Assembly (NCBI RefSeq): GCF_014764365.1
Contig: NZ_CP061718.1
Span: forward strand, 2,930,501 to 2,994,500
Source of the DNA: Roseococcus microcysteis
Lineage (GTDB): Bacteria; Pseudomonadota; Alphaproteobacteria; Acetobacterales; Acetobacteraceae
Reading direction: 5' to 3'
DNA: 64,000 bases
This document shows, in pieces, positions 1 through 64,000 of this stretch. Under the pieces are notes generated by a model, which saw only the letters and a list, made by a program, of their open reading frames with translations, was not told the DNA's origin and did no database searches. The translations under genes were made by a program, and so were the position numbers. How positions within the stretch are numbered: position 1 is the stretch's first letter; each line of letters opens with the position of its first letter.

Positions 1-1094
1 CGCGCCAGCACGCCGATCTCGGTCACGGCCAGCGCCACCAGCGCGGCCAGGGCCGGGTAGGTGGGCAGGACGTAGTGGGGAAGCTTGGTGGCGACGATCT
101 CGAAGATCAGCCACATCGGCACCACGAGGCAGAGCAGCACCACGACCTCGCGCCGCCGCCGCTCGGCCCAGATCCAGGGCAGCAGGGCGGCCAGCAGGGA
201 GGCTGCCGGCCAGAAGGTGACCCAGACCAAAGCCAGGTAGAAGCCCGGCGGTCCGCCATGGCCCTGATGGGCGTCGGCCACCTTGCCCAGCGCGTTCCAG
301 CCCAGCGCGGTGGCGAAGAAGGCGCCCTCGGTGCGGATGGTGATGGCGATGTACCAGGGCAGGGCGATGGCCAGCAGCAGCAGCACCCCCGGCCACGGGC
401 GCAGGGCACCCAGCCAGCGCACGCCCCGCGCCGGCAGGCAAAGCGCCACGGCGGCCACCGCGACCACCAGCAGCCCGATGGGCCCCTTGATCATGCTGCT
501 GACGCCGAGCGCCCCCCAGAACAGCCAGGGCAGCCAGGTGGCGCGCAGCTTCATGGGGTCGAGGAAGGCGCGGAACAGCACGCCTGTCGCCGCCATGACG
601 GTGGCAAACAGGACGGCATCGGTCTTGGCGATGCGGGCCTCCACCCCCAGCAGCAGCGTCACCCCCATCAGCGCGCCCGCCAGCAGCGCCGCCCGCCGCC
701 CGATCAACGGCAGGAAGGCCCACCAGGTCAGCACCGTGCCCGTCACGGCGCCGATCAGCGAGGGGATGCGATAGACGCCGATGGGCGCGGCATCGCCCTG
801 GCCGCTCAGATGCACCGCCGCCGCTTGCAGCCAGTAGATACCGGCGGGCTGCTTGTGCCGCGGCTCGTCCTGGTTGCGGATGTCGATATAGTCGCCGCTG
901 GCCACCATCTGGCGTGTGGCCAGGGTGTAGCGTCCTTCGTCGCGGTCGGTGGGCGGCAGGGTGGCATAGCCGGGCAGGAAGGCGCCCGCCGCCACCAGCC
1001 CCACCAGCAAGGCGGCGCGCAGAGGCGCACGGCTGGCCCAGGCGATCAGCTTCAGTGCGGCCGCGATTGTGGCCGCCACGATTCGTTCCAGCAT
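1..1094 (-). CDS. ArnT/PMT-family membrane glycosyltransferase (GT39-like), C-terminus cut by window edge
   Basis: The reading frame runs from an ATG at 1094 leftward off the window, so about 364 N-terminal residues are seen and the C-terminus is missing. The first membrane segment is at about residues 26-42. It is followed by DRDEGRY (residues 50-56), MVASGDY and [10 protein letters not shown], the periplasmic loop signature of ArnT/PMT-type glycosyltransferases with their catalytic Asp. Further hydrophobic segments follow throughout. Such enzymes move a sugar from a polyprenyl-phosphate donor to lipid A or another cell-envelope acceptor on the periplasmic side. The acceptor cannot be told from the sequence. 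It is transcribed divergently from rpmJ. Confidence 0.8.
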
Positions 1095-1198
1095 CCGGTC
1101 ATCAAGCGCGGCCCGAAGTCGGGAGGGCCCGCGGCATCCTTCCAAGGCGGGGGAGGGGCCGCATGGGAGCGCCAGACGGTCCGGTGGGTGGTCCTAGC

Positions 1199-1258
1199 GC
1201 GGCGGCAGCCGCGCGGGAAGAGATGGTTGCGGCGGCAGCCGCGCGGGAAGGGATGGTG
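1199..1258. repeat. Two tandem 30-bp units upstream of rpmJ
   Basis: Units 1199-1228 and 1229-1258 match at about 28 of 30 positions. Each starts GCGGCGGCAGCCGCGCGGGA. They lie in the divergent gap (1095-1361) between the glycosyltransferase and rpmJ. Each unit contains a short GC palindrome. The gap shows no other feature I can support. Confidence 0.6.
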
Positions 1259-1361
1259 GCGGGAGTTGACTCCAACCACCCCTCCCGCCTATCTGCCGCA
1301 TCCCGGTGCGAGGGCTTCCTTCGCGCCGCCCTGTTTCCGTTTGCCGAGTGGGTCCCGTGCC

Positions 1362-1487
1362 ATGAAAATCCGCAACAGCCTGAAGTCCGCCAAGTTGCGG
1401 GACAAGAACTGCGTGGTCGTGCGTCGCCGCGGTCGCCTGTATGTCCTCAACAAGAAGAACCCGCGGATGAAGGCCCGCCAGGGCTGA
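1362..1487 (+). CDS. rpmJ: 50S ribosomal protein L36, zinc-free type
   Basis: This 41-residue basic protein (begins [17 protein letters not shown], ends MKARQG) is the smallest protein of the large ribosomal subunit and binds 23S rRNA. It lacks the C-X2-C...C-X4-H zinc ribbon of the classical L36. Only one Cys is visible, as in the C-minus (YkgO-like) form that is usual in alphaproteobacteria. The ATG at 1362 gives the family's normal length; the longer upstream extension in this frame is non-coding. The gene stands alone, with an intrinsic terminator starting 35 nt downstream. Confidence 0.95.
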
Positions 1488-1522
1488 ACTTGCACGGCCT
1501 CCGGGCCTTGCGATGACAAGAC

Positions 1523-1557
1523 AGCGCCGCTGGGGAAGCCCGGCGGCGCTTTCTTGT
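1523..1557 (+). terminator. Intrinsic terminator of rpmJ
   Basis: An 8-bp perfect stem AGCGCCGC / GCGGCGCT (1523-1530 with 1543-1550) closes a 12-nt loop and is followed by the T-rich TTCTTGTTT. It lies 35 nt after the rpmJ stop. Confidence 0.85.
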
Positions 1558-1621
1558 TTGCAACCATCATCTCCGGCGGCGGTTCTCCTGGCATCGGCAT
1601 TCACCGAACAGGAGACCGAAC

Positions 1622-2377
1622 ATGCGAACTCTTTGGATCGCCGGCCTCGGGGCCGTTCTCATCAGCGGCGGCGTGGCCGCGCAGGGCATGACCTCGCCCC
1701 ATGGCACCGGCGTGGACCGGCATGGCGCCGCCATGCCGCGCGCGACCGAAAGCCCCTTCCAGCGCCAGCCGGGCGATGCGCCCGACAACACGCTGCGCGG
1801 CCAGGACCCCCGTCTGACGCAGGGCCGCCTGCCGACCGGGCAGAATACGAACCAGCCCGCGCCGATTCCGCCGGGCCTGCAGGCTTCGCCCAACCAGCAG
1901 ACGCCTGACCGCACGCTGGAAGCGCAGGATCCGCGGCTGCAGCAGCAGCGTGGCACCTCTCGCCAGAATGTCACGGGCGGTTCCGGCCCGGGTGGGCGCG
2001 CTGATGCCATGCCGCGTCGCCAGGCGGCCGGCGGCACTGCCGGCGCGCATGGCCGCACCGATGCGCCCCGCAACCCCGCCGACCGCGCCTATATGGGCGG
2101 TGGCATGATCCTGGAAAACGGCCGCCCTGTGCCGCTGCCGGGTGATGCGCCAGGCATGGCGTCCGACTTCCGTGCCGATGGCGTGCCGCAGTCCACCGCA
2201 AGGGGTGGCCGCATGGGCGCCACGGGCATGGGCGACATGGCGCCGGACGGGCATCGCTCGCCGCAGACCAATGTCGGCCAGACCGGCATTCGCGACCAAG
2301 GCATGGTGGGCACGCCGCAGGGCGCCTTCCCCTCCAACCCTGGCACGCCGGGCGGCCGCGTCCCGGTCGGCAACTGA
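1622..2377 (+). CDS. Secreted Gly/Pro/Gln-rich protein with an internal repeat, function unknown
   Basis: I do not recognise this 251-residue protein. Residues 1-20 form a Sec signal peptide (MRT, then a hydrophobic core ending VAAQ), so it is probably exported. The rest is low-complexity and likely disordered, rich in Gly, Pro, Arg, Gln and Met. A motif of about 14 residues occurs twice: PDNTLRGQDPRL near residue 54 and PDRTLEAQDPRL near residue 96. There are no Cys, no lipobox and no catalytic motif. The ATG at 1622 follows ACAGGAG at suitable distance. It is a single-gene unit with a strong terminator 50 nt downstream. Confidence 0.6.
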   Translation: MRTLWIAGLGAVLISGGVAAQGMTSPHGTGVDRHGAAMPRATESPFQRQPGDAPDNTLRGQDPRLTQGRLPTGQNTNQPAPIPPGLQASPNQQTPDRTLEAQDPRLQQQRGTSRQNVTGGSGPGGRADAMPRRQAAGGTAGAHGRTDAPRNPADRAYMGGGMILENGRPVPLPGDAPGMASDFRADGVPQSTARGGRMGATGMGDMAPDGHRSPQTNVGQTGIRDQGMVGTPQGAFPSNPGTPGGRVPVGN

Positions 2378-2381
2378 TCCG

Positions 2382-3185
2382 ATGCCCCGGCCTACTCTTC
2401 CGGCCGGGACGACGGATGATGCATTGGGCCGCGCACCCGCAGGGGTGCGCGGCCTTTTGCTGCCCGGCGCCCTGTTGGGCTTTGGGTTGGGAGGCTTCTT
2501 CGATGGCATCCTCCTCCACCAGATCCTCCAATGGCATCATCTGCTCAGCCAGTTGGAAGGCGAAGCCTTCATGGACCTGCGCACCCAGGTTTTGGCGGAC
2601 GGGCTGTTCCATGCCGTGATGTATGTGCTGGCCGCGCTTGGCCTCTGGCTGCTGTGGCGCCGCCGTTCGGCCTTGCCCCGGGTCGGTGCGCGGGGCCTGC
2701 TCTGGGGCGGTGCGCTACTGGGCTTCGGTGTCTGGCATCTGATGGATGCCGTATTCGTGCATTGGCTTCTGGGGCTGCACCGCATTCGTGTGGATGTGGC
2801 CAACCCGTTGCCGTGGGACCTCGGCTGGGCCATCGCCTTCGGGGTGCTGCCCGTGATGGCGGCCTCTTTCCTCCTGCGCCGGCCGCGCCGGGGCGGTGCC
2901 GCGCCCGTGGCGCTGGTGCTCGCCGTCCTCCTGGCCGGTCCGGCGGCGGCCTTTCCCTGGGGGCAGGACCGGCAAGTGGTGGCGGTCTTCGCCTCCGGTG
3001 CGGACGCGTTCGGCGCGGCGGCGGCGCTGGAGGCCAACCTGGTCTGGTCCGACGCCTCGGGACAGGTCTGGGTGATGGACCTGCCACGCCCCCGCCAGGC
3101 CTGGCGCCTCTATGGGCAGGGCGCCCTGCTGGTGGGGGGACCGGGCCTGCCGGCAGGGTGCCTGGGCTTCTCGCGCCCCTCCTGA
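2382..3185 (+). CDS. DUF2243 integral membrane protein with an extra C-terminal domain
   Basis: The DUF2243 hallmark GLGGFFDGILLHQILQWHH is present, and a second half-repeat (LLGFGVWHLMDAVFVHWLLG) indicates two similar pairs of helices. Four or five membrane segments cover about residues 25-200. Function of the family is unknown; its conserved His and Asp suggest metal or haem contact (inference). After a further hydrophobic stretch ending AGPAAA there is a soluble tail of about 80 residues not typical of the family. The start is uncertain: ATG 2382 lies before a perfect terminator hairpin (2427-2458), whereas TTG 2457, directly after it, would still keep the whole conserved core. Confidence 0.75.
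   Translation: MPRPTLPAGTTDDALGRAPAGVRGLLLPGALLGFGLGGFFDGILLHQILQWHHLLSQLEGEAFMDLRTQVLADGLFHAVMYVLAALGLWLLWRRRSALPRVGARGLLWGGALLGFGVWHLMDAVFVHWLLGLHRIRVDVANPLPWDLGWAIAFGVLPVMAASFLLRRPRRGGAAPVALVLAVLLAGPAAAFPWGQDRQVVAVFASGADAFGAAAALEANLVWSDASGQVWVMDLPRPRQAWRLYGQGALLVGGPGLPAGCLGFSRPS
2427..2458 (+). terminator. Perfect 12-bp intrinsic terminator inside the DUF2243 leader
   Basis: GGCCGCGCACCC (2427-2438) pairs without mismatch with GGGTGCGCGGCC (2443-2454) around a GCAG loop, followed by TTTT. It lies 50 nt beyond the stop of the secreted-protein gene, which it should terminate. It also overlaps the first codons of the DUF2243 gene if that gene starts at 2382. A second hairpin (CCCGGCC/GGCCGGG, about 2385-2407) precedes it. 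Confidence 0.8.
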
Positions 3186-3265
3186 ATCCCTGATCGCGCA
3201 GTTGCGCCTTGCGGCGGGCGGGGTGCGACGACATGTTGCGGCTGGACGTTTCGCGGACAGCCAGC

Positions 3266-4705
3266 ATGATCAGCCTGCCAGAGCCCAAGCCCGAGATCCT
3301 TGCGCGCCGCGCCTCCATCCTCGCGGATCTGGCGCGGCTGTTGCCGGCGGATGCCGTGATCGGCGAGGAGATCCGCCTGCGCCCCTACGAGACGGACGGG
3401 CTCTCGGCCTATCGCCAGATGCCGCTCGCCGTCGTGCTGCCCCGCACCACGCAGGAGGTGGCGGAGGTGCTGCGGTACTGCCACGCCAACGAAATCCGCG
3501 TTGTGCCGCGCGGCGCGGGAACCAGTCTCTCCGGCGGGGCGCTGCCGCTGGCCGATGCGGTGGTCATCGGCCTCATGCGCATGAACCGCATCCGCGAGAT
3601 CAATTTCGAGGATCGCTACGCCGTCGTCGAGGCGGGTGTGACCAATATCGGCATCACCAAGGCCGTGGAGGGGGAGGGCTTCTTCTACGCCCCCGACCCC
3701 TCCAGCCAGCTTGCCTGCATGATCGGCGGGAATGTGATGATGAACAGCGGCGGGGCGCATTGCCTGAAATATGGCGTGACCGCCAACAACCTGCTGGGCG
3801 TCACCTTCGTCACCATCGAGGGCGAGGTGGTGGAGATCGGCGGCACGCATCTGGACGCCGCGGGCTATGACTGGCTTGGCCTCATCACCGGCAGCGAGGG
3901 GCAGCTCGGCATGGTGACCGAGGTCACCGTCCGCATCCTGCGCGGCCCCGAGGGCGCGCGCGCCATGCTGGCCGCCTTCGACAGTGTCGAGGTGGCGGGC
4001 AAGGCGGTGGACGCCATCATCGGCGCGGGCGTGATCCCGGTGGCACTCGAATTCATGGACAAGCCCTGCATCCATGCCTGCGAGGCCTTCGCCCATGCCG
4101 GCTATCCGCTGGACGCCGAGGCCATGCTCATCATCGAGGTGGAGGGCAGCCAGGCCGAGCAGGACATGCTGCTGGGCCGCATCCGCGACATCTGCGCGCA
4201 GTTCAAGCCCATCTCCATGAAGCTGGCCGAAAGCGCGGAGCAGTCGCTCGCCATCTGGAAGGGCCGCAAGGGCGCCTTCGGGGCGGTGGGGCGCATCAGT
4301 CCGGATTATCTCTGCATGGACGGCACCATCCCGACGGGCGAGCTGCCCTTCGTGCTGCGCCGCATCGGCGAGATGAGCACCCAATATGGGCTGGGCGTGG
4401 CCAATGTGTTCCACGCGGGCGACGGCAACCTGCACCCGCTCATCATGTTCGACGCGAACGACCCCGAGAGCTTCCGCAAGGCCGAGGCCTTCGGCGCCGA
4501 CATCCTGAAGCTCTGCGTCGAGGTGGGCGGCTGCCTGACCGGCGAGCATGGCGTGGGCGTGGAAAAGCGCGACCTGATGACGGCGCAGTTCACCGCGCGC
4601 GAACTGGACCTGCAGCGCGACATCAAATCCGCCTTCGACCCCGGCTGGCTGCTGAACACGGCCAAGGTTTTTCCCCTCGAGGGCAATGCGAGGATCGCCG
4701 CTTGA
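3266..4705 (+). CDS. glcD: Glycolate oxidase FAD-binding subunit GlcD
   Basis: GlcD is the flavin subunit of membrane-associated glycolate oxidase (glycolate to glyoxylate). The protein has about 479 residues, the family norm. The PCMH-type FAD site is visible as RGAGTSLSGGALPL, followed by APDPSSQLACMIGGN and NSGGAHCLKYG. The C-terminal FAD-oxidase domain carries VFHAGDGNLHPL and GEHGVGVEK. I chose ATG 3266 (MISLPEPK) because the conserved region begins soon after; ATG 3233 and 3209 are in-frame alternatives. The stop overlaps the TTG start of glcE by 4 nt (TTGA), so the two are translationally coupled. Confidence 0.93.
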   Translation: MISLPEPKPEILARRASILADLARLLPADAVIGEEIRLRPYETDGLSAYRQMPLAVVLPRTTQEVAEVLRYCHANEIRVVPRGAGTSLSGGALPLADAVVIGLMRMNRIREINFEDRYAVVEAGVTNIGITKAVEGEGFFYAPDPSSQLACMIGGNVMMNSGGAHCLKYGVTANNLLGVTFVTIEGEVVEIGGTHLDAAGYDWLGLITGSEGQLGMVTEVTVRILRGPEGARAMLAAFDSVEVAGKAVDAIIGAGVIPVALEFMDKPCIHACEAFAHAGYPLDAEAMLIIEVEGSQAEQDMLLGRIRDICAQFKPISMKLAESAEQSLAIWKGRKGAFGAVGRISPDYLCMDGTIPTGELPFVLRRIGEMSTQYGLGVANVFHAGDGNLHPLIMFDANDPESFRKAEAFGADILKLCVEVGGCLTGEHGVGVEKRDLMTAQFTARELDLQRDIKSAFDPGWLLNTAKVFPLEGNARIAA

Positions 4706-5871
4706 TCGCGCCGGGTGATGAAGCGGGCGTGGCCGAGGCCGTCCGCGCCGCCCATGCGGCGCGGGAGCCGCTGGCCATCGAGGGGCGTGGCACCAAGCGC
4801 GCCATGCTGCGGCCGGTGCAGGCCGCGCGCACCCTGTCCACGCGCGGGCTGACGGGCATCACGCTGTACCGCCCGACCGAGCTGGTGATTTCCGCCCGCG
4901 CCGGCACGCCCATCCCTGAGATCGAGGCCGCGCTCGCCGAGCACAACCAGCAGCTCATCGCCGAACCGCCCGATACGCGCGCCCTGTTCGGCGTGGAGGA
5001 ACCCGCCACGCTGGGCGGCGTGGTGGGCGCCAATCTCAGCGGCCCGCGCCGCATCACCTGGGGCGCCATGCGCGACCATGTGCTGGGCATCCGCGCCGTG
5101 AACGGCACGGGCGAGGTGTTCCGGTCCGGCGGGCGCGTGCTCAAGAACGTGACGGGCCTCGATCTGTGCAAGCTGCTGACCGGCGCGCATGGCACGCTGG
5201 GCGTGCTCACCGAGATCACGCTGAAGGTGCTGCCGCGCGGTGAATCCTCCGGCAGCCTGGTGCTGCGCGTGGCGGATATCGCTTCCGGCGTGCGGGCCTT
5301 GAGCGCGGCGCTGGGCACGCCCTATGGCGTCAGCGGCGCGGCCCTGCTGCCCGAGGGCCATGGCGCGATGCAGGGCTGCCTCGCCATCGCGCGCATCGAG
5401 GATTTCGCCGAAAGCGTGACCTACCGGCTGGACCGGCTGCGCGCGGAACTCGCCGCCCATGGCGAGGCTGCGCTGCTGGGCCGCGAGGCGTCCGAGGCGC
5501 TGTGGCGCGACATCCGTGACGCCGCGCCGCTGAACCCCGCGCCGGAGGAGGCGGTGTGGCGCCTCTCCCTGGCACCCTCCCGCGCGCCCGCCGCCTGCGC
5601 CGCGCTGCGCCAGGCCTTTGACGCGAAGCTGCTGCTGGACTGGGGTGGCGGCCTCGTCTGGGTGGCGGGCCCGGCGACCGAGGCCGCGCATGGCGCCGTC
5701 ATGCAGGCCGCCGCCGGCGGCAGCTTCACCCTGTTCCGCGGGCCCGACGCGCTGCGCGCCGCGGTTCCCGTCCTTCCCGCCGAGCCCCTGCCCCTCGCCG
5801 CCATCGGCGCGCGGGTGAAATCGGTGCTCGACCCCGCCGGCATTCTCAACCCCGGGCGCCTGCGCGCCTGA
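4702..5871 (+). CDS. glcE: Glycolate oxidase FAD-binding subunit GlcE
   Basis: This 389-residue second FAD-binding subunit of glycolate oxidase starts at TTG 4702, overlapping the glcD stop. The N-terminal half is a PCMH FAD-binding fold (EGRGTKRAML, STRGLTGI, EPPDTRALFGVEEPATLGG, then SGGRVLKNVTGLDLCKL). The C-terminus DPAGILNPGRL is the usual end of this subunit. It is shorter than GlcD because it lacks a full FAD-oxidase C domain, as expected. It sits third-from-last in the glc operon, 18 nt before a small membrane protein gene. Confidence 0.92.
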   Translation: MIAPGDEAGVAEAVRAAHAAREPLAIEGRGTKRAMLRPVQAARTLSTRGLTGITLYRPTELVISARAGTPIPEIEAALAEHNQQLIAEPPDTRALFGVEEPATLGGVVGANLSGPRRITWGAMRDHVLGIRAVNGTGEVFRSGGRVLKNVTGLDLCKLLTGAHGTLGVLTEITLKVLPRGESSGSLVLRVADIASGVRALSAALGTPYGVSGAALLPEGHGAMQGCLAIARIEDFAESVTYRLDRLRAELAAHGEAALLGREASEALWRDIRDAAPLNPAPEEAVWRLSLAPSRAPAACAALRQAFDAKLLLDWGGGLVWVAGPATEAAHGAVMQAAAGGSFTLFRGPDALRAAVPVLPAEPLPLAAIGARVKSVLDPAGILNPGRLRA

Positions 5872-5889
5872 GCCCTAGGAGAGACGAGC

Positions 5890-6312
5890 ATGGGTTCCCT
5901 GGCTGATGGCCTGGCGCTGCTGGCGCTGGTGCTGGTGAGCGCGATCTACATCGCCGCCTTCTTCGACGAGGTGGACCCGGACTGGGCCACGCGCTCGCTG
6001 AAGGAGCGGGTGCTGGCCATGCCGGTGCTGACCGGCGTGCTCATTGCCGTCTGGCTCATCGCGCTGCTGGGCGGCGCGTCCTGGCCCGGGCAGCTCGCCA
6101 CCTGGGTGGCGGGCTGGAGCTTCATGGCCGTGCTGATGATCGCCGCCGTGCTGGGCGCGATGGTGGCGGTGGTGGGGCTTGGCCTGCTGCTGCGGCTGCG
6201 CTTCTCCGGCCCCGCGCTGGCGCTGCCGCGCCAGGTGGCGGCCGCGCAGCTGGGCCTCGCGCTGGTGCTGGTGGGTGTCGGCATGGCGCAGGCGGGAATC
6301 GGGAGTCACTGA
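5890..6312 (+). CDS. Small four-helix membrane protein between glcE and glcF, function unknown
   Basis: This 140-residue, very hydrophobic protein has about four membrane segments (roughly residues 8-26, 43-60, 70-100 and 115-135). A polar loop FFDEVDPDWATRSLKERV lies between helices 1 and 2. I recognise no family. It starts at ATG 5890 after AGGAGAG and ends 3 nt before the glcF start, so it is clearly co-transcribed and co-translated with the glycolate oxidase subunits. A membrane-anchor or quinone-side subunit for GlcDEF is a reasonable inference, because GlcF needs a membrane electron acceptor. A glycolate carrier is less likely at this size. Confidence 0.75.
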   Translation: MGSLADGLALLALVLVSAIYIAAFFDEVDPDWATRSLKERVLAMPVLTGVLIAVWLIALLGGASWPGQLATWVAGWSFMAVLMIAAVLGAMVAVVGLGLLLRLRFSGPALALPRQVAAAQLGLALVLVGVGMAQAGIGSH

Positions 6313-6315
6313 ACC

Positions 6316-7611
6316 TTGCAGACCAGCTTCACCGCCGAGCAGCTCCGCGACCCCGACACCGCGGAGAGCAACAAGATCCTCCGCAGCTGCGTGCATTGCG
6401 GCATGTGCACCGCCACATGCCCGACCTTCCTGCTGCTGGGCGATGAGCTGGACAGCCCCAGGGGCCGCATCTACCTCATCAAGGACATGCTGGAGAACAA
6501 CCGGCCCGCGACCGAGCTGGAAGCCCGGCATGTGGACCGCTGCCTCTCCTGCCTGTCCTGCATGACGACCTGCCCCTCGGGCGTGCACTACATGCACCTG
6601 GTGGACCATGCGCGCCGCCACATCGAGGAGACCTACACCAGGCCCTTCCCCGAACGCATGCTGCGCCGCGTGCTGGGCGCGGTGCTGCCGCGGCCGGGCC
6701 TGTTCCGCGCCGCACTCACGGCGGCGCGGCTGGCGCGGCCTTTGGGTGCGCTGGTGCCGGGCCAGTCGCTGACGGCGCAGCGCCTGCGCGCCATGCTGAA
6801 GCTGGCGCCCGCCTCGCTGCCGGCGAAAAGCGCCGCGCAGGAAGCACAGGTGCATCGCGCCGAAGGCACGCGCCGCGGCCGCGTGGGGCTGCTGACCGGA
6901 TGCGCCCAGAAGGTGCTGAACCCCACCATCAACGAGGCCACCATCCGCCTGCTGACGCGCATGGGCCTGGACGTCGTCATCACCCCGGGCCAGGGCTGCT
7001 GCGGCGCGCTGACGCATCACATGGGCCAGCACGACCCCGCCATGGCCGCCGCCCGCGCCAACATCGCGGCCTGGGGCGCCGAGATGGCGGGCGAGGGGCT
7101 GGATGCCATCGTGGTGAACACCTCGGGCTGCGGCACCACCATCAAGGATTACGGCTTCATGTTCCGTGCGGAGCCCGAGGCCGAGGCCGCCGCCCGCGTT
7201 TCGGCGCTGGCCATGGACGTGACCGAGGTGCTGGAGAAATTCGGCTACGCCCCCACGCGCGAGGCGCCGGGGCTGACGGTGGCCTACCACTCCGCCTGCT
7301 CGCTCCAGCACGGCCAGAAGATCACGGCGCTGCCCAAGCAACTGCTCACCCGCGCCGGCTTCACGGTGAAGGAGCCGGCCGAGGGTCATATCTGCTGCGG
7401 CAGCGCGGGCACCTACAATCTGATGCAGCCTGAGATCGCGGGGCAGCTGCGCGCGCGCAAGCTGGAGAACATCCAGCGCACGCGCCCCGACCTCATCGCC
7501 GCCGGCAATATCGGCTGCATGACGCAGCTGGGGGGCGATACGCTGCCCGTGGTGCACACCGTCGAACTGCTGGACTGGATGGCGGGCGGGCCGAAGCCGG
7601 CCTCGCTCTGA
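6316..7611 (+). CDS. glcF: Glycolate oxidase iron-sulfur subunit GlcF
   Basis: GlcF passes electrons from the flavin subunits to the membrane acceptor. Two 4Fe-4S motifs are at the N-terminus: CVHCGMCTATCP (about residues 25-36) and CLSCLSCMTTCPSGV (about 76-90). Two CCG domains follow, with QGCCGALTHHMGQ and HICCGSAGTYNLMQP, and YHSACSLQHGQKI between them. The length of 431 residues is slightly above the E. coli protein. The start is TTG at 6316, 3 nt after the previous stop. It is the last gene of the glc operon. Confidence 0.94.
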   Translation: MQTSFTAEQLRDPDTAESNKILRSCVHCGMCTATCPTFLLLGDELDSPRGRIYLIKDMLENNRPATELEARHVDRCLSCLSCMTTCPSGVHYMHLVDHARRHIEETYTRPFPERMLRRVLGAVLPRPGLFRAALTAARLARPLGALVPGQSLTAQRLRAMLKLAPASLPAKSAAQEAQVHRAEGTRRGRVGLLTGCAQKVLNPTINEATIRLLTRMGLDVVITPGQGCCGALTHHMGQHDPAMAAARANIAAWGAEMAGEGLDAIVVNTSGCGTTIKDYGFMFRAEPEAEAAARVSALAMDVTEVLEKFGYAPTREAPGLTVAYHSACSLQHGQKITALPKQLLTRAGFTVKEPAEGHICCGSAGTYNLMQPEIAGQLRARKLENIQRTRPDLIAAGNIGCMTQLGGDTLPVVHTVELLDWMAGGPKPASL

Positions 7612-7652
7612 ACGCCGCGCCAGGCATGGACGGCGCGCACGGGCCGCGCCAA

Positions 7653-7678
7653 TCTCCCGTAAAGTCCATCACGGGAGA
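7653..7678 (+). promoter_or_regulatory. Hairpin covering the ribosome binding site of the TctC gene
   Basis: TCTCCCGT (7653-7660) pairs perfectly with ACGGGAGA (7671-7678) over a 10-nt loop. The right arm contains the purine-rich Shine-Dalgarno sequence used by the ATG at 7685. If it forms in the mRNA it would hold translation low until it opens. No T-run follows, so it is not a simple terminator of glcF. Confidence 0.45.
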
Positions 7679-7684
7679 GAAACC

Positions 7685-8665
7685 ATGTTCCGCCGGTCCC
7701 TGCTCGCCGCGCCCGCGCTGCTGGCGTTGCCCGCCCATGCCCAGGCCAACTACCCCGAGCGTGCCATCAACGTCGTGGTGGGCTTCCTGCCGGGCGGCTC
7801 GACCGACACGGGCGCGCGGCTGCTGGCCGAGCGCATGGCGCCGCGCCTCGGCCCCAATGCCCGCATGATCGTGGAGAACCGGCCCGGCGCGGGCGGTTCC
7901 GTGGGCGCCGAATATGTCACGCGCCAGCCGGCCGATGGCCACCTGCTGACGCTCTCCACCGCCTCGGGCCACGCCACCAACCCCGCCGCGCTGCCCGCCA
8001 CCGTGCGCTACAACCCGGTGGAGGACTTCACCCACATCGCCATCGTCGGCGGTGGGCCGCTGGTGGTGGCGGTGCCGCGCGCCTCGCCCCACCGCACCGT
8101 CGCGGAACTGATCGCCGCCGCGCGGACGGCCAACCCGCCCATGCTCTGGGGGAGTTCCGGCGTGGGCGGCATCGGCCATCTGACGGGCGAGGCCTTCGCA
8201 CAGCGCGCCGGCATCCGTGGCGAATACGTGCCCTATCGCGGCGGGGCGGCCGTGCTGGAGGCGATGATGAAGAACGAGCTGGGCTTCTCCTTCGAGGTGA
8301 TGGCCAGCGCCCTGCCGCATCTGCGCGACGGTTCCTCCCGCCCGCTCGCCGTCACCAGCCGCACGCGCCACCCGGCCCTGCCCGACGTGCCCTCGCTGCA
8401 CGAGACGGGCATGGAGGGCTTCGACATCATCACCTGGAACGTGCTGCAAGGCCCGCGCGGCATCCCCGCGCCCATCGTGGAGCGGCTGAACCGCGCGGCG
8501 GTGGAGGCGCTGGCCGAGCCTGAGCTGCGCCGCCGCATGGTGCAGGCCGGCATTGACCCCGCCGACCCTTCCACGCCCGAGCAGACGCGCGCCTTCGTGG
8601 CGGCGGAGCTGGAGAAGTTCCGCGGCATCGTGCGCGATGCGAACCTGCAGCTCGGTAGAACCTAA
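7685..8665 (+). CDS. Bug/TctC-family periplasmic solute-binding protein
   Basis: This 326-residue tripartite tricarboxylate transporter receptor has a signal peptide MFRRSLLAAPALLALPAHAQ (cut after AQA). The family signatures are present: YPERAINVVVGFLPGGSTD, IVENRPGAGG, a Gly-rich ligand loop near WGSSGVGGIG, VPYRGG, and LPDVPSLHETG. Such proteins capture carboxylate- or amide-type solutes for TctAB permeases; the ligand cannot be read from sequence. It lies 73 nt after glcF with its own RBS. It ends by overlapping the convergent panE-like gene by 4 nt. The nearest TctBA permease genes are 3 kb downstream. Confidence 0.9.
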   Translation: MFRRSLLAAPALLALPAHAQANYPERAINVVVGFLPGGSTDTGARLLAERMAPRLGPNARMIVENRPGAGGSVGAEYVTRQPADGHLLTLSTASGHATNPAALPATVRYNPVEDFTHIAIVGGGPLVVAVPRASPHRTVAELIAAARTANPPMLWGSSGVGGIGHLTGEAFAQRAGIRGEYVPYRGGAAVLEAMMKNELGFSFEVMASALPHLRDGSSRPLAVTSRTRHPALPDVPSLHETGMEGFDIITWNVLQGPRGIPAPIVERLNRAAVEALAEPELRRRMVQAGIDPADPSTPEQTRAFVAAELEKFRGIVRDANLQLGRT

Positions 8666-9603
8666 CCCCGCCCCACCGTTTTCCGCGCCAGCGCCACCAG
8701 CAATTCCAGCGTGGGCGCGGAGACGCCCGCCACGCGGGCCAGTTGCAGCGGCACTTCCAGCAGCGCGTCGAATTCCAGCGCGCGCCCCGCCTCGAAATCC
8801 TGCAGGATGGAGGGGCGGTGCGCGAGCGTGACCGAGCGCAGCACGTTCTTCTCGATCTCCGGGCCGAGCGGGTGGCCCAGCGCGGCGGCGATCGCCATGC
8901 CCTCCTGCATCACCGCCCGCGCGGCGGCCATCACCACCGGGTCGCTGAAGGTGGTCCGCATGTCCTGCCGGGTGATGAGGGTGATGGGCCCGTTGGTCAG
9001 GTTGTTGAGCAGCTTGGTCCAGATCTCGGTGCGGATGGCGGGGCTGACCACGCCGCCCATGCCGCCCGCCGCCAGCGCCGCCGCCAGGGCTTGCAGGCGC
9101 GGCGTGGCCTCGCCCGAAAGCTCGCCCATGATGAGGCGGTTGGCCGCCGTCTGCACCTGCACCACGCCGGGCTCGGTCACGGTGCAGGCGGACCAGACCA
9201 CGCCGCCCACGGCGCGCTCCAGCCCCACCGCGGCGCGGGTGGCACCGCCCGGGTCCAGCACGTCCGGCGCGCCCTCCCACCACCAGGGAATGCCGTTCAG
9301 CACGAAGACCACGGGCGTGTCGGGGCGCAGCAGCGGGCCGATGGCGGCGGCGATGCCCGGCACGGCGGGCGCCTTCACCGTCACCACCACCGCATCCTGC
9401 GGGCCGATGGCGGCGGCATCGGCCTCGGCGCGGGGGCGGGCGATGAACTCCTCCTCCGGCGTGCGCACGGTGATGCCGCGCGCGCGGATGGCCTCCAACT
9501 GCGCGCCGCGCGCCAGGACACTGACCTCCGCCTGGCCGCCCTTGGCGAAGCGGGCGGCGATGTGGCTGCCGATGGCGCCGGGGCCGAAGACGCAGATCTT
9601 CAT
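8662..9603 (-). CDS. Ketopantoate reductase PanE/ApbA-family protein
   Basis: The 313-residue protein starts with the Rossmann motif MKICVFGPGAIGSHIAARF (GXGAIG, NADPH binding). The inner KAPAVPGI carries the Lys typical of the family. In the C-terminal all-helical domain, TEIWTKLLNNLTNGPI is the ApbA_C signature. Family members reduce 2-dehydropantoate to pantoate, but many paralogues reduce other 2-oxo acids. It is the last of three minus-strand genes (M20 amidohydrolase, creatininase, this), each overlapping the next by 4 nt. A catabolic role with those hydrolases is as likely as coenzyme A synthesis, so I assign no symbol. Confidence 0.85.
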   Translation of the reverse strand: MKICVFGPGAIGSHIAARFAKGGQAEVSVLARGAQLEAIRARGITVRTPEEEFIARPRAEADAAAIGPQDAVVVTVKAPAVPGIAAAIGPLLRPDTPVVFVLNGIPWWWEGAPDVLDPGGATRAAVGLERAVGGVVWSACTVTEPGVVQVQTAANRLIMGELSGEATPRLQALAAALAAGGMGGVVSPAIRTEIWTKLLNNLTNGPITLITRQDMRTTFSDPVVMAAARAVMQEGMAIAAALGHPLGPEIEKNVLRSVTLAHRPSILQDFEAGRALEFDALLEVPLQLARVAGVSAPTLELLVALARKTVGRG

Positions 9604-10367
9604 GGCGTGTTCTCCATGGCGCCGAGCATGGCCCTGCCCGCCTGCATCAGCCGCTCCACGATGCGCGCACCATGCGCCGCGTTCGCGCCGCGCGGGTCGG
9701 CGGCCTGGGTGCCGCCGGGGGCGACCTCGTCCAGGTTCAGCGGCACACCGAACTCCGCGCCGGCGGCGGCCAGCGTCCCGAAGCCACTGATGGGCAGGCC
9801 GAGGAAGGGCGGCAGTGCCTCACGCGGCGCGAGGCGCTCCGGCGCGCAGAGATCGGGCCGCAGATGCAGCGCCACCGAGGCCACCGGGTCGCCCCCATGG
9901 CCCAGCGCGGCGGGGTCGCCGCCCAAGGCCTGCTGCCAGCCGCCGGCGTTCTTCCACAAATGCAGCACGGGGGCGATGAGCCCGCGCGAGACGCGCAGGC
10001 CGCGCTGTGCCTCCTCGACGGCCGGGATGTTCCCGCCATGGCCGTTGATGATGAGGATGCGCGTGGCACCGCCCTCGACCAACGCCTCCAGCACCTCGCG
10101 CAGCAGGGCGGTCAGCGTGGCGGTGGAGAGCGCGATGCCCCCGGGTACGCCCCGGAAGAAATCCGCGCCGCCGAAGGGGATGGGCGGGGCCACCAGCGCG
10201 CGGCCATGGGCTTGCGCGATGCGCAGCGCGATGGCCTCGGCCAGCAGGTAGTCGCCCATGGGCAGGGCGGGGCCATGGGTTTCCAGGCTGCCCAGCGGCA
10301 GCAGCACGGCATGGCCCTCGGCGAGGCGCCGCGCGACCTCGGGTGCTGAAAGCTCCGCGAGTCTCAT
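9600..10367 (-). CDS. Creatininase-family amidohydrolase
   Basis: The 255-residue protein matches the creatininase fold (metal-dependent hydrolases acting on cyclic or linear amides). The N-terminal metal site reads LPLGSLETHGPALPMGDY, with the family's Glu and His; the family's later LPXGTD is LPMGDY here, a variant also known in some subgroups. INGHGGNIPAVEEA supplies the second His and Glu set. Start ATG 10367; it overlaps the upstream M20 gene and the downstream panE-like gene by 4 nt each, so the three are one translational unit. Substrate is unknown; creatinine itself should not be assumed. Confidence 0.86.
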   Translation of the reverse strand: MRLAELSAPEVARRLAEGHAVLLPLGSLETHGPALPMGDYLLAEAIALRIAQAHGRALVAPPIPFGGADFFRGVPGGIALSTATLTALLREVLEALVEGGATRILIINGHGGNIPAVEEAQRGLRVSRGLIAPVLHLWKNAGGWQQALGGDPAALGHGGDPVASVALHLRPDLCAPERLAPREALPPFLGLPISGFGTLAAAGAEFGVPLNLDEVAPGGTQAADPRGANAAHGARIVERLMQAGRAMLGAMENTP

Positions 10368-11539
10368 CGCAGCATGTCCACCGCGATGCGGCTCAGCGCC
10401 TGCACGCCGAGCGCGATGCAGCGCTCATCCGGCTGGTAGTTCGCGTTGTGCAGCCGGTCGTCACGGCCAGGCGCCCCGGCGCCGATGCCCAGATGGAAGG
10501 CGGGCGCGCGCTCGGCGAAGGCGGCGAAATCCTCAGCGCCCATGCTGGGCTGGCCCTCATGCACCACCTCGCCGAAATGCGCGCGGACGCTGGCGATGGC
10601 GGGGTCCAGCACGCGGTCGTCGCTCACCAGCGAGGCCACCATGCGGCGGTATTCGATGGTCGCCTCCAGCCGCAGCGCGGCGGCGGAGTGTTCCACCAGG
10701 CGGCGGATGGCGGCCTCCGCCACGTCGCGCGCCTCGGCATGCAGGGTGCGGACGGTGCCCTTCAGGTGCACGCGCTCGGGGATGATGTTGTAGGTCGTGC
10801 CGCCCTGGAACATGCCCACCGTCACCACGCAGGGGTGAAGCGGCATCTGCTCGCGGCTGACGACCGTCTGCAATTGCGAGACGATCTGCGCCGCGCCCAC
10901 GATGGGGTCCACCGCCGCATGGGGGTGGGCGGCATGGCCCGACCTGCCGCGCAGATGGATGTCGAAGCGGTCGGAGGCGGCGAGCGACGGCCCGCGCACG
11001 AAGCCGAAGGTGCCGACCGGCTTGTCCGGGTGGTTGTGGAAGCCGATGGCCATGTCCACGCCATCCGCCGCGCCATCGGCGATCATGGCCGGCGCGCCTT
11101 CCAGCACCTCCTCGGCCGGCTGGAAGACCAGCACGATGCGGCCGGCCAGGTTCTCGCGCAGCCCGTTCAGGATTTCGGCGGCGCCCAGCAGCGTGACGGT
11201 GTGGATGTCATGCCCGCAGGCGTGCATCTTGCCGGCCACGGTGCTGGCAAAGGGCAGGCCGGTTTCCTCATGGATGGGCAGCGCGTCCATGTCGGCGCGC
11301 AGCGCGAGCGTGGGGCCGGGCCGCGCGCCCTCGATCACGCCCAGCACGCCCGTGCGCCCCACGCCCGTGCGGTGCGGGATGCCCATGCGCGTGAGTTCGG
11401 CAGCGACGATGCCGGCGGTCCGAACCTCTTCGAAGGCGAGTTCGGGGTGGGCGTGGATGTCACGCCGCATCTCGATCAGGCGCGGCTCAAGGGCGGCGGC
11501 CTGTTCGCGGATGCGCTGTTCGGGGTTGTTGGAGAGCAT
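10364..11539 (-). CDS. M20-family amidohydrolase (hippurate hydrolase / N-acyl-amino-acid deacylase type)
   Basis: A cytoplasmic di-metal peptidase-fold hydrolase of 391 residues. Metal and catalytic motifs in order are RRDIHAHPEL, LRADMDALPI, HACGHDIHT, FQPAEEVLEGA (general-base Glu pair), GFHNHPD, a dimerisation domain with SGHAAHPHAAVDP, and SMGAEDFA. HNANYQPDE near the end is the usual C-terminal ligand region. Start ATG 11539 (MLSNNPEQ) has AGAGA upstream; a longer frame to 11596 exists but adds an unlikely leader. It heads the three-gene minus-strand unit and is divergent from tctB across an AT-rich gap, suggesting joint control. Confidence 0.9.
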   Translation of the reverse strand: MLSNNPEQRIREQAAALEPRLIEMRRDIHAHPELAFEEVRTAGIVAAELTRMGIPHRTGVGRTGVLGVIEGARPGPTLALRADMDALPIHEETGLPFASTVAGKMHACGHDIHTVTLLGAAEILNGLRENLAGRIVLVFQPAEEVLEGAPAMIADGAADGVDMAIGFHNHPDKPVGTFGFVRGPSLAASDRFDIHLRGRSGHAAHPHAAVDPIVGAAQIVSQLQTVVSREQMPLHPCVVTVGMFQGGTTYNIIPERVHLKGTVRTLHAEARDVAEAAIRRLVEHSAAALRLEATIEYRRMVASLVSDDRVLDPAIASVRAHFGEVVHEGQPSMGAEDFAAFAERAPAFHLGIGAGAPGRDDRLHNANYQPDERCIALGVQALSRIAVDMLR

Positions 11540-11738
11540 GTCGCGGTCTCTTTGACGTAATGTCGTATGGTCCTCGCTGGTGCCGCCCTTGTCCACACGG
11601 GCGGCCGGGCGCCGTGCCGCGGGTAGCTGTAAAGTAATTTAGGAATAAATTCGTTTTAATATTTCGTGTTGGGCGGCCTCCATGTGACTTCATCATAAGT
11701 TCCCACCCTGGAAACGAATACAGGGCAGGGAGGTATAG
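11540..11738. promoter_or_regulatory. AT-rich divergent intergenic region between the amidohydrolase unit and tctBA
   Basis: About 200 nt separate the divergent starts. The centre (11628-11700) is far richer in A and T than anywhere else in the window, with runs such as GTAATTTAGGAATAAATTCG. It probably holds promoters for both units and a regulator site, but I cannot pick out one convincing operator. AGGGAGG at about 11726-11732 is the ribosome binding site of tctB. Confidence 0.5.
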
Positions 11739-12347
11739 GTGGGCCATAGGATCAATACGAGAGATGTATTGTCCGGACTAATTTTACTTGGGTTAGGTCT
11801 GGCGGGTCTGTATTTCAATCAGGAGCACGCCATCGGCACCGCGCGGCGCATGGGGCCAGGCTACATGCCCATGCTCGCTTTTGTTGGATTGACTGGTATT
11901 GGTGCCTTCGTGACGCTCGCGGCCTTTTTTACGGGGCCGAACCCGGTGGGCAACTGGTCGCGCCGCAATTTGGCGAGCCTGTTCGGGGCGATCATTGTAT
12001 CGGCTGTCGTCTATCTCGTTTCGCCTGCCATCCTTCCTTTCTTCGGGATCGGCTACAACGCCGTCGGCATCGCGATCGTGGCGGGAATGCTGGTGCTGAC
12101 GCTTTCGCCAGACCTGCGGTTCATCGCGCTCATCTCGGCCTCCGTGGCCGTGTTCGGCCTGCTGCTGGAGCAGATCGGCTTCTTCGCGGCGCTGACGGGC
12201 ACCATCCTGCTGTCCTGCGCGGCGGAGCGTGAGCACTTCCGCAAGCCGCTCGGCGTGCTGGGCCTCATCGTCTTCATGCTGGCCCTGTGCTGGTGGATCT
12301 TCATCCTCCAGCTCGACATCCGCGTCCACCTCTGGCCGACGAGCTGA
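11739..12347 (+). CDS. tctB: Tripartite tricarboxylate transporter small membrane subunit TctB
   Basis: A 202-residue, four-helix membrane protein of the TctB family. The N-terminal region (RDVLSGLILLGLGLAGLYF, then ARRMGPGYMPML) is the family signature, with helices at about residues 9-26, 44-64, 80-125 and 130-195. It starts at GTG 11739 with a strong AGGGAGG. It precedes the large subunit tctA by 12 nt. The first 80 or so codons use A/T-ending codons much more than neighbouring genes, then the composition returns to the high-GC norm. Confidence 0.9.
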   Translation: MGHRINTRDVLSGLILLGLGLAGLYFNQEHAIGTARRMGPGYMPMLAFVGLTGIGAFVTLAAFFTGPNPVGNWSRRNLASLFGAIIVSAVVYLVSPAILPFFGIGYNAVGIAIVAGMLVLTLSPDLRFIALISASVAVFGLLLEQIGFFAALTGTILLSCAAEREHFRKPLGVLGLIVFMLALCWWIFILQLDIRVHLWPTS

Positions 12348-12359
12348 GAGCCCGCCCAC

Positions 12360-13863
12360 ATGCAATTCCTCATCGAGAACCTGGCGCACGGGTTCACCAT
12401 CGCCTTCGCGGGCCAGAACCTTCTCTTCGCCCTGCTGGGCGCCTTCATCGGCACCGCCATCGGCGTGCTGCCGGGCATCGGGCCGGTGGCGACCATCTCG
12501 CTCCTGCTGCCCATCACCTTCGGCATCCCGCCGACGACGGCCATCATCATGCTGGCCGGCATCTTCTACGGGGCGCAGTATGGCGGCTCCACCACCGCCA
12601 TCCTGCTGAACCTGCCGGGCGAGGTCAGCTCCGTCGTCACCACGCTCGAGGGCTACAAGATGGCCCAGAACGGGCGGGCGGGGGCCGCGCTGGCCACGGC
12701 CGCCATCGCCTCCTTCCTGGGCGGCACGGTGGGCACGCTGCTGGTCGCGGCCTCGGGCCCCGCGCTCTCGGCCGTGGCGCTGTCCTTCGGCCCGGCCGAG
12801 TATTTCTCCCTCATGCTGCTCGGCCTCATCGTGGCCAGCGTGCTGGCGCAGGGCTCGCCCATCAAGTGCGGTCGGCATGGTGATCCTGGGCGTGGGGCTC
12901 GGCATGGTCGGCACCGACGTGCAGACCGGGCAGCAGCGCTTCACCTTCGGCATCGCGGAGCTTTCGGACGGCATCAGCTTCGTGGCCATCGCGATGGGCA
13001 TGTTCGGCATCGCCGAAATCGTGCTGAACCTGGAGCGGCCCGAGGCGCGTTCCCTGCTCAAGACCAAGGTGGGCTCCCTCTGGCTGAACCGCGAGGAGTG
13101 GAAGCGCGGCACCCCCTCGGCCGTGCGCGGCACGCTGTTGGGATCGGTGCTGGGCATCCTGCCGGGCGGCGGCGCCGCACTCGCCTCCTTCGGCTCCTTC
13201 ATGATGGAGCGGAAGATGTCGAAGGGCCGGCACCTCTTCGGCAAGGGCGCCATCGAGGGCGTCGCCGGGCCGGAAGCGGCCAACAACGCCGCCTCGCAGA
13301 CCGCCTTCATCCCGCTGCTGACGCTGGGCATCCCGTCCAACGCGGTGATGGCGCTGATGGTGGGCGCGCTGATCATCCAGGGCATCCAGCCCGGCCCGCA
13401 GATGATGGTGCAGCAGCCCGACCTCTTCTGGGGGCTCATCGCCTCCATGTGGATCGGCAACGTGATGCTGCTGGTCATCAACCTGCCCATGATCGGCCTC
13501 TGGGTGAAGCTGCTCCAGGTGCCCTACAAGTTCCTGTTCCCGGCCATCCTGGTGTTCTGCTGCATCGGCACCTACTCGATCAGCAACAACGTCTTCGACG
13601 TCTACATGACCATCGCGTTTGCCGTGTTCGGCTACATCTGCGCCAAGCTGCAGCTGGAGGCCGCGCCGCTGCTCATCGGCTTCGTGCTGGGCCCGATGAT
13701 GGAGGAGCACCTGCGCCGCGCCATGCTGCTTTCGCGCGGTGACTGGTTCGTCTTCATGGAGCGCCCCATCAGCGCGACCATGCTGGCGATCGGCCTGGTG
13801 GCGCTGGTGATGATGCTGCTGCCCGCGGTGCGGCGTGGCAAGGACAAGGCGCTGGCCGAGTAG
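12360..13863 (+). pseudogene. tctA: Tripartite tricarboxylate transporter large permease TctA, broken by a +1 frameshift
   Basis: The large permease (about 500 residues, 10-12 membrane helices) that works with TctB and a TctC binding protein. The first part carries GVLPGIGPVATISLLLPITF and GIFYGAQYGGSTTAILLNLP, the TctA signatures. The frame breaks after AQGSPIK: an extra T at 12867 turns the expected AAG-GCG-GTC-GGC-ATG into AAG-TGC-GGT. In the shifted frame the protein continues intact from GMVILGVGLGMVGTD to the stop at 13863. There is no other damage, so sequencing error or a very recent mutation is likely. The ATG at 12360 is 12 nt after tctB. Confidence 0.88.
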
Positions 13864-13888
13864 GCGGGCGCGACCGCTTCCGCAATTC

Positions 13889-13916
13889 ACGCCGCGGGGG
13901 GTAACCTCCGCGGCGT
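13889..13916 (+). terminator. Hairpin after tctA
   Basis: ACGCCGCGG (13889-13897) pairs with CCGCGGCGT (13908-13916) in the 75-nt gap between tctA and the next gene. The following TCCTC is only weakly T-rich, so termination strength is uncertain. Confidence 0.55.
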
Positions 13917-13938
13917 TCCTCATGGGCGGGAGTTCGGC

Positions 13939-14691
13939 ATGGATCTGCAACTGACGGGCAAGGTGGCCTTGGTGACGGGCGCCTCGGCGGGGCTGGGCCG
14001 CGCCATCGCGAAGGAGCTGGCGGCGGAGGGCTGCAAGCTGGCCCTGCTGGCACGGCGGCGCCCGCTGCTGGAGGAACTCGCCGCCGAACTGCCCGCGAGC
14101 GCGGAGCCATTGATCATCGAACAGGACTTCACCGCCAAGGATGCCGGCGAGAAGGTGCGCGCCGCGATGCAGGCGCGCTTCGGCCGCTGCGACATCCTGG
14201 TGAACAATGCCGGCAGCAGCCGCCCGCAGACCGACCTCGGCAGCGACGAGGTCTGGATGGAGGCGATGGAGATCAACTTCCACGCCGGCCGCCGCATCAC
14301 CCATGCGCTGGTGCCGATGATGCAGGCGAACAAATGGGGCCGCATCATCAACCTGACCGGCCAGGACGAGCCCTTCATGGTGAACGCCGCGAACGCGCCC
14401 AACGGCGCGGTGCACATCTGGGCCAAGGCGCTGTCGCGCGTGCTGGGGAAGGACGGCATCACGGTGAACAGCCTGCCGCCTGGGCGCATCCGGTCGGAGC
14501 AGATAGACCAGCGCATCATGCCCACCGAGGAAGCCCGCCGTGCCTGGGCCGAGCGCGAAGTGCCCGTGGGCTATATCGGCGAGGCGCGTGACATGGCCGT
14601 CATCGCCACCTTCCTGTGCTCACCGCTCGCCCGCTACATCACCGGCCAGGTCATCCATGTGGATGGGGGCACGCGGCGCTTCTCCCACTGA
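13939..14691 (+). CDS. SDR-family protein lacking the usual catalytic Tyr and Lys
   Basis: This 250-residue Rossmann protein has the SDR cofactor motif TGASAGLGRAIA (residues 14-25), the structural NNAG (LVNNAGSS) and the C-terminal GQVIHVDGGT. Where classical SDRs have Y-X3-K before the helix leading to GIXVN, this one reads NAANAPNGAVHIWAKAL: by alignment the Tyr is Ala and the Lys is Asn. The catalytic Ser position reads INLTGQ. It may therefore bind NAD(P) but use other residues, or be non-catalytic. It starts at ATG 13939. Its last 72 nt overlap the convergent ChaC gene. Confidence 0.8.
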   Translation: MDLQLTGKVALVTGASAGLGRAIAKELAAEGCKLALLARRRPLLEELAAELPASAEPLIIEQDFTAKDAGEKVRAAMQARFGRCDILVNNAGSSRPQTDLGSDEVWMEAMEINFHAGRRITHALVPMMQANKWGRIINLTGQDEPFMVNAANAPNGAVHIWAKALSRVLGKDGITVNSLPPGRIRSEQIDQRIMPTEEARRAWAEREVPVGYIGEARDMAVIATFLCSPLARYITGQVIHVDGGTRRFSH

Positions 14692-15270
14692 GGACGGCAG
14701 CTCCACCTGCGCGTGGGGACGAAGTTGAAGTTCCACCAAACGCGCCAGGCGTTCCAGCCGCCGGTCCGGCAGTCCCATGGCGCGCAGATGGGCCGCGGTG
14801 TTCAGCAGGTATTCGCGGTTTGGCCCCGCCTGGCCATGGCCGCGGGCGATGGCCGCCACCGTGCTGTCCTCGCAGGGGCGGGCGTAGGAGGGGTGGCGCC
14901 GGTCCGCCACATACGCGATGCCGCGCACCTGCCGGCCGGAGGCCAGGCTGAGTGGCAGCAACCGGCGTTCATAGACGTAGAAGCCGTTCGGGTTCTCGCG
15001 CGCGTCCAGGTAGTCCAGCACGGGCGCCGCATGGGCCGCGGCCACCCGGAAGGCCACGCCCCGGCAGGCCCCGCCGCGATCGAGTCCCAGCACCAGCCCC
15101 GGCACCTCCGGCGTGCCGCGATACAGCCGCGACCACAGGCAGAACCTGCGATGATAGCCCCTTAGCAGGGCGGGCTCCGCGCCCTGGTGGTCGAACCCCG
15201 GCCGCCAGATGAGCGAGCCATAGGCGAAGACATACAGATGCCCATCGGCATCCAACGGCAGGTGTTGCAC
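14620..15270 (-). CDS. chaC: Gamma-glutamylcyclotransferase ChaC (glutathione-specific)
   Basis: ChaC cleaves glutathione to 5-oxoproline and Cys-Gly in the cytoplasm. The protein shows the N-terminal substrate loop VFAYGSLIWRPGF, then GYHRRFCLWS, RGTPEVPGLVLGLD, YLDARENPNGFY and GPNREYLLNTAAHLRAMG, all matching ChaC in order. The start is uncertain. GTG 15270 gives about 216 residues, while the only upstream ATG (15321) would overlap the start codon of the divergent DUF2125 gene. No good ribosome binding site marks either. The C-terminus runs about 20 residues past the conserved end and overlaps the SDR gene on the other strand. Confidence 0.85.
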   Translation of the reverse strand: MQHLPLDADGHLYVFAYGSLIWRPGFDHQGAEPALLRGYHRRFCLWSRLYRGTPEVPGLVLGLDRGGACRGVAFRVAAAHAAPVLDYLDARENPNGFYVYERRLLPLSLASGRQVRGIAYVADRRHPSYARPCEDSTVAAIARGHGQAGPNREYLLNTAAHLRAMGLPDRRLERLARLVELQLRPHAQVELPSSVGEAPRAPIHMDDLAGDVAGER

Positions 15271-15319
15271 CGCGGCGCGGCCTTTGCTTGTCGGACGGGA
15301 CCGGGTTAAGCCCAAACCC

Positions 15320-16240
15320 ATGGCAGGAAAATGGTGGGTGCGCGCCGCTGTCGCGCCGGTGCTGGTGGTGGGCCTGGTCGCGGGGGCCTGGCACCTCGCG
15401 ACCTCGCGGCTGGAGACGGAACTCACCGCCTGGCGCCAGGCGCGCGAGGCCGAGGGCTGGCGCATCCGCCACGCCGCCCCCACGCGCGGCGGCTTTCCCC
15501 TGCAAGCCGAACTGCGGCTGCGCGACGTGGTGGTGGACGCGCCCTCGCGCCTGGGCTGGCAGGCCGAGCAGGTGGTGCTGCGCATCGGCGTGACGCCCTG
15601 GGGCGTGCTGCGCGCGGATTTCGCGGGGGCGCAGGCGCTGCGCCATGCCGGCGGGGTGACGCCGGTGGTGACCGAGGGGCTGCGCCTCTCCGCCCGCCTG
15701 CCCTATGCTGGGACCGATGTGGCGGCCGAAAGCCTCGCCTTGCCGGGCATGGCGGCCCAGGCGGTCTCGGGGCGGATCGAGGGCGGGCGGCTGGAGTTGG
15801 CGGCCGGGCGTGTCGAGGCTGCGGGCCTGCCGCCGGTGGAGCAGGCGGGGATCGAGGCGCGGGTGAACGTCCCCTTGCAAGGCACGGCCGCGCAGTGGAA
15901 GGCGGCGGGCGGGCAGCTGCGCGTGGACCGGCTGGAATTCCGCAGCGGCCGCGTGGTGGCGCAGTTCAGCGGGCAGCTCAACCTGGACCGCAGCCTGCAG
16001 CCCGAGGGCTATGGCGGCCTCTCCGTCACCCATGCGGCCGAGGCGGTCAGCACGCTGTCGGAATCCGGCCTGGTGTCCCCCGACATGGTGGGGCCGCTGC
16101 GAGCGCTGGTGATGCTGACCTCGCGCATCCCGCCCGAGGGCGGGCCGCCGCGCCTGGACGTGCCCATCGAGCTGCGGAACCGCCGGCTGATGGCCGCGCG
16201 CATGCCGCTTGTCTCCCTGCCCGCGCTGGACTGGCGATGA
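15320..16240 (+). CDS. DUF2125 family envelope protein
   Basis: This 306-residue protein has a single N-terminal hydrophobic segment (AVAPVLVVGLVAGAWHL, about residues 10-26), so it is anchored in the inner membrane or exported. The rest is a beta-rich repeat region. ATSRLETELTAWRQAREAEGWRI and APTRGGFPL are the DUF2125 signature (residues about 27-60). Function is unknown; the domain resembles AsmA/TamB-like envelope proteins in layout. ATG 15320 is chosen over 15284 because it directly precedes the membrane segment. The stop overlaps the next start (ATGA). Confidence 0.78.
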   Translation: MAGKWWVRAAVAPVLVVGLVAGAWHLATSRLETELTAWRQAREAEGWRIRHAAPTRGGFPLQAELRLRDVVVDAPSRLGWQAEQVVLRIGVTPWGVLRADFAGAQALRHAGGVTPVVTEGLRLSARLPYAGTDVAAESLALPGMAAQAVSGRIEGGRLELAAGRVEAAGLPPVEQAGIEARVNVPLQGTAAQWKAAGGQLRVDRLEFRSGRVVAQFSGQLNLDRSLQPEGYGGLSVTHAAEAVSTLSESGLVSPDMVGPLRALVMLTSRIPPEGGPPRLDVPIELRNRRLMAARMPLVSLPALDWR

Positions 16241-16623
16241 TGGTGCCGGATTGGGTGGAGGAATTCCTCGCCGCCATCCGGCGCGGCGTGGCCGAGGGCG
16301 CGATGGACGCCTTCGAGGGCCGCTTCGCCGAGGATGCCGAGTACTACACCTCGCCCCAGCTTGCCCCGCTGCGTGGGCGCGCGGCCATCCTGGCGCATCT
16401 GGAAAAACAGATCGGCGGGCAGCGCGACATGCGGGGCATGACGGAGGTGCTGAACTTCACCGGCATGACCGCGCTGGTGCGCTGGCGCGCAAGCTACGTC
16501 CTGCGGGCGGATGACAGCGTGCAGCATTACGATGCCCTCATCCTCTATGATTTTGCCGCGCCCGGTGTCTGCGCGCGCCGCCGTTCCTGGGCGGTGCAAT
16601 GGGCCGAGGCGCCATTGCCCTGA
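16237..16623 (+). CDS. NTF2-like (SnoaL-type) small protein
   Basis: The 128-residue protein starts at ATG 16237, overlapping the DUF2125 stop by 4 nt. Its pattern fits the NTF2/SnoaL cone fold: an N-terminal helix (FLAAIRRGVAEGAMDAF), then FAEDAEYYTSPQLAPLRGRAAI, a central helix and four beta strands ending QHYDALILYDF. Proteins of this fold are small isomerases, hydrolases or ligand pockets; no active-site acid/base pair can be assigned. It is likely co-expressed with the DUF2125 gene. Confidence 0.7.
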   Translation: MMVPDWVEEFLAAIRRGVAEGAMDAFEGRFAEDAEYYTSPQLAPLRGRAAILAHLEKQIGGQRDMRGMTEVLNFTGMTALVRWRASYVLRADDSVQHYDALILYDFAAPGVCARRRSWAVQWAEAPLP

Positions 16624-16676
16624 GGCCGCAACGGTTCCATCCTTCCCGCCAAGCAAGGGAATGATGGAGGAAGAGC

Positions 16677-17678
16677 GTGGCTTCTGTGCCAGTGTCCGGC
16701 GGGCGTTTCGTGATCATCGGCGGCGGCAGCCTGGTGGGGTCCGCCACGGCGGCGGAGCTGCTGGATGCGGGTGCCGCCGAGGTGCGCCTCTTCGACAATT
16801 TCTCCATGGGCGCCGAGACGGCCGTGGCGCATCTGCGTGACAACCCACGCCTGTCCGTGATCCGCGGTGACGTGATGCGCATGGCGGATTTGCTCGCCGC
16901 CATGGAGGGCATGGACGGCGCCCTGCTGCTGGCCGCCTACATGACGCTGAACATGGACCGCGACCCCTGGGGCGGGTTGGACGTGAACATCCGCGGCGTG
17001 CAGAACGCGCTGGAGGCGGCCTCGGCGCGCGGGGTGAAGAAGGTGGTCTTCGCCTCCTCCAACGCGGTCTATGGCTATGGGCCGGGCATCAAGGGCGACC
17101 TGGTCGAGACCACGCCCTTCTTCAGCGAGGGCGCGCCGCCCGCCGCCATCCTCTACGGCGCCACCAAGATCATCGGCGAGCAGCTCTGCCGCACCTACAC
17201 GCGGAAGCACGGCCTGCCGCATGTCGTGCTGCGCTATTCGACGGTCTATGGCGAGCGCCAGCACCACCGCGCCGCCAACGCCCTCTACATCATCGAGACG
17301 CTGGAGAAGCTGGCCAAAGGCGAGCCGCCCGAAATCTTCGGCGATGGCAGCGAGACGAAGCACTTCGTCTATGTGGGCGACCTCGCCCGCGCCAACCGCA
17401 TGGCCTTCGAGAGTGCGGCCAGCGATGTGGCGGTGAACTGCTCCGGCCCCGCGCCCATCACGACGAAGGAGCTGGTGGAGCTGGTGACGGAACTGGCCGG
17501 CGGCGGCCCCGCGCCGCGCTTCGTGGGGGAGGAGCCGGGCAAGGTGCGCCTGACCTCCGGCGGCGCCTTCCGCATCGCGCATGAGAAGGCGCAGGCCGCC
17601 ATCGGCTGGAAGCCCGAGGTGGACATGCGCGAGGGGCTGGGGCGCCTGATTGCCTGGCTTCGCGGGGGGAATGCGTGA
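16677..17678 (+). CDS. NAD-dependent nucleotide-sugar epimerase/dehydratase family protein
   Basis: An extended-SDR protein of 333 residues. Near the N-terminus is FVIIGGGSLVGSATA (GXXGXXG NAD site), then VFASSNAVYGYGPG with the catalytic Ser, and YGATKIIGEQL giving YXXXK. DGSETKHFVYVGDLARAN is the usual C-terminal substrate-domain signature. It resembles UDP-glucose 4-epimerase-type enzymes, but the sugar is not predictable. It starts at GTG 16677, six bases after GGAGG. A short imperfect hairpin (CCAT..TTCCC / GGGAA..ATGG, about 16637-16668) lies just upstream. The stop overlaps the start of the next SDR (TGATG). Confidence 0.86.
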   Translation: MASVPVSGGRFVIIGGGSLVGSATAAELLDAGAAEVRLFDNFSMGAETAVAHLRDNPRLSVIRGDVMRMADLLAAMEGMDGALLLAAYMTLNMDRDPWGGLDVNIRGVQNALEAASARGVKKVVFASSNAVYGYGPGIKGDLVETTPFFSEGAPPAAILYGATKIIGEQLCRTYTRKHGLPHVVLRYSTVYGERQHHRAANALYIIETLEKLAKGEPPEIFGDGSETKHFVYVGDLARANRMAFESAASDVAVNCSGPAPITTKELVELVTELAGGGPAPRFVGEEPGKVRLTSGGAFRIAHEKAQAAIGWKPEVDMREGLGRLIAWLRGGNA

Positions 17679-18478
17679 TGGCCGGGCGGCTGGCGGGCAA
17701 GCGCGCCCTGATCCTGGGCGCGGGCTCGGTCGGCGTGGGCGTCGGCAATGGCCGCGCCATGGCCATCCTCTTCGCGCGCGAGGGCGCGCAGGTGGCCTGC
17801 GTGGATTACCGGATGGAGGCGGCGGAGGAGACCACCGCCATGATCGCGGCCGAGGGCGGGCAGGCCTTCGCCCTCGCCGCCGACGTCACGCAGGAAGCCG
17901 AGATCACGCGCATCATGGAGGCCACCATGGCCGCCTTCGGGCGCATCGACATCCTGGTGAACAATGTGGGCGGCAGCGTGCCCGGCGGGCCTGAGGAATT
18001 GACGCCCGAGATGTGGCACAAGCAGTTCCACCACAACCTGCACTATGTGCACCTCTCCACCCGCGCGGTCCTGCCCATCATGGTGAAGCAGGGGGGCGGG
18101 GCGATCGTGAACCTCTCCTCGGTCGCGGCGCACCGGAACATCGGCAATGATTTGATGGCCTATGCGGCATCGAAGTCGGGTGTCACGGCGCTGAGCCGGA
18201 TGATCGCGGTTCGCTACGCGCCGCAGGGCGTGCGCTGCAATGTCGTCACACCCGGGCTGATGCACACGCCGCTGGTCGAGGCGCGCCTCGCCGGCCAGCG
18301 CACGGGCGGCGATGTGGCGGGCATCATCGCGAAGCGCAACGCGCAGCCGCCGATGGGGCGGATGGGCGATGCCTGGGACATCGCCTATGCGGCGCTGTAT
18401 CTGGCTTCGGACGAGGCGAAATACGTCACGGGCGCCGAGATCATCGTGGATGGCGGGCTGACGCTGAAGACGCCGTAG
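17678..18478 (+). CDS. SDR-family oxidoreductase
   Basis: A classical SDR of about 266 residues with a slightly long cofactor loop (LILGAGSVGVGVGNGRAMA). NNVGG replaces NNAG. Catalytic residues are present: NLSSVAAH (Ser) and YAASKSGVTALSR (Tyr and Lys). The C-terminus GAEIIVDGGLTL is typical. ATG 17678 overlaps the epimerase stop by one base and has GCGGGGGGA upstream; GTG 17675 is an alternative. It is coupled to the epimerase, suggesting both act on the same sugar- or hydroxy-acid-type substrate, which I cannot name. A covarying hairpin (18478-18525) begins at its stop codon. Confidence 0.87.
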   Translation: MAGRLAGKRALILGAGSVGVGVGNGRAMAILFAREGAQVACVDYRMEAAEETTAMIAAEGGQAFALAADVTQEAEITRIMEATMAAFGRIDILVNNVGGSVPGGPEELTPEMWHKQFHHNLHYVHLSTRAVLPIMVKQGGGAIVNLSSVAAHRNIGNDLMAYAASKSGVTALSRMIAVRYAPQGVRCNVVTPGLMHTPLVEARLAGQRTGGDVAGIIAKRNAQPPMGRMGDAWDIAYAALYLASDEAKYVTGAEIIVDGGLTLKTP

Positions 18479-18525
18479 CGCGTGATCGTCGGAGGGCGGC
18501 ACGCCCGGAGGCGTGAATCACGCGC
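18478..18525 (+). repeat. Nested 3' hairpin element, copy A
   Basis: Outer stem GCGCGTGAT / ATCACGCGC (18478-18486 with 18517-18525), inner stem GGGCG / CGCCC, invariant GATCG and GTGAATC. It begins at the last base of the SDR stop and lies in the gap before the convergent DinB gene. There is no T-tract. It is a member of the six-copy family described in the findings. Confidence 0.75.
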
Positions 18526-18530
18526 CAAGC

Positions 18531-19046
18531 TCAACTCCAGTCTGCTTCCGCGATCACCCAGGGCAAATCCGTGTCCTGGGTCTTCGCGCCGAAGCGCGTC
18601 AGCAGCGCATGCACCTGCCCGCGATGATGCGTTTGGTGGTTGAACAGATGCGTCACCAGCAGCCAGCGCGGCCGGCGCATCTCGCGGCCCGTGGCGCCGC
18701 TGAACCAGGTCAGGTCGCCTTCGAGATCGGCCGGCGTCAGCGCGGCCGCCCAGCCCTGCATGCGCGCATCCATCGCGGCGCGCGCCGCCCGCAGCGCGTC
18801 CCATTCCTCGACCAGCCGCGTGCTTTCCGCGATGCCACCCGCCGGCCGGTCCCAGCCGGCGAAGCGGCTCATCCAGATGCTGTCGCCCCAGAGCAGGTGG
18901 CACAGCGTGGCGTGGATGCTGCCGAAAAAGATGCCGCCATCCTCGCGCCGCTGGGCGTCCGTCAGCGTGGCGGCCGCGTCGTAGAGGCGGCGGTTCATCT
19001 CCGCATTGTAGGCCGCCATGGCGCGGACATGGGCGGGGCTGATCAT
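18531..19046 (-). CDS. DinB-family protein
   Basis: The 171-residue four-helix-bundle protein carries the DinB/DUF664 metal-binding His set: HATLCHLLWGD near residue 46, then THLFNHQTHHRGQVHALL near residue 132. DinB-like proteins bind a divalent metal; some are thiol-dependent transferases, most are uncharacterised. Start ATG 19046 overlaps the stop of the upstream double-GNAT gene by 4 nt, so the pair is co-translated. The C-terminus is complete (ends EADWS). Confidence 0.87.
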   Translation of the reverse strand: MISPAHVRAMAAYNAEMNRRLYDAAATLTDAQRREDGGIFFGSIHATLCHLLWGDSIWMSRFAGWDRPAGGIAESTRLVEEWDALRAARAAMDARMQGWAAALTPADLEGDLTWFSGATGREMRRPRWLLVTHLFNHQTHHRGQVHALLTRFGAKTQDTDLPWVIAEADWS

Positions 19047-20035
19047 GCGGGGACCTCCTTGAAGAAGAAGACCACGTCCTGCTTCTCGCGCCGCGCATCC
19101 AGTTCGCAGCGTGGAATGCGCCCGGCCTCCCGCCAGCCCAGGCGGCGGTAGAGCGCCTCGCCCGCCTCGCCGCCGCGGGTGTCGAGCGTGAGCAGCTTCC
19201 GGCCCAGCCGCTCGGCCGCCTGTTCGGCACGGCGCACCAGGGCGGTGCCCACGCCGCGCCGGCGCAGCGCCGGGTCCACCAGCAGCTTCTCCACCTCCAC
19301 GCGGTGGGGCTGGTTCTCCTGGCTTTCCAGATGCAGCTGCACCGTCCCCGCCAGCACGCCATCGAGCCAGGCCACCAGCAGCAGCCGGTGGTTCTGCGCG
19401 ACCTCGGTGCTGACGCGCTTCCAGAAGCCCCGCGCCTTCTCGCGCGACATGGGCGGCAGGAAGGAGACGGAGGCCCCCTCCGCCACGCAGCCGATCAGGA
19501 TGTCGGCCAGCCGCCGTTCCGCGCTGGCGGCGGCGGCCGCGTCCAGCGCCTCCACCACCAGGCCCTTCAGCGGCTTGCCGTAGCGGAATTCCAGCGATTT
19601 CGAGAGGTCATCCAGGATGCGGATGGCGCCCGACCGCACATAGCCGCGCTTCTCGTAGAAGGCGTGCGCCGCGTCGAAGCGCGTGTCGGTCCAGAGCACC
19701 AGGCGCTCGGCCCCCGCCGCGCGGGCATGGGCCTCGGCCGTGTCCAGCAGCCGGTGCGCGAGGCCGCTGCCCCGCGCCCCCGCATCCACATAAAGCCGGC
19801 AGATCTCCCAGGCATCATCAGCGCCCAGCGGACGGGTGGCGACCATGCCCTGCCCATCCTCGCTCAGCCACAACGCCCCGCCGCTGCCGGCGAAATAGGT
19901 GGCGAGCGCGCGAAGCTCCGGCAGCTCCGCGTCCAGGTCGAAGATGCAGCCGGGGAACTCCGCCCAGGCGTCGCGGATCAGGCGGATGAAGGCCTCGGCG
20001 TCGCCATCGCGGCCGGGACGGATGGCGACCCCCAT
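19043..20035 (-). CDS. Tandem GNAT acetyltransferase (two domains in one protein)
   Basis: A 330-residue protein with two complete GNAT folds. Domain 1 (about residues 1-150) has ICRLYVDAGARGSGLAHRLL as its acetyl-CoA loop and FYEKRGYVRSG at the end. Domain 2 (about 165-330) has VEKLLVDPALRRRGVGTALV and LYRRLGWREAG. The R/Q-X-X-G-X-G/A signature is clearest in domain 2 (RRRGVG). The substrate is unknown. ATG 20035 lies 2 nt after the aspartate aminotransferase stop, so it belongs to the minus-strand run aspartate aminotransferase, double GNAT, DinB. Confidence 0.87.
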   Translation of the reverse strand: MGVAIRPGRDGDAEAFIRLIRDAWAEFPGCIFDLDAELPELRALATYFAGSGGALWLSEDGQGMVATRPLGADDAWEICRLYVDAGARGSGLAHRLLDTAEAHARAAGAERLVLWTDTRFDAAHAFYEKRGYVRSGAIRILDDLSKSLEFRYGKPLKGLVVEALDAAAAASAERRLADILIGCVAEGASVSFLPPMSREKARGFWKRVSTEVAQNHRLLLVAWLDGVLAGTVQLHLESQENQPHRVEVEKLLVDPALRRRGVGTALVRRAEQAAERLGRKLLTLDTRGGEAGEALYRRLGWREAGRIPRCELDARREKQDVVFFFKEVPA

Positions 20036-20037
20036 GC

Positions 20038-21240
20038 TCAGCGCAGTGCCTCGCAGAAGGCCTTGATGCGGGCCATCGCCTCGGTCAGCTCGCCCATGTT
20101 GGTGGCGTAGCTGATGCGGATATAGGGCGACATGCCATAGGCGCTGCCCTGCACCACCGTCACATGCGCCTCCTCCAGCAGGGCCATGGCGAGTTCGGTG
20201 TCGGTCGTGATCTTCGTGCCGGCCTTGGTCGTCTTGCCCAGGCAGCCCGAGACGTTCGGGAAGACGTAGAAGGCGCCCTCGGGCTTGTGGCAGACAATCC
20301 CGGGGCACTGGTTCAGCGCATCCACCACGAAGTCGCGGCGGGCCAGGTATTCGGCCGCACGCTCCTTCACGAGATCCTGCGGGCCGTCCAGCGCGGCGGC
20401 GGCGGCGGCCTGGCCGATGGTGGAGACGCCCGAGGTCGCCTGGCCCTGCATGTTGAACATGGCCTTGATGAGGTTCTTCGGCCCGCCGCAGAAGCCGATG
20501 CGCCAGCCCGTCATGGCATAGGTCTTGGAAGCGCCGTTCACCGTCAGCGTGCGGTCGCGCAGGCCGGGCTCGACCTCGGCGATCGTGCAGAACTCGAACC
20601 CGTCATAGACGAGGTGCTCATACATGTCGTCGGTCATGACCCAGACATGCGGGTGGCGCATCAGCACATCGGCCAGCGCCTTCATCTCGGCGCGCGAGCA
20701 GGCCGCACCCGTCGGGTTGTTGGGGAAGTTCAGCATCACCCACTTGGTCTTGGGGGTGATGGCCGCCTCCAGATCCTCCGGGCGCAGCTTGAAACCGTTG
20801 TTCTGCGGGCAGTTCACCGTGACCGGCACGCCGCCCGCCACCTTCGCCATGTCCGCGTAGCTGATCCAGTAGGGGGCGGGGATCACCACCTCGTCACCCG
20901 GGTCGAGGGTCGCCATCAGCGCGTTGTAGATGGCCTGCTTGCCGCCATTGGTCACCAGGATCTCGTCATCCGAGAAGTCCAGGTTGTTGTCGCGCTTGAA
21001 CTTCCGGCGGATGGCGGCCTTGAAGGCCGGCGTGCCGCCCTGGGGCGGATATTTGGTGTCGCCCTTCAGCGCCGCCTGGTGGGCGGCCTCGATGGCATGG
21101 GCGGGGGTGGCGAAATCGGGCTCGCCGGAGTTCAGCGCGATGACCTTGATGCCCTGGGCGGCCAGTTCCCGCGCCTTCATCCCCATGACGACGGAAGCGG
21201 AAACCTGGACATCGGCGAGGCGACTGGCGAGGGTGGGCAT
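20038..21240 (-). CDS. aatA: Aspartate/aromatic aminotransferase, class I (PLP)
   Basis: A 400-residue fold-type I aminotransferase. GEPDFATPAH is at the N-terminus, KYPPQGGTPAFK follows, NFPNNPTGA is the cofactor-phosphate/substrate region, DDMYEHLVYD binds the pyridine, and NGASKTYAMTGWRIG contains the Schiff-base Lys. The C-terminal YIRISYAT carries the substrate Arg. This is the AspAT I-gamma type that interconverts aspartate and 2-oxoglutarate in alphaproteobacteria. ATG 21240 (MPTLASRL) fits the family; the longer frame to 21513 is not needed. It is divergent from accA. Confidence 0.92.
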   Translation of the reverse strand: MPTLASRLADVQVSASVVMGMKARELAAQGIKVIALNSGEPDFATPAHAIEAAHQAALKGDTKYPPQGGTPAFKAAIRRKFKRDNNLDFSDDEILVTNGGKQAIYNALMATLDPGDEVVIPAPYWISYADMAKVAGGVPVTVNCPQNNGFKLRPEDLEAAITPKTKWVMLNFPNNPTGAACSRAEMKALADVLMRHPHVWVMTDDMYEHLVYDGFEFCTIAEVEPGLRDRTLTVNGASKTYAMTGWRIGFCGGPKNLIKAMFNMQGQATSGVSTIGQAAAAAALDGPQDLVKERAAEYLARRDFVVDALNQCPGIVCHKPEGAFYVFPNVSGCLGKTTKAGTKITTDTELAMALLEEAHVTVVQGSAYGMSPYIRISYATNMGELTEAMARIKAFCEALR

Positions 21241-21332
21241 GGTCAATTCCTGAAGCGGTGTGAAAGGCGGGCGCATCCTAGGTCCGGGCCGGGGCCGCGC
21301 CAATATGCGGGGGCATTGCGTCACGGGAATGC

Positions 21333-21371
21333 AACCCCACGCGGGCGGCAGTTTCCGCCGCGCGGGGTTTC
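21333..21371 (+). promoter_or_regulatory. GC-rich leader hairpin upstream of accA
   Basis: AACCCC...CGCG..CGGC (from 21333) can fold with GCCGCGCGGGGTT (to about 21370) over AGTTTCC. It ends 18 nt before the accA ATG. It is terminator-shaped but has only TTT after it; leader control of accA is possible but unproven. Confidence 0.35.
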
Positions 21372-21388
21372 GGCTAAGCGGCACCCCC

Positions 21389-22345
21389 ATGCGCCACTTC
21401 CTCGATTTCGAAAAACCCATCGCCGAGCTGGAAGGCAAGCTCGAGGAGCTGCGCCGCACCACGGATGCGGGCGGGCTCGACCTGCACGAGGAGATCGAGA
21501 AGCTCCGCGACAAGGCAGAAAAGCTGCTGGCCGCGACCTATGCCAAGCTCACCCCCTGGCAGAAGGCCCAGGTGGCCCGCCACCCCGAGCGGCCCAAATG
21601 CCTGCACTATGTGGAGGCCCTGATCGAGGATTGGACGCCCCTGGCCGGCGACCGTGCCTTCGGGGAGGACGCGGCCATCATCAGCGGGTTGGGCCGGTTC
21701 CGTGGCCGCCCGGTGGCCGTGCTGGGCACCGAGAAGGGCCATGACACCGAAACCCGGGTGAAGCACAATTTCGGCATGGCCAAGCCCGAGGGCTACCGGA
21801 AGGCCAGGCGCATCATGCAGCTGGCCGGGCGGTTCAACCTGCCGATTCTCTCCTTCGTGGACACTTCCGGCGCCTTTCCGGGGATCGAGGCGGAGGCGCG
21901 CGGCCAGGCGGAAGCCATCGCCCGCTCCATCGAGGCGGGGCTGGAGGCGCCGGTGCCCTTCGTGGCCACCATCATCGGCGAGGGGGGGTCGGGCGGCGCC
22001 ATCGCGCTGGCCACCGCCGACCGGGTGCTGATGCTGGAGCACGCCATCTATTCCGTCATCAGCCCCGAGGGCTGTGCCAGCATCCTGTGGCGCGACGCCA
22101 CCCTGGCCCCCCAGGCCGCCGAGGCACTGAAGCTGACGGCCGAGGACCTCAAGCGCCTCAACCTGATCGACACCGTGATCACGGAGCCGCTGGGCGGCGC
22201 CCACCGCGACACCGCCGCCACGCTCGCCAGCGTGGGCGATGCGGTGGCGGCGGCGCTGGACCCCCTGCTGAAACTGGACGGACCCACGCTAAAGGCCCGG
22301 CGGCGCGACAAATTTCTCGAAATGGGGCGAAGCGCGGTAGCCTGA
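21389..22345 (+). CDS. accA: Acetyl-CoA carboxylase carboxyltransferase subunit alpha
   Basis: AccA joins AccD to transfer the carboxyl group from carboxybiotin to acetyl-CoA, the first committed step of fatty-acid synthesis. The 318-residue length is standard. It opens MRHFLDFEKPIAELEGKL, then DRAFGEDAAIISG, GHDTETRVKHNFGM and PEGYRKA. The core is FVDTSGAFPGIEAEARGQ and GEGGSGGAIALA, and SPEGCASILWRD follows. ATG 21389 fits other AccA proteins; the upstream frame to 21260 is leader. It is followed by the MFS gene after 4 nt. Confidence 0.96.
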   Translation: MRHFLDFEKPIAELEGKLEELRRTTDAGGLDLHEEIEKLRDKAEKLLAATYAKLTPWQKAQVARHPERPKCLHYVEALIEDWTPLAGDRAFGEDAAIISGLGRFRGRPVAVLGTEKGHDTETRVKHNFGMAKPEGYRKARRIMQLAGRFNLPILSFVDTSGAFPGIEAEARGQAEAIARSIEAGLEAPVPFVATIIGEGGSGGAIALATADRVLMLEHAIYSVISPEGCASILWRDATLAPQAAEALKLTAEDLKRLNLIDTVITEPLGGAHRDTAATLASVGDAVAAALDPLLKLDGPTLKARRRDKFLEMGRSAVA

Positions 22346-22349
22346 GGGC

Positions 22350-23833
22350 ATGACCCCCCGCCCGCCTTCTCCCCCGCCGAAGCCCGGCGGTCCTTCCTGC
22401 GGGCCTTTCCCACCATCGCGGTGGCCATCTTCATCCCGGCCATCGACACCACCATCACCGCCACCGCCCTGCCCGCCATGGCGGCGGAGTTCGGGGTGGT
22501 GGAGCGCATTTCCTGGGTGGTGGTGGCCTACCTCATCGCCGCCACCATCGCCGCCCCGGTCTTTGGCCGGCTGGGCGATGCCTTCGGCCGCCGGCGCATG
22601 CTGATGCTGGGTTTCGTCATGCAGGGGGCGGGCATGCTGGCCGCGGGGCTCGCGCCCAGCTTCGAGGCGCTGCTGGCCGCCCGCCTGCTGCAGGGCTTCG
22701 GCGGCGGCGCCCTGCTGACGCTGGCCATGGCCCTGATCGGCGAGAGCCTGCCCCCGCGTGAGCGCGGCCGCTACCAGGGCTACCTGGTGGCCTGCTTCAT
22801 GAGCGCCTCGGCCACCGGGCCGCTGGCGGGCGGGTGGCTGACCCAGGCCTTCGGCTGGCCGGCCGTCTTCCTCGCCGGGCTGCCACTGGTGATCCTGGGC
22901 GCGGTCGCGGCCTATACCCTGCCGCGCCGGCCCATCTCCGGCGCCGGCTTCCGCTTCGACCTGCCGGGCACCCTCCTTTTCGCCGTCTTCGTGCTGACCC
23001 TGGTGCTGATGCTGGACCGCATCCAGGCCCTGCGCTGGGATGCGGCGGTGTGGGCGGCGGTGTTCGGGGTCGTGGCGCTGGGCGCCCTGCTGGCGCTGGG
23101 CGTGGTCGAGCGACGGATGCCGGACCCGCTGCTGCCTTTGCCCCTGCTGGCGCACCCGGCCATCTGGCGCCTCTCCATCCTGTCGGCCTGCGTGCAGGGG
23201 GTACTGGTGGCGCTGATCTCCTTCCTGCCGCTCTATCTCTATGCGGTGCGGGATGTGCCGCTGGCCACGGTCGGCGTGCTGCTGCTGCCGATGAGCGTGG
23301 GCGGCGGGGTGGGCGCCTTGATCTCCGGGCAGTTCATGGCGCGCACGGGTCGGAACATGCTGCTGCCCTCCATCGGGCTGACGGCCTCGGCCGTGCTGCT
23401 CTCGGGGCTGGCCTTTGTGGGGCAAGACATCCCGCTGGCCTGGCTGCCCTGGGTGCTGGGGGTGGTGAGCTTCTGCTTCGGCACCTCCTTCCCCGTGGTG
23501 CAGACCACGGTGCAAGTGGCGGCGGGGCCGGCGCAACTGGGTGTCGCCACTGCCTCGGTGCAGTTCATGCGGAACCTGGGCTCGGCGGCCGGGACGGCCA
23601 TTCTCGGCACCATCATTTTCGGCACTTTCGCCTTGGCCGATGCCGTCCTGGCCGAACGCTTCGCCACCGTGCTGCGCGGCGGGCGGGAGGCACTCGCCGC
23701 GCTGCCGGTGCTGGAGAGGGCCGCCATGGCGGCGGGCCTCTCGGGCGGCTACCGCGCGATGTTCGCGGGGGCCGCCGCCATCATGGCCTTGGCCGCCGTG
23801 ATGGCCTGGCGGGTGCCGCTGCGCCGGGTCTGA
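22350..23833 (+). CDS. MFS drug:H+ antiporter-2-type transporter (14 helices), start region probably frameshifted
   Basis: A major-facilitator transporter with about 14 helices, motif A as GRLGDAFGRRRM, and motif C-like SASATGPLAGGWL. These place it in the DHA2/EmrB-like efflux group. In frame, the first usable start is GTG 22421, but that cuts into helix 1. Upstream, the same frame reads FSPAEARRSFLRAFPTIAVA, plainly coding. It would join ATG 22350 (MTPPPAF...) if the C run at 22353-22358 held seven C instead of six. I therefore give 22350 as the start and flag a likely one-base deletion. ATG 22350 lies 4 nt after accA. Confidence 0.82.
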
Positions 23834-23838
23834 GCCTT

Positions 23839-23870
23839 GGCGCCTGATCCGCCACGGTGAATCAGGCGCC
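23839..23870 (+). repeat. Nested 3' hairpin element, short copy F
   Basis: GGCGCCTGAT (23839-23848) pairs perfectly with ATCAGGCGCC (23861-23870). The inside CCGCCACGGTGA keeps the family's GTGA-ATC side and has only a 3-bp inner stem. It lies 5 nt after the MFS stop and before the convergent SDR end. It may act as a terminator for either side, although no T-tract follows. Confidence 0.7.
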
Positions 23871-23879
23871 CCGACAAGG

Positions 23880-25151
23880 TTACAACCCGACGCTGTGCCG
23901 CAGCCGCTGGGCGGCGTCGCGGGCATTGTCATACCCACGTTCGAACCAGCTTCGGTTGTCCCAGCGGGGCATCCAGCCGCGTTGACGGCCCCAGCCATGG
24001 TCGGCCGCATAGTCGCTCAGGTAGCGGCCGGCATCGCGGGCATGGCTGCTGGCATAGCGCCCGGCATCATGGGCGTGGCTGCTCAGATAGCGGCCCGCAT
24101 CATGCCCGTAGTGGTTCGCCATGCGCCGCGCATAATCCCAGTAGCTCTCCCGCGCCGTGCCGCGGCACAGCGCCGCGATCCCCAGCACGCCGAGCGTCAT
24201 CAGCGCCAGCGACGTGACGGGATACATCTTCGCGGTGGTGTAGAGGCTGTTGCTGAAGGTGTGCCCCTGGTCGCCATAGCGCTTGCCGTCCTCGCCCGCG
24301 CTGTGCAGGTTCTTGGGCGTGTCGCGCTTTGGCACGCCCGGCTGCCGCGCCGTGCGGAAGAAGGCGAAGCTGAACACCTGGTCCGCCAGCAGCGGCACGG
24401 TGCGCGTCAGCGCGATCATGAAGCGGCCCCAGCCGCCCACCACCAGGTCCCGCGTCGGGTGGACGGCGGCGTGCAGGATGGCCTTGGCCACCACCTCCGG
24501 CGCGTAGACCGGCGGCGGCACCTGGCTCTTCTCGTCCATGTAGTTCTGCGCGTGCTCGCCAAAGGGCGTGTCAATGCCCGAGGGCTGGATCAGCGTGATG
24601 CGCGCGGGGCTGCCCTCATGGATCATCTCCAGGCGCAGGCTGTCCGTGAAACCCTTCACCGCGAACTTCGACGCCGTGTAGGCGCTGAGGATGGGCGAGG
24701 GCATCTCGGACGAGATCGAGCCGATGTTGATCAGCGTGCCACCGCGCTTCTTCAGCGTCTTGAGCGCCTCGGTGGAGCCATAGACCACGCCCCAGTAGTT
24801 CGTCTGGAACAGCTTCTGGTGGTCCTCGTCGGACATCTCCTCGAGCTTCGCATAGGCGCCGATGCCGGCATTGTTCACCCAGGTGTCGAAGCCGCCATAG
24901 GTGGTGTTGGCCACCTCCGCGATCTTCGCGACATCCTCGCGCACGCCCACATCGGCCACGACCGTGGTGCACTGCCCGCCGGCGGCCTTGATGGCGGAGC
25001 AGACGGTCTCCAGCGCTTCCTCGTTGCGGGCGGCCATGACCACCTTCGCACCGCGCTTCGCGGCCATGCAGGCGGTGGTGAGCCCGATGCCGGAGGTCGC
25101 GCCGGTGATGACGATGACCTGCTGGTTCAGGGGTTTGGCTTTACGCGCCAT
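23880..25151 (-). CDS. SDR oxidoreductase with membrane segment and repetitive C-terminal tail
   Basis: A 423-residue protein whose first 255 or so residues are a complete SDR: ITGATSGIGLTTA, WVNNAGIGAY, NIGSISSEMPS (Ser), and YTASKFAVKGF (Tyr, Lys). A linker leads to one hydrophobic segment at about residues 325-343 (VTSLALMTLGVLGIAAL). A tail of about 80 residues follows, with three 11-residue repeats (HDAGRYLSSHA, HDAGRYASSHA, RDAGRYLSDYA) and a Trp/Arg-rich end. The enzyme is thus probably membrane-tethered with an amphipathic tail. ATG 25151 has TCGGAGG upstream. The substrate is unknown. Confidence 0.85.
   Translation of the reverse strand: MARKAKPLNQQVIVITGATSGIGLTTACMAAKRGAKVVMAARNEEALETVCSAIKAAGGQCTTVVADVGVREDVAKIAEVANTTYGGFDTWVNNAGIGAYAKLEEMSDEDHQKLFQTNYWGVVYGSTEALKTLKKRGGTLINIGSISSEMPSPILSAYTASKFAVKGFTDSLRLEMIHEGSPARITLIQPSGIDTPFGEHAQNYMDEKSQVPPPVYAPEVVAKAILHAAVHPTRDLVVGGWGRFMIALTRTVPLLADQVFSFAFFRTARQPGVPKRDTPKNLHSAGEDGKRYGDQGHTFSNSLYTTAKMYPVTSLALMTLGVLGIAALCRGTARESYWDYARRMANHYGHDAGRYLSSHAHDAGRYASSHARDAGRYLSDYAADHGWGRQRGWMPRWDNRSWFERGYDNARDAAQRLRHSVGL
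24006..24104 (-). repeat. Three 33-bp tandem repeats coding the SDR tail
   Basis: Units 24072-24104, 24039-24071 and 24006-24038 (in coding order) each encode an 11-residue DAGRY repeat. The DNA of the units is closely similar but not identical, so selection on the peptide or recent expansion are both possible. Confidence 0.75.
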
Positions 25152-25209
25152 GTGCTGCCTCCGATGAATTGGCGCGACGGAGGGCCGCCGCATCTCGGGA
25201 GCTAACCGA

Positions 25210-26391
25210 TCAGCCCGGGGCAGGTTGCCGGCGCAACAGGAACAGCGCGCCCTCCACCGGGGCGCCCTTCTCCTGGCGGAGCACCGCAGGTTCGCGCCGC
25301 AGCGGCGTGAGGCCCGCCACCTCGGCCAGGGATGCCACATGCGCGGGGTCGTGCCGGAAGCGCAGCCCCTGGCCCAGCTCCACCTGCGCCGCGCCCGTCT
25401 CGATGCTGAACAGCGCCTCGCCCCCCGGCTTCAGCGCGGCCGCGATGGCGGCCAGGGCGGGGGCGAGGTCGCCCAAATAGTTCAGCACATCGGCGGCCGT
25501 GATCAGGTCATAGGCCGCGGCGCGGCGGGGCAGGAAGTCCAGCAGATCCGCCTCGTGCACAGCATCGTAGAGGCCGCGCGCCCGGGCGCGGTCCAGCATC
25601 CGGGGCGAGAGGTCCAGCCCCTCCAGCCGCTTCGCGAAAGGCTTGAGCGCGACGCCCGAAAGCCCGGTGCCGCAGCCCAGGTCCAGCACGCGGCCGCGCG
25701 CGCCGGGTTGCAGCAGCGCCGCCAACAGGGCGGGGGTCTGGTAGTCCAGCGCCTCGGCCAAATCCTGGTCGAAACGGGGGGCGAAGGCGTCGAACATCTC
25801 GCGCACGAAGGCGGCGGGGGCCCGCGGGGGCAGGGGGGCCTCGCCCAGCGCGGCCAGCAGGAAGCCGGCCTGGGCGGCGAGCGGCCCCTTCACGGCCTGG
25901 GCGGCGGCGCGCGCCTCCTCCGCCTCGCCCGCCTGGTGGGCGGCGTGGGCCAGGGTCAGCGCCACCTCGGGCGAGGCGGGCGCGAGCCGGTGCGCCTCGC
26001 GCAGCGGGCCCAGCGCCGCTTCCGGCTGCCCGCCCGCGGTCAGCACCTGGCCCAGATTCCGCAGGCTGGTGACGTCATCGGGCTCGCGTTCCAGCGCGGC
26101 CTGGAGGGTGGCCACGGCCTCGGGCAGCATCCCATGGGCCGCCAGGGCCGCGCCATGGTTGGCCAGGTAGATGGCGCTGTCGGGCATCACGGCCAGCGCC
26201 CGGGCGGAATGCTCCACCGCCGCCGCCGTGTCGCCGCGTTGCAGGGCGCAGACGGAGAGCAGGTTCTCCGCATCCGGGTGGCCGGGGGCGAGGCGCAGCG
26301 CGCGGCGGTAGAGGCTCTCCGCCTCCTCCACCTTGCCGGCGCGGTGGCGTTCCGCGCCCCGGCGCAGCAGGTCTTGGGCCGTGATCTTCAT
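25210..26391 (-). CDS. TPR-repeat SAM-dependent methyltransferase
   Basis: A 393-residue fusion. Residues about 1-150 hold four TPR units (ESLYRRALRLAPGHPDAENLL, then SARALAVMPDSAIYL, QAALEREPDDVTSLRNLG, REAHRLAPASPEVALTLA). Residues about 200-390 are a class I methyltransferase with VLDLGCGTGLSGVAL (motif I) and LEGLDLSPRML, and a methyl-acceptor domain close to C-20-type proteins. The TPRs should dock a protein partner that brings the substrate. It starts at ATG 26391, divergent from the Bug gene at 26490, and lies 58 nt upstream of the anchored SDR. Confidence 0.85.
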   Translation of the reverse strand: MKITAQDLLRRGAERHRAGKVEEAESLYRRALRLAPGHPDAENLLSVCALQRGDTAAAVEHSARALAVMPDSAIYLANHGAALAAHGMLPEAVATLQAALEREPDDVTSLRNLGQVLTAGGQPEAALGPLREAHRLAPASPEVALTLAHAAHQAGEAEEARAAAQAVKGPLAAQAGFLLAALGEAPLPPRAPAAFVREMFDAFAPRFDQDLAEALDYQTPALLAALLQPGARGRVLDLGCGTGLSGVALKPFAKRLEGLDLSPRMLDRARARGLYDAVHEADLLDFLPRRAAAYDLITAADVLNYLGDLAPALAAIAAALKPGGEALFSIETGAAQVELGQGLRFRHDPAHVASLAEVAGLTPLRREPAVLRQEKGAPVEGALFLLRRQPAPG

Positions 26392-26489
26392 GGGTCATCC
26401 TATGCGCGGCGAAACGCCCTATTGCAAACCTGGGGGGCGAAACCAAAACATCCCCAGTCATCCTCGAAATCCCCCCGGGAGAAACCTCC

Positions 26490-27470
26490 ATGTCGCAATT
26501 CACGCGCCGCGCCCTGCCGGCGCTCGGTCTTGGGCTGGCCGCCCCTGCCATCGCCTCGGCCCAGTCCTTCCCGACGCGCAACCTCAGCATCGTGGTGCCC
26601 TTCGCGGCCGGTGGCCCGACCGACACGGTGGCGCGGCTGGTGGCCCAGGGGATGACGGCCAATCTCGGCCAGAACGTGATCGTGGAGAATGTGGCGGGCG
26701 CCGGCGGCTCGCTGGGTGCCCAGCGCACGGCCCAGGCGCGGCCCGACGGCTACTCCCTGCTGGTCCACCACATCGGGATGAGCACCATCCCCACCCTGTA
26801 TCGCCGCCTGGCCTATGACCCGGTGAACGGGTTCGAGACCATCGGCCTCATCACCGAAGTGCCCATGACCATCGTGGCGCGGCGCGATTTCCCGGCCAAC
26901 AACCTCCAGGAACTGATCGAGGTGGTGCGCCGCGACCGTGAGCGCATCAACCTCGCCAATGCCGGCATCGGCGCGGCCTCGCACCTCTGCGGCCTGCTGT
27001 TCCAGTCGGCGCTGAACGTGCCGCTGACCACGGTGCCCTATCGCGGCACGGCGCCGGCCATGGCGGACCTGATGGGCGGCCGCGTGGACATCCTCTGCGA
27101 CCAGACGACCAACACCACCCAGCAGATCTCGGCTGGCCAGGTGCGCGCCTATGCCGTGACGACGCGCGAGCGCGTGTCGGCCCTGGGTGACCTGCCCACC
27201 GCCGCCGAGGCCGGGCTGCCGGGCTTCGAGGTCAGCGTGTGGCACGGCATGTATGCCCCGCGCGGCACGCCCGCGCCCGTGGTGGAGCGCCTGTCCCAGG
27301 CCCTGCAGGCCGCGCTGCGCGAGCCCTCGCTGATCGAGCGCTTCGCCGCGCTGGGCACCGCCCCGGTGGCGCAGGAGCGCGCGACGCCCGCCGCCCACCG
27401 CGAGTTCTGGCAGGCGGACATCGCCCGCTGGCGCCCGGTGATCCAGGCCGCGGGCCAGTTCGCGGACTGA
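26490..27470 (+). CDS. Bug/TctC-family periplasmic solute-binding protein
   Basis: A 326-residue receptor with a twin-hydrophobic signal peptide (MSQFTRRALPALGLGLAAPA, cleavage after IASAQ). Family motifs are present: LSIVVPFAAGGPTDTVARL, VENVAGAGGSLG, LANAGIGAASHL, VPYRGTAPAMADLMGG and LPTAAEAGLPGF. GGRVDILCDQ marks the ligand-site strand. It has no permease genes nearby, as is common for orphan Bug proteins. AGAAACCTCC precedes the ATG only weakly. An intrinsic terminator lies just after its stop. Confidence 0.9.
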   Translation: MSQFTRRALPALGLGLAAPAIASAQSFPTRNLSIVVPFAAGGPTDTVARLVAQGMTANLGQNVIVENVAGAGGSLGAQRTAQARPDGYSLLVHHIGMSTIPTLYRRLAYDPVNGFETIGLITEVPMTIVARRDFPANNLQELIEVVRRDRERINLANAGIGAASHLCGLLFQSALNVPLTTVPYRGTAPAMADLMGGRVDILCDQTTNTTQQISAGQVRAYAVTTRERVSALGDLPTAAEAGLPGFEVSVWHGMYAPRGTPAPVVERLSQALQAALREPSLIERFAALGTAPVAQERATPAAHREFWQADIARWRPVIQAAGQFAD

Positions 27471-27479
27471 TATGCGTGG

Positions 27480-27504
27480 GGGCGGGGCGCCATGCCCCGC
27501 CCTT
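27480..27504. terminator. Terminator hairpin between two convergent Bug genes
   Basis: GGGCGGGGC (27480-27488) pairs perfectly with GCCCCGCCC (27494-27502), loop GCCAT, followed by TTG. It lies 9 nt after the stop of the plus-strand Bug gene and 8 nt before the end of the minus-strand one, so it may serve both directions. Confidence 0.7.
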
Positions 27505-27511
27505 GCCGCCC

Positions 27512-28477
27512 TCAATCGGCGGTGATGCCGGCCTCGCGCACCAGCGAGGTCCACATGGCGCGGTCCTCGCGCAGCTTGGCATCCAGCTCCGCCCCCGGGG
27601 CGAAGCGCGGGAAGGTGCCCAGGCTGGTGAGCGTCCGCGGCAGGTCGGTGTTCTCGAAGACCCAGCGGAGGTTGTCCTCCAGCCGCTGCCGGATGGGCGC
27701 CGGGGTGGCGGTGGGCGCCGCGATGCCCTGCCAGCTGGCGAAGACCCAGTCCATGCCCTGTTCGCGCACCGTCGGCACGTCCGGCAATTGCGGGTGGCGC
27801 TCGGCCGAGGTGATGCCGATGACGCGCACGCGCCCGCCCTCATGCGCCCCGCGCACCACGCTGTAGCCGTCCAGCATCATCTGCGTGCGGCCGCCCAGCA
27901 GGTCCTGGAGGGCGGGGGCGGAGCCGCGATAGGGCACATGCACGATGTCCACGCGGGCCTGGCGCTTCCACACCTCGAAGGCCAGATGCGGCACGCCGCC
28001 CGAGCCGCCGGAGCCGAAATTCAGCTCGCCCGGCCGCGCCCTCGCCGCCGCGATCAGGTCCGGGACGGTGCGGATGGGGCTGTCGGCATTCACCACGAAG
28101 ACCAGCGGGCCCAGGGTGATCTGCCCCACGAAACGGAAATCGCGCGAGGTGTCGAAGGTCAGGTTGGGGAACAGCGCATGCGTCATGGCGAAGTTGCCGA
28201 CATTGCCCTGGAACAGGGTGTTGCCGTCGGGCGGCGCCTTGCTGACGAAATCCATGGCGATGTTGCCATTGTTGCCGGCGCGGTTGTCGATCACGACGGG
28301 CTGGCCCAGCCGCTCGCTCCAGCGCTGCGCGATGGGGCGGGCCAGGGCGTCCACGCCGCCGCCGGCGGGAAAACCCACCACGACGCGGATGGTGCCCGAT
28401 TGGGCGCGCAGGATGCCGGGGGCGGCCAGCAGGGTGGCGGCAGGCGCGATCAGCGCCGCGCGGCGGGTCAAGGACAT
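27512..28477 (-). CDS. Bug/TctC-family periplasmic solute-binding protein
   Basis: A 321-residue paralogue of the preceding receptor, in convergent orientation. A signal peptide (MSLTRRAALIAPAATLLAAP, cut after RAQ) is followed by IRVVVGFPAGGGVDALARP, VIDNRAGNNGNIAMDFV, FGSGGSGGVPHLAFE, VPYRGSAPALQDLLGGRTQ and LPDVPTVREQGM. Divergence from the 26490 copy is high, so this is not a recent duplication and the ligands probably differ. It has its own start at ATG 28477 with GGAGG (about 28487) upstream. No TctAB permease genes adjoin. Confidence 0.9.
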   Translation of the reverse strand: MSLTRRAALIAPAATLLAAPGILRAQSGTIRVVVGFPAGGGVDALARPIAQRWSERLGQPVVIDNRAGNNGNIAMDFVSKAPPDGNTLFQGNVGNFAMTHALFPNLTFDTSRDFRFVGQITLGPLVFVVNADSPIRTVPDLIAAARARPGELNFGSGGSGGVPHLAFEVWKRQARVDIVHVPYRGSAPALQDLLGGRTQMMLDGYSVVRGAHEGGRVRVIGITSAERHPQLPDVPTVREQGMDWVFASWQGIAAPTATPAPIRQRLEDNLRWVFENTDLPRTLTSLGTFPRFAPGAELDAKLREDRAMWTSLVREAGITAD

Positions 28478-28640
28478 GATTTTTCCTCCGGTTTATTGTC
28501 CGGAAGGCTGGCCGCTGGCGAGGGCCGATGCAAGCCCGGCATGCCAAGACGAATCCGCAAATTTCCGCGATGCTGGAACCGAACGCCTGGGAGCCATGGC
28601 ATGATGCGACGACCCCGACCCGTGCCGGCCCGGTAGCCTG

Positions 28641-30055
28641 ATGGCGAAGGAACGCACCCGCTTCGTCTGCCAGTCCTGCGGCGCCGTCCATCCCAAGTGG
28701 CAGGGCCGCTGCGATGGCTGCGGCGAATGGAACACCCTGGTCGAGGAAGCCGCCCGCACCGGACCCGGCCCCGGCGCCAAGGCGCCGCCTGGCAAGGGCA
28801 TCACCATCCTGGGGCTTCAGGGCGAGACCGCGCCCCCGCCCCGCCACCTGACCGGCATCGCGGAGCTGGACCGCGTGCTGGGCGGCGGCTTCGTCCCGGC
28901 CTCGGCCGTGCTGGTGGGGGGGACCCGGGCATCGGCAAGTCCACCATCCTGTTGCAGGCGGCGGCGCGGATGGCCGGCGCGGGCAAGCGCGTCCTCTACA
29001 TCTCGGGCGAGGAGGCGGTGGCGCAGGTGCGGCTGCGCGCCCAGCGCCTGGGGCTCACCGACAGCCCGATGGGATTGGCCTCGGCCAGTGCGCTGCGCGA
29101 CATCACGGCCACGCTGGAGCATGAGCGCGAGGCCGCGCTGGTGGTGATCGATTCCATCCAGACCATGTGGCTGGACACGCTGGATTCCGCGCCGGGCACG
29201 GTGGCCCAGGTGCGCGCCTGCTCCAACGAGTTGATCCGGCTGGCGAAGTCCCGCGGTTTCGCGCTGGTGCTGGTGGGGCATGTGACGAAGGAGGGCACCC
29301 TGGCCGGCCCCCGCGTGCTGGAGCACATGGTGGACGCCACCCTCTATTTCGAAGGCGACCGAGGGCATCAATTCCGCATCCTGCGCGCGGTGAAGAACCG
29401 CTTCGGCGCCACGGACGAGATCGGGGTCTTCGAGATGACCGAGGGCGGGCTGATGGAAGTCCCCAACCCCTCGGCCCTCTTCCTGGCCGAGCGGCGCGGC
29501 AACATCTCGGGCAGCGCGGTCTTCGCGGGGCTGGAGGGCACGCGGCCCGTGCTGGTGGAGGTGCAGGCGCTGCTGGCCCCTTCCTCGGGCGGCTCGCCGC
29601 GCCGGCAGGTGGTGGGCTGGGATGGCGGGCGGCTCAACATGCTGCTGGCGGTGCTGGAGGCGCGCTGCAACCTCACCTTCGCCCAGGCCGATGTCTATCT
29701 GAACATCGCGGGCGGGCTTCGCATCAACGAGCCGGCGGCGGATCTGGCCGTGGCCGCCGCCCTGGTCTCCGCCATGACCGACCGGCCCACGGAGCCCGAT
29801 GCCGTCTATTTCGGCGAGGTGGGCCTCTCCGGCGAGGTCCGGCAGGTCTCCCAGGCCGAGCAGCGCCTGCGGGAGGCCCAGAAACTGGGCTTCGGCCAGG
29901 CCGTGCTGCCGCGCCGTGTGGCGCGCGGTTCCAAGCAGCCCGCCCCGGTGGAGGGGCTGCGGCTGACCGAGATCGGGCACTTGGCGGACCTGGTCGCGCC
30001 CTTCGCGGCGCAGACGGTGCGGCGCCGCTCCGGGGCCAAGGGTGACGCGGGGTGA
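28641..30055 (+). pseudogene. radA: DNA repair protein RadA, frameshifted at the Walker A motif
   Basis: RadA is a RecA-like branch-migration ATPase with an N-terminal zinc finger and a Lon-type C domain. The zinc finger reads CQSCGAVHPKWQGRCDGC (residues about 10-27). The frame breaks at the G run 28916-28922: the first frame gives VLVGGTRAS, while the next frame gives GDPGIGKSTILLQ, the Walker A motif. One G is missing (seven, eight expected). Beyond it everything is intact: VVIDSIQTMW (Walker B), the RadA-specific KNRFGATDEIG, and the Lon-like domain to 30055. Sequencing error is the likely cause. Confidence 0.88.
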
Positions 30056-30080
30056 CGCCCCGGCTATACCGCGCCGCATC

Positions 30081-30641
30081 ATGACCTGGGTCGATGGCGT
30101 CCTCCTCTTCGTGATGGTGATTTCCGCCATCCTCTCCCTCCTGCGCGGTTTCGTGCAGGAATTCCTGGGCGTGGCCGCCTGGATCGGCGCGGCCTTCGCG
30201 GCCTTCGCGCTCCAGGAAAGCCTCACGCCCCTGCTGGCCGGCGTGGTGGAGCCCGACTGGCTGGCCGATGCCATCGTCATCGGCGGCACCTTCCTGGTGG
30301 TGCTGATCGTGCTGAAGCTGGTCATCCACGCCATCGCCGGCCGGGTGCAGGACAGCGCGCTGGGCGGGCTGGACCGTTCGCTGGGCTTCCTCTTCGGCCT
30401 GGCGCGCGGCGCCTTCCTGGCGGTGCTGGCCTATGTCATCGCCGGGCTCTTCGTGCCGGCGGTGGACCGCTGGCCGGAGCCGGTGCGGGACGCCATGGCC
30501 CTGCCCTATGTGGTCGAGGGCGCGCGCTGGCTTGCGGACCGCCTCCCGCAGGAGTATCGCCCGCGCATAGCAGAACCGCCCGAGCGCCGCATGCCCACGC
30601 AGGATGACCTGTTGCGCCCGCCCGCCCGCGACCGCATCTGA
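30081..30641 (+). CDS. cvpA: CvpA-family membrane protein
   Basis: A 186-residue protein with four membrane helices in the first 150 residues (MTWVDGVLLFVMVISAILSL is helix 1; FVQEFLGVAAWIGAAFAAF, helix 2; then AIVIGGTFLVVLIVLKLVI and FGLARGAFLAVLAYVIAGL). The CvpA signature RGFVQEFLG and the DRSLGFLFGLARG element are clear. CvpA homologues precede purF in many proteobacteria, exactly as here (5 nt before purF), and support envelope integrity by an undefined route. ATG 30081 is preferred over the earlier in-frame codon at 30042, which lies within the radA end. Confidence 0.88.
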   Translation: MTWVDGVLLFVMVISAILSLLRGFVQEFLGVAAWIGAAFAAFALQESLTPLLAGVVEPDWLADAIVIGGTFLVVLIVLKLVIHAIAGRVQDSALGGLDRSLGFLFGLARGAFLAVLAYVIAGLFVPAVDRWPEPVRDAMALPYVVEGARWLADRLPQEYRPRIAEPPERRMPTQDDLLRPPARDRI

Positions 30642-30646
30642 AGGTC

Positions 30647-32128
30647 ATGCGCATGCCCCAAGCCGAAACCCTCTCCTCTCCCCACGGCCTGGGGAATGAC
30701 GACGACCATTTCCACGAGGAATGCGGCGTCATCGGTGTCTGGAACGGCAAGGACGCCGCGGCGCTGACCGCGCTCGGCCTGCATGCGCTGCAGCACCGGG
30801 GCCAGGAGGCCTCGGGCATCGTGGCGCTGAGCGAGAAGGGCGAGTTCCATTCCCATCGCGGCCTCGGCCTGGTGGGCGACATCTTCGGCGATGCCAAGGT
30901 GATGGCGGGCCTCCCTGGTACCGCCGCCTGCGGCCACAACCGCTACGCCACCACGGGCGAGACGGCGCTGCGCAACGTCCAGCCCCTCTACGCGGATTTC
31001 GAGTTCGGCGGCCTCGCCGTGGCGCATAACGGCAACCTGACCAATGCCGGCCAGTTGCGCCGCGCCCTGGTCCGCCGCGGCTGCCTCTTCCAGTCCAGCA
31101 CGGACAGCGAGGTCTTCGTCCACCTCATCGCCATCAGCCTCTATTCCAACGTGGTGGACCGGCTGATTGACGCGCTGAAGCAGGTCCAGGGCGCCTATTC
31201 GCTGGTGGCGCTGCACAATGGCGCGCTGATCGGCGCGCGGGACCCGCTGGGCGTGCGCCCCCTGGTGCTGGGCAAGCTGAACGAGGGCTGGGTGCTGGCC
31301 AGCGAAACCTGCGCGCTGGACATCGTGGGCGCCGAATTCGTCCGCGACATCGAGCCGGGCGAGATCGTCGTCATCAACGACGAGGGCATCCGCAGCCTCA
31401 ACCCCATGCAGCCCGCCCCGTCGCGCTTCTGCATCTTCGAATACATCTACTTCGCCCGGCCGGATTCGGTGGTCGAGGGCACGCCCGTCTATGAGACGCG
31501 CAAGCGCATCGGCGCCGAACTGGCCCGCGAAAGCCATGTGGCGGCCGATGTGGTCGTGCCCGTGCCCGACAGCGGCGTGCCGGCGGCCATGGGCTATGCC
31601 ATCGAGGCGGGGGTTCCCTTCGAGCTCGGCATCATCCGCAACCATTATGTGGGCCGCACCTTCATCGAGCCGACGGACCAGATCCGCCACCTGGGCGTGA
31701 AGCTCAAGCACAGCGCCAACCGCGCCATGCTGGAGGGCAAGCGCGTGATCCTGGTGGATGACAGCATCGTGCGCGGCACAACCTCGAAGAAGATCGTGGA
31801 GATGGTCCGCAACGCCGGCGCGGCCGAGGTGCACATGCGCATCTCCTCGCCGCCCACCACCCATTCCTGCTTCTACGGGATTGATACGCCGGAGCGCGCG
31901 CAGCTTCTCGCCGCCCAGCATGACCTGGAGGCCATGGCCAAGCTGATCGGCGTGGACAGCCTCGCTTTCATCTCGCTGGACGGGCTGTATCGCGCCCTGG
32001 GCCGCCCGGGGCGTGACGCCGCGAGCCCGGCCTATTGCGACGCCTGCTTCACCGGCGACTACGCCATCCCGCTGACCGATTGGTCCAACGCGCCCGAATC
32101 CAAGGCCAAGGCCGCCATCCCCGCATGA
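30647..32128 (+). CDS. purF: Amidophosphoribosyltransferase
   Basis: PurF makes 5-phosphoribosylamine from PRPP and glutamine, the first step of purine synthesis. The Ntn-type N-terminal Cys (HEECGVIGVW) lies behind a 25-residue propeptide, the usual layout of the Fe-S, autoprocessed type. Next come LQHRGQEASGI and HNRYATTG. The PRPP loop is VILVDDSIVRGTTSKKI, and YCDACFTGDY is near the end. The length of 493 residues is normal. ATG 30647 has a second ATG at 30653. The stop overlaps the next start (ATGA, 32125). Confidence 0.95.
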   Translation: MRMPQAETLSSPHGLGNDDDHFHEECGVIGVWNGKDAAALTALGLHALQHRGQEASGIVALSEKGEFHSHRGLGLVGDIFGDAKVMAGLPGTAACGHNRYATTGETALRNVQPLYADFEFGGLAVAHNGNLTNAGQLRRALVRRGCLFQSSTDSEVFVHLIAISLYSNVVDRLIDALKQVQGAYSLVALHNGALIGARDPLGVRPLVLGKLNEGWVLASETCALDIVGAEFVRDIEPGEIVVINDEGIRSLNPMQPAPSRFCIFEYIYFARPDSVVEGTPVYETRKRIGAELARESHVAADVVVPVPDSGVPAAMGYAIEAGVPFELGIIRNHYVGRTFIEPTDQIRHLGVKLKHSANRAMLEGKRVILVDDSIVRGTTSKKIVEMVRNAGAAEVHMRISSPPTTHSCFYGIDTPERAQLLAAQHDLEAMAKLIGVDSLAFISLDGLYRALGRPGRDAASPAYCDACFTGDYAIPLTDWSNAPESKAKAAIPA

Positions 32129-32829
32129 ACGACACGACACTGAAGGGGCAGGTGGCGCTGGTCACCGGCGCCTCGCGCGGGATCGGCCGCGCCACGGCCT
32201 TGGCACTGGCCGCGCGCGGCGCCCATGTGGTGCTGACCGCCCGCACCCAGGGCGCGCTGGAGGAGGCGGATGACGCCATCCGCGCCATCGGCGGCAGCGC
32301 GACCCTGCTGCCGCTCGACCTCATCCGCGAGGCCGACCAGATGGACGCCATCGGCCCCTCGCTGGTGGAACGCTTCGGCCGGCTGGACATCCTGGTGCAT
32401 GCGGCGGGGCATCTCGCCCGCCTGACGCCGGCCGCGCATATCGTGCCCAAGGACTGGTCGGACAGCCTGGCGGTGAACGCCACCGCCGCTTGGCGCCTGA
32501 TCCGCACTTGCGACCCGCCGTTGCGCGCCGCGCCTGCCGGGCGCGCCCTGTTCCTGACCGACGGCCAGGCGGACCAGGCCTATTGGGGCCTCTATGGCGC
32601 GGCCAAGGCGGCGGCGGCGCATCTGGTGGGCTGCTGGGCGGCCGAGGTCGCCCGCACCCCGCTGCGCGTGGCGCTGCTGGACCCGGGGCCGGTGAACACC
32701 AAGCTGCGCTCCTTCGCCTTCCCGGGCGAGGACCCGGCCTCCATCCGCCAGCCCGAGGCGGTGGGCGAGGCCATCGCGTCCCTGGTCGCGGGCGGTGACA
32801 TCGCGCAGGGCGCGACGATCCGCATCTAA
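32125..32829 (+). CDS. SDR-family oxidoreductase downstream of purF
   Basis: A 234-residue SDR with TGASRGIGRATALALA (cofactor), ILVHAAGHLARL (AAG in place of NAG), LFLTDGQADQ and YWGLYGAAKAAAAHL, giving a YXXXK pair. The catalytic Ser position is Thr/Asp in FLTDG. The C-terminal domain is short and ends in GATIRI without the usual VDGG. It overlaps purF by 4 nt, so it is co-translated, a placement seen in alphaproteobacteria. The substrate is unknown. Its end overlaps the convergent octopine-dehydrogenase-like gene by 4 nt. Confidence 0.82.
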   Translation: MNDTTLKGQVALVTGASRGIGRATALALAARGAHVVLTARTQGALEEADDAIRAIGGSATLLPLDLIREADQMDAIGPSLVERFGRLDILVHAAGHLARLTPAAHIVPKDWSDSLAVNATAAWRLIRTCDPPLRAAPAGRALFLTDGQADQAYWGLYGAAKAAAAHLVGCWAAEVARTPLRVALLDPGPVNTKLRSFAFPGEDPASIRQPEAVGEAIASLVAGGDIAQGATIRI

Positions 32830-33767
32830 CCCAAGGCGCGGGCCAGCGTCGGCCCGTCCAGCGCCGCCAGCACCGGGTGGGGGGACGCCCCGCCCCCCAT
32901 GCCCGCCTTCAGGATGGCCAGCGCCCCGCCCAGCAGCGGCAGGGGTGTGCGCGTGGCGCGGCCCAAGGCGGCCAGGAATTCCAGCCCGTGCAAGGTCTCG
33001 GCCAGGGGCGGGTCGGCCAAGGCGCCCGTGCCGGCCAGCAGCTCATCGAGGCCCGGCAGCACGCGCCCGCAGGCGGCGGCCAGCGCGTCGCGCTCCCGCC
33101 CGAAGGCGGCCAGCAGGCGGAGCGGGGCCTCCTCCATCCGCGCGGGGGCCAGCAGCCGCGCGGCGCCGACCAAGGCCATGGGGTCGGCCAGCCCCGCCGC
33201 CAGCATGTCGGGCAGCGGGTCCACCGGCACGGCGAAGATGCGCCCGGTCAGCGCCGCCAGGGCCGGCGCCGCGGCGGCCGGCAGCCCGGCCAGCCAGAGG
33301 CGCGGCCGCTGCCCCGTCACCAAAAGGCTGCCATCGCCATGGCGTTGCGCCAGCAGGGGCAGGGCGGGCAGGGCGCCGATACGCGGCACGCCGCCCCGCG
33401 CCAGCAATTCCCGTTGCAGCAGCAGCGCGGCCAGCCCGCCCGAGGGCGCGAAGATCAGCGCCGGATCACCCCGCAGCGCGCCCGCGATCCGCACCACGCC
33501 GCCCGGCAGCACGGCGGGCGGCAGGCAGATCAGCACCGCATCGGCGCCCTCCATGGCCCGGCCGAGATCGGCCGCCACGCGCACCGGCCAGCGCCCGGCC
33601 AGGGCGCCGCGCGTCGTCACCGAACCCAGGATGTGCCGCGTGCCGCCGCCGCGCGGCGACCACAGCACCGCCTCATGCCCCCGCGCGGCCGCCAGGGCGG
33701 CCATGGCGGTGCCCGCCGGCCCCGCGCCCAGCACCGCGACTCGCAGGGGTTTCCCGGCCGGTTCCAT
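32826..33767 (-). CDS. NAD(P)-binding octopine/nopaline-dehydrogenase-like protein
   Basis: A 313-residue protein. An N-terminal Rossmann fold (LRVAVLGAGPAGTAMAALAA, GXGXXG, then RGHEAVLWSPRGG) resembles GpsA and the octopine dehydrogenase family. It is followed by ADAVLICLPPAVLPG and a C-terminal helical domain with DPLPDMLAAGLADP. I see no clear catalytic His-Asp pair of octopine dehydrogenase, so the reaction is open. It is not a convincing glycerol-3-phosphate dehydrogenase, because the GXXK and NX(L/M) motifs are missing. ATG 33767 fits the fold; the frame upstream adds only Arg-rich residues. It stands alone, divergent from the acyltransferase. Confidence 0.68.
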   Translation of the reverse strand: MEPAGKPLRVAVLGAGPAGTAMAALAAARGHEAVLWSPRGGGTRHILGSVTTRGALAGRWPVRVAADLGRAMEGADAVLICLPPAVLPGGVVRIAGALRGDPALIFAPSGGLAALLLQRELLARGGVPRIGALPALPLLAQRHGDGSLLVTGQRPRLWLAGLPAAAAPALAALTGRIFAVPVDPLPDMLAAGLADPMALVGAARLLAPARMEEAPLRLLAAFGRERDALAAACGRVLPGLDELLAGTGALADPPLAETLHGLEFLAALGRATRTPLPLLGGALAILKAGMGGGASPHPVLAALDGPTLARALG

Positions 33768-33884
33768 CGCGCGACATTGCGGCCTGCGCGCCGGGCGCGA
33801 CAACCCCGGGTTCGGTGGCAGGCTTCATCATCTTGTCGCCATCCCGTCATTGCCTTGACCCCATGGATGCGGATAGCTGCCCGG

Positions 33885-34808
33885 ATGACCTCCGACGCCA
33901 CGGCCTTCACCGGCGCCCCCGCCGGCACGCCAGCCCCGGGCGCGCGCCGGCTGCGGCGCGGCCGCCCCTTGCGCTTCCGCCCGCGCCTTCCCGGGCCGAT
34001 CTGGAACGACGTGCTGGGCGAGCGGCCCGAAGGCGGCCGGCTGCGCGCCATGCGCCGGATGGTGACCGCGCTGGTCTTCACCCTGTTGTGCATGCCCATC
34101 CAGGCGGTGCTGCTGCTCTTGCCCGGTCCGGCCAAGAGCGCCTTTCCGCGCTTCTACCACCGCACCCTGTGCTGGCTGATCGGCCTGAAGCTGCGCGTCA
34201 TCGGCCGGCCGGCGGGGGCGCCGCGCACCCTCTATGTGTCCAACCACTCCTCCTGGCTGGACATATTGGTGCTGGGCGCCACGCTGGATGCCCGCTTCGT
34301 CAGCAAGAGCGAGGTGGGCACCTGGCCCGTCATCGGCTGGGTGGCGAAGCTGGGGCGCACGGTCTTCGTCAGCCGCACCCGCGGCCGCACGGGCAGCGAG
34401 GCGCAGGAGATGCGCGCGCGGATGGAAGCGGGCGACAGCCTCATCCTCTTCCCCGAGGGCACCACCAGCGACGGCGCCCGCGTGCTGCCCTTCCGCTCCA
34501 GCTTCTTCGCCGTGGCCAATGCGGCGCAGCAGGTGCAGCCCGTGACCCTGGTCTATGACCGGCTGGGCGGGCTGCCGGTGGGGCGGCGGGACCGCCCCCT
34601 CTTCGCCTGGTATGGCGACATGGAGACGGCGAGCCACGCCTGGCGCCTGCTGCGCCGCACCGGCACCCGCGTCACGGTGGTGATGCACGCGCCCTTCGCG
34701 CCTGAGACCGTGCCCGACCGCAAGCTGCTGGCCGCCCGCGTGGGCCGCGCCGTCAGCGAGACGGCGGCGACCCTGCGCCAGAACCGCGAGGTGACGATCG
34801 GCATGTGA
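33885..34808 (+). CDS. plsC: 1-acyl-sn-glycerol-3-phosphate acyltransferase (PlsC family)
   Basis: A 307-residue membrane acyltransferase that makes phosphatidic acid from lysophosphatidic acid, or a related lipid. One membrane segment is at about residues 62-84 (VTALVFTLLCMPIQAVLLL). The catalytic motif NHSSWLD (HX4D, about residues 122-128), the middle motif SRTRGRTG, and FPEGTTSDG are all present. A proline/arginine-rich N-terminus of about 55 residues is longer than usual. ATG 33885 was chosen; ATG 33867 lies 18 nt upstream in frame. No neighbour shares its function. Confidence 0.85.
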   Translation: MTSDATAFTGAPAGTPAPGARRLRRGRPLRFRPRLPGPIWNDVLGERPEGGRLRAMRRMVTALVFTLLCMPIQAVLLLLPGPAKSAFPRFYHRTLCWLIGLKLRVIGRPAGAPRTLYVSNHSSWLDILVLGATLDARFVSKSEVGTWPVIGWVAKLGRTVFVSRTRGRTGSEAQEMRARMEAGDSLILFPEGTTSDGARVLPFRSSFFAVANAAQQVQPVTLVYDRLGGLPVGRRDRPLFAWYGDMETASHAWRLLRRTGTRVTVVMHAPFAPETVPDRKLLAARVGRAVSETAATLRQNREVTIGM

Positions 34809-34811
34809 GGC

Positions 34812-35615
34812 TCACTCGCCGATGTTCAGCAGCGCGCCCCGCACCCGCGCGCCGCGCAGCTGCCCCATGAACAGCGCCGCCATGCCCGTGATCCAGATGA
34901 GGTTCAGCGCATAGGCGGCCGCCAGATGGTCCCAGGCGATGACGCCCTGGGTCAGCGCGGCGCGCATCCCCTCGAAGACATGCGCGGCGGGCAGGATCAG
35001 CGCCACGGGCTGCAGCCACACCGGCAGCACCGCCACCGGGTAGAAGACGCAGGCGAAAGGGGTGATGCCGAACAGCACCGACCAGGCCAGCGCCTCCGCC
35101 CCCGCGCCATAGCGCAGGATCAGCGAGGTCACGCCCAGCGCCACCGCCCAGCCCATCAGGATCAGCGCGGCGAAGAAGGCCACCAGCACCGGCCCCATGG
35201 AGAAGATGTTGAAGGCGTAGAGCACCCAGGCCAGCCCCATGGCCGGGATCACGCCCACCATGGCGCGCAGCAGGCTCATGGTCATCAGCGCCGCCACCAT
35301 CTCGGCCGGGCGGATGGGCGAGACGAAGATGTGGCCCAGGTTGCGCGACCAGATCTCCTCGAGGAAGGAGATGGAGAAGCCCATCTGGCTCCGCAGCGCC
35401 GCCTCCCACAGCAGCACGCCGCCGATCAGCACGCCGGCCGCGATGCTGGTCACGTCATTCTGCAGGCCTGCCAGATAGGCGGTGACGAAGCCCCACACCA
35501 CCATCTGCAGCGCGGGCCAGTACATCAGCTCGATGATGCGCGGCGGCGAACGCCGGAACAGGGCCAGGTGCCTGTAGACCAGCCCCCAGACGCGACGCAG
35601 CGAGGCGGCGTTCAT
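34812..35615 (-). CDS. ABC-2-type transporter permease
   Basis: A 267-residue integral membrane protein with six helices and the ABC2 membrane domain. The conserved C-terminal loop is present as FEGMRAALTQG after PVALILPAAHVFEGM, and EEIWSRNLGHIFVSPIRPAEM is the cytoplasmic loop that contacts the ATPase. It starts at ATG 35615 overlapping the ATPase stop by 4 nt, so the two form one exporter. The best-matching class is the daunorubicin/NodJ-like or polysaccharide exporter group. The cargo is unknown. Confidence 0.88.
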   Translation of the reverse strand: MNAASLRRVWGLVYRHLALFRRSPPRIIELMYWPALQMVVWGFVTAYLAGLQNDVTSIAAGVLIGGVLLWEAALRSQMGFSISFLEEIWSRNLGHIFVSPIRPAEMVAALMTMSLLRAMVGVIPAMGLAWVLYAFNIFSMGPVLVAFFAALILMGWAVALGVTSLILRYGAGAEALAWSVLFGITPFACVFYPVAVLPVWLQPVALILPAAHVFEGMRAALTQGVIAWDHLAAAYALNLIWITGMAALFMGQLRGARVRGALLNIGE

Positions 35616-36382
35616 GCCAGGGCCTCCGCGCGGGTGCCGCGGGCGATGTCGAGAAACACCTGTTCCAGGTCGTCGCGGCCATAGCGGGCGATGAGGTCGT
35701 CCGGGCTGCCCTCATCCACCACCCGCCCCTGCTTGAGCATCAGCACATGGCCGCAGAGGCGTTCCACCTCCGCCATGTTGTGGCTGGCCAGCAGGATGGC
35801 GCAGCCGGTCTCGTCCCGATACCGCTCCAGCCGGGTGCGGACCCAGTCGCCGGTGTCGGGGTCGAGGCTGGCGGTGGGCTCGTCCAGCAGCAGCAAGGCG
35901 GGCGTGTTGATCAGCGCCTTTGCCAAGGCGACGCGCGTCTTCTGGCCGGCGGAAAGATCACCGGCCGGGCGGTCAATGAAGTCGGTCAGCTGCAATTCCT
36001 CGGCGAGGCGGGCGATGCGCGCATCCAGCCCGCGCACGTCGTAGAGATGCCCATAGACCTTCAGATTCTCCCGCACCGACAGCTTGTGCGGCAGGGAGAT
36101 GTAGGGGGACGAAAAATTCATCCGCGCCAGCGCCGCGAAGCGGTCCGTCGCCATGTCATGCCCCAGAGCCACCACACGTCCCGAGGTCGGCAGCAGCAGC
36201 CCCAGCAGCATGGCGATGGTGGTGGTCTTCCCCGCCCCATTGCCGCCCAGCAGCCCGAGCGTGGTGCCGGCGGTCAGGGTGAAGCTCAGCCCGTCCACGG
36301 CCGGGGGGCGGCCGGGGGCGTAGCGCTTGACGAGATTTTCGACGACGAGGGCATGGGTCACGCCCCAGATATGCGCCGACAT
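35612..36382 (-). CDS. ABC transporter ATP-binding protein (ABC-2 exporter)
   Basis: Residues about 1-220 form the nucleotide-binding domain. Walker A is LGGNGAGKTTT, the signature is DLSAGQKTRVALAKAL (LSAGQ in place of LSGGQ), Walker B is ALLLLDEPTASLD, and the switch His is in ILLASHNM. It powers the adjacent permease. The start is uncertain: I use ATG 36382; GTG 36394 after a GGGGGG tract is also possible, and ATG 36355 would still keep the domain. It overlaps the permease by 4 nt. A region of unknown genes begins at 36422. Confidence 0.88.
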   Translation of the reverse strand: MSAHIWGVTHALVVENLVKRYAPGRPPAVDGLSFTLTAGTTLGLLGGNGAGKTTTIAMLLGLLLPTSGRVVALGHDMATDRFAALARMNFSSPYISLPHKLSVRENLKVYGHLYDVRGLDARIARLAEELQLTDFIDRPAGDLSAGQKTRVALAKALINTPALLLLDEPTASLDPDTGDWVRTRLERYRDETGCAILLASHNMAEVERLCGHVLMLKQGRVVDEGSPDDLIARYGRDDLEQVFLDIARGTRAEALA

Positions 36383-36421
36383 GCTCCGCGGCACACCCCC
36401 CGGGCATGCTTGCCGCGCAGG

Positions 36422-37579
36422 TCAACGCCGCGCGTCCAGCACCTTCCCCATGAAGGCCGTGATGCCGCGCTGCCAGGCCCAGGCGATGGCCACCGGCGCG
36501 TCGGCGCCCATCAGCACCACCCGGTCGCGGTCCTTGGGCAGGGCAGCGTCGAGGGCGGCGCGTTCGGCGACGCTGCCCGCCAGCCATTCGGCGCGGAAGC
36601 GCAGCCGCACCAGCCCAGGGTCGAGCGCACGCAGGTCAATCCGCGCGAGGTGCCACGGCTCCAGCTCGTCCAGGCCGAGGGTCCAGCCGCGTTCCCGCGC
36701 CAGCCGCGCGGCCAGCGCCGCCCCCGCGGGGTCGGCCAGCACGTCGGAGAGCGGCACGCAGATCACGAGCTGCTCCCGCCCCGCGGGCCCCAGCGCGGCG
36801 TCGAAGCGCAGCCCCTCGGTCTCCGTCACGGAACCGAGGCTCAGCGGCAGGCAGGCCGGGTCCATGGCGCGGGCCACCTGCGGCCGGGCGAGCTCGGCCA
36901 GCAGGCGGCGCTCCGCCGTGCGGCGGAACAGGCGGCCCAGCGCCGGCGCGCCCGCCAGCGAGGCGCCCGGCAGCAGCCGCTCCATCAGGTCCGGCAGGTG
37001 GACGCGCGTCTCGGTCCAGAGCGGGGTGGGCGTGGCCTGGCCATCGCCCAGGCGCCAGATGGGGTGGTTGCGGAGCGCGGCGGCGAGGTCGGCCGTCGCC
37101 AGGGCGCGCAAGGCGGCGTCCAGGTCGGTGGCGGAGGGCAGCGGCAGGACCGTGGAGGGGGAGGCCGATTCGCGTTGCAAAACCAGCCCCATCGCGCCCT
37201 CGACCACGGAGAGCAGCCGTGCCCCCTCCACTGGCAGCCGCATCGTGGTGGAGAGCGGCCCGTCCGGCGCCTCCGGCAGCAGGCGGGAAAGGGCGGCGTG
37301 CACCTCCTCCAGGTGCTGGCCGGGCGGGGGCGAGACGATGACGAGGTCCCCGCCCGGCAGTTCGAAGCGGCGGGCGCGGGTGGGGCGCATGACCGGGGCC
37401 AGCACCTCGTCGATCATCTGGCGGTGCCGGGTTTCGCGCAGCGCCTCGGGCAGGGCGGAGAGGCGCAGATGCAACACCCGCCGTTCGACGCCCGAGGTCA
37501 CGCAGTCGCGCACCAGGGCGGCCAGAGCCAGCGCCTCGGCCTGGGGCCCGACCTCGGGGCCGCTCAGGGCCATGCTCAT
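36422..37579 (-). CDS. Unknown protein with a degenerate EAL-like C-terminal region
   Basis: I do not recognise this 385-residue protein with confidence. There is no signal peptide or membrane segment. The last 120 residues (ARLARERGWTLGLDELEPW..., then a valine/leucine strand, and near the end WAWQRGITAFMGKVLD) resemble the fold of EAL phosphodiesterases, but the EVL and Mg-binding acids are absent, so any c-di-GMP role would be as a binder or a dead enzyme. ATG 37579 overlaps the stop of the upstream gene (ATGA), so the pair is translationally coupled. This gene itself is intact. Confidence 0.6.
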   Translation of the reverse strand: MSMALSGPEVGPQAEALALAALVRDCVTSGVERRVLHLRLSALPEALRETRHRQMIDEVLAPVMRPTRARRFELPGGDLVIVSPPPGQHLEEVHAALSRLLPEAPDGPLSTTMRLPVEGARLLSVVEGAMGLVLQRESASPSTVLPLPSATDLDAALRALATADLAAALRNHPIWRLGDGQATPTPLWTETRVHLPDLMERLLPGASLAGAPALGRLFRRTAERRLLAELARPQVARAMDPACLPLSLGSVTETEGLRFDAALGPAGREQLVICVPLSDVLADPAGAALAARLARERGWTLGLDELEPWHLARIDLRALDPGLVRLRFRAEWLAGSVAERAALDAALPKDRDRVVLMGADAPVAIAWAWQRGITAFMGKVLDARR

Positions 37580-38497
37580 GCCGGCACCTCCCACAACTGG
37601 CCCGGCACGCGGCACCAGGCGGGGATGTCGCGGCCGAGGGCGATGAAGCGCGGCGCATCCCCCAGGGGTGGCAGGGCTGGCGGCGCCGCGGGTGGAGGGG
37701 CGGCCAGCACATATCCGCCGCCCACGAGCAGCCCCGCCGCCTCCATATCCTTGCTGACGAAGCCCGTGTGCCAGCCCGCCGCCGCCAGCCCCTGCGCGAG
37801 GGCGGGAAAGCGCGGCTCCGCCAGGGCGGCCAGCGGCAGCAGCGCGATGGGGGTAGCCCGCCCACTCCTGCCGCCGCCCACCATCCGACTGCCCGGCAAT
37901 CCCGCCAGTGGCAGGTCGAGCAGCAGGCGCAGCCCGGGGCGCATTGCCGGCAGCCGGCTCCGCAGCGCAGGGTCCGTCAGCGCCGCCAGCACGCGGCGGC
38001 AGAGCAGGGCGCGCGCCTGGGCGCGCAAATCGGGATCTTCCAGGGGCAGGTCGGCCGGCGCCAGCCGCTGCGCCACGGCCCGGGGGTCCGGCCCCTCGGC
38101 GAAGAAGGTGAGCCGCGCGACCTCCTCCATCGGCAGGGCGGCGCAATGCGCCTCCAGCGCCACAAGGCTCGTGGGCTGGGGAGGGGGGCGGGCAGCCGGT
38201 CCAGCCAGTCGTCCAGCTCGGCGGCCTCGCTGGGCAGGGTCCAGGTGGTGGGGCGGGTGCCGATGAGCCGGTGCAGCGCCTCGCCGGCCCTGGCGGCGGC
38301 GCCGGGCGCGGCGCCCAGCAGCAACTGCGCGCGCGGCCATGGCATGACATGGCCACCCCCTGCGCCGCCGCGTCCTCCAGGAAGGCGAGGGCGATGCGCC
38401 GCGCCATCGGGTCGGGCAGGTCGGGCATGGCCAGCACCAGGCTGTCCGGCGGCAGCGCGCGCAGCGTTGCCCGCACATCGCTGATGGCGGGTTTCAT
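37576..38497 (-). pseudogene. Unknown conserved-looking protein, broken by two -1 frameshifts
   Basis: Starting at ATG 38497 (MKPAISDVRATLRALPPDSL), a coding frame runs to LEDAAAQGVAMS. It then must jump at about 38346 to the frame reading PWPRAQLLLGAAPG...ELDDWLDRLPAP, and again at the G runs 38178-38188 to the frame LVALEAHCAALPMEEV..., which stays open to the stop at 37576. Joined, it is about 307 residues, soluble, leucine/alanine/proline-rich, with no motif I can name. It heads the overlapping two-gene unit with the EAL-like protein. Both shifts look like single missing bases. Confidence 0.6.
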
Positions 38498-38704
38498 GCC
38501 CACGACGCGCGGCGGGCGTCGCGTCCGGATTTCGGTGGCGCCATGGTGGATGCCCCGTCGGTGGCGCGGCGGCTCATCCGTCGCGCGGGCCTTCTGCCCG
38601 CACCCTTTGTCTGCGAAAGTCGTTAAGGAAACGTGCCGCCGCCCGGCGGACATGTTTCGTCACTATATGTTGCGCTGCCACCTCCCGGCGGGTTAGGAAA
38701 ATCC

Positions 38705-40093
38705 ATGGTTTTTGACCCGATGTCCCAAGCCGGACGCGATGCGGTCAGCCCCGCCGAACTGGCGGAGGCCGTGAACAACCTCTCCCGCACCGCCGTGCTG
38801 GTGGTGGGCGACGCCATGGTGGACCGCTACATCTTCGGCACCGTGGGCCGCGTCAGCCCCGAGGCCCCGGTGCCCGTCCTCAACATTGACCGCGAGGTGG
38901 CGCTTCCCGGCGGCGCGGGGAATGTGGTGCGCAACCTCACCGCGCTGGGGGCGGCCGTCGCCTTCGTCTCGCTGGTGGGCGATGACGCGGCGGGCAGCGA
39001 CCTGACGGGCCTCATCGGCGGGCAGTTGCGGGTGGAGCCCTGGCTGCTGGTGCAGGGCGGCCGCACCACCACCACCAAGACGCGCTTCCTGGCCGGCGGG
39101 CAGCACATGCTCCGCGCCGATCGCGAGGAATCCCAGCCCATCCATCCCCGCCTCGCCGACCGCCTCATCAAGATCGCGACCGACGCGGTGGCGGCCACCA
39201 GCACCGTGGTGCTGTCCGACTACGGCAAGGGCGTGCTGGCGGGCGACATTCCCGCGCGGCTCATCGCCGCCGCCCGTGCCTCCGGCCGCCGCGTGGTGGT
39301 GGACCCCAAGGGCGGCGACCATGCGCGCTTCGCCGGCGCCGACCTCATCATGCCCGAGCCCGATGAGCTGGCGGGCGAGACCGGCATGGCCGTGAATGAC
39401 GAGACGAGTGCGGCCATCGCCGCCTCCATCCTCAGCCGCAAGCATGGTTTCGGCGCGGTGCTGGTGCCCCGCGTGCCGGACGGGCTGACGCTGCTGCAGG
39501 TGGAAGCCGATGGCAGCGAGACGGTGCGCCATTTCCGCGCCGAGGCGTCCGAGGTGCATGACCCCGCGGGCGGCGGCGATGCCGTGGTGGCGGCGGTGGC
39601 GGCGGGGCTGGCCTCGGGGCTGTCGCTCGCGGGCTGCGCGAGGTTGGCGGCGCTCTCGCTCGGCATCGTCAGCCGGAAATCCGGCATCGCCGTGGTCCGC
39701 ACGGATGAGCTGCTGGAGGGGCTGACCCCCGGCCGGGGCGCGGCCCGCAAGCTGGTCTCCCTGCCGCTGGCCGTCGAGGTGATCGAGCGCTGGCGCCATC
39801 GCGGCTGGCGCATCGGCTTCCTGCCCGCCAATGGCAGCCCCTGCCCCGAGACCATCACCCAGGAGGCGCGCCGCTGGTGCGACCGCCTGCTGGTGGGCGT
39901 CGAGGATGAGAGCATCTGGGCCGGCGAGATGGCCGAGCGGCCGGAGGTGGACCTGGTCGCCGTGGGCGCCGGCGCCGGCCATGAGGACACGCTGCGCCTG
40001 CTGCGCCCCGATGTGGTGATGGCGCGGGATGTGGACCCGCGCCTGACCGCCCTGCTCAGCGAATGGGGCGGCCAGGTGAAGCTGCCGGGCTGA
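38705..40093 (+). CDS. HldE/RfaE-like heptose-phosphate kinase with a degenerate nucleotidyltransferase domain
   Basis: Residues about 25-335 are a PfkB-type sugar kinase closest to the HldE kinase half. It shows VVGDAMVDRYIFGTVGRVSPEAPVPVL, LPGGAGNVVRNL, TKTRFLAGGQHMLRADRE and LSDYGKGVL; the anion-hole motif is DPAGGGDAVVAA instead of DXTGAGD. The C-terminal 120 residues align with the heptose-1-phosphate adenylyltransferase half but read ANGSPCPETI where GCFDXXHXGH is required, and are about 30 residues short. The adenylyltransferase activity is therefore probably lost or supplied elsewhere. ATG 38705 or 38720 are possible starts. A terminator overlaps its stop. Confidence 0.8.
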   Translation: MVFDPMSQAGRDAVSPAELAEAVNNLSRTAVLVVGDAMVDRYIFGTVGRVSPEAPVPVLNIDREVALPGGAGNVVRNLTALGAAVAFVSLVGDDAAGSDLTGLIGGQLRVEPWLLVQGGRTTTTKTRFLAGGQHMLRADREESQPIHPRLADRLIKIATDAVAATSTVVLSDYGKGVLAGDIPARLIAAARASGRRVVVDPKGGDHARFAGADLIMPEPDELAGETGMAVNDETSAAIAASILSRKHGFGAVLVPRVPDGLTLLQVEADGSETVRHFRAEASEVHDPAGGGDAVVAAVAAGLASGLSLAGCARLAALSLGIVSRKSGIAVVRTDELLEGLTPGRGAARKLVSLPLAVEVIERWRHRGWRIGFLPANGSPCPETITQEARRWCDRLLVGVEDESIWAGEMAERPEVDLVAVGAGAGHEDTLRLLRPDVVMARDVDPRLTALLSEWGGQVKLPG

Positions 40094-40122
40094 ACCCGGC
40101 AGCCATTTCCCTACCCGGGTTC
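40093..40122. terminator. Terminator hairpin between the kinase and the transglycosylase
   Basis: AACCCGG (40093-40099) pairs perfectly with CCGGGTT (40115-40121), followed by CCCTTATT. It lies at the stop of the kinase gene and just before the end of the convergent transglycosylase gene (40125). Confidence 0.6.
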
Positions 40123-40124
40123 CC

Positions 40125-41510
40125 TTATTCGGGCGCGACGACCGCGCAGCCGCCGCTCAGCCGCGCGCAGGCCTGCTGCGCGGCGGCCTGGTTCAGCCCC
40201 GTGATGCGCGCGCGGAACAGCGTGCCCTGCGACACCTGCACCGCCATCACCTGCACCATGCCGCCGCTGCGCGCCTGGGTCTGGGCGTTCGCGGCCGCGC
40301 GGCGCGCCTGCTCGGGCGAGCGGAAGGCACCCACCTGCACACCCCAGCTCGCGGCCGGCGCGGAGGGGCGGGCCATCGCCACGGGCGTGGCGCGGGCCGG
40401 GGCGGTGAGGGTGGGCGCGGCAAGGGTGGACGCGGTGCGGGTCGGCGCGGCCAGCACGGGCGCGACGAGGGCGCTGGCCGGGCGCGGCGCCTGGCGGAAG
40501 CTCGCGGGCAGGGTGCTGGCCTGCGCCGTGCCGATCAGCCCCAGGCCGCGCGCCGGGGCGGCGGCCACCGGCAGAGCCGGCGGCGTGGAGTCCGACAGCG
40601 GCGGCAGCGCGCCCTGCGACTCGGCCAGCCGCGCCGCGCCCTCGGGCGTGGAGCCATCCGGGATGGGGTCCATGGCGGCGACGACGATGCGTCCGTCGGG
40701 CAGCACCCGCCCGCCGCTGGGCGAGATCACCGGCGCGGGGGCGGGCGCCGAGGCCAGCACCACCGGCGGCGCCGCGGCCGCTGGCGCGGGGGCCGGGGCG
40801 GGCGTGCGGCTGGCGAACATGGCGCCCTGCTCGCGGATCTGGCGCTGCTCGGCGAGGGCGAGGCGCGTGGCGGCGTCCATCCGGCGCGGGCCGGGCGGCA
40901 CCTGCAGCGGGATTTCGGCGGCGGCGTAGATCTCGGCCGGCGCGCGGCGGCTCGGGCTGTGGCGGATCACGCCGGGGCCCACGCGGGCGACGTAGTTGCG
41001 CGTCTCGGGCGGCAGGCCGCGGCGGTTGTAGAGGAAGCCCTCCAGCCGGCCTGGCCCCGCGTTGTAGGCGGCCAGGAAGGCGGGCGAGCCGAAGAGGTCA
41101 TACATCTGCCGGAGATAGGCGGTGCCGGCCATGATGCTGTCATAGGGGTGGTAGGGGTCATCCCCCAGCCCGTGGCGGGCCTGCAATTCGCGATAGGTGG
41201 CCGGCATCACCTGCATCAGCCCCATGGCGCCGGCGCGCGAGGTGACATGCGCGCGGCCGCCGGATTCCTGGCGCATCACCTCGCGGATCCAGGCCTCGGG
41301 CACGTCGAACCGGGCCGAGGCCTCACGGATCCAGGGGCCCCAGGGGTCGCCGGGCGGGCCCGGCGGCGTGGTGCTGCGGATTTGCGTGGAACTGGCGGCG
41401 GGCGTGCGCGCCTGCTGCTGCGATCCGCAAGCCGCCAGCACGCCCAGCGCGGCCAGCGCCAACACGGGCGCGGACAGGCGGCGGGCGCGTGCCATGGGTT
41501 GAAAGATCAT
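40125..41510 (-). CDS. Lytic murein transglycosylase lipoprotein with SPOR domain
   Basis: A 461-residue peptidoglycan enzyme. The lipobox LGVLAAC makes Cys about residue 28 the lipid anchor. The SLT domain (about residues 55-185) has the catalytic Glu in RQESGGRAHVTS, then GAMGLMQVMPATY and AYNAGPGRLEGFL. A Pro/Ala-rich linker of about 190 residues follows (residues about 215-385). The last 75 residues form a SPOR domain (WGVQVGAFRSPEQA...) that binds denuded glycan at division sites. ATG 41510 has GGGGGAG upstream; ATG 41495 is possible. It is divergent from proA. Confidence 0.9.
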   Translation of the reverse strand: MIFQPMARARRLSAPVLALAALGVLAACGSQQQARTPAASSTQIRSTTPPGPPGDPWGPWIREASARFDVPEAWIREVMRQESGGRAHVTSRAGAMGLMQVMPATYRELQARHGLGDDPYHPYDSIMAGTAYLRQMYDLFGSPAFLAAYNAGPGRLEGFLYNRRGLPPETRNYVARVGPGVIRHSPSRRAPAEIYAAAEIPLQVPPGPRRMDAATRLALAEQRQIREQGAMFASRTPAPAPAPAAAAPPVVLASAPAPAPVISPSGGRVLPDGRIVVAAMDPIPDGSTPEGAARLAESQGALPPLSDSTPPALPVAAAPARGLGLIGTAQASTLPASFRQAPRPASALVAPVLAAPTRTASTLAAPTLTAPARATPVAMARPSAPAASWGVQVGAFRSPEQARRAAANAQTQARSGGMVQVMAVQVSQGTLFRARITGLNQAAAQQACARLSGGCAVVAPE

Positions 41511-41803
41511 CCCCGAAAACTCCCCCAATCGGCCTTGCCGTCCCGGGCTTCACCCCGGCCCCCCGACACAGCCACCCCCATGGCACGCGACGAAAGCGGC
41601 AAGATTACGAGTGCCCGACGCGGGGCGGTGCCCCGTGCGGACTTAGTCTGCGGCGTGCCGGCCAGTTGGACCGGCCGGACGCCAGCGCCCGGACACTATG
41701 CCCGCACGGCAGCCCCGCGCAAGCAAAGCCTTGCCGTAACGGTCGCGACACCCGACAAGGTGTGGCGCGCCTGCCATGGATGCGCGCGAAAGATGAGGGT
41801 CCC

Positions 41804-43069
41804 GTGAACGCCGTCACCGATGATGCCGCCCGCCTGTTCGACACCGCCGGCCGCGCCGCCCGCGCCGCCGCCGCCCTCGTCGCGCGCGCGCCAGGCCCGG
41901 TGAAGGATGCGGCGCTGCGCGCGGCGGCGGCACGGCTGCGCGCCGAGGCGGCGGCCATCCTCGCCGCCAATGCGGCCGACCTGGACGCCGCCCCCGGCCT
42001 CACCGCCGCCTTCCGCGACCGGCTGGTGCTCAACCCCGCCCGAATCGAGGCCATGGCGAAGGGGCTGGAGGAAGTCGCCGCCCTGCCGGACCCCGTGGGC
42101 CGCGTGCTGGCCGAATGGACGCGCCCCAACGGGCTGCGCTTCGCCCGCGTGGCGCAGCCGCTCGGCGTCATCGGCATGATCTTCGAGAGCCGCCCCAACG
42201 TGACCGCTGATGCCGGGGCGCTCTGCCTCAAGGCCGGCTCCGCCGTCATCCTGCGCGGCGGCAGCGAGAGCGCCCATTCCGCCCGCGCCATCGCCGCCTG
42301 CCTGCGCGCGGGCCTGGCGGAGGTCGGCTTGCCCGAGGATGTGATCCAGCTCGCCCCCACCCAGGACCGCGCCTTCGTGGGCGCCATGCTGCGCGGGTCG
42401 GGCCTGGTGGACCTCATCATCCCGCGCGGCGGCAAGGGGCTGGTGACGCGCGTGCTGGAGGAGGCGCGGGTGCCCGTGCTGGCCCATGCCGAGGGGCTCT
42501 GCCACAGCTTCGTCCATGCGGCGGCGAACCCGGACATGGCGCGCACGGTGCTGCTGGACGCCAAGCTGCGCCGCACCGGCGTCTGCGGCGCCACCGAGAC
42601 TTTGCTGGTGGACGCCGCCATCGCGCCCTCCCTGCTGCCCCTGCTGGTGGCGGACCTGGCGGCCAAGGGCTGCGGCTTCCGCGCCGATGAACGCGCCCGC
42701 GCCATCTGTCCCGAACTGCCCGCCGCGACCGAGCAGGATTTCGCCACGGAATGGCTGGACGCCATGCTGAGCATCGCGGTGGTGGACGGGGTGGAGGGGG
42801 CGCTCGCCCATATCCGCCGCTTCGGCAGCGAGCACACGGAAGCCATCATCACCGAGGACGCCGCCGCCGCGGAGGAATTCCTGGCCGGGATCGATTCGGC
42901 GGTGGGGCTGTGGAACGCCTCCACCCAGTTCTGCGACGGGGGCGAGTTCGGCTTCGGCGCCGAGATCGGCATCGCCACGGGCCGGATGCACGCGCGCGGC
43001 CCGGTGGGGCTGGAGCAGCTTTGCACCTATCGCTATCGCATCACCGGCACGGGGCAGGTGCGGGGCTGA
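41804..43069 (+). CDS. proA: Gamma-glutamyl phosphate reductase
   Basis: ProA reduces gamma-glutamyl phosphate to glutamate semialdehyde in proline synthesis. The 421-residue protein shows QPLGVIGMIFESRPNV (NADP site), LCLKAGSAVILRGGSE, IIPRGGKGL and the active-site Cys in TGVCGATETLLVD. SEHTEAIITED is near the C-terminus. GTG 41804 follows GAGGG at 5 nt and gives the normal length; ATG 41780 is an alternative. The 290-nt gap before it to the transglycosylase start contains a CCGGCC/GGCCGG hairpin near 41660 and otherwise nothing I can name. nadD follows after 40 nt. Confidence 0.94.
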   Translation: MNAVTDDAARLFDTAGRAARAAAALVARAPGPVKDAALRAAAARLRAEAAAILAANAADLDAAPGLTAAFRDRLVLNPARIEAMAKGLEEVAALPDPVGRVLAEWTRPNGLRFARVAQPLGVIGMIFESRPNVTADAGALCLKAGSAVILRGGSESAHSARAIAACLRAGLAEVGLPEDVIQLAPTQDRAFVGAMLRGSGLVDLIIPRGGKGLVTRVLEEARVPVLAHAEGLCHSFVHAAANPDMARTVLLDAKLRRTGVCGATETLLVDAAIAPSLLPLLVADLAAKGCGFRADERARAICPELPAATEQDFATEWLDAMLSIAVVDGVEGALAHIRRFGSEHTEAIITEDAAAAEEFLAGIDSAVGLWNASTQFCDGGEFGFGAEIGIATGRMHARGPVGLEQLCTYRYRITGTGQVRG

Positions 43070-43109
43070 ACGCGCTTCCTTTCCGTGCCGCGCGGGCTAG
43101 GCTGCCCGC

Positions 43110-43766
43110 GTGAGGAACGCCAAGACCATCCCCGCGCGCCCTTCGCGCGCCGCCCCCGGCCCGGCCGGCGATGGGCGTCGCGCGCGGATCGGCCTGCTGG
43201 GCGGCAGCTTCAACCCGGCGCATGAGGGCCACCGCCATGTGGCGGAGGTGGCGCTGCGGGCGCTGCGGCTCGACCAGGTGTGGATGCTGGTCTCGCCCGG
43301 CAATCCGCTGAAGCCCAGCGCCGGCATGGCCCCCTTCGCCGAACGCCTGGCCAGCGCGCGCCGCGTGGCCGATGGCGTGCGGGTGGTCGCGACCGACATC
43401 GAGGCCCGCCTGGGCTCGCGCTACACCTTCCGCACCCTGGCGCTGCTGCGTGTGCGCTTCCGCCGCGTGGCTTTCGTGCTGGTGCTGGGCGCGGACAATC
43501 TGCTGCAATTGCCGCGCTGGCGGCGCTGGCGGGAGATCGCGCGCCAAACGGCGCTGGCGGTCCTGCCGCGTCCGGGCTACAGCCGGATGGCGCTGCGTGG
43601 GCGCGCGGCCAGCGTGCTGCGCCACACCCGCCGCGACGCCGGCGGGCTTTTGGCGTTGACCCCACAGGACGGGTTGCTGCAAGCGGGGGAGGGGGCATGG
43701 TGCTTCATCCCGGCCGCCGAGCGATCCATTTCCGCCACCGCGATCCGCGCGGGGGCGAGGAGCTAG
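43110..43766 (+). CDS. nadD: Nicotinate-nucleotide adenylyltransferase
   Basis: NadD joins ATP and nicotinate mononucleotide to make deamido-NAD. The nucleotidyltransferase motif GGSFNPAHEGHRHVAE (HXGH type) is at about residues 31-46. ADNLLQLPRWRRW and the C-terminal SISATAIRAG (the ISXTXXR motif) complete the active site. The start is GTG 43110, giving a short Arg/Ala-rich leader of about 25 residues before the core. It is in the proA-nadD-rsfS-rlmH cluster, 10 nt before rsfS. Confidence 0.93.
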   Translation: MRNAKTIPARPSRAAPGPAGDGRRARIGLLGGSFNPAHEGHRHVAEVALRALRLDQVWMLVSPGNPLKPSAGMAPFAERLASARRVADGVRVVATDIEARLGSRYTFRTLALLRVRFRRVAFVLVLGADNLLQLPRWRRWREIARQTALAVLPRPGYSRMALRGRAASVLRHTRRDAGGLLALTPQDGLLQAGEGAWCFIPAAERSISATAIRAGARS

Positions 43767-43776
43767 AGTTCAGGAC

Positions 43777-44982
43777 ATGGCGCGGACACCCGACGACACG
43801 AAGAAGCCCGCCCGCAAGCCCGCGGCCCGGACGACGAAGCCCAGCACCCGGGCCAAGCCCCCGGTGCGCGAAGCGGCGGCGAAGGCCCCGCAGCGGGACG
43901 CCTCGAAGAAGGCGGCGCCGCGCGGCGATGCCAAGCCGGTCGCCCCGCGTGGCGGTGCCAGGACGGCAGCCCCGCGAGGCGCGGCAAAGCCATCGGCCCC
44001 GCGTGGCGCGGCCCGGACGACCGCCACCCGGGATGGCGGCGACACCAAGCCGCGCGCCGGCGGCAAGACGACGCCGACCCGCGCCCCCACCGCCGGGAAG
44101 GCCCCCCGCGCCGCGCGGTCCGAGGCACAGGCGCCCGCGCGCAAGCGTGCCGCCCCCGCCGAGGCCAGCCCGGCCCGCCGCCCCCGTGCCGAAGCGCCGG
44201 CTCCCGCCCGGCGCGCCGCCGCGACGCCGGCCGCCAAGCCCGCCCCACGTCGCCGTGCCGCGACGCCCGAGCCCATGCCGGCCAAGCGCGGCACCACGGC
44301 CAATGTGCGCGCCACGCCGCGCGGCACCTCCGCCGCGACGCCGCGCGCCGCCGCCGGAACGGTGAAGCCGCGCGCCACGGGTGCCGCCGCGCGCGCTTCC
44401 AGCGCTGCGTCACCCAAACGCTCTTCCTCCGGGACGTCGGCCTCGCGCGCCTCCGGCGCGACGTCCGCCCCGCGCGCCTCCGGCGCGACGTCTGCCCCGC
44501 GCGCCTCCGGCGCGACGCCCAAGCGCGCCGCCGGCGAGGCCAAGCCCGACGCCGCCGCCAAGCCCCGCCCCATCGCCCCGCGCCGCAAGGCGGGCAAGCG
44601 CGTGCCGATGGACCGGGACCGCCTGGCCGCGCTGGTCGCCGTCGCGGTGAAGAGCCTGGAGGATGACAAGGCGGAGGATGTGGTGGTGCTCGACGTCACC
44701 GGCCGCGCCAGCTTCACCGACCGCATGGTGATCGCCACCGGCCTCGTGGAGCGGCAGATCGAGGCCATGGCCGCGCACCTCGTGGAAAACCTGGGCAAGG
44801 AAGGCCTGCGCCTGAAGCGCGACGCCATCCAGGGCAGCGAGGACTGGGTGCTGATCGACGCGGGCGACCTCGTCATCCATCTGTTCAAGCCCGAAGCGCG
44901 CCAGGCCTATGACCTGGAGAAGATGTGGGGTCCCGACAGCCCGCTGGGCGAAGCGGCCCCCGGCGAGCAATCGCCCATTTGA
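43777..44982 (+). CDS. rsfS: Ribosomal silencing factor RsfS with a 277-residue basic N-terminal extension
   Basis: The C-terminal 120 or so residues (from [20 protein letters not shown]) are a full Rsf[21 protein letters not shown], then [18 protein letters not shown] and YDLEKMWG. RsfS binds L14 and blocks subunit joining when nutrients are scarce. Before it lies an in-frame, stop-free stretch of about 277 residues almost wholly Ala, Pro, Arg, Lys, Thr, Ser and Gly, histone H1-like, with repeats of the type APRASGATS. RsfS normally begins at or near that MDRDRL Met (ATG 44608), but no ribosome binding site is obvious there. The stop overlaps rlmH. Confidence 0.88.
44440..44520 (+). repeat. 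Three 27-bp tandem repeats in the rsfS extension
   Basis: Units 44440-44466, 44467-44493 and 44494-44520 each encode nine residues ([11 protein letters not shown]). They are near-identical at the DNA level, pointing to recent slippage expansion. Confidence 0.75.
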
Positions 44983-45443
44983 AGGCGCGGCTGCTGGCCA
45001 TCGGCCGGTTCAAGTCGGGGGCGGAGGGCGCGCTCTTCGCCCAATACAACGCCCGGCTGCGCCCGCCGCTCGACCTCGTGGAACTGCCCGAGGCACGCGG
45101 CAGCGCGGGCGAGATCCGCGCGCGGGAAGGGGCGGCGCTGCTGGCCGTCCTGCCGGCCAATGGCCTGCTGGTGGCGCTGGACCTGGGTGGCCCCGCGCCT
45201 TCCTCCGAAGCCCTGGCCGCGCTGACCGAACGCTGGGAACAGACCGCCCGCCCCATCGCCTTCGCCATCGGCGGCGCCGAAGGGCTGGATGGCGCCGTCA
45301 CCGCGCGGGCGGAGCATGTGCTCTCGCTCGGCCCGCTCACCTGGCCGCACCTGCTGGTGCGGGCGCTGCTGGCCGAACAGCTGTTCCGCGCCCAGTGCAT
45401 CCGCGCGAATCATCCCTACCACCGCAGGTGGAGACCCGCCTAA
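44979..45443 (+). CDS. rlmH: 23S rRNA pseudouridine-1915 N3-methyltransferase RlmH
   Basis: RlmH (SPOUT fold) methylates pseudouridine 1915 of 23S rRNA after subunit joining. The 154-residue length is standard. [13 protein letters not shown] is the SAM-binding knot, [19 protein letters not shown] and the end HPYHR are signatures. It starts at TTG 44979, overlapping the rsfS stop (TTGA). This rsfS-rlmH order is common in proteobacteria. Confidence 0.93.
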
Positions 45444-45452
45444 GCTGCGCGG

Positions 45453-46133
45453 ATGAGCATGTTCCTCCTGATCCTGGCCTCCTGCCTCTGGGTGGGGGTG
45501 CATTTCGGCATCGCGGGCACGGCGGTGCGCGGGCAGCTGGCCGCGCGGCTGGGCGAGCGCGGCTTCACCATCGGCTATTCCCTGCTGTCGGTCCTGGCCA
45601 TCATCCTGCTCGTGCAGGCCTGGGGCGCGGCCCCCTATGTGGGGTTGTGGCTGACGCCGGACTGGCTGCGCTGGGTGCTGGCGCTGCTGATGCTGCCGGC
45701 CTTCGTGCTGTTCGTGGCCTCGGTCGCCACGCCCAACCCCACCGTGGTGGGTGGCAAGCTGACCACACCCGAGCCGCGCGGCATCCAGCGCATCACCCGC
45801 CACCCCATGCTGTGGTCCTTCGCGCTGTGGGGGCTGATCCACCTGATCGCGAAGGGCAGCCTGGGCGGCGTCTTCTTCTTCGGCGCCTTCCTGGTGACGG
45901 CGCTGGTCGGCATGCCCTCCATTGACCGGAAGGTGGCGGCGCGGAGCCCGGAGATGTGGGCGCGGCTCGGCCCCGTCACCTCCATCCTGCCTTTCGGCGC
46001 CATCCTGGCGGGGCGGAACCGGTTGGTGCTGGCGGAAATCCCGGTCGTCGTCTGGGCGGGCGGGGCCTTGGCCTGGCTGGTCTTCCTCATCGCCCATCCC
46101 TGGCTCTTCGGATATCCGGCAATTCCCCTTTGA
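45453..46133 (+). CDS. NnrU-family membrane protein
   Basis: A 226-residue protein with about six helices. VHFGIAGTAVRGQLAARLGERGF and TRHPMLWSFALWGLIHL are NnrU/isoprenylcysteine-methyltransferase-like signatures, with the HPM motif conserved in the family. NnrU was first linked to nitric-oxide respiration, but most homologues, including this one away from denitrification genes, have no proven role. ATG 45453 or 45459 may start it. It is 9 nt after rlmH and probably in that operon. Confidence 0.82.
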   Translation: MSMFLLILASCLWVGVHFGIAGTAVRGQLAARLGERGFTIGYSLLSVLAIILLVQAWGAAPYVGLWLTPDWLRWVLALLMLPAFVLFVASVATPNPTVVGGKLTTPEPRGIQRITRHPMLWSFALWGLIHLIAKGSLGGVFFFGAFLVTALVGMPSIDRKVAARSPEMWARLGPVTSILPFGAILAGRNRLVLAEIPVVVWAGGALAWLVFLIAHPWLFGYPAIPL

Positions 46134-46201
46134 CCTGCGGGGCTTGATCCCGGTATGGCGCGCGCCCATTCCATGCGCGCACCAACAGGACATTGCCCCA
46201 C

Positions 46202-47068
46202 ATGCAGGAAGCCCTCACCAGCGCCGATTCCGGCAGCGACCTGCGCGCGCGCGCCGCGCGCCTGGTCATGGAGCCGCTGTTCCAGAAGGTCGTGATCGGG
46301 CTGATCCTGTTCAACGCCGTGACGCTGGGGCTGGAGACCAGCGACAGCATCTCCGCCCGCTGGGGCGGGGTGCTGGCGGTGCTGGACCGGGCGCTGCTGG
46401 TGATCTTCACCCTGGAGGTGGCGCTGCGGATCTACGCCTTCCGTGGCCGCTTCTTCCGCGACCCCTGGGGGCTGTTCGACCTGGCCATCATCACCATCGC
46501 CTGGCTGCCGGCCACGGGGCCGCTGTCGGTGCTGCGGGCGCTGCGAATCCTGCGCGTGCTGCGCCTGGTCTCGGTCGTGCCCAGCATGCGGCTGGTGGTG
46601 GAGGCCATGCTGCACGCCCTGCCGGGCATGGGCTCCATCGTGATGCTGATGGGCCTGATCTTCTACGTCTTCGCGGTGATGGCGACGAAGCTCTACGGCG
46701 AGATCCTGCCAGACCGCTTCGGCACGCTGGGATCGAGCCTCTACACGCTGTTCCAGATGATGACGCTGGAATCCTGGTCCGAGGCCAATGTCCGCCCGAT
46801 CCTGGAGCACCAGCCGCTGGCCTGGATGTTCTTCGTGCCCTTCATCCTGATCGCGACCTTCGTGGTGCTGAACCTGTTCATCGGCGTGATCGTGGACAGC
46901 ATCCAGACGTTGCGGAAGCAGCGCGAGGCGAGCGACCCCGCCACGGTCGCGGCCGACGCCCATACCCGCGAGGTGGAGGAGGAGCAGCACGCCCTGCTGC
47001 GCGAAATCCGCGCGCTGCGGGCCGAGGTGGCGGCCCTGCGCGAGGCTCAGCCGAAGACCACGCCATAG
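46202..47068 (+). CDS. Bacterial voltage-gated sodium channel (NaChBac type)
   Basis: A 288-residue single-repeat channel, four copies of which would form a pore. Helices S1-S4 cover about residues 20-135. S4 carries the voltage-sensing arginines in VLRALRILRVLRLVS. The pore loop FQMMTLESWSE matches the sodium selectivity filter TLESWS of NavAb/NaChBac. S6 is followed by a coiled coil (VEEEQHALLREIRALRAEV). ATG 46202 was chosen, since the first TTG at 46193 adds only three residues. It overlaps the convergent DUF2306 gene by 22 nt. Confidence 0.9.
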   Translation: MQEALTSADSGSDLRARAARLVMEPLFQKVVIGLILFNAVTLGLETSDSISARWGGVLAVLDRALLVIFTLEVALRIYAFRGRFFRDPWGLFDLAIITIAWLPATGPLSVLRALRILRVLRLVSVVPSMRLVVEAMLHALPGMGSIVMLMGLIFYVFAVMATKLYGEILPDRFGTLGSSLYTLFQMMTLESWSEANVRPILEHQPLAWMFFVPFILIATFVVLNLFIGVIVDSIQTLRKQREASDPATVAADAHTREVEEEQHALLREIRALRAEVAALREAQPKTTP

Positions 47069-47406
47069 AGGTAGCGGCCCGGGATGACGGTGGCGAAGAC
47101 GCCCGCCGTCAGCAGCCCGCCCGCGGTGGCCAGCATGGTGGTGCGGTGCGCCGCGATGCGCCCCTGCCGCGCGTAGTGGATGCCCAGCGGCAGCATCACC
47201 AGCGTCAGCAAGGTCAGCGCATGGATGGGCGTGAGGGTGCCGAAGGCCGGCAGCCCGAAGGAGGAGAGGGCGGCCAGCGCCCAGGCCCCCACCGCCACCC
47301 TTCCGGCCATTCGGTGCCGCGCCGTGCCCTTGGGCAGCGCGAGCACCGAGAGAATGAGCGCCGCGGCCAGCAGCGAGGACCAAAGATGCACTTGCAGCAT
47401 GGACAT
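47047..47406 (-). CDS. DUF2306-like small membrane protein
   Basis: A 119-residue protein with four helices. HALTLLTLVMLPLGIHYARQGRIAAHRTTML matches DUF2306, with its paired His residues. Function of the family is unknown. It is divergent from the TetR gene, with a shared palindromic operator in the 51-nt gap, so it is probably the target of that regulator. Its end overlaps the sodium channel gene by 22 nt on the other strand. Confidence 0.78.
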   Translation of the reverse strand: MSMLQVHLWSSLLAAALILSVLALPKGTARHRMAGRVAVGAWALAALSSFGLPAFGTLTPIHALTLLTLVMLPLGIHYARQGRIAAHRTTMLATAGGLLTAGVFATVIPGRYLYGVVFG

Positions 47407-47421
47407 GACGCCCGCACCCCT

Positions 47422-47442
47422 TATGTTGACGATGTGAACATA
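47422..47442. promoter_or_regulatory. Palindromic operator between the DUF2306 gene and tetR
   Basis: TATGTTGAC-GAT-GTGAACATA has half-sites of 9 bp matching at 8 of 9 positions with a 3-bp spacer. It lies in the divergent gap. A second, weaker half-site GTCAACAT (about 47459-47466) overlaps the first codons of the regulator gene. The arrangement is typical of TetR autoregulation. Confidence 0.65.
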
Positions 47443-47457
47443 GCGGGAATGTGAGCG

Positions 47458-47970
47458 GTGTCAACATCAGAAAAGCCCTATCACCATGGCGATCTGCGCG
47501 CCGCCCTGCTCGATGCCGCCGACACGCTGCTGGACCAGGGCGGGGATGGCGCGGTGTCGCTGCGCGAGGTGGCGCGCATGGCCGGCGTCTCCCCCACCGC
47601 CGCCTACCGGCATTTCGCGGACAAGGAGGCGCTGCTGGCCGCCCTCGCCGCGCGACACTTCGCGCAGTTCGGCGCGGCCCTCGGCGGGCGGCCGCTGGCC
47701 GAGATGGGCCCCGCCTACCTCCGCTTCGCCCTCGCCCGGCCTGGCCGCTTCCGGCTGATGTTCGGCCCCCTGCTGCAACGGTCCCGGCAGCACCCGGCGC
47801 TGGCCCAGGCGTCCGACGCCGCGCTGGCGGGGCTCTACGCCGCCGCGCCCTCACCCGATGCCGCGCTGCGCGCCTGGGGCATGGTGCATGGCCTGGCGCA
47901 CCTGATGCTGGACGGCGCCCTGCCGGCGGACGAAGAACTCATCACCCGCCTGCTCAACCCCCCCGGCTGA
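47458..47970 (+). CDS. TetR/AcrR-family transcriptional regulator
   Basis: A 170-residue protein. The N-terminal helix-turn-helix reads LLDAADTLLDQGGDGAVSLREVARMAGVSPTAAYRHFADKEALL (about residues 17-60). The short C-terminal ligand domain is WHG/TetR_C-like. The start GTG 47458 lies 15 nt downstream of the palindrome. Its likely targets are its own gene and the divergent DUF2306 gene. The ligand is unknown. gpmI follows 50 nt later with its own ribosome binding site. Confidence 0.88.
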   Translation: MSTSEKPYHHGDLRAALLDAADTLLDQGGDGAVSLREVARMAGVSPTAAYRHFADKEALLAALAARHFAQFGAALGGRPLAEMGPAYLRFALARPGRFRLMFGPLLQRSRQHPALAQASDAALAGLYAAAPSPDAALRAWGMVHGLAHLMLDGALPADEELITRLLNPPG

Positions 47971-48020
47971 CAGCCCGCCCGTTCCGCCGTAAGGCCTTGG
48001 GCGCGGAGAGGGAGTTGCGC

Positions 48021-49541
48021 ATGACCAAGCCCGTGATGCTGGTGATCCTGGATGGCTGGGGCCATCGCGCCGAGAGCGTGGACAATGCCGTGGCCTTGGC
48101 CCGGACGCCCAATTTCGACGCGCTCTGGGCCACCTGCCCGCGCAACCACCTCCGCACCTCGGGCCTCGATGTCGGGCTGCCGGAGGGGCAGATGGGCAAT
48201 AGCGAGGTGGGGCACCTGAACATCGGCGCCGGCCGGGTGGTGATGCAGGACCTGCCGCGCATTGATGCCGCCATCGCCGATGGCAGCCTGGAGGGCATGG
48301 CGCCGCTGGCCGACTTCGTCGCCGCCATGCAGGCCAGCGGTGGCACCGCGCATCTGGTGGGGCTGATCTCGGCGGGCGGGGTGCATTCGCACCAGCGCCA
48401 TGCCCTGGCCCTGGCCCGAATCCTGGACCAGGCGGGCATCCCGGTCGCGCTGCATGCCTGGACCGATGGGCGCGACACCGCGCCGCGCGCGGCCGGCGAT
48501 TCGCTGGCCGTGGTGGAACAGGAATTCGGCGCGCTGAAGCGGGCGCGCATCGCCACCATCACCGGCCGCTACTTCGCCATGGACCGCGACCACCGCTGGG
48601 AGCGGGTGGAGCAGGCCTGGCGCGCCATGGTCCTGGCCGAGGGCAACCAGGCCGAGAGCGCCGACGCCGCCATCCGCGCCTGCTACGCCGCCGACAAGCA
48701 TGATGAATTCCTGCCCGCCTCCGTCCTGCCCGGCCATGGGGGCATGGCGGATGGCGACGGTATCCTCTGCTTCAATTTCCGCGCCGACCGCGTGCGGCAG
48801 ATCCTGGCGGCCCTGCTGGACCCGGGCTTCACGGGCTTCGCCCGTCCCCGTTCGCCACGCTTCGCGGCCAGCCTGGGCCTGGTGGAATACGCCCGCGAGC
48901 TGAACCCGCTGATCGGCACGATCTTCCCGCCGCAATCCATGGAGGACATCCTGGGCGCGGTGGTGAGTGCCGCAGGCCGCACCCAGCTGCACATGGCCGA
49001 GACGGAGAAATACCCCCACGTCACCTACTTCCTGAACGGCGGCGAGGAGGTGGCCTTCGCGGGCGAGACGCGCATCATGGTGCCCTCGCCCAAGGTCGCG
49101 ACCTATGACCTCCAGCCGGAGATGAGCGCGCCGGAACTCACGGAAAAGGCGGTGGAGGCCATCGCCTCCGGCGCGCATGATTTGATCGTGCTGAACTTCG
49201 CCAATGCCGACATGGTGGGCCACACCGGCAGCCTTTCCGCCGCCATCCGCGCCTGCGAGGCGGTGGACCGCGGCCTCGGCGCCATCGCGGATGCCATCCG
49301 CGCCCAGGGCGGTGCCCTGATGGTGACGGCCGACCACGGCAATGCCGAGCTGATGCGCGACCCGGCCAATGACGGCCCGCACACCTCCCACACCACCAAC
49401 CCCGTGCCCGTACTGCTGATGGGCGGGCCGGAGGGGGCGGTGCTGCGCGAGGGGCGGCTGGGCGACATCGCGCCCACCCTGCTGGCGCTGATGGGCCTGC
49501 CCCAGCCCGCCGCCATGACCGGGCGCAGCCTGCTGGCCTGA
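48021..49541 (+). CDS. gpmI: 2,3-bisphosphoglycerate-independent phosphoglycerate mutase
   Basis: iPGM interconverts 3- and 2-phosphoglycerate, with a Mn-dependent phosphoserine intermediate. The nucleophile Ser is in GNSEVGHLNIGAGR (about residue 62). Metal-site motifs are VILDGWGHR at the N-terminus and TADHGNAE with HTSHTTNPVP at the C-terminus. The insertion domain contains HAWTDGRDTAP. The length of 506 residues is normal. ATG 48021 follows GAGAGGGAG. Its 3' end carries hairpin copy B, 24 nt after the stop. Confidence 0.95.
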   Translation: MTKPVMLVILDGWGHRAESVDNAVALARTPNFDALWATCPRNHLRTSGLDVGLPEGQMGNSEVGHLNIGAGRVVMQDLPRIDAAIADGSLEGMAPLADFVAAMQASGGTAHLVGLISAGGVHSHQRHALALARILDQAGIPVALHAWTDGRDTAPRAAGDSLAVVEQEFGALKRARIATITGRYFAMDRDHRWERVEQAWRAMVLAEGNQAESADAAIRACYAADKHDEFLPASVLPGHGGMADGDGILCFNFRADRVRQILAALLDPGFTGFARPRSPRFAASLGLVEYARELNPLIGTIFPPQSMEDILGAVVSAAGRTQLHMAETEKYPHVTYFLNGGEEVAFAGETRIMVPSPKVATYDLQPEMSAPELTEKAVEAIASGAHDLIVLNFANADMVGHTGSLSAAIRACEAVDRGLGAIADAIRAQGGALMVTADHGNAELMRDPANDGPHTSHTTNPVPVLLMGGPEGAVLREGRLGDIAPTLLALMGLPQPAAMTGRSLLA

Positions 49542-49565
49542 CGCGCCCGCGCGTGGCACATCACA

Positions 49566-49612
49566 GCGTCTGATCGGCTTCGGCCATCTTGCCGAAGCCG
49601 TGAATCAGCCGC
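49566..49612 (+). repeat. Nested 3' hairpin element, copy B
   Basis: Outer stem CTGAT/ATCAG (49570-49574 with 49604-49608). Inner perfect 9-bp stem GGCTTCGGC/GCCGAAGCC over CATCTT. Invariant GATCG and GTGAATC. Follows gpmI. Confidence 0.78.
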
Positions 49613-49637
49613 TCGACAATGAGCAAGGAGCTTGACC

Positions 49638-50582
49638 ATGGCGCTGCGCGTCGCCGTCCAGATGGACCCGATCGAGAGCATCAACATCGATGGCGACAGC
49701 ACCTTCGCCATGATGCTGGAAGCCCAGGCGCGCGGCCACACGCTCTGGCACTACCATGTGCGCCACCTCTCGCTGAACGCGGGCCGCGTGCTGGCCCAGG
49801 CGCACCCCGTCACGGTGAAGCGCGCCAAGGGCGACCACTACGTCTTCGGTGAGCCGGTGGAACTCGACCTCGGCCGCGACGTGGATGTGGTGCTGATGCG
49901 CCAGGACCCGCCCTTCGACATGGCCTACATCACGGCCACGCACATCCTGGAACACATCCACCCCAAGACGCTGGTGGTGAACGACCCCGCCCAGGTCCGC
50001 AACGCGCCGGAAAAGCTCTTCGTCACCCATTTCCCGGAGCTGATGCCCGAGACGCTGGTGACGGCCGACACGCGGCAGATCGCGAAGTTCCGCGCGAAGC
50101 ATGGCGACATCATCGTCAAGCCGCTCTTCGGCAATGGCGGCGCGGGCGTCTTCCACCTGCGCCCGGATGACCCCAACCTGAACTCGCTGGTGGAGATGTT
50201 CACCGAACGCTCGCGCGAACCCCTGGTGGTCCAGCAATACCTCCCCGCCGTGCGCCTGGGCGACAAGCGCGTGATCCTGATTGACGGCGTGGCCATGGGC
50301 GCCATCAACCGCGTGCCCGCCGAGGGCGAGGCGCGCAGCAACATGCACGTCGGCGGCCGCGCCGAACCCACGCAGCTGACCGACCGCGAGCGGGAAATCT
50401 GCGCCCGCATCGGGCCGGAGCTGAAGAAGCGCGGGATGATCTTCGTGGGCATTGACGTGATCGGCGGCTACCTCACCGAAATCAACGTCACCTCGCCCAC
50501 CGGCCTGCAGGAGCTGGCGCGCTTCGACGGCATCCACCTGGAACGCGCCATCTGGGACGCGATCGAGGAAAAGCGGAGGTAG
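49638..50582 (+). CDS. gshB: Glutathione synthetase
   Basis: GshB joins gamma-glutamylcysteine and glycine with ATP. The 314-residue protein has the GshB N-domain ([20 protein letters not shown], then [14 protein letters not shown]) and an ATP-grasp core with [18 protein letters not shown] and [32 protein letters not shown] near the end is the Mg/substrate region. ATG 49638 follows AAGGAG at 7 nt. It stands alone. Chain-degrading ChaC lies elsewhere in the window (14620-15270). Confidence 0.95.
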
Positions 50583-50592
50583 CTTTTCCGCC

Positions 50593-50640
50593 CGGCCGAT
50601 TCACGCCCCGGCTGCGCCGGGACGATCGGACGGCGCTACC
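50593..50640 (-). repeat. Nested 3' hairpin element, copy D
   Basis: Read on the minus strand: CCGAT...ATCGG outer stem, inner CCCGGC/GCCGGG over GCA, invariant GATCG and GTGAATC. It lies in tandem with copy E, 48 nt apart, between trpE and the convergent gshB. Confidence 0.75.
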
Positions 50641-50688
50641 CGGCCGATTTACGCCGCCGGCTGCGCCGACGACGATCGGACGGGGGGC
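50641..50688 (-). repeat. Nested 3' hairpin element, copy E
   Basis: Read on the minus strand: CCGATCGTCGTCGGC on the left, GCCGGCGGCGTAAATCGG on the right. It has the GTAAATC variant of the conserved half. It begins at the trpE stop, so it is the first hairpin transcribed after that gene. Confidence 0.75.
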
Positions 50689-52187
50689 CTACCCGCCCCC
50701 CGCCGCGAACCTCACCGCCTCCTCCGCCGCGCGGAACAGCGCGCGGGCCTTGGCGATGCATTCCTCATGCTCGGCGCGGGGGTCGCTGTCGGCCACCACG
50801 CCGGCGCCGGCCTGGACGTGCAGCTGGCCTTCCTTCACCAGCGCCGTGCGCAGCGCGATGCAGATGTCCATGTTGCCGTCCACGCCGAAATAGCCCACGC
50901 CGCCCGCGTAAAGGCCGCGGCGCGAGGGCTCCAGCTCCTCGATGATCTCCATGGCGCGCACCTTGGGCGCCCCCGACAGCGTGCCCGCCGGGAAGCCCGC
51001 CTGCAGCGCGTCCAGCGCCGAAAGCCCCGGCCGCAGCCGCCCCCGCACCTCGGAGGCGATGTGCATCACCTGGGAATAGCGCTCGATGCGGAACTGCGCC
51101 GTGACGCGGACCGAGCCGATGGCGGCCACCCGCCCCACATCGTTCCGCCCGAGGTCGAGCAGCATCAAATGCTCCGCCCGCTCCTTGGGGTCCGCCAGAA
51201 GCTCGGCCTCCAGCGCCGCATCCTCCTCGGGCGTGGCGCCGCGGCGGCGCGTGCCGGCGAGCGGGCGGATCGTCACCTCGCCATCCTTGGCGCTGACCAG
51301 GATTTCGGGCGAGGCCCCCACCACGGCAAACCCGCCATGGTCGAAGAAGAACAAATAGGGCGCGGGGTTGATCCGCCGCAGCGCGCGATAGAGGGCGAAG
51401 GGCGGCAGGGCGAAGGGCGCCGTGAAGCGCTGCGAGGGCACGATCTGGAAGGCATCACCCGCGCGGATGTATTCCCGCGCGCGCTCCACGGCCGCCATGT
51501 AGCCCTCGGGCGTGAAGTTCGACACGGGGGCGGGCTGCGGCGCCAGCTTCGCGGGGGCGCGGGGCGGGGCAGGGGGCGGGCCAGGGCGGCCTCGGCCTCG
51601 TCCAGCCGCGCCTGCGCCTCGGACCAGGCGGCTTCGGCATCGCCGCCGGCCTCGGCCCAGACGGGTGTCACCAGCGTCAGCGCGTCGCGGACATGGTCGA
51701 AGACGGCCACCAGCGTGGGCCGGATCATGATGGCGTCGGGGATGCCCAGCACGTCGGGGTTGGTGCTGGGCAGGCGCTCCATCAGACGCACCATGTCGTA
51801 GCCGAGATAGCCGAACAGCCCCGCCGCGATGGGCGGCATGCCGGGGGGCAGGGGCATCCGCAGCGCCTCGACGCGGGCACGCAGGGCCTCCAGCGCCGGC
51901 GCCTCCTCCGGCACGAAGGCATGGGGCGCGGAAAGGGCCTGGGTGTTGCACTCCGCCACCCCGTCGCGGCAGCGCCACACCAGGTCCGGCGCCATGCCGA
52001 CGGCCGAGAAGCGGCCCCGCGCGGCCCCGCCTTCCACGCTCTCCAGCAGGAAGGAATGCGGCTTGCCGTGGGCAAGCTTCAGGAAGACGCCCACAGGCGT
52101 CTCCAGGTCCGCCACGCGCTCGCGCCAGAGAAGCTGGTTCTCGCCGCGCGCATAGGCGTCGCGGAAGGCGCTGTCCGGGCCGCTCAT
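50689..52187 (-). pseudogene. trpE: Anthranilate synthase component I, frameshifted once
   Basis: TrpE turns chorismate into anthranilate with TrpG. The N-terminal half from ATG 52187 has [18 protein letters not shown] (tryptophan-binding LLES) and [17 protein letters not shown]. The frame breaks in the G-rich stretch 51551-51585, between [12 protein letters not shown] and [13 protein letters not shown]; one base is missing. The second half has [39 protein letters not shown] and [11 protein letters not shown], then [20 protein letters not shown], complete to 50689. The start overlaps the ppiD stop (ATGA). trpG is not adjacent. Confidence 0.9.
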
Positions 52188-54085
52188 GGCAGCGAATTCC
52201 CCGCCACGCGGTCCATCATGCGCGGGTTGATCCGCACATCGGCGCGCGCGCGCAGCGCCGCCTGGTATTGCCGCTCGATGTCGTCGGCCATGCGCTGGGC
52301 GCCCGTGGCGCGCACGGCGGCGATGGGCTGCTCCTGGCCCGTCAGGTCGGCCGGCGTCACGCCCGTCAGCTGGATCACGGCGAAGGATTGCGGCAGCTCC
52401 ACCATGGTCACGCCATTGGCCGCCAGCTCGAAGGTGGGCGCCAGCAGGTCGCGCGGCATGGGGTTGCCGCCGCCCGGCTCGCGCCCGAAGGGACCGAGCG
52501 CCTCGGCGGTGATGCCGGCGGCCTCGGCGGCGGCGGCCAGGGTCTGGCCGCCCCGCACCGCGGCCAGCAGGGCGGCGGCGCGCGCATCCTGGGCGCGGCG
52601 GCGGGCATCGGCCATGTAGGCCGCCACCACCTCCTCGCGCACCTCCTCGAGCGGGATGAGGCTGGGGGCGATCACCTCGTTCACCTGGGCGGCCATGAAG
52701 CCCCAATCGCCCTCCTGCAGGCGCACATCGGCGTTGGGCGCCTGGGCGAAGATGGCGCGGATGGCGGCCTCGCGCGCCGCGTCCGCCACGGGCAGTTCGG
52801 CGGGCGTGCCCTCGGGCGTCTGGCCCGTCGCGTCCATCCGCACGCGCGCATAGGCCAGGTCATAGCGCTGGGCGATGTCGGCCAGCCCCACGCGCCCGGC
52901 CAGCGCATCCTCGATGCGGTTGGCGCGGTCGAAGGCGACATCGGCGGCGCGCTCGGCCGCGATCTCGTTGCGGAGTTCGTCCCGCACTTCGGCCAGTTCA
53001 CGCCGGCTGGGCGGCGTCACCTCCACCACCCGCAGCACATGCCAGCCGAAGGGCGACTGGATGGGGGCGGAGATGGTGTCCGGCGCCAGGGCGAAGGCGG
53101 CATCGCCCAGGGTGGCGATGGGCAGCTCGGCCTGGGTGGTGGGCGGCAATTCGCTGGCGGCGGCGCCCTCGGCGCGGGCGGCGGCCTGGAAGGTGGCGAA
53201 GTCGGGGGCGGCGGCCCAGGCCTCGGCCAGGGCGCGGGCCTGGGCCTCCTCCTGCACGATCACCTGCTGGATGCGCCGGCGCTCGGCCACCTCGAAGCGG
53301 TCGCGGGCGGCGGCGTAGGCGTCCTCGATCTCGCGCTCGCTCACCTCCACCGCGGCCATCAGCCGCTCGGCGTTCATGGTGATGACGCTGACGTCGCGGA
53401 ATTCGGGGGTGGAGAACAGGGCCGGGTTGTTCTCGTGGAAGCGGGCGAGCTGCGCCTCGGTCGGCGCCTCGGGCTCCGGCGCCTGGGCGAAGGGCAGTTC
53501 CACCAGCGTCACGCTGCGCCGTTCCAGCGACCAGCCCAGCAGGCGGCGCCCGGCCGTCTCCGGCAGGGCGGCGCCCGCCCGCACCGCGCCCGACATCTGC
53601 TGCCGGGCGAGGTCGGTGCGGAGCAGGCCCAGGAAGAAGGGCTCGCTCATGTCGTTGTTGCGCAGGAAGCTGTTGAAGATCTCGCGCGAGAAGCGGCCAT
53701 CCGCCCCCTGGAAGCCGGGGATGCGGAACACATAGTCGCGCACCGCGTCATCGGGCACCACCACGCCCATCCGCGCCGCCTCCTGCTGGAGCACGCGGTC
53801 GAGGACCAGGCCCTCCACCACCTGCTCGGCCACGGCGCGGCGCATGGCGGCGTCCGGCTCGAACCGGCCCTGGAGCGCGCGGCTGATGCGCTGCAACTCG
53901 CGCCGCGCGGCCTCCTGCGCCTCGGGCGCCTCGATGGCCTGGCCCGAGACGCGGGCGACGCTGTCGTCCCGGCCGATGCCGCGGATCATGTCCTCGATCC
54001 CCCAGACGGCGAAGGAGAGGATCAGGAGGATGAAAAGGACCTTGGCGGCCCAGGTCGCGGCCATGCGGCGCATGAAGGTGATCAT
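52184..54085 (-). CDS. ppiD: PpiD/SurA-type peptidyl-prolyl isomerase, membrane-anchored
   Basis: A 633-residue periplasmic folding factor. One anchor helix is at residues about 14-32 ([19 protein letters not shown]). The SurA_N_3 chaperone region follows, with [16 protein letters not shown] rotamase (parvulin) domain lies around residues 245-365, with [19 protein letters not shown] at its end; the parvulin-type active-site acids are weakly conserved, as in other PpiD proteins. ATG 54085 ([15 protein letters not shown]) is preferred to 54124. The end overlaps trpE by 4 nt, so ppiD-trpE form an operon, divergent from tpiA. This pairing is common in alphaproteobacteria. Confidence 0.88.
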
Positions 54086-54166
54086 CCCGCGCGCATAGCG
54101 CGCCCACGGGCTGTTGCCAAACACCGGCCTCGGCTATCCCTCCCCCGCAAAGAAGGAAGCAGGCCC

Positions 54167-54916
54167 ATGACCCCAGGGATTCGTCCCCTCATCGCCGGCA
54201 ACTGGAAGATGCACGGGACCGTGCGCGAGGCCGCGCGCCTCGCCGAGGCGGTGCGCGAGGGGGTGGAGGGCGTGGACCTGCTGGTCTGCCCGCCCTTCCC
54301 CCATCTCCACACCGTGTCGGTGGTGCTGCTGGGCGGGCGCGTCGCGGTGGGCGGGCAGGATTGCCACGCCGCCGCCAAGGGCGCCCATACCGGCGATGTG
54401 AGCGCGGCCATGCTGCGCGATGTGGGCGCCACCCATGTCATCCTCGGCCATTCCGAGCGCCGGGCCGACCATGCCGAGAATGACGCCGTCGTGCTGGCCA
54501 AGACCAAGGCGGCGCTGGCCGCGGGCCTCATTCCCATCGTCTGCGTGGGCGAGACCGAGGCCGAGCGCCTGGGCGGCCTCGCGGAATCGGTGGTGCGCGG
54601 CCAGCTGGAGGGGTCCATCCCCTATGGTTTCGTGACCGCCGGCGGCATCGTGGCCTATGAGCCCGTCTGGGCCATCGGCACCGGCCGCACGCCGACCGAG
54701 GACGACATCACGGCCATCCACGCCACCATGCGCGCCGCCCTGGTGGAACGCTTCGGCCCCGCCGCGCGGACCACGCGGCTGCTCTATGGCGGCTCGGTGA
54801 AGCCGGGCAACGCGAAATCCATCCTGGCCCTGCCCGAGGTGGACGGCGCCCTGGTGGGGGGCGCCAGCCTCGTCGCCGAGGATTTCCTGGCCATCGCCCG
54901 CGCCGCCCCCGTCTGA
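54167..54916 (+). CDS. tpiA: Triosephosphate isomerase
   Basis: TpiA interconverts dihydroxyacetone phosphate and glyceraldehyde 3-phosphate. The 249-residue protein has AGNWKMHG (Asn, Lys), ILGHSERR (His electrophile), [15 protein letters not shown] (Glu base plus flexible loop), and [12 protein letters not shown] (phosphate site). ATG 54167 follows AGAAGGA at suitable distance. serC follows 11 nt later, so the two are probably one unit. Confidence 0.96.
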
Positions 54917-54927
54917 GAATCCCGCCG

Positions 54928-56052
54928 ATGCTGAAGCCCGAACGCCCGTATTTCTCCTCCGGCCCCTGCGCGAAGCGGCCGGGCTTCTCGCTGTCCGCGC
55001 TGGAGGGGGCGCTGCTGGGGCGCAGTCACCGCGCCCCCGCCTCCCGCGCCCGCATGGCCGAGGTGATCGAACGCTCCCGCGCCATCCTCGGCATGCCGGC
55101 GGATTGGCGGCTGGGCATCGTGCCCGCCTCGGACACCGGGGCGGTCGAGATGGCGCTGTGGTCCCTGCTGGGGCCGCGCGGGGTGGATGTGCTGGCCTGG
55201 GAGAGCTTTTCCGCCGAATGGGCGAATGACATCACCCAGGCCCTGAAGCTGCCCGATGTGCGGCTGCTGAAGGCGCCCTATGGCAAGCTGCCCGACCTCG
55301 GCGCCGTGGACTGGGCGCGGGATTGCGTCTTCGTCTGGAACGGCACCACCTCGGGCGTGCGGCTGCCCCATGGGGACTGGATCGCGCCCGACCGCGAGGG
55401 CCTGGCCATCTGCGACGCCACCTCGGCGGCCTTCGCCATGGACATGCCCTGGGACAAGCTCGATGTCGTGACCTGGTCCTGGCAGAAGGTGCTGGGGGGT
55501 GAGGCCGCGCATGGCATGCTGGCGCTCTCGCCCCGCGCCGTGGCGCGGCTGGAAAGCCATACGCCCGCCTGGCCCCTGCCCAAGGTGTTTCGCCTGACCA
55601 AGGGCGGCAAGCTCATCGAGGGCATCTTCAAGGGCGACACCATCAACACCCCGTCCATGCTCTGTGTCGAGGATGCGCTGGACGGGCTGCGCTGGGCGGA
55701 GAGCGTGGGCGGGCTGAAGGGGCTGGTGGCGCGGGCCGAGGGCAATCTCAAGCTGGTGGCCGACTGGGTGGCGCGCAGCAAATGGGCGGAATTCCTGGCC
55801 GAAGACCCCGCCACGCGCTCCTGCACCTCCATCTGCCTGCGCTTCCGGGACCTGGCGCCCGAGCACCAGGCCGAGATCGCGCAGCGCATGGTGACCTATC
55901 TGGAGGCCGAGGGCGTGGCGCTGGACGCCGCCCATTACCGCGACGCACCGCCGGGGCTGCGCCTGTGGTGCGGCGCGACGGTCGAGGCATCCGACGTGGC
56001 GGCGGTCCTGCCTTGGCTGGACGCGGCCTGGGGTGCCGCCAAGCGCGGCTGA
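54928..56052 (+). CDS. serC: Phosphoserine aminotransferase
   Basis: SerC makes 3-phosphoserine from 3-phosphohydroxypyruvate and glutamate with PLP. The 374-residue protein opens with [15 protein letters not shown], and [13 protein letters not shown] follows. [16 protein letters not shown] and [15 protein letters not shown] precede the Lys in [11 protein letters not shown]. This is the longer alphaproteobacterial branch of SerC rather than the E. coli type. It starts at ATG 54928, 11 nt after tpiA. Confidence 0.93.
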
Positions 56053-56090
56053 ACCTTCCGGATGGGGCAGGGCGGCCCTATCTGCCGGGC

Positions 56091-56732
56091 ATGATCGTCC
56101 GCCGCGCCTTGCCCGCCCTGTTGCTCGCAACCCCGGCCCTGGCCCAGCGCCTCTCGCCGCTGGAGGCCACTTCGCCAGAGGCCGCGCCCCTGCTGGCCCG
56201 GCTGCGCGCCGGCGGGCACACCCTGTTCTTCCGCCACGCCGACACCGCCGGCGAACCCTGCGACCGGAGCTTCCGCGTGGGCGACCGGGCGGGGCAGCGC
56301 AACATCTCCCCGCGCGGCCGGGCGCAATCGGCCCGGATCGGTGAAAGGTTGCGAGAACTGGGCGTGCCGGTGGCCCTGCCCGTGCTGGCCGGCCCCGTCT
56401 ATCGCGCGCGCGACACGGCGGAACATGCCTTCGGCGCCGAGAACGTGGTGGTGACGGAAGGCCTGCTGGCCGATGACTATTCCGGACCGCGCCTCGCCTG
56501 GGTGCTGGACCAGCACCGCCGCCTGCTGGCCGAAATCCCGCCGCCGGGGCTGAACCGCGTGCTGGTGGGCCACCGAACGCCCCCCATCATGATCATGGGC
56601 GACCCGGTGGCCGGGCGCGCCTTCCCCGAAGGCGGCGCGCTGGTGGTGGAGCCGCTGGGCCCTGAGGGTTTTCGGCTGCACGGCATCGTGGAATTCGCCC
56701 CTATCCCCGGGGGCGGCTTTCATGCCTGCTAG
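56091..56732 (+). CDS. Secreted histidine phosphatase superfamily protein
   Basis: A 213-residue branch-1 histidine phosphatase. A signal peptide (MIVRRALPALLLATPALA) leads to THTLFFRHADTAG-type sequence: FFRHADTAG carries the catalytic His as RHA, not RHG. Then come SPRGRAQSARIGERL, the Arg in VYRARDTAEHAF, and GHRTPPIMIMG, where the second His is in VLVGHRTP. It probably acts in the periplasm on a small phosphoester; the substrate is unknown. ATG 56091 follows the serC stop by 38 nt. A covarying hairpin (copy C) begins at its stop. Confidence 0.82.
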   Translation: MIVRRALPALLLATPALAQRLSPLEATSPEAAPLLARLRAGGHTLFFRHADTAGEPCDRSFRVGDRAGQRNISPRGRAQSARIGERLRELGVPVALPVLAGPVYRARDTAEHAFGAENVVVTEGLLADDYSGPRLAWVLDQHRRLLAEIPPPGLNRVLVGHRTPPIMIMGDPVAGRAFPEGGALVVEPLGPEGFRLHGIVEFAPIPGGGFHAC

Positions 56733-56778
56733 CGTCCGATCGCCTTCGGCGGGATCGCCGGAGGCGTGAATCGGCCGC
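56732..56778 (+). repeat. Nested 3' hairpin element, copy C
   Basis: Outer stem CCGAT/ATCGG (56736-56740 with 56770-56774), inner GCC..CGGCG / CGCCG..GGC, invariant GATCG and GTGAATC. It starts at the phosphatase stop and ends at the convergent TerB-type gene. Confidence 0.78.
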
Positions 56779-56779
56779 T

Positions 56780-57598
56780 TCAGGTGGCGGCGGCCGCCAC
56801 CACCTGGCGTTCCAGATGCGCCACCAGCTCGGCCGGGATGCCGAGCCTGTGGGCCAGCGCGTCCAGATAGACCCGCTCGGCCGGCTGGTCGGGGTCCATG
56901 GCGAGGCGCGAGGCCAGCCAGAGTTCCGCCGCCTGCTCGGGCGAATTGGCGGCAGCCGCCACCTGCTCCACGCCGATGCGCTGGTTCAGCAGGGTGAAGA
57001 CGAAGCCCTTGGCGGCGGGGTCCAGCGAGGAACGCTCCACCTGTTCGAAGATCTTCGCGCGTTCGGGGGCGTCAATATGCCCATCGGCCTGGGCGGCGCC
57101 GATCATGGCGCGGATCAGCGACAGCTCGAAGGGCTCGCCCGCCGCGGCCTCGGTGGCGCCAGGGATGAAGGCGGCATCGGCCGCGGCATCGGGCGGCGCC
57201 GCCGGGGGCGCCGAGGCCGGCTGCTGCCCCGCCTGCCAGTTCTGCCAGGCGCGATAGGCCAGCGCGCCCAGCGCCGCCGCCCCGCCATGGGTCAGCACGC
57301 TGCGTGCCGCGCTGCGCTTGCCGCCGAACAGCGTGCCCAGCAGGCCACCGGCGGCCAGCCCGCCCAGCGCCGCCCCGCCAGGCCCGGCGCCGGCCAGCAG
57401 GTCCCGCGCACGGTCGGTCAGGCTGCCCTGGCCTTGCGGGGCGGGCTTGGTCTGCGGAGGGGCGCTCGGCCACTGGGCGGGCCAGGGCGACTGTGCCTTT
57501 GCCGGCGCCTTGCCGGGCGGGATCTGCCAGGGGCTGCCGCCCTGCGCGGGGCCACCCCTTCCCAGGAATTGTTCGAGCAGCGTCTTGGCATCCATCAT
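56780..57598 (-). CDS. TerB / DUF533 family protein
   Basis: A 272-residue protein. A Pro/Ala-rich first part (about residues 12-60) leads to a Gly-rich segment GGAALGGLAAGGLLGTLFGGK (about 75-95), matching DUF533/YebE-like membrane insertion. The C-terminal 110 residues form a TerB-like helical domain with LIRAMIGAAQADGHIDAPERAKIFEQ, whose DGHID resembles its metal-binding loop. Function is unknown. ATG 57598 (MMDAKTLL) or 57595 is the start. It is divergent from hisZ. Confidence 0.82.
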   Translation of the reverse strand: MMDAKTLLEQFLGRGGPAQGGSPWQIPPGKAPAKAQSPWPAQWPSAPPQTKPAPQGQGSLTDRARDLLAGAGPGGAALGGLAAGGLLGTLFGGKRSAARSVLTHGGAAALGALAYRAWQNWQAGQQPASAPPAAPPDAAADAAFIPGATEAAAGEPFELSLIRAMIGAAQADGHIDAPERAKIFEQVERSSLDPAAKGFVFTLLNQRIGVEQVAAAANSPEQAAELWLASRLAMDPDQPAERVYLDALAHRLGIPAELVAHLERQVVAAAAT

Positions 57599-57683
57599 GG
57601 CGGCGCAGATGGCCCTGGGCGCATGGCGCCACAAGCCCACCCCATCTTGCCCCCACCCCGCCCCCCTGCCACACAGCCGGGGC

Positions 57684-58841
57684 ATGAACGACGCCTTCTC
57701 CCCTCCGCCCGGGCTGCTGCCCGCGGGCCTGATGGACGTGCTCCCGCCGGCGGCGGAGCGCGAGGCCGCGCTCGTCGAGGCGCTGATGGAGGGTTTCGCC
57801 CGCCACGGCTATGAGCGCGTGAAGCCCCCATTGCTGGAATTCGAGGACGGGCTGCTGGCCGGCTCGGGGGCCGCCGTCTCCGAACAGATTTTTCGCCTGA
57901 TGGACCCGGTCAGCCAGCGCATGATGGGCTTGCGGGCGGACACCACGCCCCAGGTCTCGCGCATCGCAGCGACGCGCCTTGGCGCGCAGCCCCGCCCGCT
58001 GCGCCTCTGCTACGAAGGCCCGGTGCTGCGCGTGCGCGGCAGCGAATTGGCGCCGGCGCGGCAATTGGCCCAGGCCGGCATCGAACTCATTGGCGGCGCG
58101 GCACCCGAGGCCGATGCGGAAGTGGCCCTGGTGGCCGCCGAGGCCCTGGCACGTGTGGGCGTCACCGGCATTACCCTGGACATCACGCTCCCGCGCATGG
58201 CCCAGGCCCTGCTGGAGGCGGCGGGGCTGGAAGACGCGGTGGCCCGCCGCTTGATCCGCGCGCTGGACCGCAAGGACGCCGCCGCCGTGGCCACCCTGGC
58301 GCGCGACGCCGGCCCCGTGGCCGCGCTGCTGCCGCCGCTGCTCGCCGCCGCCGGCCCGGCCGAGGGCGCGCTGGCGGTCCTGCGTGGCCTCGACCTGCCC
58401 ATGGCCGCGCGCGCCATCGCGGAGAACGCGGCGCTGGTCATCGCCGCCATCGCCGCCCGCGCGCCTTCGCTGCGCGTCACGCTGGACCCCGTGGAGTTCC
58501 GCGGCTTCCGCTATCATGTGGGCGTGGCCTTCACCATCTACGGGCCGGGTGCCACGGGCGAGATGGCGCGCGGCGGCCGCTACCAATCCGCGAATGACGA
58601 GCCGGCCACGGGCATGACGCTCTACCCCGACGCCGTGCTGCGCGCCGCGCCCAAGCCCGCCAGCCGCCCGCGCTGCTTCCTGCCCATCGGCACCGCGCCC
58701 GCGGTGGGCGAGGGGCTGCGGCGCCAGGGCTTCGCCACCATCGCCGCCCTCTCGGCCGCCGACGCGCCGGCCGCGCTGCGGTGCAGCCATGTCTGGGACG
58801 GCACCGCGCCCGTTCCCGTTACCGAGGAAAGTTCCGTCTGA
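57684..58841 (+). CDS. hisZ: ATP phosphoribosyltransferase regulatory subunit HisZ
   Basis: HisZ is a histidyl-tRNA-synthetase paralogue that activates short-form HisG. The 385-residue protein has the HisRS catalytic core without tRNA-binding parts: [33 protein letters not shown], then [27 protein letters not shown] and QAGIELIGG. In place of the HisRS ATP/histidine loops it shows GGRYQ only partly conserved ([16 protein letters not shown]). No tRNA-binding domain follows. ATG 57684 fits the family; it overlaps purA by one base (TGATG). Confidence 0.9.
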
Positions 58842-60205
58842 TGGCCAATGTCACCGTGATCGGCGCCCAGTGGGGCGATGAGGGCAAGGGCAAGGTGGTG
58901 GACTGGCTGGCCAGCCGGGCCGACATCGTCGTGCGCTTCCAGGGTGGGCACAATGCGGGCCATACGCTCGTGGTGGGCAGCAACACCTACAAGCTGTCGC
59001 TGCTGCCCTCGGGCATCGTGCGCGGCAAGCTCGGCGTCATCGGCAATGGCGTGGTGCTGGACCCGGACGCGCTGCTGGCCGAGATCAGCAAGGTGCGCGC
59101 GCAGGGCCTCGACGTGGGCCCGCACAATCTCCGCATCGCGGAGAACGTCCCGCTGATCCTGCCGCTGCACCCGGCCCTGGACCGCGCGCGCGAGGCGGCG
59201 CGCGGCGAGGACAAGATCGGCACCACCGGGCGCGGCATCGGCCCCGCCTATGAGGACAAGGTGGGCCGGCGCTCGGTTCGTCTCTGTGATCTCTCCGAGC
59301 CGGAGACGCTGTCGGCCAAGCTCGATGAGCTGCTGCTGCACCACAATTCCCTGCTGCGCGGCCTGGGCGCCGAGGAGTTCAGCAAGCAGGCCCTGCTGGA
59401 CCAGCTGCTGGCGCTCGCGCCCAAGCTGCTGCCCTATGCGGAACCCGTCTGGGAAAGGCTGGACGCCGCCCGCCACGAGGGCAAGCGCGTGCTGTTCGAG
59501 GGCGCGCAGGCGGTCATGCTGGATGTGGACCACGGCACCTACCCCTATGTGACCAGCTCCAACACCGTGGCCGGCAATGCGGCCGCCGGCGCGGGCGTGG
59601 GGCCGGATGCGGTGGGCCTCGTGCTCGGCATCGCCAAGGCCTATGCGACGCGGGTGGGCTCCGGCCCCTTCCCCTCGGAGCTGCATGACGAGACGGGCCG
59701 CCTGCTGGGTGAGCGCGGGCATGAATTCGGCACCGTCACCGGCCGCCCCCGTCGTTGCGGCTGGTTCGACGCCGCCATGGTGCGCCAGGCGGTCAAGATC
59801 GGCGGCGTGCAGGGCCTGGTGCTGACCAAGCTGGACGTGCTGGACGGGCTGCCGGAGCTGAAGCTCTGCACCGGCTACCGCGTGGATGGGGAGGTGATGA
59901 AGCGCCTGCCCGCCGCCATGCGCGCCCAGGCCCGCGCCGAGCCCATCTTCGAGGTGATGGAGGGCTGGTCCGGCTCCACCCGCGGTGCGCGCAGCTATGC
60001 CGACCTGCCGGCCCAGGCGGTGAAGTATGTGCGCCGCATCGAGGAGCTGGTGGAGGCGCCGGTGATGATGCTCTCCACCTCGCCCGACCGCGACGACACC
60101 ATCGCGCTGCGGGACCCCTTCGCGGGTGAGGACGCGCGCCGGGTCACCCCCATGATTCCGGCGCCATTGATTTTCATGTTGCGCCGCAGCGCGCGCGGCT
60201 CCTAG
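58841..60205 (+). CDS. purA: Adenylosuccinate synthetase
   Basis: PurA joins IMP and aspartate with GTP. Signatures are [17 protein letters not shown] (P-loop), [55 protein letters not shown] and [10 protein letters not shown]. The length of 454 residues is about 25 over the usual 430, because the C-terminus continues past RDPFAG. The hisZ-purA pairing is typical of alphaproteobacteria. ATG 58841 overlaps hisZ by one base. Confidence 0.95.
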
Positions 60206-60208
60206 GCT

Positions 60209-60243
60209 TCCTCCCAGCCCCGTCAAAGGGGGCAGTGGGAAGG
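60209..60243 (+). terminator. Hairpin after purA
   Basis: CTTCC-TCCCA-CCCC (60209 onward) can pair imperfectly with GGGG-TGGGAAG (to about 60242). It lies 4 nt after the purA stop. No T-tract, so function as a terminator is tentative. Confidence 0.4.
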
Positions 60244-60302
60244 GCCGACAGTCACTCCACCCAATCATCGGCACGCCGGACGGCGGTCGTTGAGGAGATG
60301 AC

Positions 60303-61895
60303 ATGAAGAGACGCCTCGCTTCGCTGTGCGCCGGCTTCGCGGCCCTTTCCTTCATGATGGCCACGCCGGCCCTGGCGCAGCGGGAAACCGTGCTGCGTGT
60401 CGCGATGACGGCGGGCGACATCCCGCTCACCGCCGGCATCCCCGACCAGGGTTTCGAGGGCTGGCGCTTCGTCGGCTACAACCTCTACGACTCGCTGACG
60501 CTGTGGGATCTCTCGCGCAGCGACGTGGTGGCGGACATCCGCCCCGGCCTCGCCACCGAATGGCGCATAGACCCCGGGAACAACCGCCGCTGGCTGTTCA
60601 CCATCCGCCGCGGCGTGCGCTTCCATGATGGCTCGCCGCTGACGGCCGCCGACATCGTCTGGAACTTCGACCGCTTCACCAAGGAGAGCGCGCCGCAGTT
60701 CAACGCGCGGCAATTCGCCTTCGCCCGCGCCTATCTCGGCAATTTCGAAAGCGCGGAGGTGGTGGACGACTACACCGTGGCGCTGACCACGCGGCAGCCG
60801 GACAGCCTCTTCCCCTACAATGTCAGCTTCCTGATGATGGTGAGCCCGCGCCGCTCGGCCGAGGTCAACCACGATGCCGACGCCTTCGCGCGCAACCCCT
60901 CCGGCACGGGCCCCTACCGTTTCGGCCGCATGGTGCCGGGCGAGCGGCTGGAGCTGGTGCGCAACCCCGACTACTGGGACCAGGCGCGCGTGCCCCGGCA
61001 TGACCGGCTGGTGCTGCTGCCCATGCCCGAGGCCTCCACCCGCACGGCCGCGCTTCTCTCGGGCCAGGTGGACTGGATCGAGGCGCCGGCGCCCGACGCC
61101 ATTCCGCGCCTGCGCTCCTCGCGCATGCAGATCGTCACCAACTCCTACCCGCACAACTGGGCCTACCAGCTGAACTTCGTGGATGGCCCCTTCGCCGATG
61201 TGCGGGTGCGCCGCGCGGCCAACCACGCGCTGAACCGCCCCGATTTCCGCGAGATGCTGGGCGGGCTGGCGCTGGAGGGGTACGCCAACATGCCGCCCTC
61301 CACCGCCTATTTCGGCAACCCACGGCGGTATGAGTTCGACCCCGCCCGCGCCCGTGCCCTGTTGCAGGAGGCCGGGTGCCTGCCCTGCCGCATCACGCTC
61401 GCCATCTCCACCTCCGGCTCCGGCCAGATGCAGCCCTTGCCGATGAACGAGCTGGTGAAGGCGCAGCTGGAGGCGGCGGGCTTCCAGGTGACCTTCCAGA
61501 CCATGGACTGGAACGCGCTGCTCCAGGTGGGCCGGGAGGGGCGGGAACGCCACCGCGGCGTGCACGGCATCAACATCAGCCGCTCGCTCCAGGACCCCTT
61601 CAACGGGATGCTGCGCTTCACCTGGACCGCGCAGCACACGCCGCGTGGCTCCAACTGGGGGCACTACAGCAACCCGGCCATGGACGCGCTGATTGACCGC
61701 GCGCTCGCCACCTTCGACCCGGCCGAGCGCCTGCCCATCCTCACCCAGATCCATGAGCTGATGAGCGAGGACGCGGTGATGCTGTGGGTGGTGCATGACC
61801 TCAACCCGCGTGCCATGTCGCCGCGCGTGCGCGGCTTCGTGCAGGCGCAGAGCTGGTTCCAGGACCTGACGCCCGTCACCGTCGCGGCGCGCTGA
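60303..61895 (+). CDS. Peptide/nickel-type ABC transporter substrate-binding protein
   Basis: A 530-residue periplasmic protein of the SBP_bac_5 family. The signal peptide (MKRRLASLCAGFAALSFMMA, cleavage after LAQ) is followed by DNNRRWLFTIRRGVRFHDGSPLTAADIVWNFDR-type sequence: the family motif FHDGSPLTAADIVWNFDRF is present. PYRFGRMVPGERLELVRNPDYW and RRAANHALNRPDFREML follow. The two lobes are complete. It is the first gene of a run with two permeases and an ATPase, so it should define the ligand of that importer. It has its own TGAGGAG before ATG 60303. Confidence 0.92.
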   Translation: MKRRLASLCAGFAALSFMMATPALAQRETVLRVAMTAGDIPLTAGIPDQGFEGWRFVGYNLYDSLTLWDLSRSDVVADIRPGLATEWRIDPGNNRRWLFTIRRGVRFHDGSPLTAADIVWNFDRFTKESAPQFNARQFAFARAYLGNFESAEVVDDYTVALTTRQPDSLFPYNVSFLMMVSPRRSAEVNHDADAFARNPSGTGPYRFGRMVPGERLELVRNPDYWDQARVPRHDRLVLLPMPEASTRTAALLSGQVDWIEAPAPDAIPRLRSSRMQIVTNSYPHNWAYQLNFVDGPFADVRVRRAANHALNRPDFREMLGGLALEGYANMPPSTAYFGNPRRYEFDPARARALLQEAGCLPCRITLAISTSGSGQMQPLPMNELVKAQLEAAGFQVTFQTMDWNALLQVGREGRERHRGVHGINISRSLQDPFNGMLRFTWTAQHTPRGSNWGHYSNPAMDALIDRALATFDPAERLPILTQIHELMSEDAVMLWVVHDLNPRAMSPRVRGFVQAQSWFQDLTPVTVAAR

Positions 61896-61909
61896 GGCGG
61901 AGCGGGAGC

Positions 61910-62857
61910 ATGTTCGGTTATGTCGTCCGGCGGCTGCTGTCCGCGGTGCCCATCGCGCTCGGCGTGTCCATCGTCTGCTTCGCGCTGGTCTACCTGGCGC
62001 CGGGCGATCCCATCCAGACGCTGCTCCCGCCCGATGCGGATGCGGAGACCGTGGACCGGCTGATGCGCCTCTATGGCCTCGACCGGCCCCTGGTGCTGCA
62101 ATATCTCGACTGGCTCTGGCGCGTGATCAGCGGGGATTTCGGCCGCTCCATCGCCAATGGCCGGCCGGTGGCGGACGAGATCTTCCGCTCGCTCGGCAAC
62201 ACGGTGCTGCTCGCCACGGTGTCGGTTCTCTTCGCCTTCAGCATCGCCTTCGTCATGGGCACCATCGCGGGCCGCAAGCCGGGCAGCTGGCTGGACCGGG
62301 TGGTGACCGGCACGGCGGTGCTGGGCGTCTCGGTGCCGAACTACTGGCTGGGCATCGTGCTGGTCATCATCTTCTCGGTGGAGCTGATGCTGCTGCCGGC
62401 CTCGGGCATGGCCGATGACCAGTTCGACCCGACGAACTGGGAACATCTGCAATACCTCATCCTGCCGGCCTTCACCCTGTCGCTGATTCCGGTGGGCATT
62501 ATCGCGCGCACCACGCGCTCGGCGGTGTCGGAGGTGATGAACCAGGAATTCGTGGTGACGCTGCGCGCGAACGGCCTGCCCGAATGGCGCGTGCTGAAGC
62601 ACGTGCTGAAGAACGCGCTGCCGCCCGTGCTGGCGGTGATGGGGCTGCAGTTCGGCACGCTGATGGGCGGCTCCATCCTGGTGGAGACCGTCTTCTCCTG
62701 GCCCGGCAGCGGCTTCCTGCTGAGCCGCGCGATCCTGACGCGCGACATCCCGGTGCTGCAGGGCACCATCCTCGTGCTGGCCATGATCTTCGTGCTGACG
62801 AACCTGCTCGTGGATCTCTTCCAGTCCACCCTCGACCCCCGCATCCGGCGCGGTTGA
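61910..62857 (+). CDS. ABC transporter permease, DppB type
   Basis: A 315-residue permease with six helices. MFGYVVRRLLSAVPIALGVS is helix 1 of the DppB class. The EAA-type loop is TLRANGLPEWRVLKHVLKNALPPVL, and GSILVETVFSWPGSGFLL is the family end motif. It starts 14 nt after the binding-protein stop with AGCGGGAG upstream, in the same operon as the next permease. Confidence 0.93.
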   Translation: MFGYVVRRLLSAVPIALGVSIVCFALVYLAPGDPIQTLLPPDADAETVDRLMRLYGLDRPLVLQYLDWLWRVISGDFGRSIANGRPVADEIFRSLGNTVLLATVSVLFAFSIAFVMGTIAGRKPGSWLDRVVTGTAVLGVSVPNYWLGIVLVIIFSVELMLLPASGMADDQFDPTNWEHLQYLILPAFTLSLIPVGIIARTTRSAVSEVMNQEFVVTLRANGLPEWRVLKHVLKNALPPVLAVMGLQFGTLMGGSILVETVFSWPGSGFLLSRAILTRDIPVLQGTILVLAMIFVLTNLLVDLFQSTLDPRIRRG

Positions 62858-62874
62858 GACGAAAGGAGGCGCCC

Positions 62875-63762
62875 ATGTCAGCCACTCTCGGCACCGCCGC
62901 CGCCTTGCCCGCCCTCCCGCCGCAGCGCGGCTACTGGGGCACCGTGGGCTACCGCCTGCGGCATGATCCGGTGACGCTCTTCTTCGGGGCGTTGCTGCTG
63001 CTGATCCTGCTCTCGGCGATCTTCGCGCCCTGGATCGCGCCGCATGACCCCTTCCAGGAAAGCATCATCCGCCGCCTGCGGCCGGTCGGTCATCCGGGCT
63101 ATCCCCTCGGCACCGACGAGCTGGGGCGCGACATGCTCAGCCGGCTGCTGCATGGCGGGCGCATCACCCTGACCATGGGCATCCTGCCCGTGCTGGTGGC
63201 CACGCTGATCGGCGGCGGCCTGGGCATCGTGGCCGGCTTCGCGGGCGGGCTAGTGAACGCCCTCATCATGCGGACGATGGACGTGTTCTACGCCTTCCCC
63301 TCCGTGCTGCTGGCCGTCGCCATCTCGGGCGCGATGGGCGGCGGCGCCTTCAACGGGATGGTGGCGCTGACGCTGGTCTTCATCCCGCCGCTCTGCCGCG
63401 TGGCGGAGACGGCGACGACGCAGGTCCGCAACCTCGACTATGTGGACGCGGCGCGCGCGACGGGCGCGCCCTTCTTCCTGGTGCTGCGCCACCATGTGCT
63501 GGGCAATGTGCTGGGGCCGATCCTGATCTACGCCTCCAGCCTGGTCTCGGTCTGCATCATCCTGGCCTCGGGCCTCTCCTTCCTGGGGCTGGGCGTGACA
63601 CCGCCCGACCCGGACTGGGGCCTGATGCTGAACGCGCTGCGCCAGGCCATCTACGTGAACCCGATGATCGCCGCGATGCCGGGTGTCGCGATCCTTCTGA
63701 CCTCCATCAGCATGAACATGGTCAGCGACGGGCTGCGCGCGGCCATGGATGTGCGGAGCTGA
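62875..63762 (+). CDS. ABC transporter permease, DppC type
   Basis: A 295-residue permease with six helices. The N-terminal extension ([31 protein letters not shown]) is the OppC/DppC N-domain. [24 protein letters not shown] is a strong DppC signature. The EAA loop reads [30 protein letters not shown] 62875 follows AAAGGAGG. It pairs with the DppB-type permease to form the transmembrane channel. Confidence 0.93.
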
Positions 63763-63767
63763 CGCCC

Positions 63768-64000
63768 ATGCTCATGCGAAGCCCCAGGACCCTCGCCATG
63801 GACCCGCGCGACCGCGGCGGGCCCGAACAGCCGCTGCTGCTGGTGAAGGGCCTCAGGAAGCACTTCCCCATCCGCGGCGGCATCTTCGGCCGCGTCTCGG
63901 CCCATGTGCGCGCGGTGGACGGTGTCTCCTTCACCGTGCGCAAGGGCGAGACGCTGGGCGTGGTGGGCGAGTCCGGCTGCGGCAAGTCCACCCTCGCGCG
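63768..64000 (+). CDS. Peptide ABC transporter ATP-binding protein, cut by window edge
   Basis: The frame runs from ATG 63768 to the right edge (77 codons). [20 protein letters not shown], then [30 protein letters not shown], is the Dpp/Opp-type ATPase N-terminus with its Walker A. The ATG lies 5 nt after the permease stop; ATG 63798 (MDPRD) is possible. The organisation and N-terminus suggest the DppF-type ATPase, but without the C-terminus it could be DppD. Confidence 0.88.

Follow-up and report, generated by a model that had tools for sequence, protein, structure and literature searches.

The six nested hairpins in the window (the 64,000-nucleotide stretch of Roseococcus microcysteis DNA analysed here) are very probably copies of one REP-like mobile palindrome of Acetobacterales, which in turn belongs as one branch to a broader family in Alphaproteobacteria; this explanation includes a mobilising enzyme that would act in trans and an RNA action at gene ends. 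The preliminary description had offered two readings, a REP-like mobile palindrome and a 3'-end RNA motif. The first is well supported by high copy number, by differences in presence/absence and copy number between same-genus genomes, and by tandem arrays. For the second, support is indirect: the stems covary, the copies lie in convergent gaps and at 3' ends, and sense-type copies have more G.U than A.C pairs. An RNA action at gene ends is likely. The family appears to form a new branch within an already known class of bacterial mobile palindromes.

Six copies and a covarying fold

All six copies are present in the window, and the covariance model R1, run with filters off, finds each of them at E <= 6.7e-6; any other window match below 0.01 is one of these palindromes in reverse reading, and the first further independent match comes at E = 0.015. 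Copy A (18478..18525, plus strand, 53.7 bits) is a single element between a convergent SDR gene (plus) and DinB-family gene (minus), and its stem starts on the G that closes the SDR stop codon TAG (18476-18478). Copy C (56732..56778, plus strand, 75.0 bits) likewise begins on the G of a stop TAG (56730-56732), that of a gene which matches His_Phos_1 weakly and is convergent with a DUF533 gene; the copy is absent from the relative G044, where the gene's stop is TGA. For these two copies the earlier claim that the hairpins directly follow a stop codon is strictly true, but not for the other four. Copy F (23839..23870, plus strand, 28.6 bits, E 6.7e-6) is a short variant 5 nt past the stop of an MFS gene, in a convergent gap where both relatives, G044 and G124, also hold an element, a diverged one in G044. 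Copy B (49566..49612, plus strand, 68.5 bits) lies 24 nt past the gpmI stop and upstream of gshB, which is co-directional, and is present in G044 and absent from G124. Copies E (50642..50684, minus strand, 30.5 bits) and D (50592..50633, minus strand, 40.2 bits) are the first and second units of a head-to-tail pair in the convergent gap between gshB and a chorismate-binding (trpE-like) gene, and they start 4 and 55 nt past the stop of the latter.

The unit has the layout TA-[GCG-Y-CYGAT-C]-hairpin-[G-TGA-ATCRG-Y-CGC]. After the TA(G) tag comes an outer stem, which includes a conserved Y.Y mismatch and closes with GAT/ATC; a TGA bulge of 3 nt lies on the 3' side, and the inner hairpin is variable. 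The layout first proposed lacked the TA(G) that precedes the stem, and it covered the 6-nt outer stem incompletely. TGA and GAT/ATC are almost invariant, but the elements were gathered partly by patterns holding GAT/TGAATC, which fix some of these letters, so that their invariance is overstated; the other part of the set came from covariance-model matches, which soften this effect without removing it. A kink-turn reading of the TGA bulge was rejected by eye, as the required GA is missing from the opposite strand. Most units are 42-56 nt long and occur singly or head-to-tail (47 neighbouring pairs head-to-tail, 2 inverted), in arrays with spacers of 6-10 nt and up to five near-identical units in tandem.

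The outer and inner stems covary, as the preliminary description had claimed. When 27 genome copies, all of one length and with duplicates removed, are aligned without gaps, 12 of the 19 base pairs change on both sides, and there are 71 double-change cells, compared with 19.8 +/- 4.1 after shuffling and no more than 18 when the structure is slid along the alignment. This alignment (A4) left out three copies that lack GAT and a fourth whose bulge is shifted. A lack of compensatory changes is thereby excluded among the genome's own copies. The GCGTC positions, too, are part of the stem and pair and covary.

Family size and position at gene ends

The core pattern GATCG-N(8-36)-GTGAATC has 98 matches in the genome, among them one nested pair and a few within coding sequence, versus none for the reversed pattern; in the window it gives five rows, equal to four distinct copies, where 0.14 are expected. 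A covariance-model search of the genome returned at least 153 matches. Altogether 178 elements were collected, 173 outside called genes and 5 inside, which excludes the possibility that the window's copies have few further relatives in the genome. Before counting, opposite-strand and overlapping matches of one palindrome were removed, as were the 5 copies in called genes, the genes being those called by our own simple caller. For G124, the elements are matches to patterns containing TGAATC within a contiguous region of 1.28 Mb. Paralogous copies are not independent of one another.

Arrays of the element concentrate between convergent genes and avoid divergent ones. In the own genome, 68 of 126 arrays lie in convergent gaps and 7 of 126 in divergent gaps. 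In G124, 42 of 81 arrays are in convergent gaps, which make up 84 of the 609 gaps of >= 40 bp (14%; p = 5e-16), and 6 of 81 are in divergent gaps, which make up 155 of the 609 (p = 6e-5). In the window, four of the six convergent gaps of >= 40 bp hold an element. The claim that the copies lie in sense with the preceding gene does not survive: in co-directional gaps, 27 arrays are in sense and 24 antisense (17 and 16 in G124), so that a strand bias is missing where it could be seen. Copies A, F, C, D and E lie between convergent genes, where either orientation follows one stop in sense, and their sense orientation is thus uninformative. Coarse counts of orientation against the replication strand gave no clear pattern.

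Many arrays are fused to the stop codon. Among 95 arrays located 3' of a sense gene, 49 overlap its stop at position -1, the first stem base being the last base of the stop, and these stops are TAG in 45 cases, TGA in 3 and TAA in 1; in G124 the overlap is rarer (21 of 59 arrays). The base before the 45 TAGs varies (GTAG 16, CTAG 15, TTAG 10, ATAG 4). TA also precedes the stem in 5 of the remaining 46 3' arrays and in 9 of the 31 arrays that are antisense or lie in divergent gaps, and since no scoring sense ORF ends at any of these nine, TA is probably the element's own tag. In sense-type copies, the ratio of G.U to A.C pairs is 63:21, compared with 8:9 in antisense copies, a post hoc and weak asymmetry (p = 0.038, and p = 0.076 in the first version of the test).

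Turnover and competing explanations

The relatives compared belong to the same genus at about 93-96% identity, and the comparison is between species, not strains. Of 51 arrays mapped to a relative, 10 face an empty site, 20 have another copy number, 19 have the same, 1 is replaced by another subfamily and 1 is degenerate in both; two of the ten empty sites (#86 and #99) are doubtful because the relative lost flanking bases too. At two gaps the relative's copy is inverted in orientation, and at two gaps it belongs to another subfamily. In each of the seven empty stop sites, judged by eye, the gene's stop codon has kept its position. A clean insertion, of 60 nt, is seen at one site only (G044 versus the window gap 43070-43109), and at most empty sites the 3' boundary has diverged too far for the unit to be delimited. 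In the relatives a corresponding gap may be empty, hold an expanded tandem or carry a replacement, which indicates that copies turn over like REP elements, while the 19 arrays that keep their count indicate that many sites are stable, and part of the presence/absence could reflect loss by deletion.

One may argue that the hairpins are a purely functional cis-acting RNA, a 3'-end or bidirectional terminator element at fixed sites under selection and not mobile. The strong covariation, the filling of convergent gaps in G124 and the window, the gaps that keep an element despite species differences in orientation or subfamily, the constant copy number at 19 of the 51 mapped arrays and the restriction of the G.U excess to sense-type copies all agree with it. 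Yet it has to accommodate empty sites and copy-number change among same-genus genomes, the nearly equal numbers of sense and antisense arrays in co-directional gaps, tandem arrays of near-identical units, and hairpins that, as first described, carry no T-tract (0 of 173 copies). We regard this explanation as possible but on balance unlikely.

In the usual view, GTAG REPs depend on RAYT transposases for their movement. Membership in that superfamily is a second, improbable explanation. The GTAG REPs, including E. coli REP/BIME (Di Nocera 2013), are also palindromes at 3' ends and between convergent genes, and their TAG tip is reported to supply stop codons (PMC3733652); the E. coli REP consensus quoted in PMC12306157 has an outer stem ending in GAT/ATC, beside which, by eye, lies a similar asymmetric unpaired patch. 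However, in most GTAG families >90% of the members end in an unpaired GTAG, whereas here the tag is NTAG with a paired G and GTAG occurs in 16 of the 49 arrays at -1; units are arranged head-to-tail rather than as inverted pairs; and an E. coli REP scores 9.6 bits with R2. The Y1 (RAYT-type) transposase was not found in the own genome. Y1_Tnp matched nothing in any of the 3 genus members sampled, and it was likewise without a match in 25 of the 28 high-copy genomes (present in the other 3) and, among 13 genomes from other families that are R2-positive, in 12, an absence that weakens this explanation.

A DNA element built around a CcrM methylation site is comparably improbable. TGAATC contains GAATC, a GANTC site, which is found in 158 of 173 copies, although the family was partly collected by patterns containing the site; GANTC is depleted in the 1.28 Mb of G124 (942 versus 3385-3677 expected), and the genome encodes a CcrM-like N6_N4_Mtase + RAMA protein. 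The CIR repeats of Caulobacter and Brucella are likewise intergenic and palindromic and carry GANTC, but according to PMC2229807 they are about 110 bp long, with two arms and a linker and with GANTC at or in a terminal loop. Against the methylation-site explanation, changes in TGAATC are not centred on the free N (7 at N versus 12 at the next T in 152 unique copies), and in the rhizobial unit discussed below the arm that does not match the model lacks the site. Finally, GC-rich hairpins are common at gene ends, but the view that these are palindromes arisen by chance, or ordinary intrinsic terminators, in a genome rich in GC is refuted by the reversed-pattern control and the covariation, and is also at odds with the near-invariant GAT/TGAATC and the missing T-tracts.

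The REP-like mobile palindrome could work as follows. The hairpin would travel as single-stranded DNA in its folded state, and the enzyme that moves it would act in trans and is presumably not a RAYT; selection would retain copies where no reading frame is harmed. Once transcribed, the hairpin may act on the mRNA 3' end by slowing 3'-to-5' decay, read-through that comes from the opposite gene, or the ribosome as it terminates. Such effects have been reported for E. coli REPs. A bolder version, which we consider doubtful, joins the Acetobacterales and rhizobial RIME-type repeats in a class-wide alphaproteobacterial superfamily of stop-precise mobile hairpins moved by a non-RAYT enzyme. In that version, the inserted element would swap the gene's stop for a TAG of its own, the stem beginning on the G; because this G is shared with the stem, translation termination and hairpin folding would be mutually exclusive, and each insertion would give its gene a ribosome-sensing 3' switch. 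The family is abundant and differs between close species in genomes where the Y1 transposase was not found, and since sites can be compared in the filled and the empty state, the choice of stop codons as targets and the mobilising enzyme are directly testable. In addition, the arrays offer a natural series of stop-codon-fused hairpins for testing ribosome-hairpin interference.

Relation to known repeats

What appears to be the same fold turns up here and there among alphaproteobacterial families, and a double palindrome of rhizobia seems to carry it in one of its arms; one covarying fold would thereby link repeats of two distant alphaproteobacterial orders. A contig pattern scan gave, among the matches listed, Roseococcus, other Acetobacterales and single matches in other phyla, the last of which are taken for chance. 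In plasmid searches with family elements, two queries had no match and a third had one weak Streptomyces match. Rfam gave no match in the window at the gathering score and sub-threshold matches only for seven further loci.

In the broad sense the family behaves as REPs do: it has many intergenic copies of a 20-60 bp palindrome, prefers convergent gaps and 3' ends, avoids divergent gaps and turns over at the species level. The CGTC REPs are mostly alphaproteobacterial and also without a dedicated transposase, and they have no known carrier. In these elements CGTC is an unpaired tag next to an 8-9 bp stem starting AT/AT, whereas here GCGTC sits in the covarying stem; the unpaired terminal CGTC, the AT/AT stem start, the short 3' tail and the predominance of inverted (head-head) dimers were all missing from the present family. 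According to Di Nocera (2013), CGTC repeats are missing in Acetobacteraceae and head-tail dimers are negligible. Br-REP1 and Br-REP2 of Bradyrhizobium (PMC5082802) are alphaproteobacterial 3'-UTR REPs as well, one of which lies in a convergent gap and is transcribed, but their printed consensus looks unrelated by eye.

A further likeness is with RIME-type repeats of Rhizobium and Sinorhizobium. The double palindrome of about 120 bp that we examined is, we assume, the published RIME (Osteras 1995). This paper is cited in PMC2573895 and PMC2873474. One arm of the rhizobial unit scores 33.8-36.5 bits with R2 in five of eight loci, two of them near-identical, and the other arm reaches at most 18 bits by covariance model. 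The match of a RIME-type arm to the model lowers the novelty of the family. The matching arm shares a CTAG tag, the outer stem, GAT/ATC, the TGA bulge and an inner hairpin with the Acetobacterales element, but the RIME-type unit is an inverted pair of unlike hairpins of about 110-120 bp, whereas the units described here stand singly or head-to-tail.

A covarying hairpin repeat in the window and genome

All six hairpins claimed in the preliminary description are present in the window (among them copies A at 18478-18525, B at 49566-49612 and C at 56732-56778). At E < 0.01, a covariance model of ten copies (R1) returns from the window these six, their own palindromes read backwards and nothing else, and a second model (R2), made from 25 sequences that also represent other genera and families, gives the same picture. 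Across the 4.21-Mb Roseococcus microcysteis genome, the exact core pattern has 98 matches versus 0 for a reversed control, and R1 finds at least 153 matches at E <= 1; on 97 genome stretches at E <= 0.01 it gives 199, opposite-strand readings counted in. After overlaps and opposite-strand duplicates were taken out, 178 elements were kept, 173 of them outside called genes, and 126 arrays (single elements or tandem groups) were formed.

The repeat unit reads TA-GCG-Y-CYGAT-C-[inner hairpin]-G-TGA-ATCRG-Y-CGC, and its fold covaries. In an ungapped alignment of 27 de-duplicated copies of one length, made without fitting to structure, both partners vary in 12 of 19 pairs, giving 71 double-change cells versus 19.8 ± 4.1 in shuffles and no more than 18 in slid structures; the corresponding figures for a 25-row alignment with other genera and families are 13 of 19 and 83 versus 26.2. 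GAT/ATC and the TGA bulge are near-constant; of the 142 unique copies that were anchored, 135 have TGA. A pyrimidine-pyrimidine mismatch occupies one stem position in 120 of the 142, and its sides swap (TC 85, CT 18, CC 12, TT 5), and an inner segment is either Watson-Crick paired or a GGA/GGA purine loop. No T-tract follows the hairpin in any of 173 copies. Stem exchanges favor G.U over A.C (82:25 in R. microcysteis, 27:5 in relatives), and without the purine loop the ratio is 63:21 for convergent and sense copies but 8:9 for antisense ones (post hoc Fisher p = 0.038; p = 0.076 in an earlier split of R. microcysteis alone, with divergent pooled with antisense). This excess is weakly consistent with pairing in the transcribed strand.

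Location at gene ends

The repeat is located at gene ends. The 126 R. microcysteis arrays comprise 68 convergent, 27 co-directional sense, 24 co-directional antisense and 7 divergent cases. In the same-genus genome G124, compared over a contiguous 1.28 Mb with the same gene caller and elements collected by pattern, the 81 arrays divide into 42, 17, 16 and 6, respectively; there, convergent gaps hold 42/81 arrays but make up 84/609 gaps of at least 40 bp (p = 5e-16), and divergent gaps 6/81 versus 155/609 (p = 6e-5). The claimed sense orientation does not appear as a bias in co-directional gaps, where it could show: they hold 27 sense versus 24 antisense arrays, and 17 versus 16 in G124. Di Nocera 2013 (PMC3733652) describes conv-REPs that lie 20 bp or less from both ORF ends.

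Among 95 arrays 3' of a sense gene, 49 start on the last stop-codon base (TAG 45, TGA 3, TAA 1), 7 contain the stop (TGA), 24 start 0-15 nt past it and 15 farther away; in G124, 21 of 59 start on the last stop base. TAG ends 122 of 504 called genes in the genome stretches. Of the 31 antisense or divergent arrays, nine have TA directly in front, and at none of the nine does a scoring sense ORF terminate; thus, TAG is probably a tip belonging to the element itself. TA precedes only 5 of the 46 remaining 3' arrays. REP TAG tips that furnish stop codons are also reported in Di Nocera 2013, and the RepRanger paper (PMC12306157) cites ribosome stalling by REPs <= 15 nt from a stop.

Tandem neighbors are head-to-tail in 47 cases (spacer 6-10 nt in 46) and inverted within 100 nt in 2. 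Local duplication is suggested by 10 of 29 arrays, whose first spacer resembles the array's upstream sequence in 4 or more of the last 6 bases. Separately, an antisense operon-gap subfamily, GCC-N-CCGATCG...ATCGGTGGC (R. microcysteis C1:790106, 915231, 1913988 and 4108277; L177, L179, L193, L248), lies 1-5 nt past one stop and 3-7 nt ahead of the next called start, and by eye its outer stem read backwards gives a Shine-Dalgarno-like GGNGG near ATG.

Copies turn over while the stop-codon position is kept

The window is ~93-96% identical to two same-genus genomes, G044 and G124, in aligned blocks. Copy B is absent from G124 and copies A and C from G044, while four gaps empty in the window carry copies in relatives. 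Regrouping gave 123 arrays, 51 of which were mappable: 10 are empty in the relative (two doubtful), 20 differ in copy number, 19 agree, 1 is replaced by a different subfamily and 1 is degenerate in the two genomes alike. The relative's copy has the opposite orientation at two gaps and is of another subfamily at two. One insertion is clean (60 nt in G044 at window gap 43070-43109), and one copy (#48) sits inside the loop of an apparent terminator hairpin of the relative. By eye, the stop lies at an unchanged codon in 7/7 comparable empty stop sites (TGA 2, TAA 3, TAG 2).

At site A, G124 has a different ~616-bp insertion directly after the stop TTAG (syntenic to window 18479-18530; L257), and G044 C12 has 786 bp in place of an 18-bp stretch of the window (30042-30059) and of G124. 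Another short convergent gap, of 41 bp at 27471-27511, holds a different hairpin (GGGGCGGGGCGCCATGCCCCGCCC), present in both relatives.

Proposed mobility and relation to known palindromes

We propose that the repeat is moved as folded single-stranded DNA by a putative enzyme, that selection would remove copies from other sites, and that the hairpin may act on the mRNA 3' end. Alternatively, the GANTC site within TGAATC may have a role: it is present in 158 of 173 copies, R. microcysteis has a CcrM-like gene (N6_N4_Mtase + RAMA), and GANTC is depleted ~fourfold in the G124 blocks (1.28 Mb; 942 versus 3385-3677 expected), but its free N is not more variable than neighboring bases across copies. 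As for the enzyme of the proposed single-stranded route, the search covered the Y1 transposase family (PF01797, E <= 0.001), of which none was found in R. microcysteis or two other genus members sampled; Y1 occurs in 17 of 150 family genomes, in 3 of the 28 with at least 20 R1 matches and, among 13 genomes of other families that R2 detects, in 1.

NCBI taxonomy places Roseococcus in Roseomonadaceae, Acetobacterales. R1 is positive in 71 of 150 family genomes, several with at least 38 matches, and in 7 of 289 across the class; R2 is positive in 16 of 337 across the class, three other families having 13 to at least 17 matches, and in 7 of 299 in a phylum draw, all of the same class, with one further genome at 17 or more (own genome counted in each class and phylum figure). 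R2-positive genomes outside the family share the consensus TAGAGCNNGATC-hairpin-GTGAATCNNGCTCTAA, and inverted pairs make up part of the copies in four R2-positive genomes (G227, G473, G211, G331). A partial literature search, thin on subscription journals, found no published description of this repeat. RepRanger counted 1,369 REPs in Lichenicola cladoniae, an Acetobacteraceae (PMC12306157), and CGTC repeats are reported to be missing from Acetobacteraceae (Di Nocera 2013, PMC3733652).

A rhizobial palindrome has matches in 337 plasmid records. Its partner arm lies ~65 nt off in inverted orientation; R2 gives this arm 33.8-36.5 bits at 5 of 8 loci, and it has a TGA bulge and CTAG tip. The rhizobial double palindrome (L358 1496-1625 and kin), whose units we take to be RIME elements, occurs in 380 plasmid records and combines two bulged hairpins that differ from each other; most of seven copies compared carry CTAG at each outer end. 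An E. coli REP reaches 9.6 bits with R2; thus, the hairpin repeat resembles it in design, not in family.
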